DNA of 64,000 nt from Stackebrandtia nassauensis DSM 44728 (GTDB lineage Bacteria; Actinomycetota; Actinomycetes; Mycobacteriales; Micromonosporaceae), in assembly GCF_000024545.1 (NCBI RefSeq), contig NC_013947.1, forward strand, positions 434,001-498,000. Direction: 5' to 3'. A model generated the notes under the pieces. The model saw only the letters and a program-made list of their open reading frames with translations. It was not told the DNA's origin and did not search any database. This document shows, piece by piece, positions 1 through 64,000 of the stretch; position 1 is the first letter of the stretch; each line of letters begins with the position of its first letter. The translations under genes were made by a program, and so were the position numbers.

Positions 1-1
1 G

Positions 2-928
2 GACCGGCGCGCCGCCGCCAGCCTCGTGGGCCTCAGCGCCGGGGACGCCTACGGAAACCAGTTCTTCGACCTCGACGCCTGGCGCCAGATCCCCTGCCCC
101 GGAAGGCTTCGGCAGACCCCGGTCTACGAACCCGGCCACGTCGAGTCGTTCCTCAAGGCCAAGCTGCTTCCCGGTGGCCAGTGGCCCTGGACCGACGACA
201 GCGAGATGGCCTTCGGCATCGTCGCCGAACTGCGCCGCAACGGCGAGATCGACCCGGACGTCCTCGCCGCGACCTGGGCCTCGCACTACCAACTGCCCCG
301 CGACTACGGCCTGAGCGCGCTGCGCATTCTCGACGGCGTCAGCGAAGGCGGCGACTGGCGGCCGCTGTCGCGCAGCGCCTTCGACGGCGCCGGCTCGCTG
401 GGCAACGGCTCGGCGATGCGCATCGCCCCACTGGGAGCCTGGTTCGCCGACGACCTCGACGCGGTCGTGACCCAGGCCCGGCTCGCCTCCGAGATCACCC
501 ACTCCCATGTGGACGGCATCGCGGGCGGCATCGCCACCGCGATGGCCGCCGCCCTGTCCGTGCGCGGCAGCTCCGATCCCGGCGAGTTCCTGGAAGCCAT
601 CCTCGACGTCACCCCCGACGGCGAAGTCCGCCACGGCATCGAGGAAGCCGCGGCCCACCCGGCCGGAACCGACCCGGCCGAGGTCGCCGCCCACGTGGGC
701 AACGGCCGCTACATCCTCGCCACCGACACGGTTCCGCTGTGCCTGTGGGTCGCCGCGCACCACCTCGGCGACTACCCGACGGCTGTACGCACCGTCGTCT
801 CGCTCGGCGGCGACATCGACACCAACGCCGCGATCGTCGGCGGCATCGTCGCCGCCGGAGACCTGCGCGAACCGGTCCCCGGCGAGTGGCTGGCGGCCCG
901 CGAACCCTACCCGCACTGGTTCGCCTAG
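2..928 (+). CDS. ADP-ribosylglycohydrolase family protein (5' end outside window)
   Basis: The open frame runs in from the window edge. The first residues read DRRAAASLVGLSAGDAYG, matching the conserved N-terminus of ADP-ribosylglycohydrolase/DraG-like enzymes, so the true start lies upstream and the GTG at 26 is internal. The family removes ADP-ribose from proteins or small molecules using a binuclear magnesium site. Metal-ligand motifs are visible: WTDDSEM near the N-terminus and GGDIDTNA near the C-terminus (D-x-D-T). The STHSH-like segment reads EITHSHVDGIAGG. The cytoplasmic protein is essentially complete apart from a few N-terminal residues. Substrate cannot be inferred, and neighbours give no functional hint. 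Confidence 0.85.
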   Translation, partial: DRRAAASLVGLSAGDAYGNQFFDLDAWRQIPCPGRLRQTPVYEPGHVESFLKAKLLPGGQWPWTDDSEMAFGIVAELRRNGEIDPDVLAATWASHYQLPRDYGLSALRILDGVSEGGDWRPLSRSAFDGAGSLGNGSAMRIAPLGAWFADDLDAVVTQARLASEITHSHVDGIAGGIATAMAAALSVRGSSDPGEFLEAILDVTPDGEVRHGIEEAAAHPAGTDPAEVAAHVGNGRYILATDTVPLCLWVAAHHLGDYPTAVRTVVSLGGDIDTNAAIVGGIVAAGDLREPVPGEWLAAREPYPHWFA

Positions 929-953
929 CTCCAGCGCGACCGCGTCCACACCC

Positions 954-1222
954 TCAGCGGGACAACAGATCCAGGGCGTGGCGCAACGCCTGATGCGACG
1001 TGTCGGCGTCGTCGAGGAAGCCGCCCATCAGCCCACCATCGTGGAGCAGCACCAACATCCCGGCCAGCTGTTCGGGTTCGGGCTGCCCAGTCGAAGTGTC
1101 GGTAGAACGTCGCTCGCGGAACCTGGGCTTCGGTCAGGATCCGTTCCCCCCCCAACGCTTCGGATCCCTTCCTGATAGAAGATCCGCGACGCGGCGGTGA
1201 TGATGCGTTCACGCGGGGGCAC
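954..1222 (-). pseudogene. TetR-family regulator remnant (frameshifted, internally deleted)
   Basis: Reading from a GTG at 1222, one frame gives a typical TetR N-terminus (RERIITAASRIFYQEGIRSVGG). The frame then slips at a run of C bases near 1144-1150 and continues in another frame as a helix-turn-helix segment (ILTEAQVPRATFYRHF). A third frame carries a TetR C-terminus (EQLAGMLVLLHDGGLMGGFLDD) down to a stop at 954-956. The middle ligand-binding region, normally about 80 residues, is missing. The gene is therefore broken by at least two events and is unlikely to make a regulator. A sequencing error at the C run could explain one shift but not the deletion. Confidence 0.75.
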
Positions 1223-1358
1223 GGTCGCGTTCTGCGCTGCTCGGGAAGCCTATGAGCGGTACGCGATTCCGGCGACCGGCCGTCCGCTCTTCCAGGCCGC
1301 CCTGCCCAACCTCACCCCACGGGCCGCCAGCAGCGTGGACTTCGGCAACCGGGGCTAG
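1221..1358 (+). pseudogene. C-terminal fragment of an alpha/beta-hydrolase
   Basis: A short frame with no proper beginning reads AREAYERYAIPATGRPLFQ and then ANLTP-like and SSVDFGNR segments before a stop at 1356-1358. This resembles the lid-to-core junction of actinobacterial alpha/beta-hydrolases, where the same block is followed by the catalytic Asp region. Here it stops just before that point. It sits directly against the TetR remnant, so the two look like leftovers of one decayed regulator-hydrolase locus. The call rests on a short pattern and is moderate. Confidence 0.45.
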
Positions 1359-1374
1359 CGGCCCCGTTTCACGT

Positions 1375-1401
1375 GCGGGGCCCGGGATTGGCGGGCCCCG
1401 C
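1375..1401. terminator. GC-rich hairpin downstream of the 1410-2258 gene
   Basis: A 10-bp perfect stem (1375-1384 with 1392-1401) with a 7-nt loop lies just past the stop codon of the minus-strand hydrolase gene. There is no clear U tract, as is common for actinobacterial terminators. Confidence 0.5.
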
Positions 1402-1409
1402 AACGGAAC

Positions 1410-2258
1410 TCAGGTTCCCGAGGTGTGGCGCAGCAGGGCCTCGACGACGGTCGGCCAGGCCGCGCGGGGCACGCCCTGGCCGACGCCGGGCAGGGTGAGC
1501 AGCGAGGCGTCCGGGATCTCGGCGGCCAGCGCCACCCCGTTTCCGTGCGGGAAGAACGGATCCTCGTCCCCGTGCACCACCAGGGTCGGGGCCTTGATCT
1601 CGCCGAGCCGTTCGCGCCACCGCGGTTTGCTGTCGATGGCCGCGAACATGATGCCGAGGTGGCTGGCGCGTTGGGCCTTGTCCGTCGGCTCCGCGCGGTC
1701 GAAGATCGCCGCGGCGGTCGCCCGCGCGTCCTGTTCGTCGAAACCCCTTGTGCCGGAAAGGATCCGCGCGGAACCGGTCATGTAGTCGACCACGCTGTCG
1801 CGGTCGGTCCAATCCGGCTTCGCGCGGCCGAACAGTCGCTGCATCATCTGCGGCGAGTGGTCGGGCAGGTCGGGGTCGACGGGCCCGGGCGCGACCGGGC
1901 GGGTGGAGATCAGCGTCAGGGACGCGACCCGGTCGGGGTGGTCGAGCGCGAGCAGTTGCGCGATGAAGCCGCCGACGCCCATCCCGACCACATGGGCGGG
2001 GCCAAGGTCCAACGCGCGCAACAACTCGGACGCGTCACTCACCAGGTCGCGCAGGTCGTAGCCGGGCGCGTCCGGGTCGGCGAAGGTCGACTGACCGGTG
2101 TCGCGCAGGTCGTAGCGCACCACGTACCGCCCGGCCAGCGCCTGGCACAACTCGTCCGGCCAGCTCAGCATGGTGACGCCGATCAGCAGCACCGGCGGAT
2201 CCTCCGGCGCCCCGAAGGTCTCCACGCACAGCTCGACCCCGTTGGCCTTGATTCGCAT
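1410..2258 (-). CDS. Alpha/beta-hydrolase fold protein lacking catalytic Ser and His
   Basis: The 282-residue protein has the layout of an aclacinomycin-methylesterase/proline-iminopeptidase-like hydrolase: RDTGQS motif near 52, nucleophile elbow near 92-96 and acid-site strand with HGDEDPF near 229. The elbow reads G-M-G-V-G, with Gly94 where Ser is required, and the usual GxGHG before the last helix reads GVGQG (Gln261 for His). Both are one-base changes from the normal codons, while the acid Asp233 remains. The reading frame is otherwise intact, so it is either a pseudoenzyme or an early-stage loss. The ATG at 2258 is chosen because AAAGGAG sits 7 nt upstream. A 16-bp palindrome lies just before it (2274-2289). 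Confidence 0.8.
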   Translation of the reverse strand: MRIKANGVELCVETFGAPEDPPVLLIGVTMLSWPDELCQALAGRYVVRYDLRDTGQSTFADPDAPGYDLRDLVSDASELLRALDLGPAHVVGMGVGGFIAQLLALDHPDRVASLTLISTRPVAPGPVDPDLPDHSPQMMQRLFGRAKPDWTDRDSVVDYMTGSARILSGTRGFDEQDARATAAAIFDRAEPTDKAQRASHLGIMFAAIDSKPRWRERLGEIKAPTLVVHGDEDPFFPHGNGVALAAEIPDASLLTLPGVGQGVPRAAWPTVVEALLRHTSGT

Positions 2259-2273
2259 TCCTTGCTCCTTTCG

Positions 2274-2289
2274 GTTCAAGTACTTGAAC
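2274..2289. promoter_or_regulatory. 16-bp perfect palindrome, probable operator
   Basis: GTTCAAGTACTTGAAC is fully self-complementary and lies immediately upstream of the ribosome-binding site of the 1410-2258 gene. A site of this form in this place is typical of a MarR, HxlR or TetR-type dimer. No intact candidate regulator is adjacent; the nearby TetR gene is broken. Confidence 0.55.
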
Positions 2290-2327
2290 GCATCAGCGCG
2301 CCGAAAATCATCGCGGCAGGGGCGGCG

Positions 2328-3167
2328 TCACGCCGTGAAGAAGTCGCCGAGGGCCCGGGCGATCGGAACGGGGGCGTTCTCGGTCGGGATGTGGTCCGCG
2401 TCCGGGATCCGCATGAGCGTGGTCCGCGGCATCTCGCTGGCGAACATCTCGGCGTATGCGACCTTCTCGAAGTCGTCGTCCTCGCCCCAGATCAACAGTT
2501 TGGGGACCGTGGACCGTCGCAGCGCGGGTACCAGGTCGAGGGTGTGGCGGCTGTCGGCGGCACCGGCCATGGCCAACCAGGAGCGCTGGACGCGCGCCTC
2601 GGTCCACGGCTCCAGATATTCGGCGATCAGCCCTTCGGTGGCGGCGCCCGACAGCGCGGACGCGACGGCCCGGCGGCGGGCGGACAGGAGTTCGGCGGCG
2701 GTGGTCGCCGCGACGGTGTCCGGGTCGCGGTAGCGGGCCACGTGGGGCGCTGGCCAGGAGTCGTAGGCGACCGAGTTGACGAGGGCCAGCCGGGAAACGT
2801 CCAACAGGTCGTGGACGAGCAGATGCTGCGCGACCGCGCCGCCGATGTCGTGTCCCGCCACGGCGAGCGGACCGGAGATCCGCAGAGCGGACGCGAACCG
2901 GACCACCCAGTCGGCGAGGGCCGGGACCGTCGCCGTCTCCAGGGTGAGCTCGCCGCCCGAGCGGCCCAGGCCCGGGAAGTCGACCGCGACGGGGCGCAGT
3001 CCCGCCCGCGCGAGTTCGCCGATCACCGGAAGCCACACGCGGCTCCAATACGTGCCGTGCAGCAGCAACACCACCGGGCCGTCCTGGCCCGCGGTCAGGT
3101 AGCTGGCGGGCTCGCCGTCGACCAGGACCTCGGCCCGCCACACTTCCGTTTCGGAGAACTCACTCAT
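2328..3167 (-). CDS. Alpha/beta-hydrolase, haloalkane dehalogenase/epoxide hydrolase-like
   Basis: The protein is about 279 residues from the ATG at 3167. It carries the oxyanion-hole HGT motif (LLLHGTYWSRVW) and a nucleophile elbow GHDIGG, with Asp as nucleophile. An Asp nucleophile is the mark of haloalkane dehalogenases, fluoroacetate dehalogenases and epoxide hydrolases rather than esterases. The acid is likely in IWGEDDDF and the His in DADHIPTENAP. It is cytoplasmic, with no signal peptide. It is divergent from the GlxA-type regulator gene, whose start at 3238 leaves a 70-bp shared promoter region. That arrangement suggests the regulator may control it. The substrate is unknown. Confidence 0.8.
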   Translation of the reverse strand: MSEFSETEVWRAEVLVDGEPASYLTAGQDGPVVLLLHGTYWSRVWLPVIGELARAGLRPVAVDFPGLGRSGGELTLETATVPALADWVVRFASALRISGPLAVAGHDIGGAVAQHLLVHDLLDVSRLALVNSVAYDSWPAPHVARYRDPDTVAATTAAELLSARRRAVASALSGAATEGLIAEYLEPWTEARVQRSWLAMAGAADSRHTLDLVPALRRSTVPKLLIWGEDDDFEKVAYAEMFASEMPRTTLMRIPDADHIPTENAPVPIARALGDFFTA

Positions 3168-3237
3168 GGGGCGAGCGTATTCAGGGACCACCGTCTTGCC
3201 GGGAGTCCGGAAAGACATCTTTGGGTATATTCCTGCC

Positions 3238-4200
3238 ATGAAGCGTCACCGGGTGGTGGCCCTGGTCAACGAACCCCAATCACCCTTCGAGCTCGCCAGC
3301 GCCGCCGAGGTCTTCGGCGGAGTCCGGCCCGACGTGCCCAGGCACTACGACTTCCGGGTCTGCGCCGAACATCCCGGCCCCGTCGCGACCACTGTCGGCT
3401 ACCCGATGCTCGTCGACGCGGGGCTGGCCGCGTTGCGGCGGGCGGACACCGTGGTCATTCCCGGCTGGCAGCCCCACGACGCCCCGGTCTCGGCGGCCAT
3501 TATCGCGGCACTGCGGAGCGCGCATCGGCGCGGGGCGAGGATCGCGGCCATCTGCACCGGGGCGTTCGTGCTGGCGCGTACCGGACTGCTCGACGGCCGC
3601 CGCGCCACCACCCACTGGCGACACACCGCCGAGCTCGCCGCAGATTTTCCCGAGCTGCGGGTGGACCGGGACGTGCTCTTTGTGGACCATGGCGATGTGG
3701 CGACCAGCGCCGGGACCGGTGCGGGCATCGACCTGTGCCTGCATCTCGTGCGATCCGACCACGGCGCCGCGTACGCCGCCCAGATCGCCCTGAACATGGT
3801 GCTGCCACCGCATCGCGAGGGCAGCCAGCTGCAGTACGCCACGCGGCCCGCCCCGGTCCGGGCGGACGAGTCGCTGGCGCCGGTACTGGAGTGGGCGAGC
3901 ACGAGGCTCCACAATCGACTGACCGTCGGACGGCTCGCGGAACAGGCCGGGCTGTCGGAACGGACCCTGGCCCGGCGGTTCGCCGAACAGCTCGGCGTCA
4001 GTCCGGGGCAGTGGCTACTCGGCCAGCGGCTCGACGCGGCCCGGGTACTGCTGGAAAGCAGCGACCTGCCGGTGGACGCCATCGTCACCCGGGTCGGGCT
4101 CGCCTCGGCGGTGAACCTGCGCCGCCGGTTCCGGTCGCGTTTCGGCACCACCCCCGGCGGCTACCGCCGGGCCTTCGGCGAGGGACGGCGCCTGTCATGA
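3238..4200 (+). CDS. GlxA-family transcriptional regulator (DJ-1/PfpI + AraC HTH)
   Basis: This 320-residue protein has an N-terminal DJ-1/PfpI-like domain (roughly 1-175) with the nucleophile-elbow Cys in AAICTGAFVLA. A C-terminal AraC-type double helix-turn-helix (roughly 215-315) contains LAEQAGLSERTLARRFAEQL and the family hallmark VGLASAVNLRRRFRSRFG. The ATG at 3238 is chosen over upstream in-frame codons because the residues after it (KRHRVVALVN) match the usual beginning of the family. It probably binds DNA in response to a small molecule or modification sensed by the DJ-1 domain. The divergent dehalogenase-like gene is the obvious target. The DinB-like gene follows after 7 bp and may be co-transcribed. 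Confidence 0.88.
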   Translation: MKRHRVVALVNEPQSPFELASAAEVFGGVRPDVPRHYDFRVCAEHPGPVATTVGYPMLVDAGLAALRRADTVVIPGWQPHDAPVSAAIIAALRSAHRRGARIAAICTGAFVLARTGLLDGRRATTHWRHTAELAADFPELRVDRDVLFVDHGDVATSAGTGAGIDLCLHLVRSDHGAAYAAQIALNMVLPPHREGSQLQYATRPAPVRADESLAPVLEWASTRLHNRLTVGRLAEQAGLSERTLARRFAEQLGVSPGQWLLGQRLDAARVLLESSDLPVDAIVTRVGLASAVNLRRRFRSRFGTTPGGYRRAFGEGRRLS

Positions 4201-4207
4201 TCACCGC

Positions 4208-4723
4208 ATGACCCGAACCGACACCCCCACCGAGTGGGACGAGCGCTCCACCATCATGGCGATGCTCGACTACGCCCGCGCCAGCGCTCGCGCCAAGTGC
4301 GAGGGGCTCACCGACGAGCAGGCCCGGACCGCGCCGGTGGCGACCTCGCCGCTGACCAACCTCGCCAGCTTGATCGGTCACCTGCGGTGGGTCGAGTTCG
4401 ACTGGATCGAGACGGTGTTTTTGGGCATCCCGGACCAGGGCCGGACGCCCTGGGACGACGACCCGGACGACGTCGACGCCGAGATGACCCTGGCGTTGCG
4501 CACGCCGCTGGCGACGCTGCTGAGCGACTACGAGCAGCAGTGTGAGCGGTACAACAAGCTGATCGCCGACCACGACCTCGACGAACGGTCCCGCAACCCG
4601 CATCCGGGCAGGCAGCCGGTGACGTTGCGTTGGATCCTGCTGCACCTCGTCGAGGAGATCTCGCGGCACAACGGGCACATGGACATCGTTCGGGAGATCG
4701 TGGACGGCCAGACCGGGCGCTGA
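4208..4723 (+). CDS. DinB/DUF664-family protein
   Basis: This 171-residue protein has the four-helix DinB/YfiT-like fold pattern of the DUF664 family. Putative metal-ligand histidines are His58 (LIGHLRWVE) and His154/His157 (EISRHNGHMD). Such proteins bind a divalent metal, and several actinobacterial members act as thiol-dependent transferases using mycothiol or bacillithiol; that role is known for relatives, not shown here. The gene starts 7 bp after the GlxA-type gene and is likely in its operon. Its stop lies 2 bp from the stop of the convergent cyclase gene. Confidence 0.82.
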   Translation: MTRTDTPTEWDERSTIMAMLDYARASARAKCEGLTDEQARTAPVATSPLTNLASLIGHLRWVEFDWIETVFLGIPDQGRTPWDDDPDDVDAEMTLALRTPLATLLSDYEQQCERYNKLIADHDLDERSRNPHPGRQPVTLRWILLHLVEEISRHNGHMDIVREIVDGQTGR

Positions 4724-4725
4724 GG

Positions 4726-5721
4726 TCAGAAGAACGCCAGCGGGCTGACCGGGGAGCCGGAGGATCCGGTGACGGTCAAGGGTGGGGCGGTGAGCATGAA
4801 CTCCCAGCGGTCGTCGCGGGCGCAGACCTCGGCCAGGTCGTCCAGCCACCACAGTTCGCCGATGGTGAGGCCCAGGTCGCGGATCAGCCGGGCGTGCAGC
4901 GGGTAGGTCTCCTGGTGGCCCGGCTCGAACGGGGTCACCTCGAAGGTGCGGTTGTCGATGCCGATCGCGGCGATTTCGTTGCGGTGGATCCAGTCGACCG
5001 TGGTGATCGACAGTCCCGCGTGAATGCCGCTCCAGTACGGGGCCTTGTCGTCCAGCGAGTAGAACCAGCCCAGCTCGCCGGTGCGGATGAGCAGGATGTC
5101 ACCGGAGCGGAGCTCGACGTTCTGCGCGTGGGCGCAGGCGTCGAGCTCGGCGGGGGTGATGGCGTGGCCGCCGGGCAGCCGGTCGACGCCCGCGGCGCGG
5201 GGCAGGTCGAGCAGGACGCCCCGGCCGGTCATGTGGTCGGCGAGCAGGTGGGTCGACAGGCGGCGGGCCCCGTCGGCGCCCACGTTGCCGATCCAGAAAC
5301 CGTTGTACATGGTGGACGCACCGAAGCCGTGGGTCAGGCCGTCCCAGTGGGTGCCGCTCTGCAACGGCATGAAGACGTAGTCGTCGGCGCCGTGGAAGCC
5401 GCCCGAGGCGCGGTCGGCGACGAAACCCGCGACCACGTCGGTGCCGGTGAGCGCGTGGGTGTGGACCACGGCGGGCCGGGACGGGTGGACCGGCATCTCG
5501 TCGCCGATCGGGATGGCGCAGCTGACGACCTCGCCGGTGGTGACGAGTTCGGCGGCGGCGAGGCGGACCTTCGCGGTGATGTAGTTGACGGTGCCGAGTT
5601 CGTCGAGATCACCCCAGCGGCCCCAGTTGTGGGGTGCCCGGGGGTTGGTCGCGCCGATGACCTTGCCGTCGCCGTCCACCCGGTAGTCGGGGGGTGTCCA
5701 GCCGCGCGACCAGTCCTGCAT
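4726..5721 (-). CDS. Cyclase family protein (kynurenine formamidase-like fold)
   Basis: This 331-residue protein carries the family's metal-binding motif, here GTHWDGLTH (His125, Asp127, His131). The N-terminal block with WGRWGDLDELGTVNYIT is typical of the larger cyclase group found in actinomycetes and pseudomonads. The fold (PF04199) includes kynurenine formamidases, isatin hydrolases and polyketide cyclases that hydrolyse amide or lactam bonds with a divalent metal. Which reaction applies here is unknown. The gene is divergent from the CGNR regulator gene at 5802, with several repeat elements between them, so control by that regulator is likely. Confidence 0.82.
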   Translation of the reverse strand: MQDWSRGWTPPDYRVDGDGKVIGATNPRAPHNWGRWGDLDELGTVNYITAKVRLAAAELVTTGEVVSCAIPIGDEMPVHPSRPAVVHTHALTGTDVVAGFVADRASGGFHGADDYVFMPLQSGTHWDGLTHGFGASTMYNGFWIGNVGADGARRLSTHLLADHMTGRGVLLDLPRAAGVDRLPGGHAITPAELDACAHAQNVELRSGDILLIRTGELGWFYSLDDKAPYWSGIHAGLSITTVDWIHRNEIAAIGIDNRTFEVTPFEPGHQETYPLHARLIRDLGLTIGELWWLDDLAEVCARDDRWEFMLTAPPLTVTGSSGSPVSPLAFF

Positions 5722-5733
5722 CGGTACCTCGTT

Positions 5734-5795
5734 CTCACCAGTGAAACCTTGACGATGGTGAGACTTTACCAGCGTTTGACGATAGCCGGTAAAGT
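5734..5795. promoter_or_regulatory. Divergent promoter region with nested dyads
   Basis: The 80 bp between the cyclase gene and the CGNR gene hold three repeat relations. CTCACC at 5734-5739 is inverted as GGTGAG at 5757-5762. ACTTTACC at 5763-5770 is inverted as GGTAAAGT at 5788-5795. TTGACGAT occurs directly at 5749-5756 and again at 5776-5783. These probably mark an operator for the adjacent regulator. Confidence 0.5.
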
Positions 5796-5801
5796 GGTGG
5801 C

Positions 5802-6497
5802 GTGAGCCAACCAGTCCCCGGACAGCGTCCCGCCGCGCCCGAACCGCTGCGGCTGGTGCAGGAGTTCCTCAACACCCGGTGGGAACGGGCCGGGGTCGAG
5901 GAACTCGACAGTCCGCGAGGACTGCTGCGGTGGGCCGCCGCGCGGGGCCTCGTCGAGACCGACGCCCCGGTCGGGCAGTCGGATCTGGACCTCGCGCTGG
6001 CGTTGCGGGACACCTTGCGGGAACTGCTCGCCGCCCGGCGCCCCGTCGAGACAGGGGTGTTGGCAAGCCTGCCACTGCGGTGTGACATTCAGGCCGGACG
6101 ACTGGTTCTGGTACCCGACGGGGCCGGGATCACGGCGGCCTTGGCGCGGATCCTCATCGCGGGCGTGGAGGCAGAACGGGACGGCCGATGGGAGCGGCTG
6201 AAACTGTGCGCGGCCCCCGACTGCCGGTGGGCCTTCTACGATCCGTCCCGCAACCGTTCGGCGACCTGGTGCAACATGGCCGTCTGCGGTTCCCGGGCGA
6301 AGGCCCGCAGCTACTACCGGCGGCAGCGCGCCGCCAGCGCCTTACCGACGCCCGAACTCAGAAGTCCTCGTCGTCCTCGGCCGCCGGAGCCGTGTCGAGC
6401 GCGCGCAGCGCCTCGGCATAGCTGGCTTCGGCCCGCAGCAGATCCTCGACGGCCTCGGCGAGGATCCCGAAATCGCGGTCCCCGGCGACCCGGCTGA
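5802..6497 (+). CDS. CGNR zinc-finger regulator
   Basis: The first 180 residues match the CGNR family: an N-terminal ligand-binding-like region (LVQEFLNTRW, LRDTLRELLAARR) and a C-terminal zinc finger with Cys residues in KLCAAPDCRWAF and TWCNMAVCGSRAKARSYYRR. The family is presumed to bind DNA; relatives often sit beside catabolic or antibiotic genes. The GTG at 5802 is the start. The oddity is the C-terminus. Family proteins normally end soon after the finger, but this frame continues about 50 arginine/proline-rich residues and overlaps the convergent gene by 140 nt. That tail is probably not functional sequence, and the natural stop may have been lost. Confidence 0.8.
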   Translation: MSQPVPGQRPAAPEPLRLVQEFLNTRWERAGVEELDSPRGLLRWAAARGLVETDAPVGQSDLDLALALRDTLRELLAARRPVETGVLASLPLRCDIQAGRLVLVPDGAGITAALARILIAGVEAERDGRWERLKLCAAPDCRWAFYDPSRNRSATWCNMAVCGSRAKARSYYRRQRAASALPTPELRSPRRPRPPEPCRARAAPRHSWLRPAADPRRPRRGSRNRGPRRPG

Positions 6498-7437
6498 GCA
6501 GCACCAGCGGCACGACGGTGGTGCCGAACGCCTTGGGGGTGTTGGATCGCAGCAACGGCGTCCGGTCGTAGACCGACGCCCCGGTCCAGTAGTCCCAGCT
6601 GCCCGGCGCGGCTCGCAGCAGCGTCTCGCCCAGGTAGCCGACGGCGCCGACGACGAACGGGTCCGCCGCGGCGCGCTGCACCGCGTCCCAGTCGGCGAAA
6701 CGGTTGAGCACCAACCGTTCCAGCGTGTCCAGGGAGGCGACCGAGAAGTCGAAGGGAAAGCCCGGTGGCAGGAACCGCGACCGCCACGAGTGCAGCAGTT
6801 CGTCCATGTTCGACGTCCAGTGCTCCAGGAAGTCCCCGGCTTCCCGCGTGTCCTGCACCGGCAGCTGCCGCCGGTGCAGGACGAGGAAGTCGATGCCGAA
6901 CTCGTCGCGCAGCGCCGTGGCCTGCTCGATCGTGGCCAGCACGTAGACGTCGTCCTGGCAGGCCTCGGCCTTGGAGCGGTGGACCAACAGGAAACCGCGC
7001 GGATCGTCGCCGCCGGGATACAGGTCCTCGAACTGCTCGGACACCGACAGCTGGTCCACATAGTCGTCCGACTGGTGCTCGACGTACCACCACACCGGTT
7101 CACCGTTGCGCAGGAAGTACAGCCATTCGGTGTCCTCGCCGACGCGGACCAGCGTGACGTCGGTGACGGTCACGGCGCCGCCGGTGCACGCGGTCACGTC
7201 CGACTCTAGAATGGACTGGTAGTAGTCCTCCACGTGGTCGACGTCCTCGCCGTGCACCGAGATCGCGACGCCGAACTCGGGCAGGTAGTCGATCAGCTCG
7301 TCCGCGTCGACGATCTCGTCCAGCGCCTCCAGCCGCCACCGGCCGATGTGGGCCAGCGCGGCCTCGGCGGCGTCGCGGGTGATCATTCCCAACTCGGCCA
7401 TGCGTTCGGCCAGTTGTCTTACGGTCGTCTTCGTCAT
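6358..7437 (-). CDS. Conserved protein of unknown function, operon partner of Cdc48-like ATPase
   Basis: I do not recognise this 359-residue acidic protein. It begins with a short helical segment (VRQLAERMAELGM) and has an alpha/beta central part with many aromatic residues (EWLYFLRNGEPVWWYVEHQ). The C-terminal helical part is rich in Leu and Ala and ends in an acidic tail (AAEDDEDF). No signal peptide or membrane segment is seen. It begins 14 bp after the stop of the Cdc48-like ATPase gene on the same strand, so the two are almost certainly co-transcribed. A role as adaptor or substrate-linked factor for that ATPase is inference. Its 3' end overlaps the CGNR gene's extended tail antisense. 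Confidence 0.75.
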   Translation of the reverse strand: MTKTTVRQLAERMAELGMITRDAAEAALAHIGRWRLEALDEIVDADELIDYLPEFGVAISVHGEDVDHVEDYYQSILESDVTACTGGAVTVTDVTLVRVGEDTEWLYFLRNGEPVWWYVEHQSDDYVDQLSVSEQFEDLYPGGDDPRGFLLVHRSKAEACQDDVYVLATIEQATALRDEFGIDFLVLHRRQLPVQDTREAGDFLEHWTSNMDELLHSWRSRFLPPGFPFDFSVASLDTLERLVLNRFADWDAVQRAAADPFVVGAVGYLGETLLRAAPGSWDYWTGASVYDRTPLLRSNTPKAFGTTVVPLVLLSRVAGDRDFGILAEAVEDLLRAEASYAEALRALDTAPAAEDDEDF

Positions 7438-7451
7438 GGGGCTTTCGCGGG

Positions 7452-9701
7452 TCAGGACGCTCGCTTCTTGGCGTAGTTCTCCAGCCAGGCGAGCTGTTCG
7501 GGGTTGAGGGAGGGGCGGACCCGGGTGCGGGCGTCGGCGACGTGTTCGCGGGTGACCTCGCTGGCGTCCATGGACTCCCGCATCGCCGACAGTGCCGATT
7601 CCCGGATCAGGGCGGCGCAGTCGGCCGCGGAGTAGTTGTCGAGGGCGGCACCGAGGTCATCGAGATCCACATCGGAGGCCAATGGTACGTCCTTCGACGC
7701 CGAACGCAGGATGGCGGCGCGGGCCTCGGCGTCGGGCGGCGGCACGTACACCAGCCGCTCCAGACGGCCGGGGCGCAGCAACGCCGGGTCGATCATGTCG
7801 GGGCGGTTGGTGGCGCCGATGACCACGACGTTGCGCAGCGACTCGACACCGTCCAGTTCGGTCAGCAGCGACGCGACCACCCGGTCGGCGGTGCCGGAGT
7901 TGGAGTCCTGGCCGCGAACCGGCGCCAGTGCGTCGAGTTCGTCGAAGAACAGCAGGGTGGGCGCCGCCTGCCGGGCCCGGCGGAACAGTTCCCGGACGCT
8001 GGCCTCGGATTCGCCGACCCACTTGTTCAGCAGTTCGGCGCCCTTGACGGACATGACGTTGGAGCGGCCGCTGCCCGCGATCGCCTTGACCAGGTAGGTC
8101 TTCCCGCAGCCGGGCGGGCCGTACAGCAGCACGCCCCGGGGCGCCTCGATGCCCAGCCGGGTGAACGTGTCCGGATAGGTCAACGGCCACAGCACCGCCT
8201 CGGTGAGGGTCTGCTTCACCTCGGTCATGTCGCCGACGTCGTCGAGGGTGATCTGGGCGAGTTCCAGTGTGGAGTCGGCCATGCTGGAGGGGCGGACGGT
8301 CGCCAGCGCGGCGGTGAAGTCCTGCGGTTGCAGGGCGGTGGCGCCGCCCTCCTTGGCGCGCATCGCGGCCCGGACCCCGGCCTCGCGCACCAGTGTGGAC
8401 AGGTCTGCGGCGACGAAACCGGGAGCCTTGGCCGCGACCTCCTCCAGGTGCACCTCCGCGGCCAGCCGCATCGTCTGCGTGAACGCGGTCAGCAGTTCCT
8501 TGCGCGCCAAGGCATCCGGCATCGGAATGCCGATCTCGTGTTCGAGCAGTCCGGACTGCCGCAGTTCGGGGGAGACGGCCTCGGGGTTGGCGGTCGTGCA
8601 CACGACGCTGTGCCCGGCCTCCAGGATCGTGCGCACGGTCTTGCGGAACACCGTGGACATGGGCGTGGACTCGTCGCGCGGGGCCAGCGCCTCGACGCCG
8701 GAGACCATCAGGACGCCCGGCGGCGTCAGCTTCGCGACCTGGCGTCGCAGCGCGGCGTTGGCGTCGTTGGCGGCCAGGGCGGCGATGTCGGGGGCCCACA
8801 CGTGGACCAGGTTCGCCTTGACCTCCTTGGCGACCGAACGGATCAGCGTGGACTTCCCGGTGCCGGACGGGCCGGTGACCAGGATGCCCAGCGAGATCTC
8901 GGTGCCGACGGTGGCGAGCACCTCGCGATGGTGGAAGGCCAGGTCGAGCAGTTCCCGCAGTTGCTCGGCCTCGGCGCGCACCCCGGCGAGCTCCTCGAAG
9001 TCGACCACCTCGGGTTCGGGGGTCTCGGCGGCGGCCGGGGCCAGATTCGCCGTCGCCGCGCGCGGGGCGGCCGGGGCCGCGGGTTCGTCGGGAGGGCGCA
9101 CCAGGTGCATGTCGTGGCGACGTCGGACCGGCGGGGCGGAACCCGCGCGCTGCCAGGAGACCACGGTGTCCGAGGTGATCATGACCGCTTCGGCCGGTTC
9201 GGCGTCGGCGATGCTCAACAGGACGGTGGTCCAGCCCATGCCGACCGTATTGGACAGTGACCGGCGCGCCTGCTCGACCGAGTCGCGTCCGGCGCCGCCG
9301 ATGTCCAGTGGCAACAGCGAGACCTCGTCGCCGACCGAGACCACCTTGCTCAACAGCGCCAGCCGCAGCGTCTCGGCCGACACCGCCGCGGTGATCTCCA
9401 CCGGCGCCGTCACCACGACGCGGCGGGCGGCGGCCAACGCCACCGGCTCCACCGCGACCTCGTCGCCGTCGATGGCCCCGACGTTGCCGAGCGTCAGATC
9501 GTCGGCGTAGACCTGACCCCGGCCCGCGTAACGCTCGGCGGCCAGCGCGATCCCGGTGGTGGTGCGCCTGCCGTGCAGCCGCACCGGGTCGCCGGGCAGC
9601 AGACCCAGGGCGGCCAGCACCTCGGGATGGAGTCTCACGATTCCCCGCCGCGCGTCCAGCGCCGCGGGTCGCAGCGAGATGGTCAGGTTCAGGGACGTCA
9701 C
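7452..9701 (-). CDS. Cdc48/p97-like AAA+ ATPase of actinobacterial type
   Basis: This 749-residue protein has a Cdc48 N-domain-like double-psi barrel start (about 1-190), a Pro/Ala linker and two AAA+ modules. D1 has Walker A GPSGTGKS (277-284). Its Walker B region reads VLMVSGVEAL, so the Asp and the catalytic Glu of the usual DE pair are both missing. D2 is canonical: GPPGCGKT (528-535), LLFFDELDAL (583-592), GATNRPDMIDPALLRPGR with sensor 1 and arginine fingers, and a C-terminal helical cap. Cdc48-type hexamers unfold or extract proteins using ATP. Here D2 is expected to do the hydrolysis and D1 at most to bind nucleotide. It heads an operon with the 359-residue unknown protein. Confidence 0.9.
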   Translation of the reverse strand: MTSLNLTISLRPAALDARRGIVRLHPEVLAALGLLPGDPVRLHGRRTTTGIALAAERYAGRGQVYADDLTLGNVGAIDGDEVAVEPVALAAARRVVVTAPVEITAAVSAETLRLALLSKVVSVGDEVSLLPLDIGGAGRDSVEQARRSLSNTVGMGWTTVLLSIADAEPAEAVMITSDTVVSWQRAGSAPPVRRRHDMHLVRPPDEPAAPAAPRAATANLAPAAAETPEPEVVDFEELAGVRAEAEQLRELLDLAFHHREVLATVGTEISLGILVTGPSGTGKSTLIRSVAKEVKANLVHVWAPDIAALAANDANAALRRQVAKLTPPGVLMVSGVEALAPRDESTPMSTVFRKTVRTILEAGHSVVCTTANPEAVSPELRQSGLLEHEIGIPMPDALARKELLTAFTQTMRLAAEVHLEEVAAKAPGFVAADLSTLVREAGVRAAMRAKEGGATALQPQDFTAALATVRPSSMADSTLELAQITLDDVGDMTEVKQTLTEAVLWPLTYPDTFTRLGIEAPRGVLLYGPPGCGKTYLVKAIAGSGRSNVMSVKGAELLNKWVGESEASVRELFRRARQAAPTLLFFDELDALAPVRGQDSNSGTADRVVASLLTELDGVESLRNVVVIGATNRPDMIDPALLRPGRLERLVYVPPPDAEARAAILRSASKDVPLASDVDLDDLGAALDNYSAADCAALIRESALSAMRESMDASEVTREHVADARTRVRPSLNPEQLAWLENYAKKRAS

Positions 9702-9710
9702 CGGCCAAGC

Positions 9711-10142
9711 CTAGCCAGCGGCAACACCCGCGCGGTGGGAGTGGGACGTCGCGGCCCGGCGGGCGGCGAGGTTGCCCCCGATGAGCAGGACGGCGGGGGC
9801 GATGCCGGAGATGAAGCCGCTGGGGCCGATGAGCGCGGTGCAGCCGACGCACCAGGCCAGCAGCACCCAGCCGACGTAGGCGGGAAGGTACTCGCCGCGA
9901 CGGGCCTGCCGCACGACGAGCAGTCCCAGGACGAGCAGCGCCGGGACGAAGCCGCCGGGCAGGGCCCAGAAGGTCGCGTAGGAGGCGTCCGAGGCCGCGC
10001 CGTTCCACAGCCCGCCGCTCAGCCACTGCGACCACTCGGCCGCTGGCACGAAGAAGGCGGTGTGGGCCAGCGCGATGAACACCATGAGATAACCGGCCCA
10101 ACGGTTCAGGGCCGATCCGGGGGTTTTGTCTACCTTGGTCAT
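9711..10142 (-). CDS. Small membrane protein, DUF6463-like
   Basis: This 143-residue protein has about four hydrophobic segments: WAGYLMVFIALAHTAFF, ATFWALPGGFVPALLVLGLL, YVGWVLLAWCVGCTALIG and SGIAPAVLLIGGNLAA. A His follows the first segment. This four-helix pattern resembles the DUF6463 group of uncharacterised membrane proteins, though I cannot confirm the family. It lies 9 bp upstream of the Cdc48-like gene on the same strand and could be the first gene of that operon. Confidence 0.65.
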   Translation of the reverse strand: MTKVDKTPGSALNRWAGYLMVFIALAHTAFFVPAAEWSQWLSGGLWNGAASDASYATFWALPGGFVPALLVLGLLVVRQARRGEYLPAYVGWVLLAWCVGCTALIGPSGFISGIAPAVLLIGGNLAARRAATSHSHRAGVAAG

Positions 10143-10220
10143 GGCCCCAGTCTTCGACCGGGACGGCGGACGGGAATCCCTCCGCCGGGGTGTTCACATC
10201 CCCTGTGCGGGGGAGAAGCG

Positions 10221-10421
10221 TCAGGACTCCTCGGGGGTCAGCGCCATCCGGTACTCCACCGCGTCACCATTCTTGAGGATCGCGACCGCCGCACCGGACT
10301 CGGCAAGCTCCCGCCATTCCTCGCCGAGCCAGGACTCGGCGTCGCCCTGGTTGGAGAACTCGCTGTCCCGCGCCGCGATGGCCTTGCCCTCAGCGTCCTC
10401 GAATTGCCACGTCCAGTTCAT
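10221..10421 (-). CDS. Small conserved actinobacterial protein
   Basis: This 66-residue acidic protein reads MNWTWQFEDAEGKAIA at the start, with a central helix DAESWLGEEWRELAESG and a final strand pair. Proteins of this length and pattern are widespread in actinomycetes and have no assigned role. The ATG at 10421 is preferred over the GTG two codons upstream because the WTW block normally follows the initiator. It is cytoplasmic, and its neighbours suggest no function. Confidence 0.7.
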   Translation of the reverse strand: MNWTWQFEDAEGKAIAARDSEFSNQGDAESWLGEEWRELAESGAAVAILKNGDAVEYRMALTPEES

Positions 10422-10444
10422 GCCCACACTCTAAAGACCGGGGA

Positions 10445-11101
10445 TCAGGGGGCGGAGGCGAGGACCACCAGCACCACCGACGAGAACTGGCACAGGTAGG
10501 CCGCGACGGTGAAGGCGTGGAAGATCTCGTGGAAGCCGAACACTTCCGGCCACGGGTCGGGCCGCTTCAGTCCATACACGACGGCGCCGAGGCTGTACAG
10601 CAGTCCACCGGCCACGACGAGGATGACCGCCGCCAGTCCGACGCCCTCCAGGAACTGCGGGATGAAGAAGATCGCGACCCAGCCCAGCACGATGTAGAGA
10701 GAGGTGTACAGCCAGCGCGGCGCGCCCAGCCACACCGTCCGGAACGCCACCCCGGCCGCCGCGCCGATCCAGATGATCAGCAGCACCGCCAGCTGGGCGC
10801 CGCCGGTGAGCGCCAGGACGCCGAACGGCGTGTAGGTGCCGGCGATGATGAGGTAGATGTTCGCGTGGTCCCAGCGCCGCAGCCATTCGGAGGCGTAGCC
10901 GTTGCCGGAGCGGTGGTAGAAACCGGAGACGCCGAACAGGCTGATCGACGTGAGTCCGTAGATGGCCGAGGCGATCTTGCCGTCGATGGTTGGCGCGATG
11001 ACGACAAGGACGATGGCGCCGATCACGGCCACCGGAATCGCGGTGGCGTGAAGCAGCCCGCGAAGCCGGGGTTTGGTGGGGCCGTTGATCACCGCAGTCA
11101 T
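10445..11101 (-). CDS. trhA: Hemolysin III/TrhA-family membrane protein
   Basis: This 218-residue protein has seven predicted membrane segments and the PAQR-like metal-site motifs of the TrhA (hemolysin III, YqfA) family: SGFYHR after segment two, DHANIYLIIAGTYTP in the middle and FGFHEIFHAF near the end. TrhA-type proteins are inner-membrane proteins linked to membrane energetics in some bacteria; haemolysis is a historical name. The ATG at 11101 directly follows a 22-bp inverted repeat (11107-11128) that likely serves as operator. Its stop lies 17 bp beyond the small conserved gene's start on the same strand. Confidence 0.88.
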   Translation of the reverse strand: MTAVINGPTKPRLRGLLHATAIPVAVIGAIVLVVIAPTIDGKIASAIYGLTSISLFGVSGFYHRSGNGYASEWLRRWDHANIYLIIAGTYTPFGVLALTGGAQLAVLLIIWIGAAAGVAFRTVWLGAPRWLYTSLYIVLGWVAIFFIPQFLEGVGLAAVILVVAGGLLYSLGAVVYGLKRPDPWPEVFGFHEIFHAFTVAAYLCQFSSVVLVVLASAP

Positions 11102-11106
11102 GCATC

Positions 11107-11128
11107 TAACCTACGCGAACGTAGGTTA
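11107..11128. promoter_or_regulatory. Inverted repeat operator upstream of trhA
   Basis: TAACCTACG and CGTAGGTTA form a perfect 9-bp inverted repeat with a 4-bp spacer, located 5 bp before the trhA start codon. The size and symmetry fit a TetR-type operator. No regulator gene is adjacent. Confidence 0.6.
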
Positions 11129-11233
11129 CCGACGAGTAGATTGTGACGGGATCCACCGGGAAACGTTGGCCGCCACCTGAGAGAAACCTGAGTTGGCAAG
11201 TCGGAAACCTCGCCGGACGCGTACCTTGTCCGC

Positions 11234-13840
11234 ATGCGTGTATGGGTGCGGTCAAAACTACGGGTGCTCAAGGCCCGGAAGCGGTCGCGCTGGGTAACAG
11301 TCGTTGTCATCGTGCTCGCATTGGTGGGCGGGGTGGGTGTGTGGTGGTGGGCGACCTCGCCGCCACCACACACCACAGAAGACCTCAGGATCGCCGTCGA
11401 CGGCAAGGAACCCACCAAACTGGACGCCCGGCTGTACCTGCCCGAGACGCAGCCCGCCCCCGCGGTGCTGCTGTCACACGGTTTCGGCGGTACCAAGGAC
11501 ACCGTCGTCGAAGAGGCCGAACAACTCGTCGCCCAGGGCTATGTCGTGCTGACCTACACCGCCCGCGGCTTCGGCGACTCCGGCGGCAAGATCCACATGA
11601 ACGCCCCCGACTACGAGGTCAACGACGCCTCGCAGCTGCTGGACTTCCTGGCCGACCGCGACGAGGTGAAACGCGACGGAGCCGACGACCCGCAGGTGGC
11701 CGCCGTCGGCGCCTCCTACGGCGGCGCGCTGAGCCTGCTGCTGGCCGGACACGACGACCGGGTGGACGCGATCGTCCCGCAGGTCACCTGGAACAGTCTC
11801 GCGGACTCGTTGTTCCCCAACGGAACCGGCGACGGCGACGGCGTCTTCAAGCAGTCCTGGGCCGGGCTTTTCTACGCTAACGGGCTGGGCGCCGTCGCGC
11901 CGCAGCAGGAGGCACCCGACGGCGAGGAGTCCAGCGCCGAACCCGGACAGCAGGGCCAGGTGCCGCCGCAGCCCGGCGTGCTGCCCACCGGCGAGAACCC
12001 GGCCTGCGGCCGCTGGGCCGACGACGTGTGCGAGATGTACCAGGACATCGCGGCCACCGGACGCATCAGCGAGTCCGCGAAGAAACTCCTGGACGCGTCC
12101 AGCCCGCAGTCCATACTCGACAAGATCGAGGCACCGACGCTGCTGGTGCAGGGCCAGGCCGACACGCTGTTCGACCTCAACCAGGCCAACGCCAACGCCA
12201 AGGGCATCACCGAGGCGCCGGTCAAGGTCGCCTGGTTCTCCGGCGGCCACGACGCCATGGGCACCGAATCCGACCAGAACCACGTCGAGGTGCTGACCGG
12301 CGAATGGCTGTACCACTACCTCAGGGGTGAGGGCGACAAGCCCGACGACTCGTTCACCTTCTCCCGCATCTCCGGCGTCACCTCGTCCTCCATCGACCTG
12401 GCCACACTCGGCATGACCACGCCGAAATACCCGGGCATGGAAGGCAGCACCAGCCCCGCCACCGAGGACGTCAAGGGCCGCGAGGAACAGACCATCGCCA
12501 GCCCGCCCGGCGGCACCCCCGCCGCGATCTCGACCATCCCCGCGTTCGGGCAACTGGCCTCACTGCCCGGCGCCGGAATCGCCCGCGACATCCCCGGACA
12601 GTTCGCCATGGCCGAGACCGAGCCCATCGCCGACGAACCCGTCGACGTGGTCGGCTCGCCGAAGGTGCGGCTCAAGGTCGCGTCCGACAGCGGCGAGGCC
12701 GTCCTGTTCGTCAAGCTCTACGACGTCGCCGACACCGGCGAGGCCACGCTGCCCAACGGGCTCATCGCCCCGGTGCGGCTGACCGGGCTGGAGTCCGATA
12801 TCGACACCGCCGAGGAGGTCGAGGTCGAACTGCCCGGCATCGTCCGCAGGGTGGAACCCGGGCACAAGCTGCGGGTCGTCGTGGCCACCTCCGACCAGGC
12901 CTACGCCGGTCCGCAGGACCCGGCCGAGTACACCGTCCAGATCCGGCCCGAGGTCGAACTGCCCCAAACCCCGGCCTCGCCGCTGCCGTCCCAGGACGCC
13001 GCCTGGCACACCGCCCTGATCGTGCTGTTGGTCGGCATCCCGGTGGCCATCGTCGCCGCGATCGTCATCGCCAGGCTGCGGCACCGGCGCACCGACCGCA
13101 GCGTCGAAGCCGAGACCGCCGACACCCCGCTGGTCGTGCGCGGCCTGCGCAAGGTCTACGGCGACGGGTTCGTGGCCGTCGACGGCGTCGACTACCAGGT
13201 CCAGCGCGGCCAGGTCATGGGACTGCTGGGCCCCAACGGCGCCGGGAAGACCACGACGCTGCGAGTCCTGATGGGACTGTTGCAGCCCACCGAGGGTGAG
13301 ATCCGGGTCTTCGGGCACCAGGTCACCCCCGGCGCTCCGGTGCTGTCGCGGCTGGGCGCGCTCGTCGAGGGCCCCGGCCTGCTGCCACATCTGTCCGGAA
13401 TAGACAACCTCAAGATGTACTGGCGTTCCACCGGACGACCGTGGGAGGACGCCCGCATCGACCGGGTCGTCGAGATCGCCGACCTGGGCGACCGCATCAA
13501 CCGCAAGGTGGGCCGCTACTCGCACGGCATGAAACAGCGCATCGCCATCGCGCAGGCCATGCTCGGGCTGCCGGAACTGCTCGTCCTCGACGAACCCACC
13601 GACGGACTCGACCCGCCCCAGATCGCCGAGATGCGGCGGGTGCTGCACGACTACGCCTCCGACGGCCGCGCCGTGCTGGTGTCCTCGCACCTGCTGGCCG
13701 AGGTGGAACAGACCTGCACCCACGTGGTGGTGATGAGCCGGGGCAAGGTCGTGGCCGCCGGACCGGTCGCCGACATCATCGGCACCGGCGAAGGCCACCG
13801 CCTCGAAGACGCCTTCCTGGAACTGGTGGAGCAGAAATGA
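11234..13840 (+). CDS. Fused membrane-anchored peptidase-like hydrolase and ABC ATPase
   Basis: The protein has 868 residues. An N-terminal membrane segment (about 20-39) is followed by an X-Pro dipeptidyl-peptidase/CocE-like alpha/beta-hydrolase. Its features are HGFGGTKDT, Ser161 in GASYGG, an Asp in VQGQADTLFDL, a His in SGGHDAMG and a C-terminal jelly-roll-like part. A second membrane segment lies near 593-615. A complete ABC-type ATPase ends the protein: Walker A GPNGAGKT near 666, signature YSHGMKQR near 762 and Walker B LLVLDEPTDGLDP near 782. The layout places the hydrolase outside and the ATPase inside the cell. The permease gene overlaps by ATGA (13837-13840). The most direct reading is an ABC-2 exporter with a tethered extracellular hydrolase, for example one that processes or releases the exported molecule. 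Confidence 0.88.
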   Translation: MRVWVRSKLRVLKARKRSRWVTVVVIVLALVGGVGVWWWATSPPPHTTEDLRIAVDGKEPTKLDARLYLPETQPAPAVLLSHGFGGTKDTVVEEAEQLVAQGYVVLTYTARGFGDSGGKIHMNAPDYEVNDASQLLDFLADRDEVKRDGADDPQVAAVGASYGGALSLLLAGHDDRVDAIVPQVTWNSLADSLFPNGTGDGDGVFKQSWAGLFYANGLGAVAPQQEAPDGEESSAEPGQQGQVPPQPGVLPTGENPACGRWADDVCEMYQDIAATGRISESAKKLLDASSPQSILDKIEAPTLLVQGQADTLFDLNQANANAKGITEAPVKVAWFSGGHDAMGTESDQNHVEVLTGEWLYHYLRGEGDKPDDSFTFSRISGVTSSSIDLATLGMTTPKYPGMEGSTSPATEDVKGREEQTIASPPGGTPAAISTIPAFGQLASLPGAGIARDIPGQFAMAETEPIADEPVDVVGSPKVRLKVASDSGEAVLFVKLYDVADTGEATLPNGLIAPVRLTGLESDIDTAEEVEVELPGIVRRVEPGHKLRVVVATSDQAYAGPQDPAEYTVQIRPEVELPQTPASPLPSQDAAWHTALIVLLVGIPVAIVAAIVIARLRHRRTDRSVEAETADTPLVVRGLRKVYGDGFVAVDGVDYQVQRGQVMGLLGPNGAGKTTTLRVLMGLLQPTEGEIRVFGHQVTPGAPVLSRLGALVEGPGLLPHLSGIDNLKMYWRSTGRPWEDARIDRVVEIADLGDRINRKVGRYSHGMKQRIAIAQAMLGLPELLVLDEPTDGLDPPQIAEMRRVLHDYASDGRAVLVSSHLLAEVEQTCTHVVVMSRGKVVAAGPVADIIGTGEGHRLEDAFLELVEQK

Positions 13841-14727
13841 CCACACACGCCGCCGAAACCGCGCCCGCCGCCGACGGCTCGGCCCGCGGCTACTCGGCAC
13901 ACGCCACCCTCACCTTCGCCACCGAGTTCCGCCGCCAGCTGACCCGCCGCCGCACCCAGGTCGTCCTCGGCTTCATGGCGCTGCTGCCCATCGTCCTGCT
14001 CATCGCGTTCACGCTGGGCAGCGGCCGCCAGGACAACGACGACGACTCCGGCAACGCCTTCGCGCTGGCCGACTTCGGCACCGTCTCGGGCGCCAACTTC
14101 ACCCTGTTCGCGCTGCTGGTGTCGTCCAGCTTCCTGCTCGTCATCATGATGGCGCTGTTCTGCGGCGACACCGTCGCCGGCGAGGCCAGCTGGGGCAGCC
14201 TGCGCTACCTGCTCGCCACCCCGGTACCCCGTGGCCGACTGCTGGCGATCAAGTTCGGCGTCGGCCTCAGCTTCGGCGGCCTGTCCATGCTCGCCCTGAC
14301 CGGGTTCAGCCTGCTGGTGGGCACGCTCGCCTACGGCTGGAAACCGCTTCAGGCCCCGCTGGGCGGATCCCTGCCCGCCACCGACGCGCTGTGGCGCATC
14401 CTCGGCGTCGCCGGATACCTCGCGGTCATGCTGCTCGCGGTCGCCGCACTGGCGCTGCTGCTGTCGGTGTCCACCGACGCCCCACTGGCGGCCGTCGGCG
14501 GCGCGGTCCTGATGCAGATCGTGTCGAACATCCTCAACGCCGTCCCCGAACTGGGCGACCTGCGCGCCATCCTCCCCACCCGCTACGGCCAGGCCTGGCT
14601 CAGCTTCCTGTCCACCCCCATCCAATGGGACGAGATGGTGCGAGGCACCGTGACCTCGCTGTCCTACGCGACGGTGTTCACGATCTGGGCGTTCTGGAAG
14701 TTCTCACGAAAGGACGTCACCTCCTGA
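13837..14727 (+). CDS. ABC-2 type transporter permease
   Basis: This 296-residue protein has about six hydrophobic segments and the general form of an ABC-2 permease: a cytosolic start rich in Arg before TM1 (FRRQLTRRRTQVVLGFMALL) and a conserved CGDTVAGEASWGSLRYLLA block. That block matches the typical coupling region in which the permease contacts its ATPase. The ATG at 13837 lies inside the stop of the preceding hydrolase-ATPase fusion gene (ATGA), so the two are translationally coupled and form one exporter. The cargo is unknown. Confidence 0.88.
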   Translation: MTTHAAETAPAADGSARGYSAHATLTFATEFRRQLTRRRTQVVLGFMALLPIVLLIAFTLGSGRQDNDDDSGNAFALADFGTVSGANFTLFALLVSSSFLLVIMMALFCGDTVAGEASWGSLRYLLATPVPRGRLLAIKFGVGLSFGGLSMLALTGFSLLVGTLAYGWKPLQAPLGGSLPATDALWRILGVAGYLAVMLLAVAALALLLSVSTDAPLAAVGGAVLMQIVSNILNAVPELGDLRAILPTRYGQAWLSFLSTPIQWDEMVRGTVTSLSYATVFTIWAFWKFSRKDVTS

Positions 14728-14807
14728 TTTTGTCCGGCTGGACGTCGCCTGGCACTATCGATGGGAGCCGCCGAACCCGAACCGGCGGCAGGTCTGGGAG
14801 GTAAGAG

Positions 14808-15590
14808 GTGTCCAACCCACCGCAGGGGCTGGGAGAGCCGGTCAACGGCGCGCCCGACATGCGTGCCCCGGCGGGACCGGCGCCACGCCCTCTGTACCCG
14901 CAGTACCCCACCACCGCGCCACCACTCGCCCCACCACCGTTGGACGACGAACCGCGCGACAAGACCAAGTGGGCACTTCTGGTCGGCCTGGCGGGAGTCG
15001 CGATCATCGGCCTGGTCACCGCCCTGTTCGTCATCCCCGACGGCCCGTCCGGCGGCCCCTCCCCGGACGCCGCCGCCAGCTCCGACGTCGCCATCGAATG
15101 CGAACCCGGCCCGGCCCCCGAGGGCGAACCGCTCACCGCCGAACGGTTCTATGAGGACAAGGTCTGGACCAACTCGATCGACGACAACGTCACCGCCGAC
15201 CGCACCGGCCGCTGGAACCACGAGGGCTGCTGCGACGTCGGCCTCGGCTCCGCCCAACAGGAACTCAACGACCTGGGCTGCGCCTACGGCATCGAGGCCG
15301 CCTACGAATCCGCCGACGGCCACCTGGGCATCGCCCAACTGATCCTCGCCTTCGGCGACACCGGCGCGGCCATGGCCGCCTCCGACATGGAGTTCACCAG
15401 CTTCCGCCTCCACGAGGAGAGCGGCGTCTACGACGACTCCATGGAGGTCTACGGCTACGTCGAACCCAGCGGCGACTTCCTGGTCCTGACCATCGGCTCC
15501 ATCGACAGCGACGACTCCACGATCGTCAACGAGGCCCAGTCCACGCTCGAGGCCTTCCACGTCGACTACGCGTCAACCCTGCCCTACTAG
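14808..15590 (+). CDS. Membrane-anchored exported protein with Pro-rich N-terminus, unknown
   Basis: This 260-residue protein starts at a GTG with a strong GGGAGGT ribosome-binding site. A Pro/Ala-rich cytosolic stretch (about 1-50) precedes one membrane segment (about 55-77, WALLVGLAGVAIIGLVTALF). The extracellular domain has four Cys residues, including the unusual pair EGCCDVG. The domain pattern resembles actinomycete membrane-anchored proteins of unknown role that sit near kinases or secretion genes. It lies 80 bp past the permease gene on the same strand. Its stop is 16 bp from that of the convergent trio. Confidence 0.7.
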   Translation: MSNPPQGLGEPVNGAPDMRAPAGPAPRPLYPQYPTTAPPLAPPPLDDEPRDKTKWALLVGLAGVAIIGLVTALFVIPDGPSGGPSPDAAASSDVAIECEPGPAPEGEPLTAERFYEDKVWTNSIDDNVTADRTGRWNHEGCCDVGLGSAQQELNDLGCAYGIEAAYESADGHLGIAQLILAFGDTGAAMAASDMEFTSFRLHEESGVYDDSMEVYGYVEPSGDFLVLTIGSIDSDDSTIVNEAQSTLEAFHVDYASTLPY

Positions 15591-15606
15591 GCGTAGACGA
15601 CTGTCG

Positions 15607-16566
15607 CTATTCGAGCTTTGGCTTGGTCGGACGCGCGTACGGATAAACCTTGACCGCCCCGCCCTCGGGGAGTAGTTCGGTCACCTCGTACCTCACGTCA
15701 TCGGAGTTGGCCCGGTAAGTTCCGCCCTCGCCGGTGTCCCCCTTGGAGCCGGAGATGTCTCCCCCAACGATCTTGTTCTCCGCGTCGAAAACCACAGTAG
15801 ATGGTTTGTAAGCCTTCAGGTCTTGGCATGCCTTGGACTCAACGAGGTACTCAATGTCAGCCGACAGCCATTCGCGACCGTCAAGGTACTCATGTTCGGA
15901 GGATTCGCTGTCAACGACGTCCACAGACTTGGCGGCGACTCTGGTGAAGTCCAACTTGTCGTTGCTCGGCTCCCACCATTGTCCGGACGCCATATCGATG
16001 TCCAGAGTCAACTTGTCGTAGTCGATCTTCTCGAGATCAACGGGCTCGCCGGTCTCAGGATCTTCGCCGTGCTCTGTCCATATGGCGATACTTGAACCCA
16101 TGCCGACAGTTTGACCTGGGAAAATGACGGGGATATTCACGCTGTCAAGAACACTGGCGTTCTCCCGCTGATCCGATTTCTTGAGCAGCGCGGTCGGGTC
16201 GTCGCCGTTGGCGTCCTTGAAGCTCACGTCAATGTCGGCGTTGTAGAGCACGTACTCGGATGTGTTCTTCAGCAGATACCCGAACGAAAGGTCTTCGGCA
16301 GCACCTTTTACCGGCCCTTTGTCGAAGGGTGTGAATCCGCTGTCAACCAGCTTGAGCCACTTCTCATTGGCCTCGCCCACCGGTTCCTTAACCCCGGTGG
16401 AAGGTATGGATTCCGGACATTTCCCCTTCTCGGTGAAGTAGCCACCCAGGACAACGGTGGCAGTGCCGACCAAGAGCACCAACACGGACAGAAAAATGCT
16501 CCACCACAGCCACTTGCGGCGCTTCCGGAGGCGTGCTCCGGACTCGGAATCGGTCTTCTCGTTCAT
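15607..16566 (-). CDS. Membrane protein with large extracellular domain, third gene of WXG-like trio
   Basis: This 319-residue protein has a charged N-terminus, one membrane segment (about 20-43) and an extracellular domain rich in beta-strand patterns, Asp and Gly. The family is not recognised. The ATG at 16566 is preferred over an upstream in-frame start because GGAG sits 7 nt before it and a basic KRRK block precedes the hydrophobic segment. It overlaps the preceding gene by about 180 nt, which is unusual. It is the last gene of a three-gene minus-strand unit with the WXG-like protein and the YbaB-like protein, suggesting a joint role in secretion or surface interaction. Confidence 0.72.
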   Translation of the reverse strand: MNEKTDSESGARLRKRRKWLWWSIFLSVLVLLVGTATVVLGGYFTEKGKCPESIPSTGVKEPVGEANEKWLKLVDSGFTPFDKGPVKGAAEDLSFGYLLKNTSEYVLYNADIDVSFKDANGDDPTALLKKSDQRENASVLDSVNIPVIFPGQTVGMGSSIAIWTEHGEDPETGEPVDLEKIDYDKLTLDIDMASGQWWEPSNDKLDFTRVAAKSVDVVDSESSEHEYLDGREWLSADIEYLVESKACQDLKAYKPSTVVFDAENKIVGGDISGSKGDTGEGGTYRANSDDVRYEVTELLPEGGAVKVYPYARPTKPKLE

Positions 16567-17128
16567 GCCAGTCTCCAGTGATGGTTTTCGGCCAGGGGCT
16601 CGGTTGTGGCGATAACAGCAGGTTGTGCTGTTGCTTGAGTTGGTAGCGCTTGTCGGCATGGTCCCGCAGCAGATCCGCGAACGCACCGTGCAGTTGACTC
16701 AGGAACGCCGAGTGTTCCAGCTGGTTCAAAGCGTCGTCTTCGATCTCCACCTCTATGTCGGTGAGCGCCCCGTCGGCGTCAAAATGGATCGACCCGTCAG
16801 GAGAATGTCCGAAGCAGAACATGTCGTGTATGGCGTGCCGATAGCGGCGGTTGTTGGCGTTCCAATGTGATTCGCCTGAGCCGGACTCGGTGAAACCAGC
16901 GCGCTTGAGCAGTTCGTCGGCGCCAACCTGTCTGCCGTTCTCGAGTGCACGCAACACCGCATTGATCTGGCGGGTCAGCGACTCGACGTCGTACTCGTAG
17001 AAGCTGTCATCATCGCTGAAACCCAACCGTAGGCGTCGCTGGTTGTTGTAGGTGGCGAGGATGCGACCGTCGGGCGAAGTTGCCCTGACGATCATGCGTT
17101 CGAAGCTGTCTATGAGCGAGTTCGTCAT
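16388..17128 (-). CDS. YbaB/EbfC-like protein with abnormal C-terminal extension
   Basis: The first half (ATSPDGRILATYNNQRRLRLGF, then YEYDVESLTRQINAVLRALENGR) resembles YbaB/EbfC-like proteins found next to WXG100 genes in actinomycetes. The second half contains an acidic strand and a long helix (QLEHSAFLSQLHGAFADLLRD). The last 60 residues are read across the start of the next gene in another frame and do not look like folded protein, so the original stop may have been lost or a frameshift may lie near 16600. The start overlaps the upstream gene's stop by ATGA (17125-17128). A chaperone or DNA-binding role is possible. Confidence 0.6.
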   Translation of the reverse strand: MTNSLIDSFERMIVRATSPDGRILATYNNQRRLRLGFSDDDSFYEYDVESLTRQINAVLRALENGRQVGADELLKRAGFTESGSGESHWNANNRRYRHAIHDMFCFGHSPDGSIHFDADGALTDIEVEIEDDALNQLEHSAFLSQLHGAFADLLRDHADKRYQLKQQHNLLLSPQPSPWPKTITGDWHEREDRFRVRSTPPEAPQVAVVEHFSVRVGALGRHCHRCPGWLLHREGEMSGIHTFHRG

Positions 17129-18627
17129 GGGATGGCCTTGTGCTTTCTGCCGCTTTCGCCTGTCCCCAGGTCGTCATAGGTCTTCTCGATGTTGGCGGCT
17201 TCTTCGCCGTCCACGAGTTCCATATCCACTGCGGCCTTGAAGATGACCTCTCCGGCGTCTTCAACCTTTTTTCCGTTGGCCGCGGTGATGTCCTGCAGGA
17301 GATCACGCACCAGTCGCCAGGGTTCGGCGGCAGGGGAGACACTGTCGCGATGTTCACTATGGAACGTGGTGTCGGAATCGAGACCGGCGGTGCGGGCCAC
17401 CTCGTCCCTGGCCCCGAGAACATAACTCGCCGCCTGCGGGAACGATGTGACCGCGGCGTCCTTCAAGTACGATGTGTGAGCCTTCGTCTCGCGTTTGCCG
17501 AGACCACTGTCGGCTGGGGACTTGCTGCCGTCGGGATAGGTGATCTCGAGTTTTTCCGTCCGTATGTCGAGGGACGAGTTATAGACCCTCTCCAACTTGT
17601 TCGCCAGTTCCTCCTCCTGTGTGGACGCCTCTTCCCTGATGGTTCCGATCTCGGTCCTGAACCTGTCCAATATGTCGGCGGGACTGTCGCCGTTCATTGT
17701 CCGCTTGGTGTGCTTCTTCTCGCTTTCGGGGACACTCACACCCGTCGAATCTGAATTCGACACCATGGTGTTGCTGAGCCCGATTCCCGCGCCGATGATG
17801 GTGGCGGTGAGTGCGAATCCGCCGAACGACAGGGCCGCGGGGATGATGGCCGCCGCGACGCCAAGCGCCACAAGTAGGTCGTCTTTCGACCAGTGATTGA
17901 CAGCCACCAAAGCGTTGGCGGTCTTCTCCGCGATCGTGAGTGCGTCGTCGCGGGCGGCTATGACTATGGCCGTTTGAGCCTCGACGCCAGCCAGCACTGC
18001 TTCTGACAGGAAGTACATTCCCCAAAGGGCTTCCTCCCATTTGGTGAGGTTCTCGCCGAACGCGAGGACGAATGTGGCCGCAGCTTCTCCCGACCAACGC
18101 TCCATCTCACTGACTCCCGAGTCGAGAAGGACCTCCTCGCCAGCTATTTCTTTGAGCGAGTATTCGCGTTTGAACTTGTCGAGCTCCTTGGGCCAGTCGC
18201 CTTTGGCGCACAGCTTCGGAGGTACGCCCTTGACCGACTTACAGATGTCGTGAAGCCCGCTGGGGCTGCCTTTGCCGAACTCGCTCAGCAGGTCGGTGAC
18301 CCAGGCAAACTTGTCATATTTGTAGTAGTAGACCTCACTTCCCTCTACGACGTAATAGGTCGAATTCTGGCCTTTGTTCGCCGGGCCGTACTTGGTGTTC
18401 GATTCAGGGCCCGCGAGGTATCGATCCAGAGTCAGCTGCTTCCAATCCGATTCAAGCCAACCCGGGTTCTCGTAGTCATCCTTGTCGCCGTCCGTCCATG
18501 CGAACTGATATCCCTCGTCCTCGAATTCTCGACCGGTGGCCAAGCGTCGAATCTGCTTCGAGGCTTTCGCGAGCTCCGAACCTACGGCGGAGCCCCCGCC
18601 TCCGCCGTCGCCTTGGGCGTCATTCAC
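17125..18627 (-). CDS. Large WXG-like (ESX-type) secreted protein candidate
   Basis: The 500-residue protein starts at a GTG with AAAGGAA upstream. After a Gly-rich leader and an Asp/Tyr-rich part, residues near 170-260 contain a WXG-type motif (MERWSGEAAATFVLAF) flanked by long helices. A hydrophobic glycine-rich helical pair follows (LGVAAAIIPAALSFGGFALTATIIGAGIGLS), then a charged helical C-terminal half. WXG proteins with a hydrophobic hairpin are typical of type VII (ESX) substrates. No ESX core gene (EccC, EccD) is in the window. It heads a three-gene operon with a YbaB-like gene and a membrane protein gene. Whether the C-terminal half is a toxin is not visible. Confidence 0.6.
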   Translation of the reverse strand: MNDAQGDGGGGGSAVGSELAKASKQIRRLATGREFEDEGYQFAWTDGDKDDYENPGWLESDWKQLTLDRYLAGPESNTKYGPANKGQNSTYYVVEGSEVYYYKYDKFAWVTDLLSEFGKGSPSGLHDICKSVKGVPPKLCAKGDWPKELDKFKREYSLKEIAGEEVLLDSGVSEMERWSGEAAATFVLAFGENLTKWEEALWGMYFLSEAVLAGVEAQTAIVIAARDDALTIAEKTANALVAVNHWSKDDLLVALGVAAAIIPAALSFGGFALTATIIGAGIGLSNTMVSNSDSTGVSVPESEKKHTKRTMNGDSPADILDRFRTEIGTIREEASTQEEELANKLERVYNSSLDIRTEKLEITYPDGSKSPADSGLGKRETKAHTSYLKDAAVTSFPQAASYVLGARDEVARTAGLDSDTTFHSEHRDSVSPAAEPWRLVRDLLQDITAANGKKVEDAGEVIFKAAVDMELVDGEEAANIEKTYDDLGTGESGRKHKAIP

Positions 18628-18900
18628 CTTGGATTCCTTTCGGCCGGGTACTTGCTGGAGAGCCGGTGGCGGCCACCGGATACCACGTATCCGTCAGTGG
18701 AACAGGACGGTGCAACCCAAGAGCAGCCCTATTTCATGACATAACAGTATTTTTCGGGCACGTCTGCGCTGGCGATGGGGAAGCAATGTTTCAGTGAATA
18801 GTGCCGAGACGCGACAGGTCTTGCCGTCACCGATGTGCAAGTGCAGGTGAGCGCCGTCATGATGCGGCGGTCACCTCGGTCGCGTAAACTGGCGCGCGTA

Positions 18901-19003
18901 CTTCATCAAGAGCGGTCGAGGGAACGGCCCTGCGACACCGCGGCAACCACCCATCCGGGCAGGTGCCAAATCCGTCCGGCGTGACCGCGCCGGGAAGATG
19001 AGG
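18901..19003 (+). ncRNA. SAM-I (S-box) riboswitch aptamer
   Basis: The segment carries the SAM-I core in order: P1 5' strand CTTCATC (18901-18907) followed by AAGAG, the GAGGGA and GGCCC elements, CGGCAACC, GGTGCCAAATCC, a P4 hairpin (CCGGCG with CGCCGG) and the P1 3' strand GATGAGG (18997-19003), which pairs with the 5' strand over 7 bp. S-adenosylmethionine binding to this class normally shuts off methionine-related genes. Here the only downstream gene is thrC, 54 nt later, which is uncommon. SAM-IV shares part of this core, but the P4 position and the CAAGAG junction fit SAM-I better. Confidence 0.88.
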
Positions 19004-19010
19004 CTGCGGC

Positions 19011-19052
19011 TTCCTTTCGCGAGGTAGCTCAAAGCCCCGCGACGAGAAGGAA
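19011..19052 (+). promoter_or_regulatory. Putative Shine-Dalgarno-sequestering hairpin (expression platform)
   Basis: TTCCTT (19011-19016) can pair with AAGGAA (19047-19052), which is the thrC ribosome-binding site, and the inner CGCG (19018-19021) pairs with CGCG (19038-19041). This would hide the translation start, consistent with translational control by the upstream aptamer. There is no U tract for a terminator. Confidence 0.5.
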
Positions 19053-19057
19053 CCGCG

Positions 19058-20314
19058 ATGACCACCACCTCTGTATTCACCGATTCCCCCGCCGTCGGCC
19101 TGGTGTGCCGGGGCTGTTCCGCCACCTACCCGCTGGCCGCCCAGCACGCGTGTTGGGAGTGTTTCGGGCCGCTGGAGGTCGACTACGACGCCACCGCGCT
19201 GGCCAAGGTCACCCGCGAGCAGATCGAGAGTGGACCGGACAACATCTGGCGCTACGCCGCGCTGCTGCCCGCCGGGGTCGACGCCGCCACCCGGGTCACC
19301 CTGAATCCGGGCATGACCCCGTTGGTCAAGGCCGACAACCTCGCTGCTGAGTTGGGTATGAAAGCGTTGTGGGTCAAGGACGACAGCGCCAACCCCACCC
19401 ACTCGTTCAAGGACCGGGTCGTGTCGGTGGCGCTGACGGCGGCATCGCAGCTGGGCTTCGACCGGTTCGCGTGCGCGTCGACGGGCAACCTCGCCAACTC
19501 GGTGGCCGCCCACGCGGCGCGCGCCGGTAAACCGTCCATCGTGTTCATCCCCTACGACCTGGAACCCGGCAAGGTCATCACCACCGCAGTCTATGGTGGA
19601 CAGCTGGTGGCGATCGAGGGTTCCTACGACGACGTCAACCGGCTGTGCAGCGAACTGACCGAGACCGACGAGTTCGAGAACACCGCGTTCGTCAACGTCA
19701 ACGTGCGGCCGTTCTACGCCGAGGGGTCCAAGACGCTGGGCTACGAGGTCGCCGAACAGCTGGGCTGGCGGCTGCCGCGACAGGTCGTCATCCCGATGGC
19801 CTCGGGCGAGCTGCTCACCAAGGTGGACAAGGCTTTCACCGAGATGGGCGAGATCGGGCTCGTCGACCCGTCCGAGGTCAAGGTGTTCGGCGCCCAGTCG
19901 AGCGGCTGCAACCCGATCGCGACCGCGCTGCGCGCGGGCACCGACGAGATCACTCCGGTCAAGCCGACCGGCATCGCCAAGTCGCTGAACATCGGTGATC
20001 CGGCCGCGGGCCCTTACGCGATCGAGTCGGTGCGTCGCACCGGTGGCTGGATGGCCGATGTGGACGACGACGAGATCCGCGAGGGGATTCGGCTGTTGGC
20101 CCGCACCACGGGCGTGTTCGCCGAGACCGCCGGTGGGGTCGTGGTCGCGACCTTGAAGAAGCTGCTGGCCGAGGGCCGTCTCGACCCGGAGGCCGAGACC
20201 GTCATCTACAACACCGGCGAGGGTTTGAAGACGCTGGACGCGGTGACGGCCGGGCCGACCCACCAGGTGAAGCCGTCGCTGAAGTCGGTCAAGGAAGCTG
20301 GGTTGCTCAGCTAG
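19058..20314 (+). CDS. thrC: Threonine synthase
   Basis: This 418-residue PLP enzyme converts O-phospho-L-homoserine to L-threonine in the cytoplasm. The PLP lysine is Lys118 in NPTHSFKDR, the asparagine/glycine PLP-phosphate loops are present (STGNLANSVAAHAA; IYNTGEGLKT), and an N-terminal zinc ribbon is visible (Cys17, Cys20, Cys32, Cys35), as in many actinobacterial long-form enzymes. The ATG at 19058 follows AAGGAA. A SAM-I riboswitch and an RBS-hiding hairpin precede it, so expression should respond to S-adenosylmethionine. Its stop codon overlaps that of the convergent TPR gene within a GCTAGC sequence, with no terminator between. Confidence 0.95.
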   Translation: MTTTSVFTDSPAVGLVCRGCSATYPLAAQHACWECFGPLEVDYDATALAKVTREQIESGPDNIWRYAALLPAGVDAATRVTLNPGMTPLVKADNLAAELGMKALWVKDDSANPTHSFKDRVVSVALTAASQLGFDRFACASTGNLANSVAAHAARAGKPSIVFIPYDLEPGKVITTAVYGGQLVAIEGSYDDVNRLCSELTETDEFENTAFVNVNVRPFYAEGSKTLGYEVAEQLGWRLPRQVVIPMASGELLTKVDKAFTEMGEIGLVDPSEVKVFGAQSSGCNPIATALRAGTDEITPVKPTGIAKSLNIGDPAAGPYAIESVRRTGGWMADVDDDEIREGIRLLARTTGVFAETAGGVVVATLKKLLAEGRLDPEAETVIYNTGEGLKTLDAVTAGPTHQVKPSLKSVKEAGLLS

Positions 20315-21516
20315 CGAGGAGGCTGGCTGCTGGCCTGGCGCGACGGCTCGGTCGCGGCAGTCGCGCGAGCGCGGCGCAGTTCGCGGCGGGCCCGCAGTTG
20401 CTTCAGGACGGTCAGGTCGTCCTTGACGATCGGGCGCAGGTTGGCCAGCGTGCGGCGGTGCAGCGGGACGGTCTGGTCCTCGTCGGGATCCAGGGACCAT
20501 TCGACCGCTTCGACGATCCACATGAGAGCTGTTGCCGCGAGGCCGATGCCTGCCAGCAGCGGGCTGGACAGCCAGGTCGCCGCCAGGACGGCGACGCAGC
20601 CGCCGTAACCCAGGCCGATGCCGGTTGCCGTCAGGGCGATCTCGCCGGGCGGCAGCCGGAACAGGGCTCGCCAGGCGGGGAGGCCGCCCCGGGCGAACCA
20701 GTGCGCCGAATAGGCGAACGCCGCGAACGTGAAGCCAGTGATCGTCCACTGAAGCCAGTCGGTGGTGCCCAGCAGGCTCGCCGTCAACGCGGCGAGGGCT
20801 GCCGCCGGGAGGGACCACCGGAGAGCGGAGTAGATGTGGCTGATGGGCCAGGCCATCAGGTAGCGGACGACCGCGCAGCGTCGGGCGTCGTCGGGATCGG
20901 CTCTCACCGTCAGGGCGAGGGTCTTCAGCGAGGCGCGCACGTGGAAGAGGAACATCTGAGCGGTTCCCAGTGACAGCAACGCGTCTGCCGATTCGGGCCT
21001 GTCGGCCAGTGACGCGGTGAGCAGCTCGTGGGCTTCGCGGAATTCGTCCACTTGCAGCAGTGCGTCGCCGAGGAGGCCCATCAGTACCGCGTCGTCGGGG
21101 TACACCTCCAGAGCTCGGCGAAATCCTGCGACCGCTTCGTGGTTCAGGCCGTCGAGGAGAAGCAGGTGCGCGTGGTCGCGCATCAGGTAGTGGTGGTCCG
21201 GTGCCTGTTCCAGGCCCCGGGACGTCGCCTCGATGGCTTCGGCGCGGCGCCCGAGTGCTTCGAGGGCCAGTCCCAGCCGTTGCAGCATGTCGGGTGAGTC
21301 CGGTTCGATCGCCAGCGCGGTCCGGCAGACTTCCAGCATCTCGTCGTGGCGTTTCTGCTTGTACAGCGTGTAGCTCAGATCGTTGAGCAGTGAGATGTTG
21401 CCGGGATCGGTATGGAGGGCTCGTCGGACGATCCGCTCGGCCTCGGCGTGGCGTCCGACATCGACGTAGCGGTTCACCCTGCTCGTGATGTCGGCGGTGT
21501 CGAGCCCTGAAGTCAT
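20311..21516 (-). CDS. TPR protein with C-terminal membrane domain (paralogue 1)
   Basis: The 401-residue protein has tetratricopeptide repeats over about residues 10-215 (pattern GRHAEAERIVRRALHTDPGN, LGLALEALGRRAEAIEATSRG). It then has the block VRYLMAWPISHIYSALRWSLP, four membrane segments and a charged cytosolic tail (LHRRTLANLRPIVKDD). The ATG at 21516 overlaps the stop of the preceding gene (ATGA), so it is translationally coupled. The domain order is shared with the 22203-23420 gene in the same operon. TPRs suggest protein-protein docking at the membrane, and the AAA+ ATPase at the operon head is the likely partner. Function is unknown. Confidence 0.82.
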   Translation of the reverse strand: MTSGLDTADITSRVNRYVDVGRHAEAERIVRRALHTDPGNISLLNDLSYTLYKQKRHDEMLEVCRTALAIEPDSPDMLQRLGLALEALGRRAEAIEATSRGLEQAPDHHYLMRDHAHLLLLDGLNHEAVAGFRRALEVYPDDAVLMGLLGDALLQVDEFREAHELLTASLADRPESADALLSLGTAQMFLFHVRASLKTLALTVRADPDDARRCAVVRYLMAWPISHIYSALRWSLPAAALAALTASLLGTTDWLQWTITGFTFAAFAYSAHWFARGGLPAWRALFRLPPGEIALTATGIGLGYGGCVAVLAATWLSSPLLAGIGLAATALMWIVEAVEWSLDPDEDQTVPLHRRTLANLRPIVKDDLTVLKQLRARRELRRARATAATEPSRQASSQPPR

Positions 21517-21947
21517 TCGCGTGACGGTCTTCCGAGTCTGGGCAGCGGCGAGAGAAGCCGCTTCTTGAACGGTGGGGGAGCCCATTCATACGCCAGGACC
21601 GGCCACAGTGCCAGGCCCGCGACCAGGCCGCTAGCTGCCAGGACAGTGGACGCGGTCCAGACGCTGACGATCACGGCCGTCAGACCGGAAGCGCCGAGTC
21701 CGAGCCCGGCCGTCAGCGTGATGCGTTGGGGCCGTGGGACTCGGCCGATGGCGCGCCACCCTCGGGATCCGGCACGTATCGCCCAGTGCGTCGCGTGGGC
21801 GAGTGCCGCGAGAGGGGCGGCTGTGACGGTCCAGCCCAGGGCGTTCGAGCCCACGCTGTCAGTCGCGGCGCAAAGGAGCGCGGCCAGGGCGAGCGGTGGC
21901 AGGCTCCAGCGCAGACCCGCGTGAACCTCGATGATCGGCCAGGTCAT
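21513..21947 (-). CDS. Membrane half of a split TPR/membrane paralogue
   Basis: This 144-residue protein begins with MTWPIIEVHAGLRWSLP, equivalent to the internal block of the two full-length paralogues (AWPISHIYSALRWSLP and GWPISGYAASFRWTLP). It contains four hydrophobic segments and ends in a basic tail. It has no TPR part of its own. The start overlaps the stop of the preceding 72-residue TPR fragment gene by ATGA. The pair looks like one ancestral gene that lost most of its TPR region and was split, yet remains translationally coupled. It may be functional as a two-piece protein or be decaying. Confidence 0.65.
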   Translation of the reverse strand: MTWPIIEVHAGLRWSLPPLALAALLCAATDSVGSNALGWTVTAAPLAALAHATHWAIRAGSRGWRAIGRVPRPQRITLTAGLGLGASGLTAVIVSVWTASTVLAASGLVAGLALWPVLAYEWAPPPFKKRLLSPLPRLGRPSRE

Positions 21948-22162
21948 GCGGCGCCGGATGTCGTCCCACTTTCGGCGGCCGACAGGGCCTCGTCGTGCCG
22001 TTTCTGCGCGTGTAGGGCGCGAGCCAGTTCGATGAGCAGGACGCCGTTGCCGGGTTCGCTGGTCAGGGCCGCGCGCAGCATGCGTTCGGCTGCGGCGCCG
22101 CGTCGCAGCTTCGTGTAGTCGGCGGCGCGCGTGGCGACGGCGCGCGCGTCATCGCGTTCCAT
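21944..22162 (-). CDS. TPR half of a split TPR/membrane paralogue
   Basis: This 72-residue protein holds one to two tetratricopeptide repeats (RGAAAERMLRAALTSEPGN, LLIELARALHAQKRHDEALS) and matches the first TPRs of the neighbouring full-length paralogues. It ends at a stop overlapping the start of the membrane-half gene (21944-21947). In the full-length relatives about 120 residues of further TPRs would follow before the membrane domain. It lies 40 bp after the 22203-23420 gene in the same operon. Confidence 0.6.
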   Translation of the reverse strand: MERDDARAVATRAADYTKLRRGAAAERMLRAALTSEPGNGVLLIELARALHAQKRHDEALSAAESGTTSGAA

Positions 22163-22202
22163 CGTGGAGCCTCATGCGTCGGTCGACGGTGCCCGGGGCG
22201 GC

Positions 22203-23420
22203 TCAGTCGTCCGACGGTGGGCTGATGTGCGCCGGAGTGGACTTGTCGCGCTTCAGGTTGTGCCGCAACCGGTCCCACTGCTTCTTCGGGTGGCCGGTGA
22301 AGTCGTCGATGATCCACCACTGGGTGTTGGCCAGCGTGCGGCGCGGCAGCGAGGAGTCGCGGCTCTCGTTGGGGTTGAGGGCGTTGTCGAAGCCGAACGC
22401 TGGCCACAGCAGCACTCCGGCGGCCAGGCCGAGCCAGCCGAGCGGTGCGCTTCCGGTGAGCAGCGCGGACACCGCAGCGGCCAGACCGAGGGTCGCCAGC
22501 ACCGCGGGCAGCGTTATCGACAGTTTCTCCAGCGGCAGCAGCCGTGGCAGCGCCGTCCACGAGAGCTTTCCGCCCCGGTACAGCCAGCTGGTCGCGTGCG
22601 CGAGTGTCAGGGCCAGCAGGACGAGGCCGAACCAGCGCGGCCATCCGGTTCCCGACGGGTTCAGCAGCGCCGTGGCCGAGGCGAGCGGCAGGGTCCAGCG
22701 GAACGACGCGGCGTAACCCGAGATCGGCCAGCCCATGAAGTACCGGACCCGTTCGGCGCGCCAGTCGTCGTCGGGTTCCAGCACCATCGAGTGGGCGAAA
22801 CCCGCCAGCGAGGCTCGTGCCCGGCCCAGCATCATGTCGTTGAGCGCCTTGCCGTACCAGTTGATCCCCAGGTGCGGATCGGCCTCAAGGGACGCCCGGT
22901 AGTACACGTCGGCCTCGTAGTAGCGGCTCTGCCGCCGCAGCGCCTCCCCGGCCACCTCCAGCAGCGCCGTGTCGCCGGGGAACTCGGTCAGGCCCCGTTC
23001 GGTGATCTCGAACGCCTCGGGATGCCTGCCCTCCCAGTTGTAGTAGCGGCCCAGGTCCTCGAAGACCGCGTGTCGCAGTTCCCGGTGCGGGTCGAGTTCC
23101 AGTGAGCGGCGGGCGAGTGCGATCGCCTCGTCGCGGCGATCCAGTCGCCACAGGGTCCAGCTGCGCCGCCAGTACAGCACCGGTTCGTTCGGGTCCAGGG
23201 CCAGTGCCTTGTCGGTGACCTCCAGGTCCTCGTCGTAGCGTTGCTGACTGAACAGCGTGTAGGACAGCTTGTTGAGCAGGTTGATGTGCTCGGGGTAGGT
23301 CACCAGCGCGCGCCGGACCATCCGCTCGGCCTCGGCGAACCGGCCCACGGCCGTGTACCGGTCGACCCGCGCGGTGATGTCCGACGGGGACTCCGTGACG
23401 GCTTCGCGTGCCTCGCTCAT
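22203..23420 (-). CDS. TPR protein with C-terminal membrane domain (paralogue 2)
   Basis: The 405-residue protein starts at the ATG at 23420, which overlaps the AAA+ gene's stop (ATGA). TPRs fill about residues 15-225 (VGRFAEAERMVRRALVTYPE; YYEADVYYRASLEADPH). The block VRYFMGWPISGYAASFRWTLP, four membrane segments and a cytosolic tail (LPRRTLANTQWWIIDDF) follow. The architecture is the same as paralogue 1, with clear residue matches in the block and the tail. Direct coupling to the AAA+ ATPase suggests the two act together at the membrane, perhaps with the TPRs presenting clients to the ATPase. That is inference. Confidence 0.82.
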   Translation of the reverse strand: MSEAREAVTESPSDITARVDRYTAVGRFAEAERMVRRALVTYPEHINLLNKLSYTLFSQQRYDEDLEVTDKALALDPNEPVLYWRRSWTLWRLDRRDEAIALARRSLELDPHRELRHAVFEDLGRYYNWEGRHPEAFEITERGLTEFPGDTALLEVAGEALRRQSRYYEADVYYRASLEADPHLGINWYGKALNDMMLGRARASLAGFAHSMVLEPDDDWRAERVRYFMGWPISGYAASFRWTLPLASATALLNPSGTGWPRWFGLVLLALTLAHATSWLYRGGKLSWTALPRLLPLEKLSITLPAVLATLGLAAAVSALLTGSAPLGWLGLAAGVLLWPAFGFDNALNPNESRDSSLPRRTLANTQWWIIDDFTGHPKKQWDRLRHNLKRDKSTPAHISPPSDD

Positions 23421-24631
23421 CCGCGTCTGCGCCGCTTCAGGTAGTCGCGCAGGTCGTCGTAGGTGCCGTCGGAGTTGCCGAAGGCGGTGACGTTGCGGGC
23501 GGTGTCCAGCCACGGGCCGGTGGAGGGCTTGACCTCCTTGAGGACCTTGCCGAAGTCGTCCATCGAGATGGGACGGACCTCGCCGCGCACCATCGAGTCC
23601 GACAGCGCCAGTTCGGCGGCCGAGTCGACCAGGTGCTTGAGGTCGGCGCCGGAGTAGTCGCCGGTGGCCTCGGCCAGCGCGTCCACGTCGAGTTCGCCCA
23701 GCGGACGGCCCGCCAGCTGCATGTTCAGCAGCGCCAGCCGCGCGGGTCGGTCGGGCGGCAGCACCAGCACCATCCGGTCGAAGCGGCCGGGGCGGCGCAG
23801 CGCCGAGTCCACGTCCCACGGGTGGTTGGTGGCGCCCAGGACGAACACGCCGTCGTTGCGGGAGTTGACCGAGTCCATCTCGTTGAGGAGCGTGTTGACG
23901 ACGGTGCGCAGCCAGCTGTCGTGGCGCAGGTGGGAACGCTTCTGCCCCAACGCGTCCAGCTCGTCGAAGAACAGGACGCACGGCGCGTTGAGCCGGGCGG
24001 TCGCGAACACCTCGGCGATGTGCCGTTCCCGGTCGCCGACATAGGCGTCCAGGACGTCGGTGATCTCCACGGCCAGGAACTTGGCGCGCAGCTGCCCGGC
24101 CAGCGCCCGGGCGATGTAGGTCTTGCCGCAGCCGGGCGGCCCGTACAGCAGCAGGCCACCGGAGGTGGACTTGCCGAAGGCGGCGGCCATGTCGGGGCGG
24201 CGCATCGGGCCCAGGAACGCGATCTCCAGCCGTTTCTTGACCGCCTCCATCCCGGCGACGTCGGCGAGTGTGACCGTCGAGGTCTCGATGTCCTCGGTGA
24301 CCGGGTCGGTGCGCGGATTGACGGTCTCGGCGCTGACCTCCCGCTCGGCGCGGGTCCAGTCGAAGCCGGTCGACTCCTCGGGTTCGGTCGCGGGTTCGTC
24401 GGTAATGGGTTCGGGGGTTCCGGACAGCGCGGCGGTGGCGCGTCGTAGCAGTGCCAGGGCCTCGGCGTTGCCGGGTTCCCTGGCCAGTACCACCGAACAG
24501 TGCTCCAGGGCCTCGGCGGCCCGGTCGTGGTCCAGCAGGACCTGACTGACGTGCACGCGCAACGGCACGTCGTCGGGGGCCGCCCGCACGGCGGCCAGCA
24601 GACTCGCGAGTAGTGGCGGGGGTGACTGCAT
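23417..24631 (-). CDS. Single-module AAA+ ATPase with TPR-like N-terminus
   Basis: The 404-residue protein has an N-terminal helical TPR-like segment (about 5-70). After a linker, one AAA+ module of the Vps4/SpoVK-like type follows: Walker A GPPGCGKT (164-171), Walker B VLFFDELDAL (219-228), sensor 1 in LGATNHPWDVD (Asn269), arginine fingers in ALRRPGRFDR and a C-terminal small domain. All catalytic residues are present. Such ATPases form hexamers that remodel proteins. The ATG at 24631 is chosen because the Pro-rich start is typical, though an upstream in-frame ATG exists and neither has a clear ribosome-binding site. It is first in an operon with three TPR/membrane paralogues. Confidence 0.85.
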   Translation of the reverse strand: MQSPPPLLASLLAAVRAAPDDVPLRVHVSQVLLDHDRAAEALEHCSVVLAREPGNAEALALLRRATAALSGTPEPITDEPATEPEESTGFDWTRAEREVSAETVNPRTDPVTEDIETSTVTLADVAGMEAVKKRLEIAFLGPMRRPDMAAAFGKSTSGGLLLYGPPGCGKTYIARALAGQLRAKFLAVEITDVLDAYVGDRERHIAEVFATARLNAPCVLFFDELDALGQKRSHLRHDSWLRTVVNTLLNEMDSVNSRNDGVFVLGATNHPWDVDSALRRPGRFDRMVLVLPPDRPARLALLNMQLAGRPLGELDVDALAEATGDYSGADLKHLVDSAAELALSDSMVRGEVRPISMDDFGKVLKEVKPSTGPWLDTARNVTAFGNSDGTYDDLRDYLKRRRRG

Positions 24632-24706
24632 GCTGGAACTGTAACGATCTTCGGTTACGGCGGCCGCGACCTCGTCGGCGCTTGGCATGAACATGCGAGC
24701 AAACGC

Positions 24707-24742
24707 CACCGGCCCCGCCTCGGCTTCGAGGCGGGGCCGGTG
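24707..24742. terminator. Strong hairpin terminator after the ABC operon
   Basis: A perfect 16-bp GC-rich stem (24707-24722 with 24727-24742) with a 4-nt loop lies 15 bp past the stop of the last ABC gene and before the AAA+ operon. It should separate the two minus-strand units. It lacks a long U tract. Confidence 0.8.
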
Positions 24743-24756
24743 TTGGGGTGGTGGGA

Positions 24757-25476
24757 TCAGGACTCTCCGGCCAGGGTCAGCGACCGCAGCCGTCGGCCGC
24801 CGTACCACAGCGCGGCACCGGTGGCCACGACCGCCAGCACGGCGGCGGCGACCACGTTGATCTGCGCGGTGATGGCGTTGGGCGCGACGGTTGAGGCGAT
24901 GGCCTCGGCCCAGTACTGGACGCTGAGGTTCTTGGCGCCGTCGACGAGACCGGCCACCAGGCTGTCCCACAGCACCACGTAGATCAGCCCGATGATGACG
25001 GCCTGCCGGGACAGCACACCGATCATGATGAACAGTGCACAGTAGATGATGCTGGCGATGGCCGCGGCCAGGCCGTATCCGATCGCGACCCCGTCGGACA
25101 CCCCGGCCAGGATCAGCCCGGCCAGGAAGGTCGGCACCGCGGCGAAGGCCAGTGCCGTCGCCACCGCGACCGCGTACTTCGTCAGCGCGATCTTCCAGCG
25201 CGACAGTGGTTTGGTCAGCATGTACACGATGGAGCCGTCGTCGATCTCGGTGCTGATGGCGCCGGTGCCGACGATCAGCGCGATCAGCGGCACGAACGTG
25301 GCCATGTTCAGGTTGCCCAGCAGCGGATCGGCGGCGTTGCGGGCCGCCTCGGTCGGCACCATGCCGCGCACCGCCGCCGACAACAGCAGCAACACGATCG
25401 GCAGCAGCGCCAGCAGCAGGCCGCGCCAGCGTCGCAGCAGACTAGAGAAGGTGAGGCGGGCGATTGTGGAATTCAT
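24757..25476 (-). CDS. ABC-2 type transporter permease (module 2)
   Basis: This 239-residue protein has about six membrane segments and the ABC-2 permease pattern. The cytosolic block STEIDDGSIVYMLTKPLSRWKIALTKY is typical of the coupling region that touches the ATPase. It follows its ATPase gene by 7 bp and is the last gene of a four-gene minus-strand operon. The operon encodes two ATPase-permease pairs, which may form one hetero-oligomeric exporter or two related ones. The substrate is unknown. Confidence 0.85.
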   Translation of the reverse strand: MNSTIARLTFSSLLRRWRGLLLALLPIVLLLLSAAVRGMVPTEAARNAADPLLGNLNMATFVPLIALIVGTGAISTEIDDGSIVYMLTKPLSRWKIALTKYAVAVATALAFAAVPTFLAGLILAGVSDGVAIGYGLAAAIASIIYCALFIMIGVLSRQAVIIGLIYVVLWDSLVAGLVDGAKNLSVQYWAEAIASTVAPNAITAQINVVAAAVLAVVATGAALWYGGRRLRSLTLAGES

Positions 25477-25483
25477 GTCGGTG

Positions 25484-26401
25484 CTAGCTCCTCACCAGGT
25501 AGCCGAAGACACTCTCCAGTGACTCGTCGGCGGGACTGACGTCGTAGAGACGGATCTTGTTGTCGCGGGCGATCTTCGGCAACGACACCGTGAACCGTCC
25601 GAAGTCACTGGTCTGGACGTGCAGCGCGTTGTCCTCGCCGTCGACCTGCACCGCGCCCACGACGCCCTCGGCGACCAGCGCCGAGGCCAGGCCCCGGTCG
25701 TCGTCGCTGCGCAGCGTGTACCGGTGCGGCCGGTCGGTCATGAGCCGCCGGATCGCCCGGTAGTCCCCGGAGGCCGCGTGCCGTCCGGACACCATCACCT
25801 CGATGTGGGTGGCCAGCTGCTCGACCTCCTCGAGGATGTGCGAGCTGAACAGCACCGTGCGGCCCTCGGAACCCATACGGCGCAGCATGTCCATCAGCTG
25901 CAACCGCTGCCGGGGATCCATGCCGTTGAACGGTTCGTCCAACAGCAGCACCGCCGGGTCGTGGACCAGCGCCGCGGCCATCTTCATGCGCTGCCGCATG
26001 CCCTTGGAGTAGGTCTCGATGGCGCGGCCCGCGGCCGGGGCCATCTCGACGGTGTCGATGGCGCGCCTGGCGGCGGCACCCGGATCGGGCAGGCCGTGCA
26101 GTTTCGCGTTGGCCAGCACGAACTGTTCCCCGGTGAGGAAGTCGTACATGGCCTCGGCCTCGGGCACCATGCCGATGGTGCGGTAGATCTCCTCGTTGCG
26201 CCAGGTCGGTACACCGTCCAAAGTGACGGTTCCCGAGGACGGGCCGGCGAAACCGCCCATCATGTTGAGCAGCGTGGTCTTCCCGGCCCCGTTGGGGCCC
26301 AGCAGTCCGGTGATTCCCGGCGCCACCGTCATCGTCACGTCGTTGACGGCGACCACGTGGCCGAACCACTTGGAGACGCGATCTATCTGGATAGTACTCA
26401 T
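25484..26401 (-). CDS. ABC transporter ATP-binding protein (module 2)
   Basis: This 305-residue protein is a DrrA/CcmA-type ATPase: Walker A GPNGAGKTT near 35-43, signature TYSKGMRQR, Walker B AVLLLDEPFNGMDP, and switch His in FSSHILEEVEQ. A C-terminal extension of about 85 residues follows the ATPase core, typical of exporters of this class. The ATG at 26401 overlaps the stop of the upstream permease gene (TCAT on the plus strand). It pairs with the permease encoded at 24757-25476. Confidence 0.9.
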   Translation of the reverse strand: MSTIQIDRVSKWFGHVVAVNDVTMTVAPGITGLLGPNGAGKTTLLNMMGGFAGPSSGTVTLDGVPTWRNEEIYRTIGMVPEAEAMYDFLTGEQFVLANAKLHGLPDPGAAARRAIDTVEMAPAAGRAIETYSKGMRQRMKMAAALVHDPAVLLLDEPFNGMDPRQRLQLMDMLRRMGSEGRTVLFSSHILEEVEQLATHIEVMVSGRHAASGDYRAIRRLMTDRPHRYTLRSDDDRGLASALVAEGVVGAVQVDGEDNALHVQTSDFGRFTVSLPKIARDNKIRLYDVSPADESLESVFGYLVRS

Positions 26402-27291
26402 TGGGAGGACACCTTCCGGTAGCGCGCCATCAACAGCAGGTAGCTCAACACCAGGATCGCGATGGTGACGAGGGTCAGCACCCCGCCGATGGCCAGGTCC
26501 GGACGGATGTTGACCAGGGTCTGTTTGGTGTCGAACAGGAATGCCTGCACCCCTTGGTACAGCGTCACCGGCGACAGCATGCCCGCCATGTGCGCCGAGC
26601 TGGTCGACCCGAACTCCATCAGGAAGGTCTGGGCGAAGCTGGCGACGCCGAAGCTTCCCATCAGGACGGCGATGATGGCCGCGACACCCAGGCCGCGCCT
26701 CGGCGTCACCGAGGCGATGAGCAGCCCCAGCATCGTGAACAGCGCCGCCAGCAGCGCGCAGCCGAACAGCGAGGCGCCGAGGTCCAGTGTGCTGTCTCCG
26801 AAGGGGAGTTTGATGAGCAGGTTGGCCAGGTACAGGATCAGCAGCGGCGCGGCCATGAGCGCGAACAGGCCCGTCCACACCCCGGCGATCTTCGCGTGCA
26901 CGTAGCCGCGGTAGGTCAGCGGCCGTGACAGGTACAGCGGCATGACCCCGAACCGCAGGTCCCGGGACACCGCGTGCGGCGCCTGCACCGCCAGGAACAG
27001 CGCCGGAACCGCCTGGACGAACATCGTGTAGTCGCTGATCTCCAGGATCGGCTGCTTCTGGAAGTTCATGATCGCCATGATGATGAAGGCGGGCAACAGG
27101 ATCGCCCCCACCAGGAACCACGGGAACAGCTTCGCGACGATGCCGCGTCCGATGCCGTAGGAACCGCGCAGCGTCTGCGAGTACAGCGCCTTGGCGATGT
27201 TGAAGCTGTCCAGCCGCGCCCCCTCGTAGCGGCGGTAGCCGATGTTGTGGATGACCCCCGAATTCGGCAGACCGTTAACCGGTGACGACAT
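26398..27291 (-). CDS. ABC-2 type transporter permease (module 1)
   Basis: This 297-residue protein starts with a cytosolic Tyr/Arg-rich segment (IGYRRYEGARLDSFNIAKAL), found in a known group of actinomycete ABC-2 permeases. About six membrane segments follow. The loop HAVSRDLRFGVMPLYLSRPL is the ATPase-coupling region. Its start overlaps the upstream ATPase gene by 17 bp and its stop overlaps the next ATPase gene by 4 bp, so the operon is tightly coupled. Confidence 0.85.
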   Translation of the reverse strand: MSSPVNGLPNSGVIHNIGYRRYEGARLDSFNIAKALYSQTLRGSYGIGRGIVAKLFPWFLVGAILLPAFIIMAIMNFQKQPILEISDYTMFVQAVPALFLAVQAPHAVSRDLRFGVMPLYLSRPLTYRGYVHAKIAGVWTGLFALMAAPLLILYLANLLIKLPFGDSTLDLGASLFGCALLAALFTMLGLLIASVTPRRGLGVAAIIAVLMGSFGVASFAQTFLMEFGSTSSAHMAGMLSPVTLYQGVQAFLFDTKQTLVNIRPDLAIGGVLTLVTIAILVLSYLLLMARYRKVSSQ

Positions 27292-28225
27292 GGTCCTGGC
27301 TCCCTTCGGGCGTGTTCTCGGCGAAGATCTCGGCGATGTGGTGCCGGTCGCGCTGCAACCGCACCAGCCCCAGCCCCGCGTGCGCGACGGTGTCGCGAAT
27401 GGAATCGAAAGTGGACTCGTCGGTGGCGGGCACGTACATCAGCTCCCCGGCCCGGCGCACCCCCAGCCCGCTGGCCTCCAGGCTCGCCTGCGCCCGGTCG
27501 GCGGCGTCCGCGCCCCCGGCCGGATCCAGCACCTCCAGGATCAGCGTGTGGGTCTGGCTGGTCAGCTCCCCGGTACTGCGGGACTTCAGCAACCGGCCGC
27601 CGTCGATGATGATGACGTGGTCGCTGGTGCGTTCCAGCTCGCCCAGCAGGTGCGAGGTGACCAGCACCGAGATGCCGAACTTCGTGTGGATCCGCCGGAT
27701 CAGGTCCAGCATCTCGTCGCGCCCCACCGGGTCCAGCCCGTTGGTCGGCTCGTCCAGGAACACCAGCTTCGGGTCGTGGACCAGCGCCTGCGCCAGCTTC
27801 ACGCGCTGCTTCATGCCGGTGGAGTAGCCGCCCATGCGCCGGTAACGCTCCTCCATCAGCCCGACGTGCCGCAGCGTGTCGGCGGTGCGTTCCCGGGCGG
27901 CGCCGGTCGGCAGCCCCGAGATCCGCGCCATGTGCATGACGAACTCGGCGGCCGACACGTCCGGCGGCAGACAGTCGTGCTCGGGCATGTACCCGACGAG
28001 CTGGCGGATCTCCGGCCCGTGGCTGGCGATGTCGTACCCCAGGACACTCGCCCGCCCGGCGGTGGGAGTAGACAGACCCAGCAGGATCTTGATGAGTGTG
28101 GACTTTCCCGCGCCGTTGGCACCGACCAACCCGCAGACGCCCTCAGGGACGTCCACGGTCAGCTGATCCAGCGCCGTGACTCGCGAGTAGCGCTTAGTGA
28201 GCGCTTCAATGGTTATGGTGGACAC
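27275..28225 (-). CDS. ABC transporter ATP-binding protein (module 1)
   Basis: This 316-residue protein has Walker A GANGAGKST (near 36-44), signature YSTGMKQRV, Walker B LVFLDEPTNGLDP and the His switch in VTSHLLGELE. A C-terminal extension follows. It is the first gene of the four-gene ABC operon running down to 24757. The promoter should lie in the 190-bp region shared with the divergent kinase gene at 28414. Localisation is cytoplasmic face of the membrane, with the 26398-27291 permease as partner. Confidence 0.9.
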   Translation of the reverse strand: MSTITIEALTKRYSRVTALDQLTVDVPEGVCGLVGANGAGKSTLIKILLGLSTPTAGRASVLGYDIASHGPEIRQLVGYMPEHDCLPPDVSAAEFVMHMARISGLPTGAARERTADTLRHVGLMEERYRRMGGYSTGMKQRVKLAQALVHDPKLVFLDEPTNGLDPVGRDEMLDLIRRIHTKFGISVLVTSHLLGELERTSDHVIIIDGGRLLKSRSTGELTSQTHTLILEVLDPAGGADAADRAQASLEASGLGVRRAGELMYVPATDESTFDSIRDTVAHAGLGLVRLQRDRHHIAEIFAENTPEGSQDHVVTG

Positions 28226-28413
28226 AGCTTGACGCTACGGCCCCGACACCCTCCGCGCGTCATTCTCGCGGCCGAACCGACCCCGAACCTTCGTCAGGGG
28301 TTACCCCGCACCTTCGTGGGGGCCGGGCCCCTAGTTCGGCCCACGCGCTGGCCCACCCGGGCGTCCGTCCCATGTAAAAATGAAGCCTCTAAAAGTTTCG
28401 ATGGGACAAGACT

Positions 28414-30027
28414 GTGGTTGAACCAAGGGATCTGGTGGCCAGGCGGTATCTCCTCGAAGAACGCGTGGCCTCCGGAACCATGGGTGAAGTATGGAGGGCG
28501 AGTGACACCCGCCGCGCGCGCACCGTGGCGGTCAAGCTCCTGCACGCCGACCTGTCCGAGTCCGCAGCCGCCCGTGTCCGCTTCAAGTCCGAGGCCACAG
28601 TGGTGGCCGCTCTCAACTCGCCCCAGATCGCCACCGTGTACGAATACGGCGAGGAACCCGACGGCGACACCGTCCGGTCCTATCTGGTCATGGAATGGAT
28701 CAAGGGCCGCTCGCTGGCCGAACTGCTCACCCAAAAGCCCAGGCTCCACGTCCACGAGACCGTCCGGGTCATCACCGAGGCCGCCGAGGCCCTGCACGCC
28801 GCCCACGTCGCCGGCATCGTGCACCGGGACGTCAAGCCCGGCAACATCCTCATCACCAACGACTTCGCCGTCAAACTGATCGACTTCGGCATCGCCAGCG
28901 CCCGCGACGAGTCCACCGGCGACGAGTCCGGCAAGATCCTCGGCACCCTGGCCTATCTGTCCCCCGAACAGATCACCCACTGGCGGCTCACCCCCGGCGT
29001 CGACGTCTACGCGCTCGGCATCGTCGCCTACGAATGCCTCGCCGGAGCCCCGCCGTTCGGCAGCGACGTTCCCGCCGAGACCCTGGCGGGCCACCTGTCC
29101 CGCACCCCCGCCCCGCTGCCGCCTCGCGTCCCCGAACCTATCGCCGAGGTCATCCTCAAGGCGATCCGCAAACGCGCCGTCAACCGCTGGCAGAGCGCCG
29201 CCGAGTTCGCCTCCGCCCTGCGCGAGGCCGCCGCCACCCCGCCCCCGGCGCCCACCTCACCCGCGACCCCCACCCCCGAACCCGCCCCCCGCGCCACATC
29301 CGACCCGCGCCCCAAACCCGGACGCCGCCGCATGACCCTCCAGCTCGTCGGCCTGATCACCGTCCTCGCCCTCATCGCGGTCGCCGTCCTGCTGTTGTGG
29401 CCATCCCTGTTCTCCGGCCAGTCCGATCAGGACACGATCCCCGACCAACGCGCCGCCGCCGACTCGGGCACCGATGACGAATCCGACGACCCCACCAGCC
29501 CCGACGACGAGTCGAGCGAATCCACCAAGAGCGCCGGCAAACCCGGCGACCCGGCGTCCAAATCAGACGAACCCTCCGACGACCCCACCAGTGGCGACGA
29601 CGATCCCGGTGGCGGCCAAACGGTGCCCGACCTGAAGGGCACCCAGACCTACATGGTCGAGTACACCCTCCAGCAACACGGCTACGAGAACTCCAGCGGC
29701 AAGGCGCAATCCGAGAAACCCGGCGAGGAGAACTGCGTCGTCACTGCCCAATCCCCGTCCGCTGGCACGGAAGCCAGCCCCTCCACCACCATCATCTACT
29801 ACTACCGAGCCCCAGTTTACGGCTGTGGCAACGAATCCCGTATCTCCTCAGTAGACTATCAACCCATGACCACCCCCTCGCAACCCTCGGTGATCCGTGA
29901 CACAATGAGACGTCGATATGTCTCGAGAAGAGGACTCCGAGGTGACCGGCCCAGACTTGGTGGCGAACCGGTATCTCTTGAAGGAGCGCATCGCATCCGG
30001 ATCGATGGGAGAGGTTTGGCGCGGTGA
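28414..30027 (+). CDS. PASTA-type serine/threonine protein kinase 1
   Basis: The 537-residue protein starts at a GTG. The kinase domain (about 10-270) has all key motifs: Gly loop GTMGEVW, Lys41 in VAVKLL, HRDVKPGN (Asp138), DFG (156-158) and SPEQ. A Pro-rich linker, a membrane segment (about 307-328), an acidic Ser/Asp-rich stretch and one PASTA-like domain (about 403-470, VPDLKGTQ and YYYRAP) follow, giving a PknB-like receptor kinase. PASTA domains sense cell-wall fragments in relatives. The last 30-35 residues are read over the start of the next kinase gene and look like out-of-frame noise, so the natural stop was probably near 29920. Confidence 0.9.
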   Translation: MVEPRDLVARRYLLEERVASGTMGEVWRASDTRRARTVAVKLLHADLSESAAARVRFKSEATVVAALNSPQIATVYEYGEEPDGDTVRSYLVMEWIKGRSLAELLTQKPRLHVHETVRVITEAAEALHAAHVAGIVHRDVKPGNILITNDFAVKLIDFGIASARDESTGDESGKILGTLAYLSPEQITHWRLTPGVDVYALGIVAYECLAGAPPFGSDVPAETLAGHLSRTPAPLPPRVPEPIAEVILKAIRKRAVNRWQSAAEFASALREAAATPPPAPTSPATPTPEPAPRATSDPRPKPGRRRMTLQLVGLITVLALIAVAVLLLWPSLFSGQSDQDTIPDQRAAADSGTDDESDDPTSPDDESSESTKSAGKPGDPASKSDEPSDDPTSGDDDPGGGQTVPDLKGTQTYMVEYTLQQHGYENSSGKAQSEKPGEENCVVTAQSPSAGTEASPSTTIIYYYRAPVYGCGNESRISSVDYQPMTTPSQPSVIRDTMRRRYVSRRGLRGDRPRLGGEPVSLEGAHRIRIDGRGLAR

Positions 30028-31477
30028 CGACACCCGCCTGAACCGTCCGGTGGCGGTCAAACTCCTGCACTCAAGCCTGTCCGAAAACAAGCAGTTCCGA
30101 GAACGGTTCGCCCGCGAAGCGACCCTGGTGGCGGGCCTCAAGGGCCAGCACGTGGCCACAGTGTACGACTACGGCGAAGAGGACAGCTCCGGCGCCGTCC
30201 GCTCCTACCTGGTCATGGAACTCGTCGACGGCAGACCCCTGTCCGAGATCCTCGACGAACGCGGTCCGCTACCGGTACCCGAAACCGTCCGCGTCATCGG
30301 CCAGGCCGCCGAGGGCCTGCGCGCCGCCCACGAAGCCGGGATCATCCACCGAGACGTCAAGCCCGCCAACATCCTGCTCACCCCCGACGGCTCGGTCAAA
30401 CTGATCGACTTCGGCATCGCCCACCTCCGTGGCAAAGCCGGGCTCACCGACTCCGGCATCTTCCTGGGCACCCTGGCCTACGTGTGCCCGGACCAGATCG
30501 CCGACGAGGAACCGACCCCCAGCACCGACATCTACTCACTGGGCGTCGTCGCCTACGAATGCCTCACCGGCTCCCCACCCTTCGCGTCCGACGTACCCGC
30601 CGCCGTCCTCAACAGCCACCTCTACGAACCACCCCCACCGCTGCCCGAGGAAATCCCCGCCCACGTCTCCCACGCCATCCTCATGGCGCTACGCAAACGC
30701 CCCGAACACCGCTGGCAGACCATGGCCGAGTTCGCGCAGGGCATCCGAAACCCCGACACCCCAGCACCCCCGCCCGAACCCACCTCCACACCAGACCCCG
30801 AAACCCCCGCCCGCGCCCCCAAACGCAAACTCCAATGGCTCATCCAAGGCGCGATGGCCGTGGTCATCGCCATCCTGTCGATCCTGCTGTGGCAACTGCC
30901 CTGGCAAATCCCCGGCTTCCCGGGCCACGGCGACAACGGCGGAAACGGGGGACAACAGTTCCCGGGCATAGTCGCCGAAAGCGACGAACCCGCCCAGGAC
31001 GACACCCCCGCCCCCGGCCAATCCGAAACCCCCGACGTCGACGACAAGAGCAACAAGAACTCGTCCGACGACTCCACCCCCGAATCCGCCGAAGAAGCCG
31101 ACACCCCCACCCCCGCGAACGACAACGACGACGGCGGCAACGACGAAACCGCCTCGGTACCCCGCCTCAAAGGCAAGAACCCCAACGACGCCACCGCCCT
31201 CCTCAACCAACACGGATTCCACAACCACAACCCGGTCCGCACCGACCCGCAAGACGGCAAAAAACAGTGCGTCGTCTACCGACAATCCCCTCGCCCCAAC
31301 ACAACCGCCAGCACCGACACCACCATCACCTACTACTACCGAGCCGACCCGAAAACCAGCTGCGACGGCAACGACACCCAATCCGACGACGACCCACCCC
31401 CCAACCCCCACTCCACCTGGACGCCCCACCCACCCCGCCCCTCCACCACCCCGCATACCCGGCTGCGCCGCCAATAA
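29942..31477 (+). CDS. PASTA-type serine/threonine protein kinase 2
   Basis: The 511-residue protein starts at a GTG with GAGGA upstream. This start aligns it with kinase 1, although an ATG 24 nt earlier is possible. It has the same order: Gly loop GSMGEVW, Lys40, HRDVKPAN, DFG, linker, membrane segment (WLIQGAMAVVIAILSILLW), acidic stretch and one PASTA-like domain (VPRLKGKN to YYYRAD). The kinase domain is very similar to kinase 1, so the two arose by tandem duplication. The activation segment reads VCPDQ where kinase 1 has LSPEQ, which may alter substrate docking. It ends 24 bp before the tRNA-Lys gene. Confidence 0.9.
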   Translation: MTGPDLVANRYLLKERIASGSMGEVWRGDDTRLNRPVAVKLLHSSLSENKQFRERFAREATLVAGLKGQHVATVYDYGEEDSSGAVRSYLVMELVDGRPLSEILDERGPLPVPETVRVIGQAAEGLRAAHEAGIIHRDVKPANILLTPDGSVKLIDFGIAHLRGKAGLTDSGIFLGTLAYVCPDQIADEEPTPSTDIYSLGVVAYECLTGSPPFASDVPAAVLNSHLYEPPPPLPEEIPAHVSHAILMALRKRPEHRWQTMAEFAQGIRNPDTPAPPPEPTSTPDPETPARAPKRKLQWLIQGAMAVVIAILSILLWQLPWQIPGFPGHGDNGGNGGQQFPGIVAESDEPAQDDTPAPGQSETPDVDDKSNKNSSDDSTPESAEEADTPTPANDNDDGGNDETASVPRLKGKNPNDATALLNQHGFHNHNPVRTDPQDGKKQCVVYRQSPRPNTTASTDTTITYYYRADPKTSCDGNDTQSDDDPPPNPHSTWTPHPPRPSTTPHTRLRRQ

Positions 31478-31501
31478 CGAGCAGGTACGCTGTCCGGTCG
31501 A

Positions 31502-31574
31502 GGGCCCTTAGCTCAATTGGTAGAGCTGCGGACTTTTAATCCGTAGGTTCCGGGTTCGAGCCCCGGGGGGCCCA
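31502..31574 (+). tRNA. tRNA-Lys (anticodon UUU)
   Basis: Full cloverleaf: acceptor GGGCCCT with GGGGCCC (one G-U pair), D-arm GCTC/GAGC, anticodon stem GCGGA/TCCGT with loop CTTTTAA (anticodon TTT), and T-arm CCGGG/CCCGG with loop TTCGAGC. No CCA is encoded. The 3' half is the attachment site of the adjacent integrase. Confidence 0.95.
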
Positions 31575-31575
31575 C
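31532..31575 (+). repeat. attL: 44-bp direct repeat inside tRNA-Lys
   Basis: The segment from the anticodon loop to one base past the tRNA end is repeated exactly at 47142-47185. It lies 19 bp from the integrase stop, the normal place for a tRNA attachment core. Confidence 0.93.
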
Positions 31576-31594
31576 TCGCTTTACCTGCGGATAT

Positions 31595-33058
31595 TCATCC
31601 GCGTCGTTTTTTATGTGGACGGTGGTTGCCGCGACGTTGCCGCCGCTTTCTCTTCGAGTTGCCGTGCCGTTTGTCCCGTTTAATCCCCGATGGGGTTTTG
31701 GCAATGTCGGAATCAACTGGGCCAGCAGCCACTGAACAGGGCTCGGCCTTGACTTTTGGCTCCCGTCGGCTGGCGGGCTGCCGCAGTCTACGGCCGGTGG
31801 CGCGAGCGGTATCGAGGATCAGCCGCGCGGTCGCAGCAGCCGCAGCATGATGCGTCTGCGGCAGCACCGAGGTATAGGTGTCGGCGGTCAGGACGATACT
31901 GCCGTGACCGAGTTGCTCCTGAACGGTTTTGAGATCGGCCCCCGCAGTATGCGCGAGGCTCGCCGCGCCATGCCGCAGATCATGCAGCCGAATCGGTGGC
32001 AGGTCATGTCGGTCGCAGAGAATCCGGAATCGGCTGGTGAGGTAATCGGGGTGGTGCGGTCGGCCGTCCGGCCGGGTGAACACGTACCCGGTCTCGTGCC
32101 AGGCATAGCCGGCGGCCCGCTGTTCACGTCGTTGGCGTTCGGCGTGTTCGCGCAACAGTGCGACGGTGTGCCGGTCCAGCGCCACGATCCGGCGGCTGGA
32201 TCGACTCTTGGGCGGGCACGTGTAGATCGCTCGGCCGAGCGTCGCCAGCTGCTGCGTGACCATCAGTTGTCGGCGATCCAGGTCGACATCCATCCAGCGC
32301 AGTCCGGCGGCTTCGCCACGACGCATGCCACGAAACGCGATCAGCGACCACAACACATACTCTCGATCGCCTTGAACACAATCGAGGAACCGCACCAGCT
32401 GAGCCGCGGTCCACACCGCCACCGCCGGCCGAATACCGGTGCGCCGCCACGCCTCCACTCGATCCGCGGTCCACACCACGGCATGCGGCCGGTGCGGGTT
32501 GGCCAACTCCACATGCCGGGCCGCATTGCGATCGATGAGGCCTTCCCGAATCGCGCCGTTGAGGGCCGCCCGCAACGTGGCACGGACCCGCTGCCAGGTA
32601 CCGGCCGCGCACGGCCTGCCATGCCGATTGGGGCGCGCCGCCAGCTCGGCGAACATCTCCGTCAGATGCTGACAGGTCAAGCCCGCGAGACTGACTTTGT
32701 CGAGGTAGGGCCCCACCAGGTCGATGTGCAGTTGATAGGAGCGTGCCGTGGTCGGCCGGATCGTTTGGCGATGGGCCAGCCAAAACCGCAACCAGCGCGT
32801 CACCGTCCACGTCGACCCGGTGGCCTGCGCTGCCGATTGCTCCACCACCGTGTCTCTGGCGGTGGTCGCTGCGGCACGGGAAGCAAAACCTCCTCGGCGG
32901 ATCCGATGATGACGTCCCCACAGGTCGACGACTGAGCAGTGGAAGTACCAGCTCCCGTGTCCTCGCTCGGACAGCCGCGGACACTCCGACAACAACCGCT
33001 TCCCCGTAGTGCTGTTGCGGCATCCGCACCGTTTGAAAATCACGCCCTTGCCTGCCAT
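31595..33058 (-). CDS. Tyrosine-type site-specific integrase
   Basis: The 487-residue recombinase inserts the island at tRNA-Lys. An N-terminal zinc-ribbon-like part (RCGCRNSTTGKRL with Cys26 and Cys41) precedes a SAM-like core-binding domain (about 84-185). The catalytic domain has Arg246 (FRGMRRGE), Lys in the beta-hairpin region near 284, HDLRHG (His359, Arg362), LGH (His385) and the nucleophile Tyr395 (TADTYTSVLP). A long basic tail (KRKRRQRRGNHRPHKKRRG) follows. The ATG at 33058 is preferred because AGKGVIFKRCGC is the usual beginning of this group. Its orientation places attL just downstream. Confidence 0.93.
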   Translation of the reverse strand: MAGKGVIFKRCGCRNSTTGKRLLSECPRLSERGHGSWYFHCSVVDLWGRHHRIRRGGFASRAAATTARDTVVEQSAAQATGSTWTVTRWLRFWLAHRQTIRPTTARSYQLHIDLVGPYLDKVSLAGLTCQHLTEMFAELAARPNRHGRPCAAGTWQRVRATLRAALNGAIREGLIDRNAARHVELANPHRPHAVVWTADRVEAWRRTGIRPAVAVWTAAQLVRFLDCVQGDREYVLWSLIAFRGMRRGEAAGLRWMDVDLDRRQLMVTQQLATLGRAIYTCPPKSRSSRRIVALDRHTVALLREHAERQRREQRAAGYAWHETGYVFTRPDGRPHHPDYLTSRFRILCDRHDLPPIRLHDLRHGAASLAHTAGADLKTVQEQLGHGSIVLTADTYTSVLPQTHHAAAAATARLILDTARATGRRLRQPASRREPKVKAEPCSVAAGPVDSDIAKTPSGIKRDKRHGNSKRKRRQRRGNHRPHKKRRG

Positions 33059-33089
33059 GACGAACCCCATTCTGAGTTTGACTATCTAC

Positions 33090-33362
33090 TCAGAGTTCCG
33101 CCGCCACAGCCGATGGGAAACCAAGTACACGACAATTCAGCCAGTCAAGAGCCAACTCGAACCAGCCAGCGCCCTGCGTGGCAATCACCGTCAGAGGCTG
33201 CACGGCGCCTTTCGTGCGAACCACTATCTGGCCCTTGAACCGGTTCGGCAAATTAGCGACAGGCGCTACGTCCGTCGGCTTGACGCCAACTGAGGTCATT
33301 GTGGTCTCAGCAATGTTTCCCTCCACGACAGGCTGAGGTCTCAATGAACGATGACGATTCAT
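33090..33362 (-). CDS. Small hypothetical protein upstream of integrase
   Basis: The 90-residue frame begins at an ATG with GAAGGT upstream. It contains a plausible folded part (PVANLPNRFKGQIVVRT, then LTVIATQGAGWFELALDWLN). It lies just upstream of the integrase on the same strand, where excisionases often sit, but shows no helix-turn-helix or MerR-like pattern. I do not recognise the family. The call is tentative. Confidence 0.4.
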   Translation of the reverse strand: MNRHRSLRPQPVVEGNIAETTMTSVGVKPTDVAPVANLPNRFKGQIVVRTKGAVQPLTVIATQGAGWFELALDWLNCRVLGFPSAVAAEL

Positions 33363-33746
33363 GCGTACCTTCACTGGTACCGAAATGCTGGTGTCAGAGA
33401 CGCCAAGATTTTACAAATACACGAAATGTCTAGCTTGCAAGACTTACACGAGTGTGGCGAACATACGCTGGGCGAATGCTAGGAAAGCAATTCAAGGTGC
33501 GAGTCAAGCCGTCCAGCTCACTTGACCATTTGACCAAGAGAGTGATTCTAGCTTTTGCCTTGCCCCGTATTGGAGGAGCTGTCGATGTTGTGGAGGGCGC
33601 GGTATTGGGTTCAGTCGGTAGTGGTGGCGCTCTCCGGGTCGGTTGAATTTCGAGGTTCAGCTCACGGTCGAGTGGCGGTCGTGCCCGGAACCGTTTGCGC
33701 ATCCCAGGTCGAGGAGTCGAGAGCCAAGAGCTGACAGAATAAACAC
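33363..33746. other. Intergenic region of the island, no clear gene
   Basis: This stretch has lower GC and mixed short frames without protein-like composition. It probably contains the promoters for the divergent units on either side. I see no repeats or RNA structure that I can support. Confidence 0.4.
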
Positions 33747-34502
33747 ATGATAGACGGTGAACTCCTTGCGATTGCCCAGCAGAAGATCGCTAATTTGCAC
33801 ACAGTGGATCCTGACCGTGTGCCCGTTGACGCTGTGATGGCTCTTTGGGAACTCCATTCAGGAGGCAGCCAACTTGGCAATGTGGAGTCGTGTTATGTGA
33901 TGAGCGAGTGTTTTGGCTTGCTGGGAGTGCAAACGGAGTTTGTGCCAGTGGCGTTGACTATCGCCCGCTGGCGCACAGAAGAGATAGTCGCGTGCTACGG
34001 AAAGATTTCTCCCACCGACCCTCGGGCAGAGTCGTGGCACTTCCTGCTTCGCGTCCGCAAGCTTTCGGCCCTTTGTGATCCCTCTTCTCCGGCCTTGCCT
34101 GAGCTAGCGGGTGTCGCAGGGGCGCGCCACGTAGCGCAGTTCCCTGTGGGCGACTGGGACCGCGTCGGCGGCATCGTGGTTGCGCGAGGCGAGACAATGC
34201 TGGTGTATCAGCCTGTTAACGCGGCGCCTCACGATGTGTGGCAGCAGTCGGCGACCACGATCGACCGCTTGCATTGTGCAAACCTTGGATCGTGTCTGGC
34301 AGCGGAAGTGCTGGATGCCTTGAGGTGGAACAGTCAGGTAGCTCGGCTCGACAGTCAACGGTGGGCGCGCGTGCGATCCATGATTGCGGCCATTGGTGAT
34401 GCACCGTTGCGAATTACCGATGGAATGCACCGAGCGTTTCAGATGCCCGGTGGCGAAATGATTACCGTTAAAGACCTTGCACGCTCTGACTACACGAGTT
34501 GA
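33747..34502 (+). CDS. Hypothetical protein, possible papain-fold pattern
   Basis: This 251-residue protein is on the opposite strand to the large NTPase gene and converges with it. The order Cys (NVESCYVMSECFGLLGVQTEFVPV) then His (ESWHFLLRV) resembles the core of transglutaminase-like or arylamine N-acetyltransferase folds, where an N-terminal Cys helix precedes strands with a His. A third catalytic residue is not obvious. No signal or membrane segment is seen. I do not assign a function. Being island-borne and lower in GC than chromosomal genes, it is likely accessory. Confidence 0.6.
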   Translation: MIDGELLAIAQQKIANLHTVDPDRVPVDAVMALWELHSGGSQLGNVESCYVMSECFGLLGVQTEFVPVALTIARWRTEEIVACYGKISPTDPRAESWHFLLRVRKLSALCDPSSPALPELAGVAGARHVAQFPVGDWDRVGGIVVARGETMLVYQPVNAAPHDVWQQSATTIDRLHCANLGSCLAAEVLDALRWNSQVARLDSQRWARVRSMIAAIGDAPLRITDGMHRAFQMPGGEMITVKDLARSDYTS

Positions 34503-34526
34503 GCATGTCCAGGGGACCGTCATACT

Positions 34527-37500
34527 TCAATCTAATGTGTTGTAAGTCTGTTTTGTGTGCCAAGCTCGCTGCAGAAGTGCCAAGCGTGTGTACTCCCACA
34601 GTAGACGCCACGAGGGTAGGTCTTCGTTGGTTGGGTGTGGTTCGTTTGCTTCAGGGCGTGGAACCCGTGAGAGCTTCTCGTCGCCTTCGAGTAGGCGGCC
34701 GTTAGCGAGATCGTTGATTGCCGCGAGCAGGAGAAACTTTTGGGTGTACTCGTCTGAGGTGCCGGATATTGGTTTGGCGTGCGGCCACGTAAGCAGGTCA
34801 TCGAGTAGTTTCGCCGCGTGGTCGGAGTCGAGGGTCTCACCAAGCAAGTAAGCAGCTGCGCAACTACAACCAACATTGTGGATCATCATGTTGACGGTGT
34901 ATGGCAGCATGGGAGTTGCCCCGATTCGCCGCCTGATCTTGTCGTGCTCGGACTTGGCGTCAGCCCACCGCTGAAGGCGGATCAGCACCTCGATGAGAAG
35001 CCGACGAGCTTCAAGTTCTTGTGGACCACCAAGAAAGTTGGCCTTGCCGATCAGGTATCGGCAAAGTCGCTCGGCATTCTCGTAGTCGCGACCGGTTTGA
35101 AGTTCCATTGTGATTTGGCGGAATGCGTCAAGAGCGTCTGAATGCTCAGTTGACGGCAGTCTGCTGATCAAGTCGGCGAACGCGCTGTTTAGAGTCGCGA
35201 TCTCTTCATTGTGTTCGATGAGTGATTGTCCTCGGGGGTTGTGGAGCGCGTTCCTCAGCGGTGTAAGGAGCTCCATGGCCCCGTCGGGTTTCTCGAGTGC
35301 CAAACGTTGGGCCGACATGAGGGAGTCTTGCAACCAGGGGATGACTTCGTCGATCGTGACGTCGGTGCGGGTTTCCTCGTCGATGAACAAAAGAGACAGT
35401 GAAATCTTGATCTGCATCGTGACAAGCTCGCTGTCGAAGTCGTCGTCCTTGACTGGTTCGATCTGGTCAAGTATCGACATCTCCAGACGCCATAGTTGTT
35501 CAGCCGCCAAGGTGTTACCGCGGTCGCGTTGCAAGATCGCGAAGTTGCCGAAGAGCAGCAGGATTTGAGGTGATGCCAGCTGCTGGGCGGCGATGTTTTC
35601 GACGAGCGCCTCCGCGTGAGTGGACATCAGGTATGACAGTTGAACGTGCCCAGCGTGCAGGCTTGAGGTCATCCAAATGTTCGTGAGTGTCGCCAAACGG
35701 TTTAGCAGGTCGAACATGCCTGAGTGTGTCTCGCGAAGGCGTCGGATGACGTCTTGCACGATGGTGTTGACCGCGATGGTTCGCGAACCATCAGCAACCA
35801 GTGAATCGAACTCGTGGGGTAGATCTTCGTCGAAGTCGACAAGAGAGAATCGACGAAGTTCTCGGACTGCCTCGAGAAGGTCAGCGGATTCCGGGCCGAC
35901 AAACATGGGGCCGGCGGTCCTGAAGTCGGGGTTGCGCAGCTCATCGTCGTGGGCAAACAAGGCTCCCGCAGCAAGGTGTATGGGAATTTGGCGTGAGGCG
36001 GTATACGCCGCCGCGGTCATCAACGCCAAGGGGGCTAGCTTTTGAAGAGTATGTGGCTCCTCCTTCGTAAGAGTCGCCACGTGATCGAGACACATGTCGA
36101 TCGCTGCGACGAGCGTGCGTGGGTACCCGACAGGAATGGCCATGTCGTCCGCTAGTGCGCGCTGTTTGAGCCTGTCGAGGTAGTGGTGGGCTTGGTGGAT
36201 GGGGATTCCGCAGCCGTGCATATATCCGGTCGCCAGTTCAATGGCCAGAGGCCAGCGGCCCATCGCGTTGACGATCCGTTCGAGAAGCCCGATGTGACTG
36301 CTGTACTCGGCGTCCGACATGTCCAGGCGCAGTCGCAGGAGTGTGACGGCTTCGTCGCGGCTCATTTGCTCTACCGGAATCGTTGCGGCCTTGCCGAAGC
36401 GGGTGGCAGCATCCAGCGCCGTGATGAGTACGTCGCCGCGGCCGACAGCGGGAAGCCATGCACCCAAGTCACGCGCCACCGTGACATTGTCGAAGACTAT
36501 GAGCCATCGTCCGTTATAGCGGCTTAGCTCGGTGTGGACGGCATCGCGTAGTTCATCCGGAGTTGCTTCCATGATCGAGGCCCGAGTGATGCCGCGAATG
36601 TGCGCTAGGACTTGGCGCAACGATGCTGTAAGGGTGGAGGTGGATTCCGCGTCCACCCAACAAATCAGGTCGTACAAGTCTGCGCGGTTAGCGACATAGG
36701 CAGCGGCCTGACTGGATTTGCCGATGCCCGACAATCCCACCAATGCCGCAGTGCGCACCCCGGCATCGATAGACGGAGCGAACACGTCGTTGAGCCTCGT
36801 GATGATCTCGGGACGAGGAACATCTGGAATGGGCGGAACCCGGCCAACAACGACTCCCCAGTCACGAACCGCAAGTGACTGCGCCAGCACGTGCCCGGGG
36901 ACAAGCAGACGCTCGCGAAACTCTTGACGTGTCAAGCATGCCGCGCCCTCATCAGCAGCACGTCTCAGGACATCAGAAATGAGAAAGCCAAGAAGCAGGC
37001 CCGCGGATTGCTCGCCGAGCCCCTCACGGGCACTAACGCGAAACTGGCGAAGCCGGGAGGCCAGATGGTAACGGATCTCTATGTCGTCGCGGTCATCTAC
37101 AATGACCCGTGCCCTGCAAAATCGTTCAATGATCGACGGCAGCATTTGGCTGACCTGGCTAGCACGGCTTGGTGCCCCAGCCAAGGTCGCCAAGAGGGAT
37201 CGACGCAGCTCATCGAAATCGTCGATGGCCTCTAGAGCGGTCACCAAGTCCTTCATGCCGGGACCAGCTTGCGCGTTAGTTATAAGTTGGTATTCCTTCG
37301 CATTGACTGCCACAACTAGGTCAAGTAGAATGCCAAATGCTTCGGAGGCACTCATTGTGCTACCGGGTTGACGTGACTTCACCTGGACCGCGACCATACG
37401 TTCGCCACCGTCGCCCGTTAGATCGAAGTCAACGGTGTTAATCCCATCGGCGCCGGAGCCACCTTCCACACGCAGCGCCGCTATCGACTCATCGTCGATC

Positions 37501-37580
37501 CTTTCCAGCAGAGCCTCGAGAGTACGCAAATACTGGTACTGGAAGCCTCGGGCAGCAACCCGCCCACCATCAACAGCCAT
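34527..37580 (-). CDS. Nuclease-like / STAND NTPase / helical-repeat protein (defence candidate)
   Basis: This is a 1017-residue protein. Residues 1-130 resemble the DUF4297/Cap4-type PD-(D/E)XK nuclease: the opening GGRVAARGFQYQYLRTLEALL, VEG (Glu39), Asp51/Asp53 and VQVKS (Gln66, Lys68). Residues about 255-480 are an NB-ARC-like STAND ATPase with Walker A GLSGIGKSS (282-290), Walker B WLIVFDN and a GRWPLAIELA motif like the NB-ARC GLPLAL site. The C-terminal 500 residues are helical repeats of TPR type, which would act as sensor. Effector-STAND-sensor is the layout of Avs and related antiphage proteins. The ATG at 37580 is chosen because AGGGTGAT precedes it. Invader-triggered DNA cleavage is inference. 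Confidence 0.8.
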   Translation of the reverse strand: MAVDGGRVAARGFQYQYLRTLEALLERIDDESIAALRVEGGSGADGINTVDFDLTGDGGERMVAVQVKSRQPGSTMSASEAFGILLDLVVAVNAKEYQLITNAQAGPGMKDLVTALEAIDDFDELRRSLLATLAGAPSRASQVSQMLPSIIERFCRARVIVDDRDDIEIRYHLASRLRQFRVSAREGLGEQSAGLLLGFLISDVLRRAADEGAACLTRQEFRERLLVPGHVLAQSLAVRDWGVVVGRVPPIPDVPRPEIITRLNDVFAPSIDAGVRTAALVGLSGIGKSSQAAAYVANRADLYDLICWVDAESTSTLTASLRQVLAHIRGITRASIMEATPDELRDAVHTELSRYNGRWLIVFDNVTVARDLGAWLPAVGRGDVLITALDAATRFGKAATIPVEQMSRDEAVTLLRLRLDMSDAEYSSHIGLLERIVNAMGRWPLAIELATGYMHGCGIPIHQAHHYLDRLKQRALADDMAIPVGYPRTLVAAIDMCLDHVATLTKEEPHTLQKLAPLALMTAAAYTASRQIPIHLAAGALFAHDDELRNPDFRTAGPMFVGPESADLLEAVRELRRFSLVDFDEDLPHEFDSLVADGSRTIAVNTIVQDVIRRLRETHSGMFDLLNRLATLTNIWMTSSLHAGHVQLSYLMSTHAEALVENIAAQQLASPQILLLFGNFAILQRDRGNTLAAEQLWRLEMSILDQIEPVKDDDFDSELVTMQIKISLSLLFIDEETRTDVTIDEVIPWLQDSLMSAQRLALEKPDGAMELLTPLRNALHNPRGQSLIEHNEEIATLNSAFADLISRLPSTEHSDALDAFRQITMELQTGRDYENAERLCRYLIGKANFLGGPQELEARRLLIEVLIRLQRWADAKSEHDKIRRRIGATPMLPYTVNMMIHNVGCSCAAAYLLGETLDSDHAAKLLDDLLTWPHAKPISGTSDEYTQKFLLLAAINDLANGRLLEGDEKLSRVPRPEANEPHPTNEDLPSWRLLWEYTRLALLQRAWHTKQTYNTLD

Positions 37581-37675
37581 AACATCACCCTGTTGCAATC
37601 CGTCGTGTTTTGTTTGAACGCGAGGCGCCAGCCTGCACCAGGCTTACATGAGGATGAGACGGTGGTGCATTCTGG

Positions 37676-38017
37676 ATGGTGGTTGAGGTTTTTCATGATC
37701 ACAGCGCACTTTCAAGAGATCGTCTGAAGGCGGAGTTTTTGAATGACGGCGTGGTCGAATGGGATATACGGCTTATTAAGTGCAAGAGTATGCCTTTTGG
37801 GTGGTTGGCGTCTTCGACGTTGATGAGGCGAGGTGATGTCGGGGGCGAGGTGGAGGTGAACGCAGGCGACGATCCGGATACCGCTGAGATTGGCGTACGC
37901 ATCGTTGTGGCCTCTTCGGTTAGCTCATGGAAATCTATGTCAACCGTGTACGCCCGTCAACAGGTTGGTTCTTCGGCGAACCGAAAGGGAGAGGCCCTAT
38001 TCGAAGCATCAGCGTGA
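37676..38017 (+). CDS. Possible small hypothetical protein
   Basis: The 113-residue frame fills much of the 430-bp gap between the two large NTPase genes and overlaps the 3' end of the NACHT gene antisense by 9 bp. Its composition is protein-like in the middle (GEVEVNAGDDPDTAEIGVRIVVAS), but codon preference is weak and no ribosome-binding site is clear. I do not recognise it. The region may instead be only promoter DNA for the minus-strand gene. Confidence 0.3.
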   Translation: MVVEVFHDHSALSRDRLKAEFLNDGVVEWDIRLIKCKSMPFGWLASSTLMRRGDVGGEVEVNAGDDPDTAEIGVRIVVASSVSSWKSMSTVYARQQVGSSANRKGEALFEASA

Positions 38018-41000
38018 GATGAGGTCCAGTGCGGCGAGACAAAGAGGTCCTTCATGGTTGGTGAAGGGGTTGTGCACGATGGTGTTAGGTGAAGCGGACG
38101 CCAATAGATGGCTGATTGCTGTCGCTTCGTGCTGTGCGAGAGCCCCAGCCCGCTTCAAGGCGATGGCAAAGAGGTACATGCGTTGTAGCGGTTGCAGATC
38201 TGGATCTGCGGCGATGATCGGATCGTCGGCGTTGGCGAGTATCGGACTGGTTTCGTGGATGGCCATCGGCTCAGCGAGCGCGGATTTGAAGGCTTCGACT
38301 GCCTCAAGGTCTATTTGCAGGCGGCGTGTCAGTGGCCGTGTCAGGATTGGTAGGAATAGGTCGGATATGCCCATGTGGATGCGAGCGTGGGCGCGGAGCA
38401 AGATGGCGGGCAAATCCTGTGGTGAAGCTACGCTGAGCGCGAGGGTCAGTACCTCCGACAAATCGCGGTACCTCCGTGTCGAAGGTTCGGTTTGGAACCA
38501 CGATTCAAGCTCGTGGAAGACAGCTTTGGAAATGTTGTCTCCCGGAAACATATGTGTATATATGGCTAGCTTGTTGTTGCTATAGAAGGGGCGTGGACTC
38601 GCGCCTTCAGTAAATGCGGCTTTGAAGTCCTCATCGGAGACATTCCAGCTTTCTCTGTCTAGCAACGAGTCTACGATTGGGTCTTGTCGTCGATGCGCAT
38701 TTTCGCCAAGTTTGCTAACTAGGGCGCGGAGTACCTCCACGTTGCCCTGGTTTTCTTCCTTCGCCCACAGCAAGAAGTTTTGATCGTGGCGTAGTTCAAC
38801 ATCAGCGCCGGCGTCACCTCGGATCATCTCCGCGATCGAAGGGTATCTGGAGGCGACGGTCACGAGCGCTGACATGACTGCTCGGCGTCGTTGGCGCTTA
38901 GTTAGACGTTGCCGATCAGACGTACTGATAAGTCGATCGAAGATGTCTTTGCCGAAATGATCGCACAGTTCTACCCAGTTCTCTGCCACAAGATCCACCA
39001 GGATCTGGTCCTTTTCATCACGATAGGGGAGGCGAAGACTCACCCCTGGTATCTGACCCGAATGACCGATGGATTCCTGGATGTTGTCGAAGAGCGTGAG
39101 GTCTCCAAGCATGAGCATTCCTATCCATGCAAGTTGTCGATGTTCTTCGAGTTGCGGTCCATAGGCGCAAAGGTCGTGCTTAATTTCGAGGCGCAGCCAT
39201 TCCATTTCAGAGGTCGGTGTATCGGCACCAGTTGTGGTTTCACTGTGCTGCTGGTGGTTCTTGATGGCTTGAACGAGGCCGATAAAGGCAATGCGCCGAA
39301 CTTCGGTGTCGGGCTCGGTTCGCCACTCCGACAGGACGTTGATGTGCTCTTCTGCAGCTAGCATGCTGCGTGCTAGTTCGAAGGCCAATACTTCGCGCAA
39401 CTCCGGTTCCAGATGTGTTAGGAGGTCGAGTCCCTTGTTGAAGATTCGTTGGGAGGGTTCGTCGGTTCTTTTGCAGAACGCCTGAAGTATTGCGACTGGA
39501 ATTGTGTCGGATATACCTGATGTAATGGGTCTTTCATCGTATAGGAGGTTGTCGGCGACTTCCAGAACTGTTGCCTGTTCTGGCCAGGCGGTTATTACGG
39601 AGGGGACGTGCCACATCAAGGGGTGAGGTTTCACCGCAGTGCACAGCGTCGCTAGCTCGGTTGCGTCATAGCTTGCTAGCAAGTCGCGTGCGGTTTGCCC
39701 TTTGACGCCTACTTTTCGGGCTTCGTCTTTAAACTGTTTCCATGCGTCGGCCACCGCCAGTGCCACAACAACGCGCTTCTCCGAACTCGTAGTTTGGTCT
39801 TGCTGGCGAAGCAGGGACACTTGAAGACCGAACCCTTCTTTCGGTCCAAGCACGTCGACGGCAATGCTTGCCAATGGCGCGGCGCGTTCGTACTCGCCGC
39901 GAAGACGTGCGATCAGAGCCGTGCTGACCTGCTCGTCATCTAGGTACTGTTCAACTAGTTGTCGCGCTGCAGAGTACGGCCGCCAAGAATTCAGCCCTTG
40001 CAGTAGTACCGCCTTGGCATCTTCCGGCGGCAAGGCGGTGGCGAGTCTCGCGACACTGTATGCGCCGGGTTCTCCAATTTTCGTTTCTAGGTACGAGCGA
40101 AGTATTGAGGTAAATTCGGGATCGTCGATCCACTGTTGGGGAATTATGTTGGGGTCATATAGGATAAGACCCCGTTCCTCCGGCTGGGCGAGTTCCGCTA
40201 CGGTCCATTGTTTGAATCGGCTATCGTCGGCGAACTCGTTACAGGCAAGCGTCCACGCAATACGGCGGTCGCCGCCGTTTCGTCCGTTTGTGGTCAGGGT
40301 TTCTAGCGCGAAATCGGCGACTTGGACGTCTCCGGTGGCAGCGATGTCAACAAGGTCATCTGCGGGCCACGGCCCGCGGGCCCAATTCTCGTAGTGCAGG
40401 AGGGACAGCAGCCAGGCGCGTTCTTCTGGGCGAAACAGTGCAGCTTCACCGTTCGTGGTGGATTTTTGCAGTAGATGCAATGCGACCAGGCGCAGCGGCA
40501 CTGAAGGCTGGCTCCGGGCCCAGTCAATCAAGCCAGAAGTTTCGGTAGCCTCTGCCCAACCGGTGCCGAGAGCCAGGATGACAGCGGCCTGGGTTGCCGA
40601 GGATGGTCCGGTTTGGGCAAGAGATACCAGCCGGTCAATCAAGTGTGTCTGACCTTTGAAGCGCTGCGCGATGGCCAAGGCTGCGTTGACCTTCACACGG
40701 TCTTCCGGATGCCGCAGGCCCCATACCAGGTGTTTGAGCGCGCACTCGTCAGCAATGGGCAGTTCGCGCAGTGCCCACATGGTTGCTGCAGGGTTAGGGC
40801 GAGGAGCAGTAAGCCACCGTTTCATGGCCGGAAGCAGGTTCTTTCGGGCGAGTTGATTCGTAAGCATGCCGACTAGAGCCGCAATGAGGTTTGCCCGATG
40901 ATGTAGCGATGGGTGGGTTTCGACCCGTTCTACCAGGTTGTTGATGTATCGGGTTTGGGATTTCGGCGTGAGTTTGACACCGGCGGCGAGGGCCTCGGCG

Positions 41001-43198
41001 AGAAGCTCGTAACCTTCGATATCTCCCCACATCCGCTCTCCGGCGTCAAGCGCCGCAGCGAGAAGCAACTCCGTTCCATGCGAACTGAGTTGAGCGCTCA
41101 ACAGTGCGAGGAGTACATCGCGCCATGCCGGATCACCGACAAACTGTTGTACGGCCTCGGATTGTGCGTGAGGAGGTAGCGTCACGAGATACTGACCAGC
41201 CATGTGGTCAAGCAGAGTCCGGTGTAGGAAATTGTACGTGCCAGCACCATATGAGACGATCAAACCGAACTCATCTTCGGCGGTGGTAAGGACGTCGTTG
41301 GCCAACCTGCGAGCTTCCGCTAGGTCGTAGCCGAGAACATCTTCGTCTGTCATTGACTCTACGATCAGTTTGCGCATCTCCGACTTCGTGACAGTCCCGG
41401 AAGGATCTTTGAGGCGAAGTCGATAGGCAACCGCAGAGAACAATGTGGTGGCCTCACTCGCTGGCAGGGGCCCTCCGTCTGCATGTGAAGCACGCCGTCG
41501 CATTTGAGGGTGTTTTCCGACCAAAAGCTCAACGAGGTGGTCGTAGATTCTGAACCGTTGCTGCGGCAAAGGCTCGCCCTGCCACGTCGTTGCCAGCAAC
41601 GACAAGAAGAGTGGGGTGCGGGACAAGTCGTTAAGTTCGGCCGTGGCAGAAAGCTGAGCTAGGAACGGTTCAACGCCGACCCACGGCAGTGGATTGGATG
41701 ATTTGCTTTTCTCCAATGTGTCTGGTATCAGTAGCTGACTGGCGATGGTGAGGCGCTGTTGGTCGTTCAGAAGCGTGATCTCTGCTTTACCCCATGGCAA
41801 CCGCCAGTTGAGCCTGTGGAGTGCGTATGGACGCGTGGAGAGGATTGCCGAGGCTTTGGTCTGGCCGAGAAACGTCTCCAGTTTTCCGAGTGCCTGTTCG
41901 GCTGCGCCGATATTGCTCCACTCGTCCACACCATCCACGAGCAACAATAGGCGATCGTCGCGAAGGGCATGCTTCACCAATGGCCAGAGGTGATCGGCGC
42001 TGTGGGCCTTCAGCCAGGCTTCCATTGCTGATACCACCGAGTTCTCAGTTGATGCTTCAAGGTGGCGACACAAGTATCCAAAAGGCAACCAGATTGGCAA
42101 ATCGGGGGCATGCTCGCGTTGCAGCGGGATTGATTGCGGTTGAGGTGAAAGAAGGTCAGTTGCGACGAATCGCAGGAGGCTTGACTTACCGGCTCCGGGG
42201 CGGCCAACGAGCAACCTGTATTTTCCGTCGGTCAACCATTCATCAGCTTCGACGGTGTCGACTGGGTGTGTCGGGTTGCCAATTGCGCTTCGTAGCAAGT
42301 GCCGTGCTGACCTGAAGGATTGACGCTCTATGCCGGGTTGAGATTCAACATATGCCTCCCCATCTGCCAAACCTTGGTCAGGTCGTAGCCTCTCGTCTCG
42401 TGCCTGAGATCCGTCTTGCTCAACTACAGATCGTTCGCGATAGGGGGCAACACCTAGGACAATGAACCGCTTGGCGTATTCAGTTTGGTCAGCTGAAGGG
42501 CCACTTCCTTGCGAGTAAAAGACGGCCTGATAGAGGCTCCTCAACTCTGACCGCAGAGTTCGCCTGTCCTGGAGCGACAAATGCTCATCGAGAGATCGGG
42601 CCGCCTCCATGCCGCAAAATCGCTCAACCCATGGCTTACCGAAAAAGTCATAGACAATGCGAGGATGATCCTTCAACAACGCAGAAGTTTCCTGTACCCC
42701 CCACGGAACGAACGTTATCCCCATCCTCGCCAGTCGGCTTGTTTGCTTGCGAATCACCTCGTCGAGTTTCGTGTGCTGCAAGTCGAACGATGTGGCGTAA
42801 TAGAAGACGGAAGTCTTACTGCACCACTCTCCAGCGACGAAGTCGTCAATGGCCTTCTCAACCTTGGCGGCGGTGAGTTCCTCCACTCGCCGTGATTGCA
42901 GAGTGATGTAGTCGCGAGCGTTTGTTTCACTATCCGTCAAGTCCAACGGAAGTCGGGCGTAAGCATCAATACCGGCTTGAGACTGACCAGGAACCCCGAA
43001 CAGCTTGGCAAATTGAACAGGTTGGACTGTGTGCAACAACCGAAGAAACAGGCGCTCCGCATCAGACCAATCGAGCTCTCTAACTGGCAACACTTGCGAC
43101 TTGGTGTCAACTGGTGGCGCAGGTACTGGGCCGGTAGGGGCTGCCCACAACAACGCTTCGACGCGATCTTTGCTGTTGGCAATTCCAACATTGGACAT
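38009..43198 (-). CDS. REase-like / NACHT NTPase / repeat protein (bNACHT-type defence candidate)
   Basis: This is a 1729-residue protein. Residues about 45-190 resemble an Mrr-like restriction-endonuclease domain (FGVPGQSQAGIDAY with Asp78, then DYITLQSRR at 97-104). The canonical Lys of QxK is replaced by Arg, so activity is uncertain. The NACHT domain (about 325-500) has Walker A VGRPGAGKSS (331-340), the NACHT-type Walker B LLLLVDGVDEW (417-427) and downstream STRPY. The remaining 1000 residues are helical, HEAT-like repeats (LKHLVWGLRHPEDRVKVNAALAIA). bNACHT proteins with N-terminal effectors are known antiphage factors, and this protein follows that plan. GAAGGG precedes the ATG. Confidence 0.82.
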   Translation of the reverse strand: MSNVGIANSKDRVEALLWAAPTGPVPAPPVDTKSQVLPVRELDWSDAERLFLRLLHTVQPVQFAKLFGVPGQSQAGIDAYARLPLDLTDSETNARDYITLQSRRVEELTAAKVEKAIDDFVAGEWCSKTSVFYYATSFDLQHTKLDEVIRKQTSRLARMGITFVPWGVQETSALLKDHPRIVYDFFGKPWVERFCGMEAARSLDEHLSLQDRRTLRSELRSLYQAVFYSQGSGPSADQTEYAKRFIVLGVAPYRERSVVEQDGSQARDERLRPDQGLADGEAYVESQPGIERQSFRSARHLLRSAIGNPTHPVDTVEADEWLTDGKYRLLVGRPGAGKSSLLRFVATDLLSPQPQSIPLQREHAPDLPIWLPFGYLCRHLEASTENSVVSAMEAWLKAHSADHLWPLVKHALRDDRLLLLVDGVDEWSNIGAAEQALGKLETFLGQTKASAILSTRPYALHRLNWRLPWGKAEITLLNDQQRLTIASQLLIPDTLEKSKSSNPLPWVGVEPFLAQLSATAELNDLSRTPLFLSLLATTWQGEPLPQQRFRIYDHLVELLVGKHPQMRRRASHADGGPLPASEATTLFSAVAYRLRLKDPSGTVTKSEMRKLIVESMTDEDVLGYDLAEARRLANDVLTTAEDEFGLIVSYGAGTYNFLHRTLLDHMAGQYLVTLPPHAQSEAVQQFVGDPAWRDVLLALLSAQLSSHGTELLLAAALDAGERMWGDIEGYELLAEALAAGVKLTPKSQTRYINNLVERVETHPSLHHRANLIAALVGMLTNQLARKNLLPAMKRWLTAPRPNPAATMWALRELPIADECALKHLVWGLRHPEDRVKVNAALAIAQRFKGQTHLIDRLVSLAQTGPSSATQAAVILALGTGWAEATETSGLIDWARSQPSVPLRLVALHLLQKSTTNGEAALFRPEERAWLLSLLHYENWARGPWPADDLVDIAATGDVQVADFALETLTTNGRNGGDRRIAWTLACNEFADDSRFKQWTVAELAQPEERGLILYDPNIIPQQWIDDPEFTSILRSYLETKIGEPGAYSVARLATALPPEDAKAVLLQGLNSWRPYSAARQLVEQYLDDEQVSTALIARLRGEYERAAPLASIAVDVLGPKEGFGLQVSLLRQQDQTTSSEKRVVVALAVADAWKQFKDEARKVGVKGQTARDLLASYDATELATLCTAVKPHPLMWHVPSVITAWPEQATVLEVADNLLYDERPITSGISDTIPVAILQAFCKRTDEPSQRIFNKGLDLLTHLEPELREVLAFELARSMLAAEEHINVLSEWRTEPDTEVRRIAFIGLVQAIKNHQQHSETTTGADTPTSEMEWLRLEIKHDLCAYGPQLEEHRQLAWIGMLMLGDLTLFDNIQESIGHSGQIPGVSLRLPYRDEKDQILVDLVAENWVELCDHFGKDIFDRLISTSDRQRLTKRQRRRAVMSALVTVASRYPSIAEMIRGDAGADVELRHDQNFLLWAKEENQGNVEVLRALVSKLGENAHRRQDPIVDSLLDRESWNVSDEDFKAAFTEGASPRPFYSNNKLAIYTHMFPGDNISKAVFHELESWFQTEPSTRRYRDLSEVLTLALSVASPQDLPAILLRAHARIHMGISDLFLPILTRPLTRRLQIDLEAVEAFKSALAEPMAIHETSPILANADDPIIAADPDLQPLQRMYLFAIALKRAGALAQHEATAISHLLASASPNTIVHNPFTNHEGPLCLAALDLISR

Positions 43199-43394
43199 CG
43201 TTGTCGCCCTTCACCATGACCTGCGGAACCTTCGGTGCCACACAAAGGCTAAACCCTGGCGTGTAAGCGCCTGAACACATGCGTCGCCAGCCGTCGCCAC
43301 CACCCCTGCCGGATTCAGGCCCGAGCTAACTGTACTCAACGGTGCCGTCCACCAACCAGGCCAAAGGGCGGCGTACACGGCCCTCTCGACTTGT

Positions 43395-43408
43395 TTTACC
43401 TAGGTAAA
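43395..43408. promoter_or_regulatory. 14-bp perfect palindrome, probable PadR operator
   Basis: TTTACCTAGGTAAA is fully self-complementary and ends 13 bp before the PadR-like gene's start codon. Autoregulation by the PadR-like protein is the simplest reading. Confidence 0.6.
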
Positions 43409-43421
43409 GTAAGATGTAGTT

Positions 43422-43754
43422 ATGTCGTGGCCGTTCCGAATTACAGCGCCTCTGCTAGACGTGCTTGAAGTGCTCGTCGAATCAAGGGAGGAGCTGCATG
43501 GTTGGGCGATCATGAAGGCCACCAAGAGATCTGGGCCTTCGATTTACCAGGTTCTTGAACGTCTGCGCAAGGCAGAGTGGGTTACTTGTCGCTGGGAGGA
43601 TCGTCCACCAGACGAAAGCCGGCCTCGGCGCCGCTACTACCGACTGACGGGGACCGGAGCGGCTTCCGCGCGAGCGGTCCTGGCCGAGCGGCGCCCTGAT
43701 CGATCTGCCAGTTACGCAGCCGACTCGACAATCCCCCTGGGACATCAGATCTAA
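43422..43754 (+). CDS. PadR-family transcriptional regulator
   Basis: This 110-residue winged-helix protein matches the PadR plan: ALL-type start helix (ITAPLLDVLEVLVE), LHGWAIMKATKRSGPSIYQVLERLRKA as HTH and recognition helix, the wing WVTCRWED and RRYYRLTGTGAA. The usual C-terminal dimer helix is short. PadR proteins repress operons in response to small molecules or stress. A palindrome lies just upstream (43395-43408). A membrane protein gene follows after 12 bp and is likely co-transcribed, which is a common PadR arrangement. Confidence 0.85.
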   Translation: MSWPFRITAPLLDVLEVLVESREELHGWAIMKATKRSGPSIYQVLERLRKAEWVTCRWEDRPPDESRPRRRYYRLTGTGAASARAVLAERRPDRSASYAADSTIPLGHQI

Positions 43755-43766
43755 CGGGATAGCTGA

Positions 43767-44510
43767 ATGCGGCCCACCATCTTGAGTTCGATTCTTTCTC
43801 TTATCGTTGGGGGACTAGTGTTTCCGGACCTTCGTGACATCGCGGAATGGGCGGCTCGCCGTCTGGTCAAATGGGCAGCGCCGAAATGGACTGACGACGA
43901 GACCGAAGCTGAGGCACTGTATGAGGATTGGCAAGCGGTCATCGAAGACCGGCCGGGAGCCATTTTGAAACTGGTCACTGCCACGGGGTTCTGCGTTTCG
44001 GCTGCCACGCGTAGCTATGGCCGAGTAGTCAAAAGTGACTATCGGGAAGCATTCAAGGACCAGCCAAGCTTCGCAACAGGATTGCTTCGCTTGTGGAAGA
44101 TCCGCGGCGACCGTATGCAGCGCGAGGTGACGATCGTGATAATTAAGCGCGCGCTGGGGAACCAGCTGACTTACCGCCAACGCTTCACTAACGCCGTTCT
44201 CGTGCTTGGGTTCCTTGGTTCGTTCTTTGGATGGATTTGGTTCTGCATCGGTCACAATCGAGTCGACAACCAAACTGTCTCCAATGGTACGACGATTGTT
44301 GCGGCGACATATCTTGTGTTGTGGTGGCTGCTTCGTCGTCGGCGCCGGAAGAAGTTCTCGCAGGTTTCAGACCCGGCTGTGGCTCTTACCTGCTCGTCAG
44401 AAGCCGTATTCACAATGAAAGACCCACGCTCTGGCCGCGAGGTCATGGTCACCATTCGTGAGATCCCCGAAACCACGCCAGGAGGGCTTTCCGCGGGCAA
44501 CCCAGGGTAG
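43767..44510 (+). CDS. Membrane protein co-transcribed with PadR regulator
   Basis: This 247-residue protein has an N-terminal hydrophobic segment (about 5-20), a charged helical cytosolic part and two further membrane segments (FTNAVLVLGFLGSFFGWIWFC; TTIVAATYLVLWWLL) followed by a basic stretch RRRRRKK and a C-terminal soluble tail. PadR-coupled membrane proteins of this type are frequent in actinomycetes and uncharacterised. It ends at 44510, with a terminator-like hairpin shared with the convergent nuclease-like gene. Confidence 0.68.
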   Translation: MRPTILSSILSLIVGGLVFPDLRDIAEWAARRLVKWAAPKWTDDETEAEALYEDWQAVIEDRPGAILKLVTATGFCVSAATRSYGRVVKSDYREAFKDQPSFATGLLRLWKIRGDRMQREVTIVIIKRALGNQLTYRQRFTNAVLVLGFLGSFFGWIWFCIGHNRVDNQTVSNGTTIVAATYLVLWWLLRRRRRKKFSQVSDPAVALTCSSEAVFTMKDPRSGREVMVTIREIPETTPGGLSAGNPG

Positions 44511-44543
44511 GAGGGACGACGTACCAGGAGGTTGGATGTCGGT

Positions 44544-44587
44544 CCGCGGGGCTGTAGATGTGCGGATGGCGATCGGCAGCCCCGCGG
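44544..44587. terminator. Hairpin between convergent genes
   Basis: CCGCGGGGCTG (44544-44554) pairs perfectly with CAGCCCCGCGG (44577-44587) over a 22-nt loop. It lies between the stops of the membrane protein gene and the convergent nuclease-like gene, so it may act in both directions. Confidence 0.55.
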
Positions 44588-44594
44588 TACTGCT

Positions 44595-45449
44595 TTAGGT
44601 AGCCGGCTTGTCGGTTTGCTGGAGGATTTCGAGGTAACGGTTGCGGAAGTAGTGGATGAGGCGGGAATCGGTGGTGCCGAGGATGAGGGTTAGCGGCCAG
44701 ATGATCAGTTTGGCGTGGCGGGCAAGGTATATGCCGATGTGGGTGATGCTGTTTGCGGGTGCGAGGAACGCGTAGTGGAGTGTTTGACTGATCCAGTCAC
44801 GTGCGTGGTGTGCCGGGTGGCGACTGGTCTTGATGTCGATGAGGGTTGAGCCGATGATGAGGTCGGCGATGGCATAGTCCTCGGTTAGGACTGGGGCGAC
44901 TTGGATCTGTCCAGGGATAGCTTGAAACTGCTGACGCCCATGGTGGTGATAGGCATCCGAGAGCTTCGCTAGGGCGTCGGGGTAACGCTCAACGGCAGTG
45001 GAGTTCCACCTGCTGTCGGATCGGATACTGACTGCGGGCCGATACTGGAGTTGCTGCTGTATCCATTGTCGATGTTTTGCAAGGTCCCAGCAATAGGTTA
45101 GCCGCATATCCTCCGGTGAGACGTGTATGTCATGTGATGACGCTGCAGTCAGCGGTTGCGGGTTGTTGCGGGGACGTCTTGTTGACGGTGCCGTGGTGGT
45201 GGCTCTATCGAAGGTGTGGGCTCTGATCAGCGCCTCATAGGGTGTGGCGGGGGCAAGATCGATGCCGATGGTGAATTCGACTGCCCATCCCAAGCGGGTC
45301 GATTCGATAACGGAATCGGCGACGTGGAACGTGGGGTTGGCTGTGGCGGCGTGGATCTGGCGTACGGCGATGTCAGCGCCTGGCGCGAGATCATCGAAGC
45401 ATTCACGCAATCGAGGGTCGGTACGCGGGCGCCGGAATGAGCCGGTCAT
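44595..45449 (-). CDS. PD-(D/E)XK-like nuclease family protein
   Basis: The 284-residue protein's C-terminal half carries a compact PD-(D/E)XK motif: Asp196 in AIADLIIG and Asp205-x-Lys207 in TLIDIKTS. A helix with Trp/Gln (ARDWISQTLHYAFLA) follows, matching the motif IV position of RecB-like nucleases. The N-terminal half is unrecognised. AGAGGAGA precedes the ATG at 45449. Proteins of this form often appear singly in defence islands and phage-derived regions. The target is unknown. Confidence 0.65.
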   Translation of the reverse strand: MTGSFRRPRTDPRLRECFDDLAPGADIAVRQIHAATANPTFHVADSVIESTRLGWAVEFTIGIDLAPATPYEALIRAHTFDRATTTAPSTRRPRNNPQPLTAASSHDIHVSPEDMRLTYCWDLAKHRQWIQQQLQYRPAVSIRSDSRWNSTAVERYPDALAKLSDAYHHHGRQQFQAIPGQIQVAPVLTEDYAIADLIIGSTLIDIKTSRHPAHHARDWISQTLHYAFLAPANSITHIGIYLARHAKLIIWPLTLILGTTDSRLIHYFRNRYLEILQQTDKPAT

Positions 45450-45938
45450 GATGGTTCTCCTCTTAAAGCTTGGTCCATACGTCTAACGTGCCGGCTCTCT
45501 GCAGACCGGTGGTGTCACCAGTACTGCGGAATACCAGCGGCGCGACCTTCATGGCAGCACCCACACGGTTACCACGAGATCAACCCACAATGGATTGCCA
45601 TGATCGTGTGCAAGCTCCATGAACGATCACGCAAGACCGCAACGAAAGATGAGGTGATGAGAGATGAGAATGCGTTGATTCAAAATACGCCGAATAAGCT
45701 ATTCAAAGTTAAGAGGAGAGAGTTCGAAGACGGTAAGATGCGAATGTCTTATCTAAGAATCGTTGATGTATCTGTGCGCTTATCTATTCTTGCTTCTATA
45801 TGTTTGACTTAGGCGTAGTGTTATATGTTGCGGCGGCCCCTAGAATACCAGATCAGCGGGGTTCGTGGGCTGTCCGTTGCCTCGCTGATCTAAGCCAGCA
45901 CCGTTGGTGCCCACGGGAGTTTGCGTCCACTGAGGCTT
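45450..45938. other. AT-richer intergenic stretch, no supported gene
   Basis: Bases from about 45600 to 45850 are the most AT-rich in the window, with runs such as TATCTATTCTTGCTTCTATA. A 70-codon frame at 45600-45812 has no family look and is not called. Promoters for the flanking island genes or a scar of older mobile DNA are likely. Confidence 0.45.
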
Positions 45939-46616
45939 CTATCGTGATCCGATCTTGCGGCGGAGTTTCCAGCTGCGGCCGTTGCTGACGTCGAAGCGTT
46001 CACTCCAGATGTTTTCTCCGTTGAGAAGGAACGTCAGGCCGCTACTCCAACGCAAGACGAGTTCTCCGAGGTTGAGTTGCCCAGCAAGGCGCTTAGCGAT
46101 GTGGACGTCGCGGCGCCGATTGGGGTCTGCATGTGGGTTAGGCGCCGGGGCGGTGTCGAGCCATGCCGCAGCGCCAGGGCACGTGAAGATCAACCGGTGG
46201 CCGTAGTTGTCCCAATCGACGTGTGTGTAGTCAACGGCTTGTGCAAGCCACTTGGTGTACGCGTTTTCCCCAGCTTGCAGAGGTGGTTGCTTGAACTCGA
46301 CGCCAAAAGCAACGTCCGGATCGGCCCACACTTGAGCATTTCGTGGACGCAGCATCGCATCCACACGCAGATGCTTGCCGCAGCAATGCGTGCCGCGAAC
46401 TTCTCTGTCGATGACAAACCACGGCTCCAGCCTGGCGAGAACCCTGTCCGCCAGAGCCTTCTCCGAAGCAAAGCCCCTCAAAGGAAGCTCAGCATCGTAT
46501 GGCTGGCTGCGGGGAGGATCGGCAAACGGATTGGCTTCCCAGTCCACCAATGGTACGAACGGACCGGCTTGTGCACCGCGGATACGTTGGCGCTCGGACT
46601 CAGGGATGTCATACAT
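45939..46616 (-). CDS. PD-(D/E)XK-like protein at island end
   Basis: This 225-residue protein has a motif order like PD-(D/E)XK nucleases: Glu72 in REVRGTH, Asp86 in LRVDAMLRP, Glu107-x-Lys109 in FGVEFKQPP and a helix YTKWLAQAVDYTHVDW at the motif IV position. No DNA-binding domain is visible, and it may work with another protein. The island boundary lies about 525 bp beyond its start. A nuclease of the same superfamily also occurs in three other island proteins, which is notable. Confidence 0.62.
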   Translation of the reverse strand: MYDIPESERQRIRGAQAGPFVPLVDWEANPFADPPRSQPYDAELPLRGFASEKALADRVLARLEPWFVIDREVRGTHCCGKHLRVDAMLRPRNAQVWADPDVAFGVEFKQPPLQAGENAYTKWLAQAVDYTHVDWDNYGHRLIFTCPGAAAWLDTAPAPNPHADPNRRRDVHIAKRLAGQLNLGELVLRWSSGLTFLLNGENIWSERFDVSNGRSWKLRRKIGSR

Positions 46617-47141
46617 CGCTCAATGTTGCCGCCCCACGGCGAAGACGCCAAGCGACAGATTCACAGCAGTTCAATAGCGTGCATCCCACGAACAAGGTCG
46701 TAGCGAACTTTCTCGGCATGGCGGCATCTACGCAATGCTCGGCCTTTGCTCATCCTTCACCGGACACATCCACAAAACGGCGGTCGGCCACCGAGGAGCC
46801 ACCGAACAGGAGACTGCCACACACCGCAAGCACCGGCCAATCCAATCTTACAAAAACCATAGTGGATAGATACAGGTCTGCACGAGCGGTAACGCCGCCA
46901 AAATGCCGACATGCCGCGGGGTTCCTCGCTGCATATCGGCATGGCTTTCCTCAGGGCCCGGAGGGGCAATTACACAGGACTTCCACGCTGACAGCGGTTG
47001 CTCGGTAGTTGCTCAGTGGTTCTGAGAGGGTCTGGCATTTGGTGGTACTGGATGGTATCGCCGGGCTTCGAAGTTGGCGGTTGTCGGGATAGAACGGTAC
47101 ACAGTGCTACTGTCTAACATCAATTGTCCTTTGAGGAAGGT
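46617..47141. other. Right end of the island, no gene recognised
   Basis: No frame here has a convincing start, length or composition. Frames on both strands look like shadows or noise. It may contain promoter DNA and the arm-type sites the integrase needs at attR. Confidence 0.45.
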
Positions 47142-47185
47142 ACTTTTAATCCGTAGGTTCCGGGTTCGAGCCCCGGGGGGCCCAC
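47142..47185 (+). repeat. attR: 44-bp repeat of the tRNA-Lys 3' half
   Basis: Exact copy of 31532-31575. It has no acceptor 5' strand, D-arm or anticodon 5' stem, so it is only an attachment-site duplicate and not a tRNA gene. Confidence 0.93.
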
Positions 47186-47340
47186 CAAAAGTCTGGCCTG
47201 TCGCAACGTTCATTCCATGCTCGGTTGAAGTTGCGGGGCTCATCATTTCCGTGTCTAAAGTGGCGGCTTCCTGGTGTTCCGGGAGGTCGCCGCGTTGTGG
47301 GCGGCGGTTGCGTCTTCTTGGGGAAGGGCGGTATGGTCGT

Positions 47341-47376
47341 TTCATGCTTTCACTAGTTAACTAGTGAAAGCATGAA
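47341..47376. promoter_or_regulatory. 36-bp perfect palindrome upstream of secreted hydrolase
   Basis: The sequence is self-complementary over 36 bp centred on GTTAAC (47356-47361), with arms CTTTCACTA and TAGTGAAAG. It lies 27 bp before the GTG start of the hydrolase gene and probably is an operator overlapping the promoter. Confidence 0.65.
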
Positions 47377-47402
47377 TGTACTCACCCCGAAAGGATGTTG
47401 AT

Positions 47403-48902
47403 GTGAGATCCCGCTACCTGTGGGCCGCGGCTGTCGCGGTCGTGGTCGCGTCGGCCGTGACCGTCGTATCGGTGACGGCCAATGCCGAGGACGGCCGTGG
47501 CAGTGTCGATTGGAAGCCTTGCCCGGACGACGAGAAGGTTAAGTGCGCGTCGATCACAGTGCCCTTGGACTGGTCGAATCCCGATGGGGAGGAGATCGAC
47601 ATCGCCCTGGCGATGCAACCGGCGACCGAGCCGGAGTCGCGGATTGGGTCGATATTGATGAATCCCGGCGGCCCCGGTGGATCGGGCGTCGACAAGGTCG
47701 CCAGCGGTCTTCCCATCGTCGGTGAAGAGGTGGCCAAACGCTTCGACGTCGTGGGATTCGACCCGCGCGGCGTCAACAAGAGCACACCGATCAAGTGCGA
47801 CGCCGCGTTGGCCGAGGAAGCGAACAAGATGGCCATGCCCACCAATCAGGACGAGTTCGACAAGGTCGCGGACGTGAACCGGCGGCTGGCCGAGGACTGC
47901 CGTGAGCGCACCGGGCCGCTGTTCGACCACGTCGACAATCTCAGTGTGGTCGAGGACATGGACGCCATCCGGTCCGCCCTGGGGGAGGAGAAGCTGAATT
48001 TCCTGGGTTATTCGTACGGCACCTTGATGGGGCAGCAGTACGCCGAAAAGTACGGCGACCGGATCCGCACGATGGTCCTGGACTCGAACATGGATCACAG
48101 CCTCGCGACCCCCGGCGAGTACATGGAAACCGGCACGGCCGCGTTCGAAGAGAACTTCGTCGCGTTCGCCGACTGGTGTGACACGACGAAGGACTGCGCC
48201 CTGAATGGCGATGGCACCCGCGATGTCTACGCCAAGCTGCGCGAATCCGCCAAGGCCGGGGAGCTGACCGACCCCAAGACCGGTGACCCGATCGACTTCG
48301 AGGCCCTGTCGCTCATCGCCTTCGCGGCCAACAACCCCGAAATGTGGGACAAGCTCGACGACCAGTTGAAGGCGCTGCGGGATCACAAGCCTTCAGCGAC
48401 TGAGAAGTTGGCCGAACCCGAGGAAGTCAATGAACCCTTCCAGCCGATCTGGTGCCAGGACTGGGATTACCAGGTCAAGGACTTCGAGGACTGGCGGTCG
48501 CTCAACGCCGATGTCGCCGAACGCCATCCCAATGTGGAATCGTCGCCCTACAACCGCAATCTGCTCAGCTGCGTCGGATACCCCGGGGAAACCACCAATC
48601 CGCAACGGCCGTTGGAGATCGATGACGCGCCCTCGATGCTGATGGTCGGCTCTCGGCATGACCCCTCGACGCCATACCCATGGTCGACAACCGCGGCCCG
48701 GCAAAGCGGCGCGTCCTTGGTCACCTATGAGGGTTACGGTCATGGCTTGTATGGATTCGCGGGCGATTCGGACTGCGTGAACAAGGCGGTGGAGTCCTAC
48801 CTGATCGACCAGACCACGCCTGCCGACGATCTGACGTGTCCCGCGGACGGCAAATCGCGCACCACAACCGGGTTGACCGACGGATCACCGGGACCGTTCT
48901 GA
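47403..48902 (+). CDS. Secreted tripeptidyl-aminopeptidase-like alpha/beta-hydrolase
   Basis: The 499-residue protein starts at a GTG with GAAAGGA upstream. A signal peptide (about 1-28, hydrophobic AAAVAVVVASAVTVVSV, cut after ANA) leads to an alpha/beta-hydrolase of the SlpD/TAP type. Its features are the oxyanion region NPGGPGGSG (87-95), nucleophile Ser204 in GYSYGTLMG, an Asp in GSRHDPSTPY, a His in GYGHGLYG, and a TAP-like C-terminal domain. Such enzymes release N-terminal tripeptides outside the cell. All three catalytic residues are present. It is the first chromosomal gene after the island, and a hairpin terminator follows. Confidence 0.88.
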   Translation: MRSRYLWAAAVAVVVASAVTVVSVTANAEDGRGSVDWKPCPDDEKVKCASITVPLDWSNPDGEEIDIALAMQPATEPESRIGSILMNPGGPGGSGVDKVASGLPIVGEEVAKRFDVVGFDPRGVNKSTPIKCDAALAEEANKMAMPTNQDEFDKVADVNRRLAEDCRERTGPLFDHVDNLSVVEDMDAIRSALGEEKLNFLGYSYGTLMGQQYAEKYGDRIRTMVLDSNMDHSLATPGEYMETGTAAFEENFVAFADWCDTTKDCALNGDGTRDVYAKLRESAKAGELTDPKTGDPIDFEALSLIAFAANNPEMWDKLDDQLKALRDHKPSATEKLAEPEEVNEPFQPIWCQDWDYQVKDFEDWRSLNADVAERHPNVESSPYNRNLLSCVGYPGETTNPQRPLEIDDAPSMLMVGSRHDPSTPYPWSTTAARQSGASLVTYEGYGHGLYGFAGDSDCVNKAVESYLIDQTTPADDLTCPADGKSRTTTGLTDGSPGPF

Positions 48903-48927
48903 CAACTTTGTGCTCCACACAAACGTT

Positions 48928-48953
48928 GGAGGGCCGCCCTGGGGCGGCCCTCC
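48928..48953 (+). terminator. Terminator hairpin after secreted hydrolase gene
   Basis: An 11-bp perfect GC-rich stem (48928-48938 with 48943-48953) with a CTGG loop lies 25 bp past the stop codon. There is no U tract. Confidence 0.7.
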
Positions 48954-48970
48954 GTGCCGGGAGCGGGGGG

Positions 48971-49022
48971 TTAGCTGGTGTATTCCTCGTCGATGACGCC
49001 GTCGCCGTCTTCGTCGAAGCCG
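48971..49022 (-). pseudogene. C-terminal remnant with an EF-hand-like motif
   Basis: Read on the minus strand, the last residues before a TAA are GFDEDGDGVIDEEYTS, a good calcium-binding EF-hand-type ending. Upstream of it the frame runs directly into a TPR-coding segment of the other strand, so only the tail of the original gene survives. Confidence 0.45.
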
Positions 49023-49024
49023 GT

Positions 49025-49456
49025 ACGAACCTAGCGAGTGGGCTTCAGCGTTATGACGAGTCGATCGCTTTACGGGAAGAGGCAGTGGAGCTGTTGAGCC
49101 GCAACGGTTGGACGCAGGATGCGACGGTGGGGCATGAGGTCGCCGCGATCCTCAAGGCGCGGGGCCGTCCGCTGGTCGATGCCAACTGTTTGGCGCAGGC
49201 GGCTCGGGCGCATCTGTTGGGTGAGCGGGCGGAGCGGGTTCTGGAACCGGCTGAGCGGGCGTTGGAGCTCATCGGTGGGCTGCGGGCTCGGGTGGAGATG
49301 GAGCTCGTGGCCACCTTGGGTGAGGCGTTGGCTCGCCTTGGACACCGGGAGCGGGCCGAGAGTTGTTTGCGTCGGGCCTTGGAGCTCAGTGAGGTTCACG
49401 AGGATGCCGCTGAGGGGGAGCGGGTGTGGGGTGCGTTGTCGCGGTTGCGGGGATGA
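49025..49456 (+). pseudogene. C-terminal fragment of a TPR protein
   Basis: The frame codes for about 140 residues of TPR-like helices (RYDESIALREEAVELLSRNGW, ALARLGHRERAESCLRRALELS) and ends at 49456. It lacks a believable start: the upstream part of the open frame is noise running through the terminator and the EF-hand remnant. It likely is the tail of a TPR regulator or NTPase whose front was deleted. It sits directly before a SARP/NB-ARC/TPR gene and may derive from a relative of that. Confidence 0.5.
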
Positions 49457-49507
49457 TCATCGGCCCGACGTCTTCATGGTGCGGCCCCGAGCGGTTTTAA
49501 TGGGGGC

Positions 49508-52500
49508 GTGAATGATGTCGACGGGATTCGGGTGGCGGTGCTGGGGCCCGTGCGGGTCTGCGTCGGCGGGGTGCCGGTCGAGGTCTCGGCCGGGCGGGTG
49601 CGGTTGCTGCTGGCGCGGTTGGCACTGGCCCGGGGGCGGGTGGTGACCGCTGAGGTGCTGATCGAGGAGCTGTGGGGCGGGGAGCGGCTCTCAGACGCTG
49701 TGAATACCTTGCAGGCGTTGGTTTCGCGGTTGCGCAAGGTGGTGGGGGCCTCGGCGGTGGAGCTGGTGGGTGGCGGGTATCGGTTGGCGGCGGCGGTGGA
49801 CGCGGAGCGGTTCGAGGAGTTGGCCGCGCGGGGGCGGCGGGAGTTGGGGGCAGGGGAGGTCGCGGCGGCTTTGGTGAGTGTGGACGCGGCCTTGGGGTTG
49901 TGGCGTGGCCCGGCGTTGGGGGATTTGGCGGATGTGGGGTTCGTGCGGGCGGCGGCGGGGCGGTTGGCGGAGGCGCGGCTGCGGGCCGTGGAGGATCGGT
50001 TCGAGGCCGCGTTGCGGTTGGGGCGGCACGGGGACGTGTTGGGAGAGCTGGCGGGCGCGGTAGCGGAGCACCCGGTGCGGGAGCGGTTGGCGGCGTTGCG
50101 GATCCGGGCGCTGTACGAGGTGGGGCAGCAGTCGGAGGCCTTGGCCGCGTACGAGCGGGTGCGGGCGGAGTTGGGGGAGCGGTTCGGGGTGGATCCCGGG
50201 GCCGAGTTGCGGCGGGTGCACGTGGCGATGTTGCGCGGCGAGCTGGAACCGTTGCTGGAGCGGCCGAAGCCGGTGCCGGGGCGGTTGCCCGCGCAGCTGA
50301 CGAGTTTCGGGGGCCGGGACGCGGAGTTGGCGACGTTGGCGGGGGCGCTGGCCGAGGCTCGGCTGGTGACGGTGGTGGGGCCCGGCGGTGTGGGCAAGAC
50401 GCGGTTGGCGGTCGAGGCGGCGGGACGGCTCGACGCGCACGAGCGGGGGCGGGTGTGGTTCGTGCCGTTGGCCGGGGCGGCGGGGGACGTCGGTGGCGCG
50501 GTGCTGGGGGTGCTGGGTGCCGAGCGGGTGCGGCCGGGCGGGGGCAAGGGGCTGGATCAGCTCGTGGAGTTGATTGGTCCCGAGGCGGCGGTGCTGGTGC
50601 TGGACAACTGCGAGCATGTGGTGGCCGATGCCGCCGACTTCGCCGGGGCGCTGCTGGAACGGTTGCCGCTGTTGACGATCCTGGCCACCAGCCGGGAGCC
50701 GCTGGCGATCACGGGGGAAGCGTTGTGCCGCTTGGAGCCGCTGGGCTTGCCCAGCGGGGTCGCGATGGCGGCGGAGTCGGCGGCGGTGCGGTTGTTCGTG
50801 GAACGGGCGCGGGCGGTGCGGCCGGGGTTCGCGTTGGACGAGACGACGGCGGGACCGGTCGTCGACATCTGCCGCAGGCTGGACGGACTGCCGTTGGCGC
50901 TGGAGCTGGCGGCGGCTCGGTTGCGGGCGATGCCCCTCACCGAGATCGTGAGTCGGCTGGACGACCGGTTCCGGCTGCTCGCGTCGGGAAGCCGGACAGC
51001 GTTGCCACGGCATCGGACGCTGGCCGGGGTGGTGGAGTGGAGCTGGGAGTTGCTGACCGGGCCGGAGCAGCTGCTGGCCGCGCGGTTGTCGATCTTTCCG
51101 GGCGGCGCGACGGTCGCCGCGCTCGAGGAGGTGGCCTCCGACGAGACGGTGCCGGTCGGGGAGGTCGTCTATGTTCTCGGGTCGCTGGTGGAGAAGTCGC
51201 TGGTGCACTGGGACGGGCAGCGGTACCGGATGCTGGAGACGATTCGCTCGTTCGCGGGCGAGCGGCTGGATGACGCCGAGGGCTTCGGTGCCCGGTTCAC
51301 GCGGTACTTCGCGGCGGTGGCCGAGGAGCAGGAGCCCCGGTTGCGGTTGGCCGAACAGCTCGACGCGTTGCGCTGGTTCGACACCGAGTACGACAACCTG
51401 GTGGCGGCGCTGCGAGCGGCCATCGACGGACGTGTCGCGGACGTGGCGGCGCGGCTGGTCGGGGCGGTGCAGTGGTACTGGCACACCATGCGTTTCGACG
51501 CCAGGTCGGACGGGTTCGTCGCCGAGGTGCTCGACTTCGGGGAGGCGCTTCCCGATCACAGCCGGGCGGCGCTGGCCCTGTCATGGATGCTCACCGACGA
51601 CACGTCGGCCGCCGATCCCGAGCGGCTGCGATCGGCTATTGAGGACTGTGTGAGTACCGGTGCGCTGGAACGGTATCCGACGTTGCTGTTCCTGACGGCA
51701 CCGATGGCCTACTTCATGGGGCAGGTCGAGCTGGCCGAGCGGCTGCTGCGCGGCGCCGAGGAACGTTCGCAGCCGTGGTCGGCGGGCATCGCGGCCTGGG
51801 CGCGGTCGGTGTTCCGCGCCGACCAGGGCGACTGGGCGGGCGCGGCGGCACTGCGGCTGCGGGCGTTGCGCCAGTACGAGACTGCGGGCGACCGGGTCGG
51901 GCTGGCGTTCATCCTCGGCAGGGTCGCGCAGGACCACGCACTGCGGGGCGAGCACGACGAGGCGATCGCGGCTCTTCAGCGGTGTGTGGTGCTGGCGGCC
52001 GAGATCAGTTCGGCGGAGGAGATCTCGTACCGGTCCCGGCTGGGCGCGCAGCGGTCGCGGGCCGGGGACGCCGACGGGGCCCGGCGGGAGCTGGACGTCG
52101 CGCTGCGGCAGGCGATCGAGCGCGGGCAGCCGCAGCTGCGGATCGAGCCGCTGGTGGGCCTGGCCGACCTGCACCGCCGCGCGGGGGAGGCGGATCGCGC
52201 CGATGCGCTGCTCGCCGAGCTGGAGACGCTGGTGCGGGGCCTGGCCGGGGCCGAGCAGACCGCCGCAGCCGTCATCGCGCCGGTCCGGATGGCACTCCGG
52301 CTCGACACCGGTGACGCGAAGGCGGCGGAGACACTGCCCGTGGTGGCCGCGACCGGAACCCTCGCCCGGGACCTGGCGGCCCCAGCCGCCGAACTGTTGG
52401 CCCGGCTGCGTTTCCGGGACGGCGACCCGGAGGGGGCCGCGGTCGCACTGGGGATGAGCCAGGTCATCCGCGGCGTCCTGGATCGCGGCGACCCGGAGTT

Positions 52501-52618
52501 GCGGGCACTGACGGACGCACTCGTCGCACGGCTCGGCGCCGACGGCTACGCGGCGGCGTTCCAACGGGGCGCGGAGCTGCCACGGGACGAGGCGCTGCGC
52601 CGCGTCGGCACGTTCTGA
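49508..52618 (+). CDS. AfsR/SARP-family regulator with NB-ARC and TPR domains
   Basis: The 1036-residue protein has an OmpR-type winged helix (about 8-95), a bacterial transcriptional activator domain (about 100-245), an NB-ARC-like STAND ATPase and C-terminal TPR-like helices (about 600-1030). The ATPase shows Walker A GPGGVGKT (291-298), Walker B AVLVLDNCEH near 360 and GLPLALELAAARLRAMPL. This is the AfsR plan: a DNA-binding activator controlled by an ATPase switch and a repeat sensor. In actinomycetes such proteins turn on secondary metabolism or development. No biosynthetic cluster is in view, and the two serine hydrolase genes downstream are possible targets. The coding DNA is very GC-rich. 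The GTG at 49508 is the start. Confidence 0.9.
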   Translation: MNDVDGIRVAVLGPVRVCVGGVPVEVSAGRVRLLLARLALARGRVVTAEVLIEELWGGERLSDAVNTLQALVSRLRKVVGASAVELVGGGYRLAAAVDAERFEELAARGRRELGAGEVAAALVSVDAALGLWRGPALGDLADVGFVRAAAGRLAEARLRAVEDRFEAALRLGRHGDVLGELAGAVAEHPVRERLAALRIRALYEVGQQSEALAAYERVRAELGERFGVDPGAELRRVHVAMLRGELEPLLERPKPVPGRLPAQLTSFGGRDAELATLAGALAEARLVTVVGPGGVGKTRLAVEAAGRLDAHERGRVWFVPLAGAAGDVGGAVLGVLGAERVRPGGGKGLDQLVELIGPEAAVLVLDNCEHVVADAADFAGALLERLPLLTILATSREPLAITGEALCRLEPLGLPSGVAMAAESAAVRLFVERARAVRPGFALDETTAGPVVDICRRLDGLPLALELAAARLRAMPLTEIVSRLDDRFRLLASGSRTALPRHRTLAGVVEWSWELLTGPEQLLAARLSIFPGGATVAALEEVASDETVPVGEVVYVLGSLVEKSLVHWDGQRYRMLETIRSFAGERLDDAEGFGARFTRYFAAVAEEQEPRLRLAEQLDALRWFDTEYDNLVAALRAAIDGRVADVAARLVGAVQWYWHTMRFDARSDGFVAEVLDFGEALPDHSRAALALSWMLTDDTSAADPERLRSAIEDCVSTGALERYPTLLFLTAPMAYFMGQVELAERLLRGAEERSQPWSAGIAAWARSVFRADQGDWAGAAALRLRALRQYETAGDRVGLAFILGRVAQDHALRGEHDEAIAALQRCVVLAAEISSAEEISYRSRLGAQRSRAGDADGARRELDVALRQAIERGQPQLRIEPLVGLADLHRRAGEADRADALLAELETLVRGLAGAEQTAAAVIAPVRMALRLDTGDAKAAETLPVVAATGTLARDLAAPAAELLARLRFRDGDPEGAAVALGMSQVIRGVLDRGDPELRALTDALVARLGADGYAAAFQRGAELPRDEALRRVGTF

Positions 52619-52709
52619 CAACCGCTGTCAGCCGTCTTTCAGAGCCCGGTCAGTGCGCCCGGGCAGGGTGAATCCGACGCGATCACCCCGCTTGAGGAAG
52701 GCATCGAAC

Positions 52710-53855
52710 ATGGCGGACGACAGATACGACAGGATCCAGGCGGCACTGGACCGGGTGGTGGCCGACGGCAGCGCCCCCAGCGCCGTCGCCCACCTCAAGG
52801 ACGGCGACGGCACCTGGTTCGGTTCGGCCGGGGTCGCCGACCTGGAGACAGGACGCCGCCGCGACCCGAAGGACCGGTTCCAGGTCGGCAGCATCGGCAA
52901 GGCGTTCACGGCCACCGCGCTGCTGACGCTGGAAGCAGAGGGAGTGCTGAACCTCGACGACACTGTGGACACCTGGTTGCCGGGAGTGATCCGAGGCAAC
53001 GGCAACGACGGCACCAGGATGACCCTCCGGCAGCTGCTGTCCAACACCAGCGGCCTGGGTACGACCGGCCTGAGCCCCGAGATCGTGCGCCGCTACCACA
53101 CCCGGTCCGGGTTCGCCGAGAACCGTTACCACGTCTGGACAGTGGACGAACTGATCCGGGTGCAGCTGGACATTCCGGCGGTGTTCGCGCCCGGCGAGGG
53201 CTTCTCGTACGCCAACGGCGGCTTCCAGATCGCCGGGGCGGTCATCGAGAAGGCCACCGGGCGCAGTTACCAGCAGGAGATCGACCGGACCGTCATCCAA
53301 CCGCTCGGACTGCCCGACACGTACACACAGGACCTTTCCGAGTCGCGGTTCCGGGGCCAGCACTGCAAGGCCTACTCGAAGGGACTGTTCATCAGGGACG
53401 ACGTCGACCCCGACATTCTCACCGCCGAGAACTACCAGTCGCTTCTGGAGGAACCGGCCGGCGATCCGCTCGACATCACCGAGCGGACCTACTTCGAGGG
53501 CGCCGCCGGTTGCGTCGTGTCGACCACCGGCGACCTGCTCACCGTCGCCGAGGCGCTCATCACCGGCTCGCTGCTGCCCACCGACCAGCATCGCGCTATG
53601 TGGACGACCGTCGCCACCGCGAACTGGCTCCCCAACGCCCGTTACGGTCTCGGGGTGTCGCAGTGGCGGCTGGCCGACGGCCGACAGCTGCACGTCATGT
53701 CCGGGATGACCGGCGGCACCGCCTGCCTGGCGCTGGGCACTCCCGACGGCGAGACCGTCCTGGCCACGCACGTCAACGGCGACTGGAACTGGTACCTGGC
53801 CTTCTACCAGATCGCTGAGGCCGTGTTCGGTTCCCCGTTCGACGTTTCCGAGTAG
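52710..53855 (+). CDS. Beta-lactamase-fold serine hydrolase 1
   Basis: This 381-residue protein is a class C/esterase-like beta-lactamase fold enzyme: SxxK in GSIGKAF, YxN as SYANGGF and a late HxG-like segment HVMSGMTGG. The third motif is Gly/Ser-rich and not the classic KTG, as in DD-peptidase or esterase relatives. There is no signal peptide, so it is probably cytoplasmic. GAGGAAGG precedes the ATG at 52710, 92 bp after the AfsR-type gene. The next gene is a second member of the family, 27 bp later, so the two form an operon. Confidence 0.85.
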   Translation: MADDRYDRIQAALDRVVADGSAPSAVAHLKDGDGTWFGSAGVADLETGRRRDPKDRFQVGSIGKAFTATALLTLEAEGVLNLDDTVDTWLPGVIRGNGNDGTRMTLRQLLSNTSGLGTTGLSPEIVRRYHTRSGFAENRYHVWTVDELIRVQLDIPAVFAPGEGFSYANGGFQIAGAVIEKATGRSYQQEIDRTVIQPLGLPDTYTQDLSESRFRGQHCKAYSKGLFIRDDVDPDILTAENYQSLLEEPAGDPLDITERTYFEGAAGCVVSTTGDLLTVAEALITGSLLPTDQHRAMWTTVATANWLPNARYGLGVSQWRLADGRQLHVMSGMTGGTACLALGTPDGETVLATHVNGDWNWYLAFYQIAEAVFGSPFDVSE

Positions 53856-53882
53856 GATCCGACAGTCTTGAGAGGATCATCA

Positions 53883-55250
53883 ATGTCTGAACTCGACACA
53901 CTGGCGGACCGCCTCGGCGCCAGGCTCACCGAACTGATCGCCGAGTGCTCGACACCCGGTGCGGTCCTCGGCGTCTACTCCAAAGGGGAGTTCACCGAAC
54001 GCGGTGCGGGTGTCCTCAACACCCGCACCGGTGTCGAGGTGACCCCCGATGCGGTGTTCCAGATCGGTTCCATCACCAAGGTCTGGACGGCCGCGCTGGT
54101 GATGCGGTTGGTGGAGGCGGGCGAACTCGACCTCGACGCGCCCGTGCGCAGCTATCTGCCGAAGTTCCGGCTGGCCGAGGAATCGGCCGCCGCGAGCATC
54201 ACCACCCGGCAGCTGCTGAGCCACACCGCCGGATTCGAGGGCGACATCTTCACCGACACCGGCCCCGGCGACGACAGCCTCGCCAAGTTCGTCGACCTGC
54301 TCCACGACGCGCCGCAGGTCTTCGAACCGGGCGAACTGTTCTCCTACAACAACGCCGGATACTGCGTGCTCGGCCTGCTCGTGGAAACCCTGCGCGGCAA
54401 GCCATACCTCCAGTGCCTGCGCGAGGACCTCATCCAGCCGCTGGAACTCACCCACGCCGCCGTCGACGCGGCCGAGGCCATCCTGCACCGGGCCGCCGTC
54501 GGGCACTTCCAGCCGGACCCCGACCAGCCACCGCAGCCCGCCGGGGTGTGGGCCCTGCCCCGCAGTCTCGCGCCCGCGGGCTCGGCGCTGACGATGAGCG
54601 CCCGCGACCTGCTGACCTTCGCGCGGGCACTCATGTCGGACGACGGCGTGCTGGGCGGTGAGTCGATCCGGGCCATGCGGACCGAGCAGGTGCGGTTGCC
54701 CGTCCTGTGGGGCAACGAGGACGCGTGGGGGCTGGGCCTGCGGCTCACCCTTGTGGACGGTGTCACCGTGTGCGGCCACAACGGCGACACCATCGGCCAG
54801 CACGCGTTCCTGCGGTTCGTACCCGAACGGGACCTCGCGGTCGTGTTGCTCACCAACGGTGGCGAGGTCGCGGCGATGTTCGAGGAACTGTTCGGCGAGA
54901 CGCTGCGCGAACTCGCCGACGTCGAACCGCCCGCGTTGCCGGTCCCGGGCTCGGGACGCATCGACGCCAGTCGCTACCTCGGCAGTTACGGCAACGCGCT
55001 GATGACCGTCACCGTCAGCCAGGACGACGACGAGGACGTGTGGGCCGAGCTGGTGTACACGGGTGCCGACGGCATCGCGGTTCCACCGCAACGGTTCCAG
55101 CTGCTGCCGTACGACGGCGACACACTCGTCACCGCGCAACCGCAACGGGGCGTCCACCAGCCGCGCGCCTTCGTCGGCGCCGACGAACACGGCCGGGCAC
55201 GGTTCCTCCATATGGGACGCGCCCTGGCCCGGTTGCCCGAGACGCCGTGA
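53883..55250 (+). CDS. Beta-lactamase-fold serine hydrolase 2 with C-terminal extension
   Basis: This 455-residue protein has SxxK in GSITKVW, YxN as SYNNAGY and HNGDTIG as the third motif. About 100 extra C-terminal residues form a beta-rich domain (GSYGNALMTVTVSQDDDEDVW), like the lipocalin-like tail of some family members. There is no signal peptide. AGAGGA precedes the ATG at 53883. The sequence is diverged from serine hydrolase 1, so they are not a recent duplication. The natural substrate is unknown; an esterase or amidase role is as likely as beta-lactam hydrolysis. Confidence 0.85.
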   Translation: MSELDTLADRLGARLTELIAECSTPGAVLGVYSKGEFTERGAGVLNTRTGVEVTPDAVFQIGSITKVWTAALVMRLVEAGELDLDAPVRSYLPKFRLAEESAAASITTRQLLSHTAGFEGDIFTDTGPGDDSLAKFVDLLHDAPQVFEPGELFSYNNAGYCVLGLLVETLRGKPYLQCLREDLIQPLELTHAAVDAAEAILHRAAVGHFQPDPDQPPQPAGVWALPRSLAPAGSALTMSARDLLTFARALMSDDGVLGGESIRAMRTEQVRLPVLWGNEDAWGLGLRLTLVDGVTVCGHNGDTIGQHAFLRFVPERDLAVVLLTNGGEVAAMFEELFGETLRELADVEPPALPVPGSGRIDASRYLGSYGNALMTVTVSQDDDEDVWAELVYTGADGIAVPPQRFQLLPYDGDTLVTAQPQRGVHQPRAFVGADEHGRARFLHMGRALARLPETP

Positions 55251-55271
55251 CCGCCGCGCCCCCGACCCGCC

Positions 55272-56336
55272 TCAGGCGTTGGGGGCGCGATCGGTTCCGG
55301 GGCCGCGCTTGCGGGCGTTCACCAGGTCGACGCGATCGGCGGGCATGGTGGGCTCGTCGGCGCCCTCGACCCGGAAACCCGCGTCGGCGATCATCTCCAG
55401 GTCGGTCTTTCCCTCCGCCCCTTCGGAAGTCAGGTAGTCGCCGAGGAAGATCGAGTTGACGATGTGCAGGGCCAGCGGTTGCAGGCCGCGCAGGTGGATC
55501 TCGCGTCCGCCCGCCAGCCGCACCTCCACGTCGGGGTGGACGAACCGGGCGGCGGCGAGGATGCGCAGGCAGCGCCGGGGCGTCAGTTCCCAGGTACCGG
55601 CCAGCGGCGTCCCGTCGAACGGGATCAGGAAGTTCACCGGGACCGATTCGGATCCGATGTCGCGCAACGCGAACAGCACGTCCATGAGGTCGTCGTCGGT
55701 CTCGCCCATCCCCGCGATGAGACCCGAGCAGGCCGACAGTTTCGCCGCCTTGGCCTGGCCGACGGTGTCGACCCGGTCGGCGTAGTCGTGTGTGGAGCAG
55801 ATCCCCGCGTACTGGTCCTCGCTGGTGTTCAGGTTGTGGTTGTAGGCGTCGACGCCCAGTTCGGACAGTCGCTCGGCCTGGCCGTCGCCCAGCAGCCCCA
55901 GGCACGCGCACACCTCCACCTGCGGGTTCTGCTCGCGGATCGCGGAGATGATGTCGCCGACCCGTTCCAGGTCGCGGTCGGTGGGGCCGCGGCCGCTGGC
56001 CACCAGGCACACCCGTTTGGCGCCGCCGCTGACTCCGGCCTGCGCGGCCGACGCGGCCTCGCCGGGTTTCAGCCAGGTGTACTTCAGGACGTCGGCCTGG
56101 GAGCCCAGCCGCTGCGAGCAGTAGCCACAGTCCTCGGGGCACAGTCCACTTTTGAGGTTCACGAGATAGTTGAGCTTCACCCGATCGCCGAAGTAGCGGC
56201 GCCGCAACTGTCCGGCGGCGGCGACCACGTCCAGCAGGGCCTCGTCCGGGCTCGACAGCACCGAACCGATCTCGTCGCGCGTCGGAGTTTCACCCTCCAA
56301 ACCTTTGTGTACCAACGATTCCAGTGTCGCCTTCAT
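55272..56336 (-). CDS. bioB: Biotin synthase
   Basis: The 354-residue radical SAM enzyme inserts sulfur into dethiobiotin, the last step of biotin synthesis. The [4Fe-4S] cluster motif is Cys66-x3-Cys70-x2-Cys73 (CPEDCGYC), and other BioB landmarks are present ([12 protein letters not shown] for the [2Fe-2S]/substrate region, [23 protein letters not shown]). It resembles the Bacillus/E. coli-like long form. The ATG at 56336 fits the family N-terminus; an upstream in-frame ATG at 56435 shares the CCATGG with the bioA start and is less likely. It is divergent from bioA-bioF-bioD, so all four biotin genes share one control region. Confidence 0.93.
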
Positions 56337-56376
56337 TGCCGTCACGGCCGCGTGCCCACCTTCCGAGGTCGCCTGA

Positions 56377-56392
56377 ATACGCGTTAACGTAT
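56377..56392. promoter_or_regulatory. Inverted repeat in the divergent biotin promoter
   Basis: ATACG and CGTAT flank CGTTAA within the bioB/bioA intergenic region, overlapping a TGAAT-N4-GTTAAC arrangement that resembles BioQ-type operators. Regulation by a biotin repressor is inferred from position only. Confidence 0.4.
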
Positions 56393-56433
56393 CCTCCAAC
56401 AATAACTGTAGGAAATCTCTAAGAGGGAGCGCC

Positions 56434-57762
56434 ATGGGAGAAACCGAGTCCGAGCGTTGGCGACGTCGGGACGCCGCGGCGGTATGGCACCCGTTCACGC
56501 AGCACAGCCTCTGGCTGGACGACGAACCCACCGTCGTGGACCGCGCCGAGGGTCCCTGGCTGTACGACGTGGACGGCAATCGCTACCTCGACGGGGTGTC
56601 CTCGTTGTGGGTCACCACCTTCGGGCACCGGGAACCCCGCATCGACGCCGCGATCCGGGACCAGCTCGACCGGCTCGACCACGCGACCTTCCTGGGTGCC
56701 ACCCATCCGGTGGGGATCGAACTGGCCGAGCGGCTGCTGGCCGTCGCGCCGCGCGGTGACCGGGAACTGTCCAAGGTGTTCTACGCCGGGGACGGTTCGT
56801 CCGCCGTCGAGGTGGCCCTGAAGATGGCCTACCAGTACTCGACCCAGACCAACGGGCCCCGGCCGCAGTTCATCCGGCTGTCGCAGGCATACCACGGCGA
56901 CACGCTCGGGGCGGTGAGCGTCGGCGGTGTCGAACTGTTCCACGACACCTACCGGCCACTGTTGCTGAAGACCCTGGAACTGGGCTCGCCCGGCGTGCGG
57001 CGGCCGGGCCAGTCCGCCGCCGAACGCGCCGCCGAGTCCATCGAGGAACTGAAGCGACTGCTCGCCGAACACGGCGACCAGGTGTGCGCCCTCATCGTCG
57101 AGCCGTTGGTGCAGGGCGCCGCCGGAATGCTCACCCACCATCCCGACTTCCTGCGGGCCGCCCGCGAACTGACCGACGCGCACGGCGTCCTTTTGATCTG
57201 CGACGAGGTCGCCACCGGGGTGGGCCGGACCGGTCGCATGTGGGCCAGCCAGCACGCCGACGTCGTCCCCGACCTGCTGGTCACCGCCAAGGGGATCACC
57301 GGCGGCTACCTGCCGCTGTCGGCGGTGCTGACCACCCAGGCCGTCTACGACGCCTTCCTCGGCGCCCCGGCGCGGGCCCGCACCTTCTTCCACGGCCACA
57401 CCTACACCGGCAGCCCGCTGGCCGCGGCCGCCGCGCTGGCCAACCTGCGGCTGATGGCCGAGACGAACCTGGTGGACCGGGCCGCTCGGCTCGGCGACCG
57501 GCTCGGGGCCCGGCTGGCGCCGCTGGCCGAGCACCCCGGCGTCGTCGAGATCCGGCGGCTGGGAACCATGACCGGCGTCGAGGTCCGCCCGCGCGGCGAA
57601 CGCACCGGCGTAAGGGTGTGCCGATTCGCCCGAAACAGAGGAGTGTGGATCCGCCCACTTGGGGATACCGTGATCCTTATGCCCCCCTTGGGTTTGGAAG
57701 ACACACAGGTTGACATGCTCGTGGACGCGTTGGCCGGGGCGCTCGACGAGGTGTACCGGTGA
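56434..57762 (+). CDS. bioA: Adenosylmethionine-8-amino-7-oxononanoate aminotransferase
   Basis: The 442-residue PLP aminotransferase makes 7,8-diaminopelargonate using SAM as amino donor. Landmarks: HPFTQHS near the N-terminus, [19 protein letters not shown], the PLP Asp in [10 protein letters not shown] and Lys286 in [20 protein letters not shown] precedes the ATG. Coupling to bioF is by a GTGA overlap at 57759-57762. Confidence 0.95.
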
Positions 57763-58871
57763 TCTGGCAGTCCACCCTGGATAACAAGGCGAGACTGCGG
57801 CGAAACGCCGGTCTCGACCGCACGCTTCGGGTGCGCGCGGCGGACGATCCGCTCATCGACCTGGCCGGGAACGACTATCTCGGACTGGCCCGGCACCCGA
57901 CGGTGACGGCTGCCGCCGCCGAGGCGCTGGCCGAGTATGGCCTGGGCGCGGGCGGTTCCCGGCTGGTGCGCGGCACCACCGACGCCCACGTCGCGCTCGA
58001 GAACCGGCTCGGGGAACTGCTCGGCGGTGCGGCCCTTGTGTACTCGTCGGGCTACCTGGCCAACCTCGGCGCCATCCGGGCGCTGTGCGACGCGTCCACG
58101 ATGCTGGTGCGCGACGCGCACGCCCACGCCTCGCTCATCGACGGCTGCCAGTTGGCGGGCGCCCGGCTGGTCACCATGCCGCACAACGACATCGACGCAC
58201 TCGACCGCATCCTCGCCGGGCATAACCGACGATCCGTGGTCGTGGTGGAGTCGGTGTACTCCGTGGACGGTGACCTGGCTCCACTCGCGGAACTGCACCG
58301 GGTGTGCCGCGCGCACGGCGCGATCCTGCTGGTGGACGAGGCACACGCCGTCGGCGTGCTGGGGCCCGGCGGCGCCGGAGCCTCCGCCGCGTCCGGACTG
58401 AAAGCCGCGTCCGACCTCGTCATCACCGCGACCCTGTCCAAGGCCCTGGGGTCGGCGGGCGGCGTGGTCGCCGGACCGGCCGAACTGCGCCGCCACCTCG
58501 TCGACACCGGCCGCACCTTCATCTTCGACACCGCGCCGCCGCCCGCCGTCGCCGCCGGGGCACTGGCGGCACTGGAACTGGCCGCCGCCGACGACGAACT
58601 GCGCGCCGAGGTGAGCCGTCGGGCGAGCGCCGCCGCCGAGCGGCTCGGCGTCGCGGCCCCGGCGGCGGGCGTGGTGTCGGTACCCGCGTCCGACCCGCAC
58701 GCGGCACTGGAATGGGCGCGACGCTGCGCCGAGGCCGGGGTGGCGGTCGGCTGCTTCCGGCCACCATCCACACCAGACGGATCCTCCCGGTTGCGGCTCA
58801 CCGTCAACGCCGGGATCCCCGTCGCGGACTTCAACAACGCCATCGATGTGATCGAAAGGGAGCGACCGTGA
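57759..58871 (+). CDS. bioF: 8-amino-7-oxononanoate synthase
   Basis: This 370-residue alpha-oxoamine synthase condenses pimeloyl thioester with L-alanine. Visible landmarks: NDYLGLARHP, GAGGSRLVRGTTDAH, DEAHAVGVLGPGGAG and the PLP Lys228 in TATLSKALGSAGG. The GTG start overlaps the bioA stop and its own stop overlaps the bioD start (58868-58871), so the three genes are tightly coupled. A somewhat short C-terminus is normal for actinobacterial forms. No pimeloyl-chain genes (bioC, bioH, bioW) are next to it, although a P450 gene follows the cluster. Confidence 0.95.
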   Translation: MIWQSTLDNKARLRRNAGLDRTLRVRAADDPLIDLAGNDYLGLARHPTVTAAAAEALAEYGLGAGGSRLVRGTTDAHVALENRLGELLGGAALVYSSGYLANLGAIRALCDASTMLVRDAHAHASLIDGCQLAGARLVTMPHNDIDALDRILAGHNRRSVVVVESVYSVDGDLAPLAELHRVCRAHGAILLVDEAHAVGVLGPGGAGASAASGLKAASDLVITATLSKALGSAGGVVAGPAELRRHLVDTGRTFIFDTAPPPAVAAGALAALELAAADDELRAEVSRRASAAAERLGVAAPAAGVVSVPASDPHAALEWARRCAEAGVAVGCFRPPSTPDGSSRLRLTVNAGIPVADFNNAIDVIERERP

Positions 58872-59527
58872 TTCTGTCCTCGACCGGGCCGGTGATCGTC
58901 ACCGGCACCGACACCGGAGTCGGCAAGACCATCGCCACCGCCGCGCTGGCGGTCGTGGCCCGGGCGGCGGGCAAGACGGTCGCGGTGGTGAAACCGGTGC
59001 AGACCGGCGACGACGATGACGCGGCGACGATCGAGAGACTGGCCGAACCCGACCAGGTCGCGACGCTGGCCCGGTTCCCCGACCCGATGTCGCCCTACGC
59101 CGCCGCCCGTCACCGGGGCCTGCCGCAGCTGCCACTGGCCGAAGTGGTCGAATTCGTCGCGGCCCTCGACAAGGACCTGATCCTCATCGAGGGCGCCGGT
59201 GGACTGCTCGTCCCGATGGGCACCTACAGCTGGACGATGGCCGAGTTGTGCCAGCAATTGAACGCCCCGGCCGTCGTGGTGGTCCGCGCCGGGCTCGGCT
59301 CGATCAACCACACCGCGCTGACGCTGGAGGCACTGCGGTCGCGGGGAATCCTGTCGTCGGTGATCATCGGCTCCTGGCCCCGGGTGCCCGGGCCGGTCGA
59401 GCAGGCCAACCAGATCGACCTGTCCGACATGTCCTACGGCCTGGCCGGGATCATCCCCGAGGGCGCCGGAAGCCTGTCGCCCGAGGAGTTCCGGGCCCGC
59501 GCCTCCGGCTGGATCCAGCCCTCCTGA
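58868..59527 (+). CDS. bioD: Dethiobiotin synthetase
   Basis: The 219-residue enzyme closes the ureido ring of dethiobiotin using ATP and CO2. P-loop GTDTGVGKT (13-21), KPVQTG and the GAGGLLVPM motif are present. The GTG at 58868 lies inside the bioF stop codon region. Its last 94 bp overlap antisense with the 3' end of the convergent P450 gene. Confidence 0.95.
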   Translation: MILSSTGPVIVTGTDTGVGKTIATAALAVVARAAGKTVAVVKPVQTGDDDDAATIERLAEPDQVATLARFPDPMSPYAAARHRGLPQLPLAEVVEFVAALDKDLILIEGAGGLLVPMGTYSWTMAELCQQLNAPAVVVVRAGLGSINHTALTLEALRSRGILSSVIIGSWPRVPGPVEQANQIDLSDMSYGLAGIIPEGAGSLSPEEFRARASGWIQPS

Positions 59528-60681
59528 ACCCGCCGCACCACCAGCCGGTCCGGCATCCGGAACGACAGGTTCGCCGGACACCGCGGCTCCGCCTCCACCC
59601 TGGTGCCGCGCAGCAGCGGCGCCGACTCGGCCAGCACCACCTGGGCCTCCATGCGGGCCAGCTGGGCACCAGTGCACCGGTGCGCCCCGGCACCGAAGGC
59701 CAGATGCCGCCGGGAACCGCGCTGACCGGGCGCGAAGGCGTCACCGTCGGCGGCCACCCGCCGTCCCGCCTCGGCCAGCCACAACAGCACGCTGTCCCCG
59801 GCGCGAACCCCGCACCCGCCCAGGTCGGCGTCGACGGTGGCCGTCCGCCGCCAGCTGACGATCGGCGGCACCAGCCGCAGCCCCTCCTCGACCACCGACT
59901 CGGCGCTGACAACGCCCGCGACCAGGTCCTCCCGCACTCGCGGTTCGGCGGCGAGCCGGGCCAGCAGCAGCGTCAGGAACTGCGAGGTCGTCTCCTGCCC
60001 GGCGACCACCAGGAAGAACAACGCCGCCACCACGTGATCCTCGCCCAGGCCCTCGCGGTCGCAGTGCTCCCGCAGCCGCGCCACCAGCCCGGGGCCGGTG
60101 CGCGCCACCTCGCGCAGCCACCGGTGGTGTTCGCCGACCACGGTGGCCAGCTCCCGCTGCCGGGCGGTGTCCGGCCGCGCCCAGAACAGCTCCAAAGCGC
60201 TGCGGGAGAACAGCTTCACCACCGACACGTCGTCCACGGGCAGCTCGACGAGCCGGGCCAGCACCAACAGCGGGATATCGGCGGCGAGCCGCTGGTACAA
60301 ATCGACCGAACGCCCGTCGCGCAGCTCGTGGACCACGCCGCTGACCCGTCGGCGCACCACCCCGGTCAGCCACGGCCGCAACGCCTCCACCCGCCGCGGG
60401 GTCATGGCGTCGGCGACGATCTGACGCAGCCCCGGGTGCGAGTCGGTGCCGTTGTTGGCCAGCGTCACCGGCAGCCGGAACCCGTGCGAGGCCAGGATCC
60501 GCAGCGCCGTGGCCGGAATCGGCGTCACCGCGTCCAGCGCGTTGGCGGGGGCGAAACCCGCCGGGTCGGTCAGCACCCGCCGCACCAGGGCCGGGTCGGC
60601 GACGACGACGTGACCGTCCTGCCGCCACACCGCCTCATCCCGACGGATCCGCCACAGCCGAAACAGGTCGCCGTCGGTCAC
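59434..60681 (-). CDS. Cytochrome P450
   Basis: The 415-residue soluble P450 has the I-helix AGQETT (227-232) in place of the usual AGxDTT, the K-helix Glu266/Arg269 pair and the heme loop FGAGAHRCTG with Cys336. These fit an actinobacterial class I monooxygenase that needs ferredoxin partners, none of which are adjacent. The GTG at 60681 is the probable start. It converges on bioD with a 94-bp antisense overlap. Bacillus uses a P450 (BioI) to supply the pimeloyl chain, so a biotin role is worth asking, but the sequence alone cannot show it. Confidence 0.88.
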   Translation of the reverse strand: MTDGDLFRLWRIRRDEAVWRQDGHVVVADPALVRRVLTDPAGFAPANALDAVTPIPATALRILASHGFRLPVTLANNGTDSHPGLRQIVADAMTPRRVEALRPWLTGVVRRRVSGVVHELRDGRSVDLYQRLAADIPLLVLARLVELPVDDVSVVKLFSRSALELFWARPDTARQRELATVVGEHHRWLREVARTGPGLVARLREHCDREGLGEDHVVAALFFLVVAGQETTSQFLTLLLARLAAEPRVREDLVAGVVSAESVVEEGLRLVPPIVSWRRTATVDADLGGCGVRAGDSVLLWLAEAGRRVAADGDAFAPGQRGSRRHLAFGAGAHRCTGAQLARMEAQVVLAESAPLLRGTRVEAEPRCPANLSFRMPDRLVVRRVQEGWIQPEARARNSSGDRLPAPSGMIPARP

Positions 60682-60794
60682 GGACCGATCATAGACAGCG
60701 GCCCGAGGGGTGAATCCGGCCTCACACGGCACCGTCGTTTACCGTCCGGCGGGGCGGGTAACCCGGATACACGATCCCGATGGGAGGACGTGTC

Positions 60795-61223
60795 ATGGCC
60801 AATGAAACCGCGACGCTGGTCCGGTTGCGTGACACCGGACTGACGCTCGCTCACGAAGAAGAGGACGTCCGTGGAATGACGGTCGTCGACCGCAACGGGG
60901 ACGAGATCGGCCACGTCGAGGACCTGTTCATCGACGAAACGCAGCGCAGACTGCGGTTCCTGGAGATCGGTTCGGGCGGGTTCCTCGGCATCGGCAAGGA
61001 GAAGCGCCTGATCCCCGTCGACGCCATCACGCGCGTGGACGAACAGGTGCACATCGACCAGGAGCGGAGCCACGTCGCCGCGTCGCCGGGCTACGACCCG
61101 GAACTGACGCCGATGCCGGAACCGCCCACGATCGAGGAGATCTACGGCCACTACGGGTACATACCGTTCTGGGGTCCCGGTTACATGTACCCGATCTTCC
61201 CGTCCCGACGGCCCAAACGCTAA
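60795..61223 (+). CDS. PRC-barrel domain protein
   Basis: This 142-residue protein has a PRC-barrel pattern (VRGMTVVDRNGDEIGHVEDLFID, RFLEIGSGGFLGIGKEKRLIPVDAI) and a Tyr/Pro-rich C-terminal tail (YGHYGYIPFWGPGYMYPIF). GGGAGGA precedes the ATG at 60795. PRC-barrel proteins act in ribosome maturation, photosynthesis or stress; small single-domain ones in actinomycetes are usually of unknown role. It stands alone with its own terminator. Confidence 0.85.
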   Translation: MANETATLVRLRDTGLTLAHEEEDVRGMTVVDRNGDEIGHVEDLFIDETQRRLRFLEIGSGGFLGIGKEKRLIPVDAITRVDEQVHIDQERSHVAASPGYDPELTPMPEPPTIEEIYGHYGYIPFWGPGYMYPIFPSRRPKR

Positions 61224-61239
61224 CTGAAGGGGTATCGCC

Positions 61240-61270
61240 CGCCCCGTCGCGACTCGTTCGCGGCGGGGCG
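61240..61270 (+). terminator. Terminator after PRC-barrel gene
   Basis: A 12-bp GC-rich stem (61240-61251 with 61259-61270, one G-T pair) and 7-nt loop followed by GGTTT lies 16 bp past the stop. Confidence 0.75.
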
Positions 61271-61293
61271 GTTTGGCGTGTCTGGGCAAGTCA

Positions 61294-61308
61294 CAAGTGG
61301 GCCACTTG
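61294..61308. promoter_or_regulatory. 15-nt palindrome upstream of PE-PPE-like gene
   Basis: CAAGTGG and CCACTTG flank a single G, about 100 bp upstream of the secreted hydrolase start. The position fits an operator. No adjacent regulator is apparent apart from the LuxR-type gene downstream. Confidence 0.45.
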
Positions 61309-61410
61309 CGTGATATTGCCCTTACAGACGGTCTATGCCAGATTGACTTCACCCGCGTACTGAGTAGTCATAGCACTCAGGCTGACGCGAAAAGTCCAGA
61401 AAGGATTCAG

Positions 61411-62166
61411 ATGAAGTTGCGTGCGAAGAAGCGCACGGTGGTGGCCGTCGTGAGTGGCGTGGCCGCCGCGCTGGCGGTCGTGGCGGGCGTGCAGGTCGCG
61501 CAGGCCGATGCCCCGCAGCACTACTACGTCGAGATCGGCGGCACCGGATCGTCGCTCAATGCCCCCGACTGCACCAAGACCTACGGGTTCGCCAACCAGA
61601 ACCTGGGCGGCGCGGTCGCCGTCCCGATCTGTTACCCGGCCAGCTTCGGACCGCTACAGGGTGGGGACGGGACGATCCCGGCACCGAACGCTCCCCGCTA
61701 CGACGAGAGCGTGAAGCAGGGCGTCGAGGAGACCCTCAAGCAGATCGGCGACATCCACCGCAACGACCCGGCCGCCACGATCACCGTCGTGGGTTACTCG
61801 CAGGGCGCCGACGTCGGCGACCGGGTGCTGGAGAAGATCGCCAACGGCGAGACCGAGATCCCCGCCGAGATCATGTCCGGCAAGCTGTACGCCGACCCGC
61901 GCCAGCCCGACACCGGGATCTGGGCCAAGGTCCCCGCCGGAACCAGCATCGAGGGCATCACCTCGCCCGGCGCCGGTCCCGTCGAGTTCCCCGGCATGAC
62001 GGTGGAACGCCACTGCATCGCCAAGGACGGCGTCTGCGACGCGACCTCGCTGGACTCCTTCCGCGGCTACTTCCAGGACCACCCGAAGTACCCGGCCGAG
62101 GGCGGCATCATCCCCAGCACGATCACGGCCGCGCCCAACAACGAGGTCGTCTGGCACCAGCCTTGA
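61411..62166 (+). CDS. Secreted PE-PPE/cutinase-like hydrolase
   Basis: The 251-residue protein has a signal peptide (about 1-31, RAKKRT then VVAVVSGVAAALAVVAG, cut after AQA) and a PE-PPE-type alpha/beta-hydrolase domain. The domain begins YYVEIGGTGS, has the nucleophile motif GYSQGAD and a late His candidate in the C-terminal part (VERHCIAKDGVCD). Such secreted serine hydrolases are esterases acting on lipids or cell-wall components. AAAGGA precedes the ATG at 61411. A terminator follows at 62188. Confidence 0.85.
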   Translation: MKLRAKKRTVVAVVSGVAAALAVVAGVQVAQADAPQHYYVEIGGTGSSLNAPDCTKTYGFANQNLGGAVAVPICYPASFGPLQGGDGTIPAPNAPRYDESVKQGVEETLKQIGDIHRNDPAATITVVGYSQGADVGDRVLEKIANGETEIPAEIMSGKLYADPRQPDTGIWAKVPAGTSIEGITSPGAGPVEFPGMTVERHCIAKDGVCDATSLDSFRGYFQDHPKYPAEGGIIPSTITAAPNNEVVWHQP

Positions 62167-62187
62167 TTCCCGTAGATGATGATGGGC

Positions 62188-62221
62188 GGCACCCATCCCG
62201 TGGCAAGTCGGGGTGGGTGCC
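62188..62221 (+). terminator. Terminator after PE-PPE-like gene
   Basis: GGCACCCATCCC (62188-62199) pairs with GGGGTGGGTGCC (62210-62221), one wobble, with a 10-nt loop and followed by GTTT. It lies 21 bp past the stop. Confidence 0.75.
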
Positions 62222-62313
62222 GTTTCGCGTCCTGTCGCGGATACGAGGTATGGCTTTTGGGGGCGGTGATGCTCTAACCTCACCTTGTCCACGCGTGAGG
62301 GTGAGTGTGCGAA

Positions 62314-63285
62314 ATGTTCGACGTGTTTGACCCCGAATCGGACCACGGACGTGTCTATCAGGCCTTGGTGTCCGCGCCCCGCAGTACCGTCGACGCGCTC
62401 GCGAGGCGCACGCTGCTGTCGCCGAGCGCGATCCGCGACTCGCTGACGGAGTTGCAGCAGTTCGACGCCGTGACGCCCGTCGACTCCACCAAGGAGGTGT
62501 GGGAGGCCCGGCGTCCCGACCTGGTGGCGGCCGAGGCGATGCGGCAGTTCGGGGCCTGGCGCACCCAGCTGCTGGAGGCCGAGGAACGGCTGACCACGGC
62601 GTTTCGGTACGCGCGCTACGAGGAGACCAGCGCGATGGACTTCGAGATCCTCAAGGGCGCCGACGCGTTCTTCGAGCGTTTCAAGGTCCTGCAACCGTCG
62701 GCGCGCAGCCACGTGTGGGCCATCGACCGGCCGCCCTACTACTGGGAGCCGGACGAGATCCACCGGCAGGAACGCATGCAGATCGAACAGATGGCGGCGG
62801 GGATCACCTACCGCACCATCTATCAGGAGTCGGAGAGCGACTCGCCGGTCCGCAACGCCAGCATGGCCCGATCGGTTGCCAGCGGCGAGAACGCCCGCGT
62901 CCTGGCCCGGCCGCCGATCAAGATGACCATCATCGACTGTGAGGTCGGCGTCGTCGCCCTCGACCCGCCCGAGGGGGCCGAAGGTTCACTGTCGACACTC
63001 CTGGTGCGGCGGTCGACGCTGCTCGACGCGTTCTGCAACATCTTCGAGTCACTGTGGAGCCTGGCGGTTCCGGTCAACCTGGACCGGCAGAACCAGGAGC
63101 TCAGCAAGCGGGAGCGGGAGATACTCACCCTGATGGCTTCGGGTGCCGGAGACGACGCGATCGCCCGTCGACTGGGGGTGTCGCGCCGCACCATCGTCCG
63201 TCACATTGGACGACTGCTGGAGCATCTGGGTTCGACCACCCGGTTCCAGGCGGGCGCCCAGGCGGCGCGGCGCGGCTGGCTCTAG
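62314..63285 (+). CDS. LuxR-type regulator with TrmB-like N-terminus
   Basis: The 323-residue protein begins with a winged-helix-like segment (RVYQALVSAPRSTVDALARR, LSPSAIRDSLTELQQFDAV), similar to TrmB-like domains of actinobacterial LuxR regulators. A central phospholipase-D-like or sensory part follows, then a LuxR HTH at the C-terminus (LSKREREILTLMASGAGDDAIARRLGVSRRTIVRHIGRLLEHL). The ATG at 62314 is preferred as GAGGGTGAG precedes it; a GTG three codons upstream is possible. It probably acts on its neighbours, but no operator is evident. Confidence 0.82.
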   Translation: MFDVFDPESDHGRVYQALVSAPRSTVDALARRTLLSPSAIRDSLTELQQFDAVTPVDSTKEVWEARRPDLVAAEAMRQFGAWRTQLLEAEERLTTAFRYARYEETSAMDFEILKGADAFFERFKVLQPSARSHVWAIDRPPYYWEPDEIHRQERMQIEQMAAGITYRTIYQESESDSPVRNASMARSVASGENARVLARPPIKMTIIDCEVGVVALDPPEGAEGSLSTLLVRRSTLLDAFCNIFESLWSLAVPVNLDRQNQELSKREREILTLMASGAGDDAIARRLGVSRRTIVRHIGRLLEHLGSTTRFQAGAQAARRGWL

Positions 63286-63402
63286 CCCGATTGGACAGCC
63301 GGATTGTCGTGATTGCGCCATGATCCCTTTTTGTGGCAACATCATGGCGGCTCGTCGCGTGTGAGTCGTTGAGAGCTCGCATCAGTGATGAAGGAAGGCC
63401 CA

Positions 63403-64000
63403 ATGAGAAAATCACGTTTGTCCCCCCGTGCCCGCAAGGCGGGGGTGATCACACTGGCCGTAGCGGTCGGCGTGACGACGGTGGGAGCAGCGGCCGTGGC
63501 GTACGCCGACCCCGCCGAATCCTCCGTGCCCACGTCGTCGGACTTCGACGGCGACGGCAAGGACGACCTGGCCATGTCGGCGCAGAAGACCGACGAAGCC
63601 GCCGAGGACTCGGTCGTCATCGACTACACCACCGGTCTGGCGAACAAGGAGCTGTACCCGGAGTCGGCCTACGGCACCGACGGTTTCGGGGTGGGACTGG
63701 CCGCGGGGGACCTCAACGGCGACGGCTTCGACGACCTCGCGGTCGGCTGCGTCAACTGTGACTGGGAATGGGGCGGCGCGACCGTCTCCATCTACAACGG
63801 CTCCGCCGAGGGCCTCAAACCCGACTCGGCGGTCAACGCCGAGGTCGGCGACCCGACCTACGCCGTCGGCATCGGTGAACTCAACGGCGGGGGAAGCCTG
63901 GACGTCGGCTCGACTCGGCTGGGCGACGCCAGCGCGGTCTCCTCGCGCGGCGACGACGGCTGGTGGTCCGACAAGTGGGTCAACACCGGGATGCCGACCG
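63403..64000 (+). CDS. Secreted FG-GAP repeat protein (3' end outside window)
   Basis: The frame starts at an ATG with AAGGAAGG upstream and stays open to the window edge. A signal peptide (about 1-34, hydrophobic VITLAVAVGVTTVGAAAVA, cut after AYA) leads into FG-GAP/VCBS-type repeats with calcium-binding loops: DFDGDGKDDLAM, DLNGDGFDDLAVG and ELNGGGSLDVG. FG-GAP proteins form integrin-like beta-propellers. In actinomycetes they are secreted or surface-bound with roles in adhesion or hydrolysis. About 199 residues are visible, with the rest of the propeller beyond the edge. Confidence 0.88.
   Translation, partial: MRKSRLSPRARKAGVITLAVAVGVTTVGAAAVAYADPAESSVPTSSDFDGDGKDDLAMSAQKTDEAAEDSVVIDYTTGLANKELYPESAYGTDGFGVGLAAGDLNGDGFDDLAVGCVNCDWEWGGATVSIYNGSAEGLKPDSAVNAEVGDPTYAVGIGELNGGGSLDVGSTRLGDASAVSSRGDDGWWSDKWVNTGMPT

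Follow-up and report, generated by a model that had tools for sequence, protein, structure and literature searches.

A 15.6-kb genomic island in a tRNA-Lys gene of Stackebrandtia nassauensis and its two NLR-like STAND NTPases

Closest described systems

Frankia elements presented in the available part of PMC3218068 include AICEs located in tRNA-Lys, and related integrases use different tRNAs. The window analysed here is a 64,000-nucleotide stretch of Stackebrandtia nassauensis DSM 44728 (contig NC_013947.1, positions 434,001 to 498,000). In it, 15.6 kb of foreign DNA sits in the tRNA-Lys gene of a soil bacterium, and this kind of island is already known. The features shared with actinobacterial tRNA islands and AICEs, as the same portion of PMC3218068 describes them, are a tyrosine integrase, insertion at the tRNA 3′ end, direct repeats, and tandem insertions. 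In contrast to actinobacterial AICEs, the window island lacks a recognised replication or transfer module and carries NLR-like STAND proteins as cargo.

Two bacterial NLR-related proteins, bNACHT25 and bNACHT32, are assigned to clade 6 in the accessible text of PMC12169576. The NACHT protein of the window resembles both, so far as that text describes them, in the order of its parts, with a PD-(D/E)XK effector ahead of NACHT and a C-terminal sensor behind it. It differs in its HEAT-like C-terminus and in having an arginine for the motif-III lysine; the likeness is one of architecture. Mrr–NACHT fusion proteins have been known since 2007, and their two-domain plan, as given in the available part of PMC1913061, equals that of the window protein. 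In contrast to these fusions, the window protein carries R103 and matches neither of the Pfam models Mrr_cat and Mrr_cat_2, both of which are matched by some of its relatives.

Avs (AVAST) proteins are STAND proteins with an N-terminal restriction-enzyme-like domain. A likeness to Avs4 appears in the N-terminal fold model of the NACHT protein, for which the top foldseek matches are restriction enzymes and Avs4 (8dgf) ranks sixth (probability 0.97, E 0.024). The matching is weak (best E 1.0e-3, TM 0.36), with many non-nucleases from rank 12 on, and the modelled fold lends weak to moderate support to a PD-(D/E)XK N-terminus. Unlike Avs1–5, no PADLOC Avs profile is matched (E up to 1). The second large protein, which harbors an NB-ARC domain, resembles Lamassu in that its N-terminus (residues 16–230) matches the LmuA-type effector in PADLOC (E 4.9e-9), with D and QVK motifs present; it also has a likeness to Cap4-like nucleases. 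In contrast to Lamassu, the LmuA-like domain is fused to NB-ARC and TPR-like repeats. An SMC-like LmuB partner was not matched among the eight island proteins scanned with PADLOC, and Lamassu as a whole system was rejected.

Island ends, integrase, and the tRNA-Lys site

The target gene, tRNA-Lys with anticodon TTT, occupies 31502–31575 on the plus strand (ARAGORN; Rfam RF00005 at 31502–31574). Its last 44 nt (31532–31575, plus strand) form the proximal att-like core and recur exactly at 47142–47185 (plus strand), at a spacing of 15,610 nt. This distal copy is the far att-like core, and ARAGORN calls no tRNA gene there. The preliminary description had placed a 44-bp repeat of the tRNA-Lys 3′ half beside the integrase and again 15.6 kb away; the repeat is indeed exact, and it has only two copies in the 6.84-Mb genome, whereas about 2e-11 exact 44-mer pairs would be expected by chance at such a size and GC. 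Compared with its own genome, the tRNA region has six matches, of which one is the locus itself, another is the distal copy at 100%, and the remaining four show 77–79% identity. The tyrosine integrase (491 aa, 31595–33070, minus strand; PF00589, E 2.3e-17) has its stop facing the tRNA-Lys 3′ end, 20 nt away.

As had been claimed, the interior is foreign relative to its flanks in both GC and codon use. The GC fraction is 0.577 over 31576–47141 and 0.569 over 33071–47141, compared with 0.682 at 19.5–31.5 kb and 0.702 at 49–64 kb. Scored by native use, codons have mean log probabilities between −1.24 and −1.51 in seven cargo genes and of −1.15 in the integrase gene, compared with a range from −0.73 to −1.01 across eight genes of the flanks; the flanking hydrolase, at −0.90, is native-like. 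Low GC also occurs outside the island, at 47–48 kb (0.605), 48–49 kb (0.627), and 15.5–19.5 kb (0.601). Thus, GC alone cannot fix the island boundary.

Relatives use the same site. At least 7 of the 61 genomes searched, the own genome included, have a same-strand downstream copy of the tRNA-Lys 3′ half, and ARAGORN calls no tRNA gene at these copies in the relatives. Thirty integrase loci, i.e., the window's own and the 29 best-scoring, were scored for tRNA-Arg and tRNA-Lys only; a 3′ half of either gene faces the integrase 3′ end in 20 of them and lies on the 5′ side in two. The remaining ten have no facing core of these two tRNAs, which counts against the explanation within the limits of that scoring. 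To judge from their sequences, the tRNA-Lys islands of two relatives hold other defence-like genes than the window island: one (G029) encodes a DarT-like protein, an ADP-ribosylglycohydrolase, and a UvrD-like helicase, and the other (G004) encodes NsnA/PD-T4-2-like and Schlafen-type proteins. By eye, at least one island with the same integrase family, that of G529, contains metabolic-looking rather than defence-like genes. The tRNA-Lys neighbourhoods of three of the four other genus genomes have no flank in common with the window, and G003 gave no clear tRNA-Lys match; a search of these genomes for an empty site thus yielded none, which counts against the island reading. Window ORFs have generic matches only in the tRNA-Lys neighbourhoods of G004, G001, G002, and G050 (ABC-type proteins at 37–39% and one 34% match over 85 residues). 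Paralogues of the downstream hydrolase and of the upstream kinase are numerous, and those among the matches listed for the genus all lie away from tRNA-Lys.

The genomic island itself is well supported by the repeats, the integrase next to the tRNA, the foreign composition, the reuse of tRNA-Lys in relatives, and the geometry of integrase and tRNA. The tyrosine integrase would act on a 44-nt attP core and on the tRNA-Lys(TTT) 3′ half identical to it; recombination between the two would rebuild the tRNA at one end and leave a 3′-half copy at the other, in keeping with the repeat and geometry observed. An earlier reading of the island as complete stands for the island on the strength of the repeats, integrase, and composition; its completeness is less sure, as no excisionase was recognised among seven small island ORFs compared with Pfam and no empty site was seen in the genus genomes read.

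The cargo and the motif-III arginine

The expectation of two very large STAND NTPases is met by Pfam matches above cutoff to NB-ARC and NACHT. The NB-ARC protein (1023 aa, 34527–37598, minus strand, TTG start as listed; PF00931, E 2e-6) has a TPR-like C-terminus (TPR_19, E 0.0058, below cutoff). NCBIfam FxSxx_TPR gives E 9.6e-44, below the cutoff of that model. The motifs of its LmuA-like nuclease domain are conserved in relatives, and its effector would be a nuclease-type domain. Among 298 genomes of the order, the own genome counted, 6 have matches to its N-terminus. Degenerate patterns for NB-ARC relatives matched 23 stretches in genome contigs, none of which was confirmed, and a PDB sequence search gave no match to the protein.

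The smaller genes are diverse. A 251-aa protein (33747–34502, plus strand) has no significant family in Pfam, PADLOC, NCBIfam, or PHROGs (best Pfam CATASP, E 0.34) and no plasmid match; C…H…D residues, seen by eye, suggest a papain/transglutaminase-like fold. It has matches in 3 of the 298 genomes, own included, two of them marginal (E above 6e-4). A PadR-type regulator (110 aa, 43422–43754, plus strand; PF03551, E 4.4e-11) is divergent from the NACHT gene and adjoins a putative membrane protein (247 aa, 43767–44510, plus strand) that shows hydrophobic stretches by eye and nothing above cutoff in Pfam. The first of two small PD-(D/E)XK-like proteins (284 aa, 44595–45449, minus strand) bears a motif, ADLIIGSTLIDIK, common to distant relatives; its C-terminal part is like part of two Streptomyces plasmid proteins annotated as UvrD helicases, and 7 of the 298 genomes have matches (own included). 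A relative with 44% identity to the other (225 aa, 45939–46616, minus strand; RVDAM...GVEFK) is encoded immediately behind an integrase gene on a plasmid of Streptomyces chartreusis, 21.6 kb in size; the window protein has matches in 2 of the 298 genomes, again counting the own genome. Its single-sequence model was set aside at pLDDT 36.7. Viral-contig scans gave no match to either small nuclease-like protein.

The NACHT protein (1729 aa, 38009–43198, minus strand) is NLR-like, with an Mrr-like PD-(D/E)XK N-terminus, NACHT (PF05729, E 1.4e-6), and a HEAT-like C-terminus (HEAT_2, E 7.1e-5, below cutoff). Its P-loop and Walker B are present, with G332, G337, K338, S339, D422, D425, and E426 invariant in a seven-sequence alignment. 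The N-terminal motif residues are D78, Q101, and R103, such that the D + K pair of a PD-(D/E)XK effector, a defining feature in the nuclease-type bNACHT clades only, is not complete: D78 is present and an arginine replaces the motif-III lysine. Four nuclease-like motifs had been noticed in the cargo; all four are present, but the canonical lysine is missing from that of the NACHT protein. In a PDB sequence search, the protein had one match at E 0.75 and its N-terminal profile none. R103 argues against a standard nuclease. The effector would be an Mrr-like domain, the activity of which is uncertain because of the arginine.

The arginine is present in all 12 sampled members of an actinobacterial clade and in 17 of 60 scored sequences of the NACHT family, for which the sample is incomplete because the locus scan kept the best 80 of a longer list. 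Of 79 loci from that scan, 23 without an N-terminal match were left out, L128 has no residue at the motif-III site, and G027 and L114 are identical in sequence; the tree omits L128, L114, L162, L168, and the Deinococcus split gene. Across the family, there have been at least four changes between K and R, in whichever direction, and the N-terminal domain is under purifying selection. A replacement lysine was rejected, since K65, which precedes motif II, is the only lysine kept within residues 36–229 in at least 11 of the 12 R-clade rows. A migrated arginine is possible, as R95 and R150 are constant in the R clade (12/12 rows each) and rare in K-type rows (7/43 and 1/43, respectively). It is tentatively proposed that an actinobacterial clade of Mrr–NACHT NLRs has fixed arginine for the catalytic lysine and retained D78, Q101, and the domain, and that its effector may be an arginine-dependent nuclease or a non-cutting DNA-binding/assembly module.

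The island itself holds an R-type and a K-type STAND protein side by side.

Origin and role of the island

The absence of transfer and replication genes noted in the preliminary description is upheld: eight ORFs compared with Pfam, NCBIfam, and PHROGs, and seven small ORFs compared with Pfam, match no such family. The same eight ORFs match no phage structural, packaging, or satellite replication genes in PHROGs, and the island as sequenced does not appear self-transmissible, as had also been suggested. Since no transfer or replication gene is recognised, it would travel by a helper or through passive DNA uptake. An intact AICE was rejected for want of a replication initiator and an FtsK/TraB-type transfer gene in Pfam, NCBIfam, and PHROGs. 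Origin as an AICE remnant, reduced to integrase and cargo by loss of the replication and transfer genes, is rather unlikely. Such an origin gains from the Frankia AICEs published in tRNA-Lys (PMC3218068, available part) and from the G004 tRNA-Lys segment, which encodes a DnaB/DUF3987 protein and, by eye, an FtsK/transfer-like ATPase, a short helix-turn-helix-like gene, and an integrase-like gene; the last has no tblastn match to the window integrase. Against a remnant, the window-island ORFs scanned include no replication or transfer relic; gene content near integrase relatives was read at two or three loci. It is highly improbable that the island is a decayed prophage or a phage satellite carrying defence genes: the integrase is like phage integrases (phrog_1, E 7.4e-57) and, across 64% of its length, 42% identical to that of Streptomyces phage TurkishDelight, but PadR alone of the seven remaining proteins scanned has a PHROG below 0.04 (phrog_2440, transcriptional regulator, 5.1e-5). 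Structural and packaging families are absent from the PHROGs results, on which ground a prophage was rejected.

It is also very unlikely that there is no single island, with the distal repeat an old duplication and the interior built up over several events. Low GC does run on past the distal repeat, and the cargo set has no known common source, since tblastn (E 1e-4) found no other cargo gene in 18 NACHT loci checked; the exact 44-nt identity and the parallel occupied sites in relatives speak against piecemeal growth. STAND proteins serving development or signalling instead of defence are an unlikely alternative reading of the cargo, one favored by the likeness of the NB-ARC/TPR part to FxSxx_TPR proteins, which NCBI places under another system, and by the finding that PADLOC reports no complete defence system among the eight island proteins. 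Opposed to it are the nuclease-type N-termini on both STAND proteins and the protection of E. coli from phage by DNase–NACHT proteins of similar general plan (bNACHT25/32), as stated in the accessible text of PMC12169576. A defence role is suggested by domain architecture and by analogy with genes of other islands at tRNA-Lys. By family precedent, each STAND protein would most likely sense an infection cue via its TPR-like or HEAT-like C-terminal repeats, whereupon NB-ARC or NACHT would oligomerise and switch on the N-terminal effector for abortive defence. Taken as a whole, the locus is probably an integrase-inserted tRNA-Lys island of about 15.6 kb, which would be moved by a helper or passively, with two NLR-like STAND NTPases that would act in abortive defence.

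In Stackebrandtia and relatives, tRNA-Lys is a landing site used repeatedly by islands, some with defence-like genes, and one integrase family is tied to both tRNA-Arg and tRNA-Lys. If the non-cutting alternative is true, NLRs of the R-type clade would act without DNA degradation. Because the catalytic lysine position is altered without decay of the domain, the R-type NACHT clade may offer a direct test of whether a bacterial NLR requires nuclease activity in its effector.

Boundaries and composition of the island

The island (31532-47185) on the single replicon (6,841,557 bases; PMC3035245) of Stackebrandtia nassauensis DSM 44728 has terminal repeats, a tRNA-adjacent integrase, a foreign composition, and a domain make-up of STAND NTPases and nuclease-like proteins. 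The 44 nt at the 3′ end of tRNA-Lys(TTT) (31502-31575) recur exactly at 47142-47185, as the preliminary description had proposed. The chance expectation of exact 44-mer pairs is ~2e-11, and a query with the tRNA region against the same genome returns both copies as well as four matches of 77-79% identity. The GC content between the repeats is 0.577 versus 0.68-0.70 outside, and the codon use of seven cargo genes clearly differs from that of eight neighbouring genes, in agreement with the compositional shift described earlier. The tyrosine integrase (31595-33070, − strand) is intermediate in codon use. Reduced GC extends ~1.8 kb beyond the distal repeat, a stretch whose gene has native-like codons.

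Insertion would have been driven by the integrase, while transfer would be helper-dependent. None of the eight larger and seven smaller island ORFs matches a rep, tra, packaging, or excisionase family, which bears out the reported absence of transfer and replication genes. Insertion at tRNA-Lys and tandem elements are already in print for Frankia AICEs (PMC3218068); the text of that source does not name Stackebrandtia. Neither the island nor the arginine variant described below was found in a search of the open-access literature.

Comparison of the window ORFs with the tRNA-Lys neighbourhoods of three genomes of the same genus (G001, G002, and G004) and of G050 yields generic matches only and no empty site, and the tRNA-gene search gave no clear tRNA-Lys match in a further genome, G003. 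Within the genus, the listed matches to the flanking hydrolase and kinase sit away from tRNA-Lys. After the distal copy comes CA, which gives it a CCA end like that in G001; the proximal copy has no such ending. This is a faint hint on the empty-site question, and a weak one because the ending is likewise absent in G002, G004, and G050.

Other features occur nearby. Just upstream of tRNA-Lys, two related genes for Ser/Thr protein kinase-like products overlap (28414-31477); the second has 42 matches in its own genome. GC is also low over 15.5-19.5 kb (0.60), and this second stretch includes three ORFs (15607-18627) without a Pfam match at E up to 0.01. A SAM riboswitch (RF00162, 86.9 bits; 18900-19004, + strand) is located just 5′ of a PLP-dependent enzyme gene (19058-20314, + strand; PF00291) whose product, read by eye, is threonine synthase-like; SAM may here control threonine rather than methionine synthesis.

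Cargo proteins and the arginine-type nuclease-like domain

Both predicted STAND NTPases are confirmed by family matches. The 1023-aa NB-ARC protein (34527-37598, − strand; PF00931, 2e-6) has an LmuA-like N-terminus (4.9e-9) with D and Q-x-K motifs that its closer relatives share. A second gene with a similar N-terminus and the motif QIK is found in the same genome, ~46 kb before the window (L069, G000:C1:387306-387650). The 1729-aa NACHT protein (38009-43198, − strand) exceeds the cutoff of PF05729. Among the matches listed, its full-length relatives in other actinobacteria show 56-67% identity, and distant relatives span many phyla, including an ANME archaeon. On a Deinococcus aetherius plasmid (L056:4911-9778), the Mrr-like and NACHT portions are split between two adjacent genes, annotated as “restriction endonuclease” and “NACHT”. 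An Mrr-NACHT fusion has been on record since 2007 (PMC1913061), and STAND conflict systems are covered in general terms in PMC7159879. Two small proteins (44595-45449, 284 aa, and 45939-46616, 225 aa; both − strand) harbor PD-(D/E)XK-like motifs common to their relatives; a relative of one is encoded on a Streptomyces plasmid, directly 3′ of an integrase gene. All four nuclease-like motifs noted previously are present, although that of the NACHT protein carries R103 at the lysine position.

In a sample of 61 distinct N-terminal sequences (window included), D78 is invariant and Q101 is found in 60 of the 60 having that column. The residue two positions after Q101 is lysine in 43 sequences and arginine in 17, the window protein among the latter; one row lacks data there. 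On a 57-row tree built without the Q101/R103 motif (a quick search with SH-aLRT only and several long branches), this residue requires five changes, four of them forced by supported branches, and 12 actinobacterial arginine-type rows, window included, form a single group (SH-aLRT 100). Within this clade, nuclease-domain dN/dS (Nei-Gojobori, own script) is 0.08-0.15 in seven pairs, below that of the C-terminal region in all seven but not always below that of the NACHT or middle region. Four lysine-type pairs give 0.14-0.52 on small distances, and dS between the window and L111 is saturated (2.1).

Of 32 family members searched at E up to 0.1, 14 match Mrr_cat and 7 match Mrr_cat_2; the window protein matches neither. 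The predicted structure of residues 1-240 (pLDDT 79.6) is helix-three strands-helix-strand. Its first fold-search hits are EcoT38I, PspGI, Avs4, Mus81, XPF, and Can2, all weak (best E 1.0e-3, TM 0.36), and later hits include many non-nucleases. The PD-(D/E)XK lysine serves to position the attacking water; some families have it relocated to motif IV, often as arginine (PMC1913061). No conserved replacement lysine for R103 is found in the arginine-type clade. bNACHT25/32 depend on the nuclease residue D48 for protection (PMC12169576), and by analogy with them the C-terminal repeats may sense a trigger, leading to STAND assembly and effector activation.

Use of the tRNA-Lys site and targets of the integrase family

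A tRNA-gene search of 61 genomes (own and 60 relatives) finds same-strand downstream 3′-half copies of tRNA-Lys in at least seven (G000, G004, G015, G029, G042, G049, and G052). The copies are 40-48 nt long and 6 to 38 kb from the tRNA; ARAGORN calls no tRNA gene at them, the G042 stretch having excluded its intact tRNA. Two such copies occur in G004, of the same genus. Its first segment encodes an integrase-like protein at the tRNA (read by eye; no tblastn match to the window integrase), along with DnaB/DUF3987 and Schlafen-type proteins, while the second encodes a GmrSD_N protein with PADLOC matches to NsnA (7.9e-41) and PD-T4-2_A. In G029, a degenerate relative of the window integrase (54%, four stop codons) adjoins tRNA-Lys, and the 6.1-kb island (L022:7075-13243) carries adjacent genes for a DarT-like protein, an ADP-ribosylglycohydrolase, and a UvrD-like helicase, perhaps one system. 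In G404, an integrase 61% identical to that of the window accompanies Lys-type cores (tRNA 3′-half sequences) 11.4 kb apart and a 707-aa protein without a family match in Pfam or PADLOC.

Some match to the integrase is present in 294 of 300 genomes of the taxonomic family. Two genomes (G529 and G389) harbor two family integrases in tandem with repeated Arg cores, and the G529 cargo is metabolic- and transport-like (read by eye), i.e., not always defence-like in this family. In a non-random sample of 30 loci (the window's own and 29 fetched as best-scoring), scored for tRNA-Arg and tRNA-Lys only, one of these 3′ halves faces the integrase 3′ end in 20 and none does in 10; a core occurs on the 5′ side in two. 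tRNA-Arg is the best match for 17 of the 20 facing cores, eight being intact tRNA-Arg(ACG) genes; therefore, a change of target specificity appears to have taken place in this integrase family.
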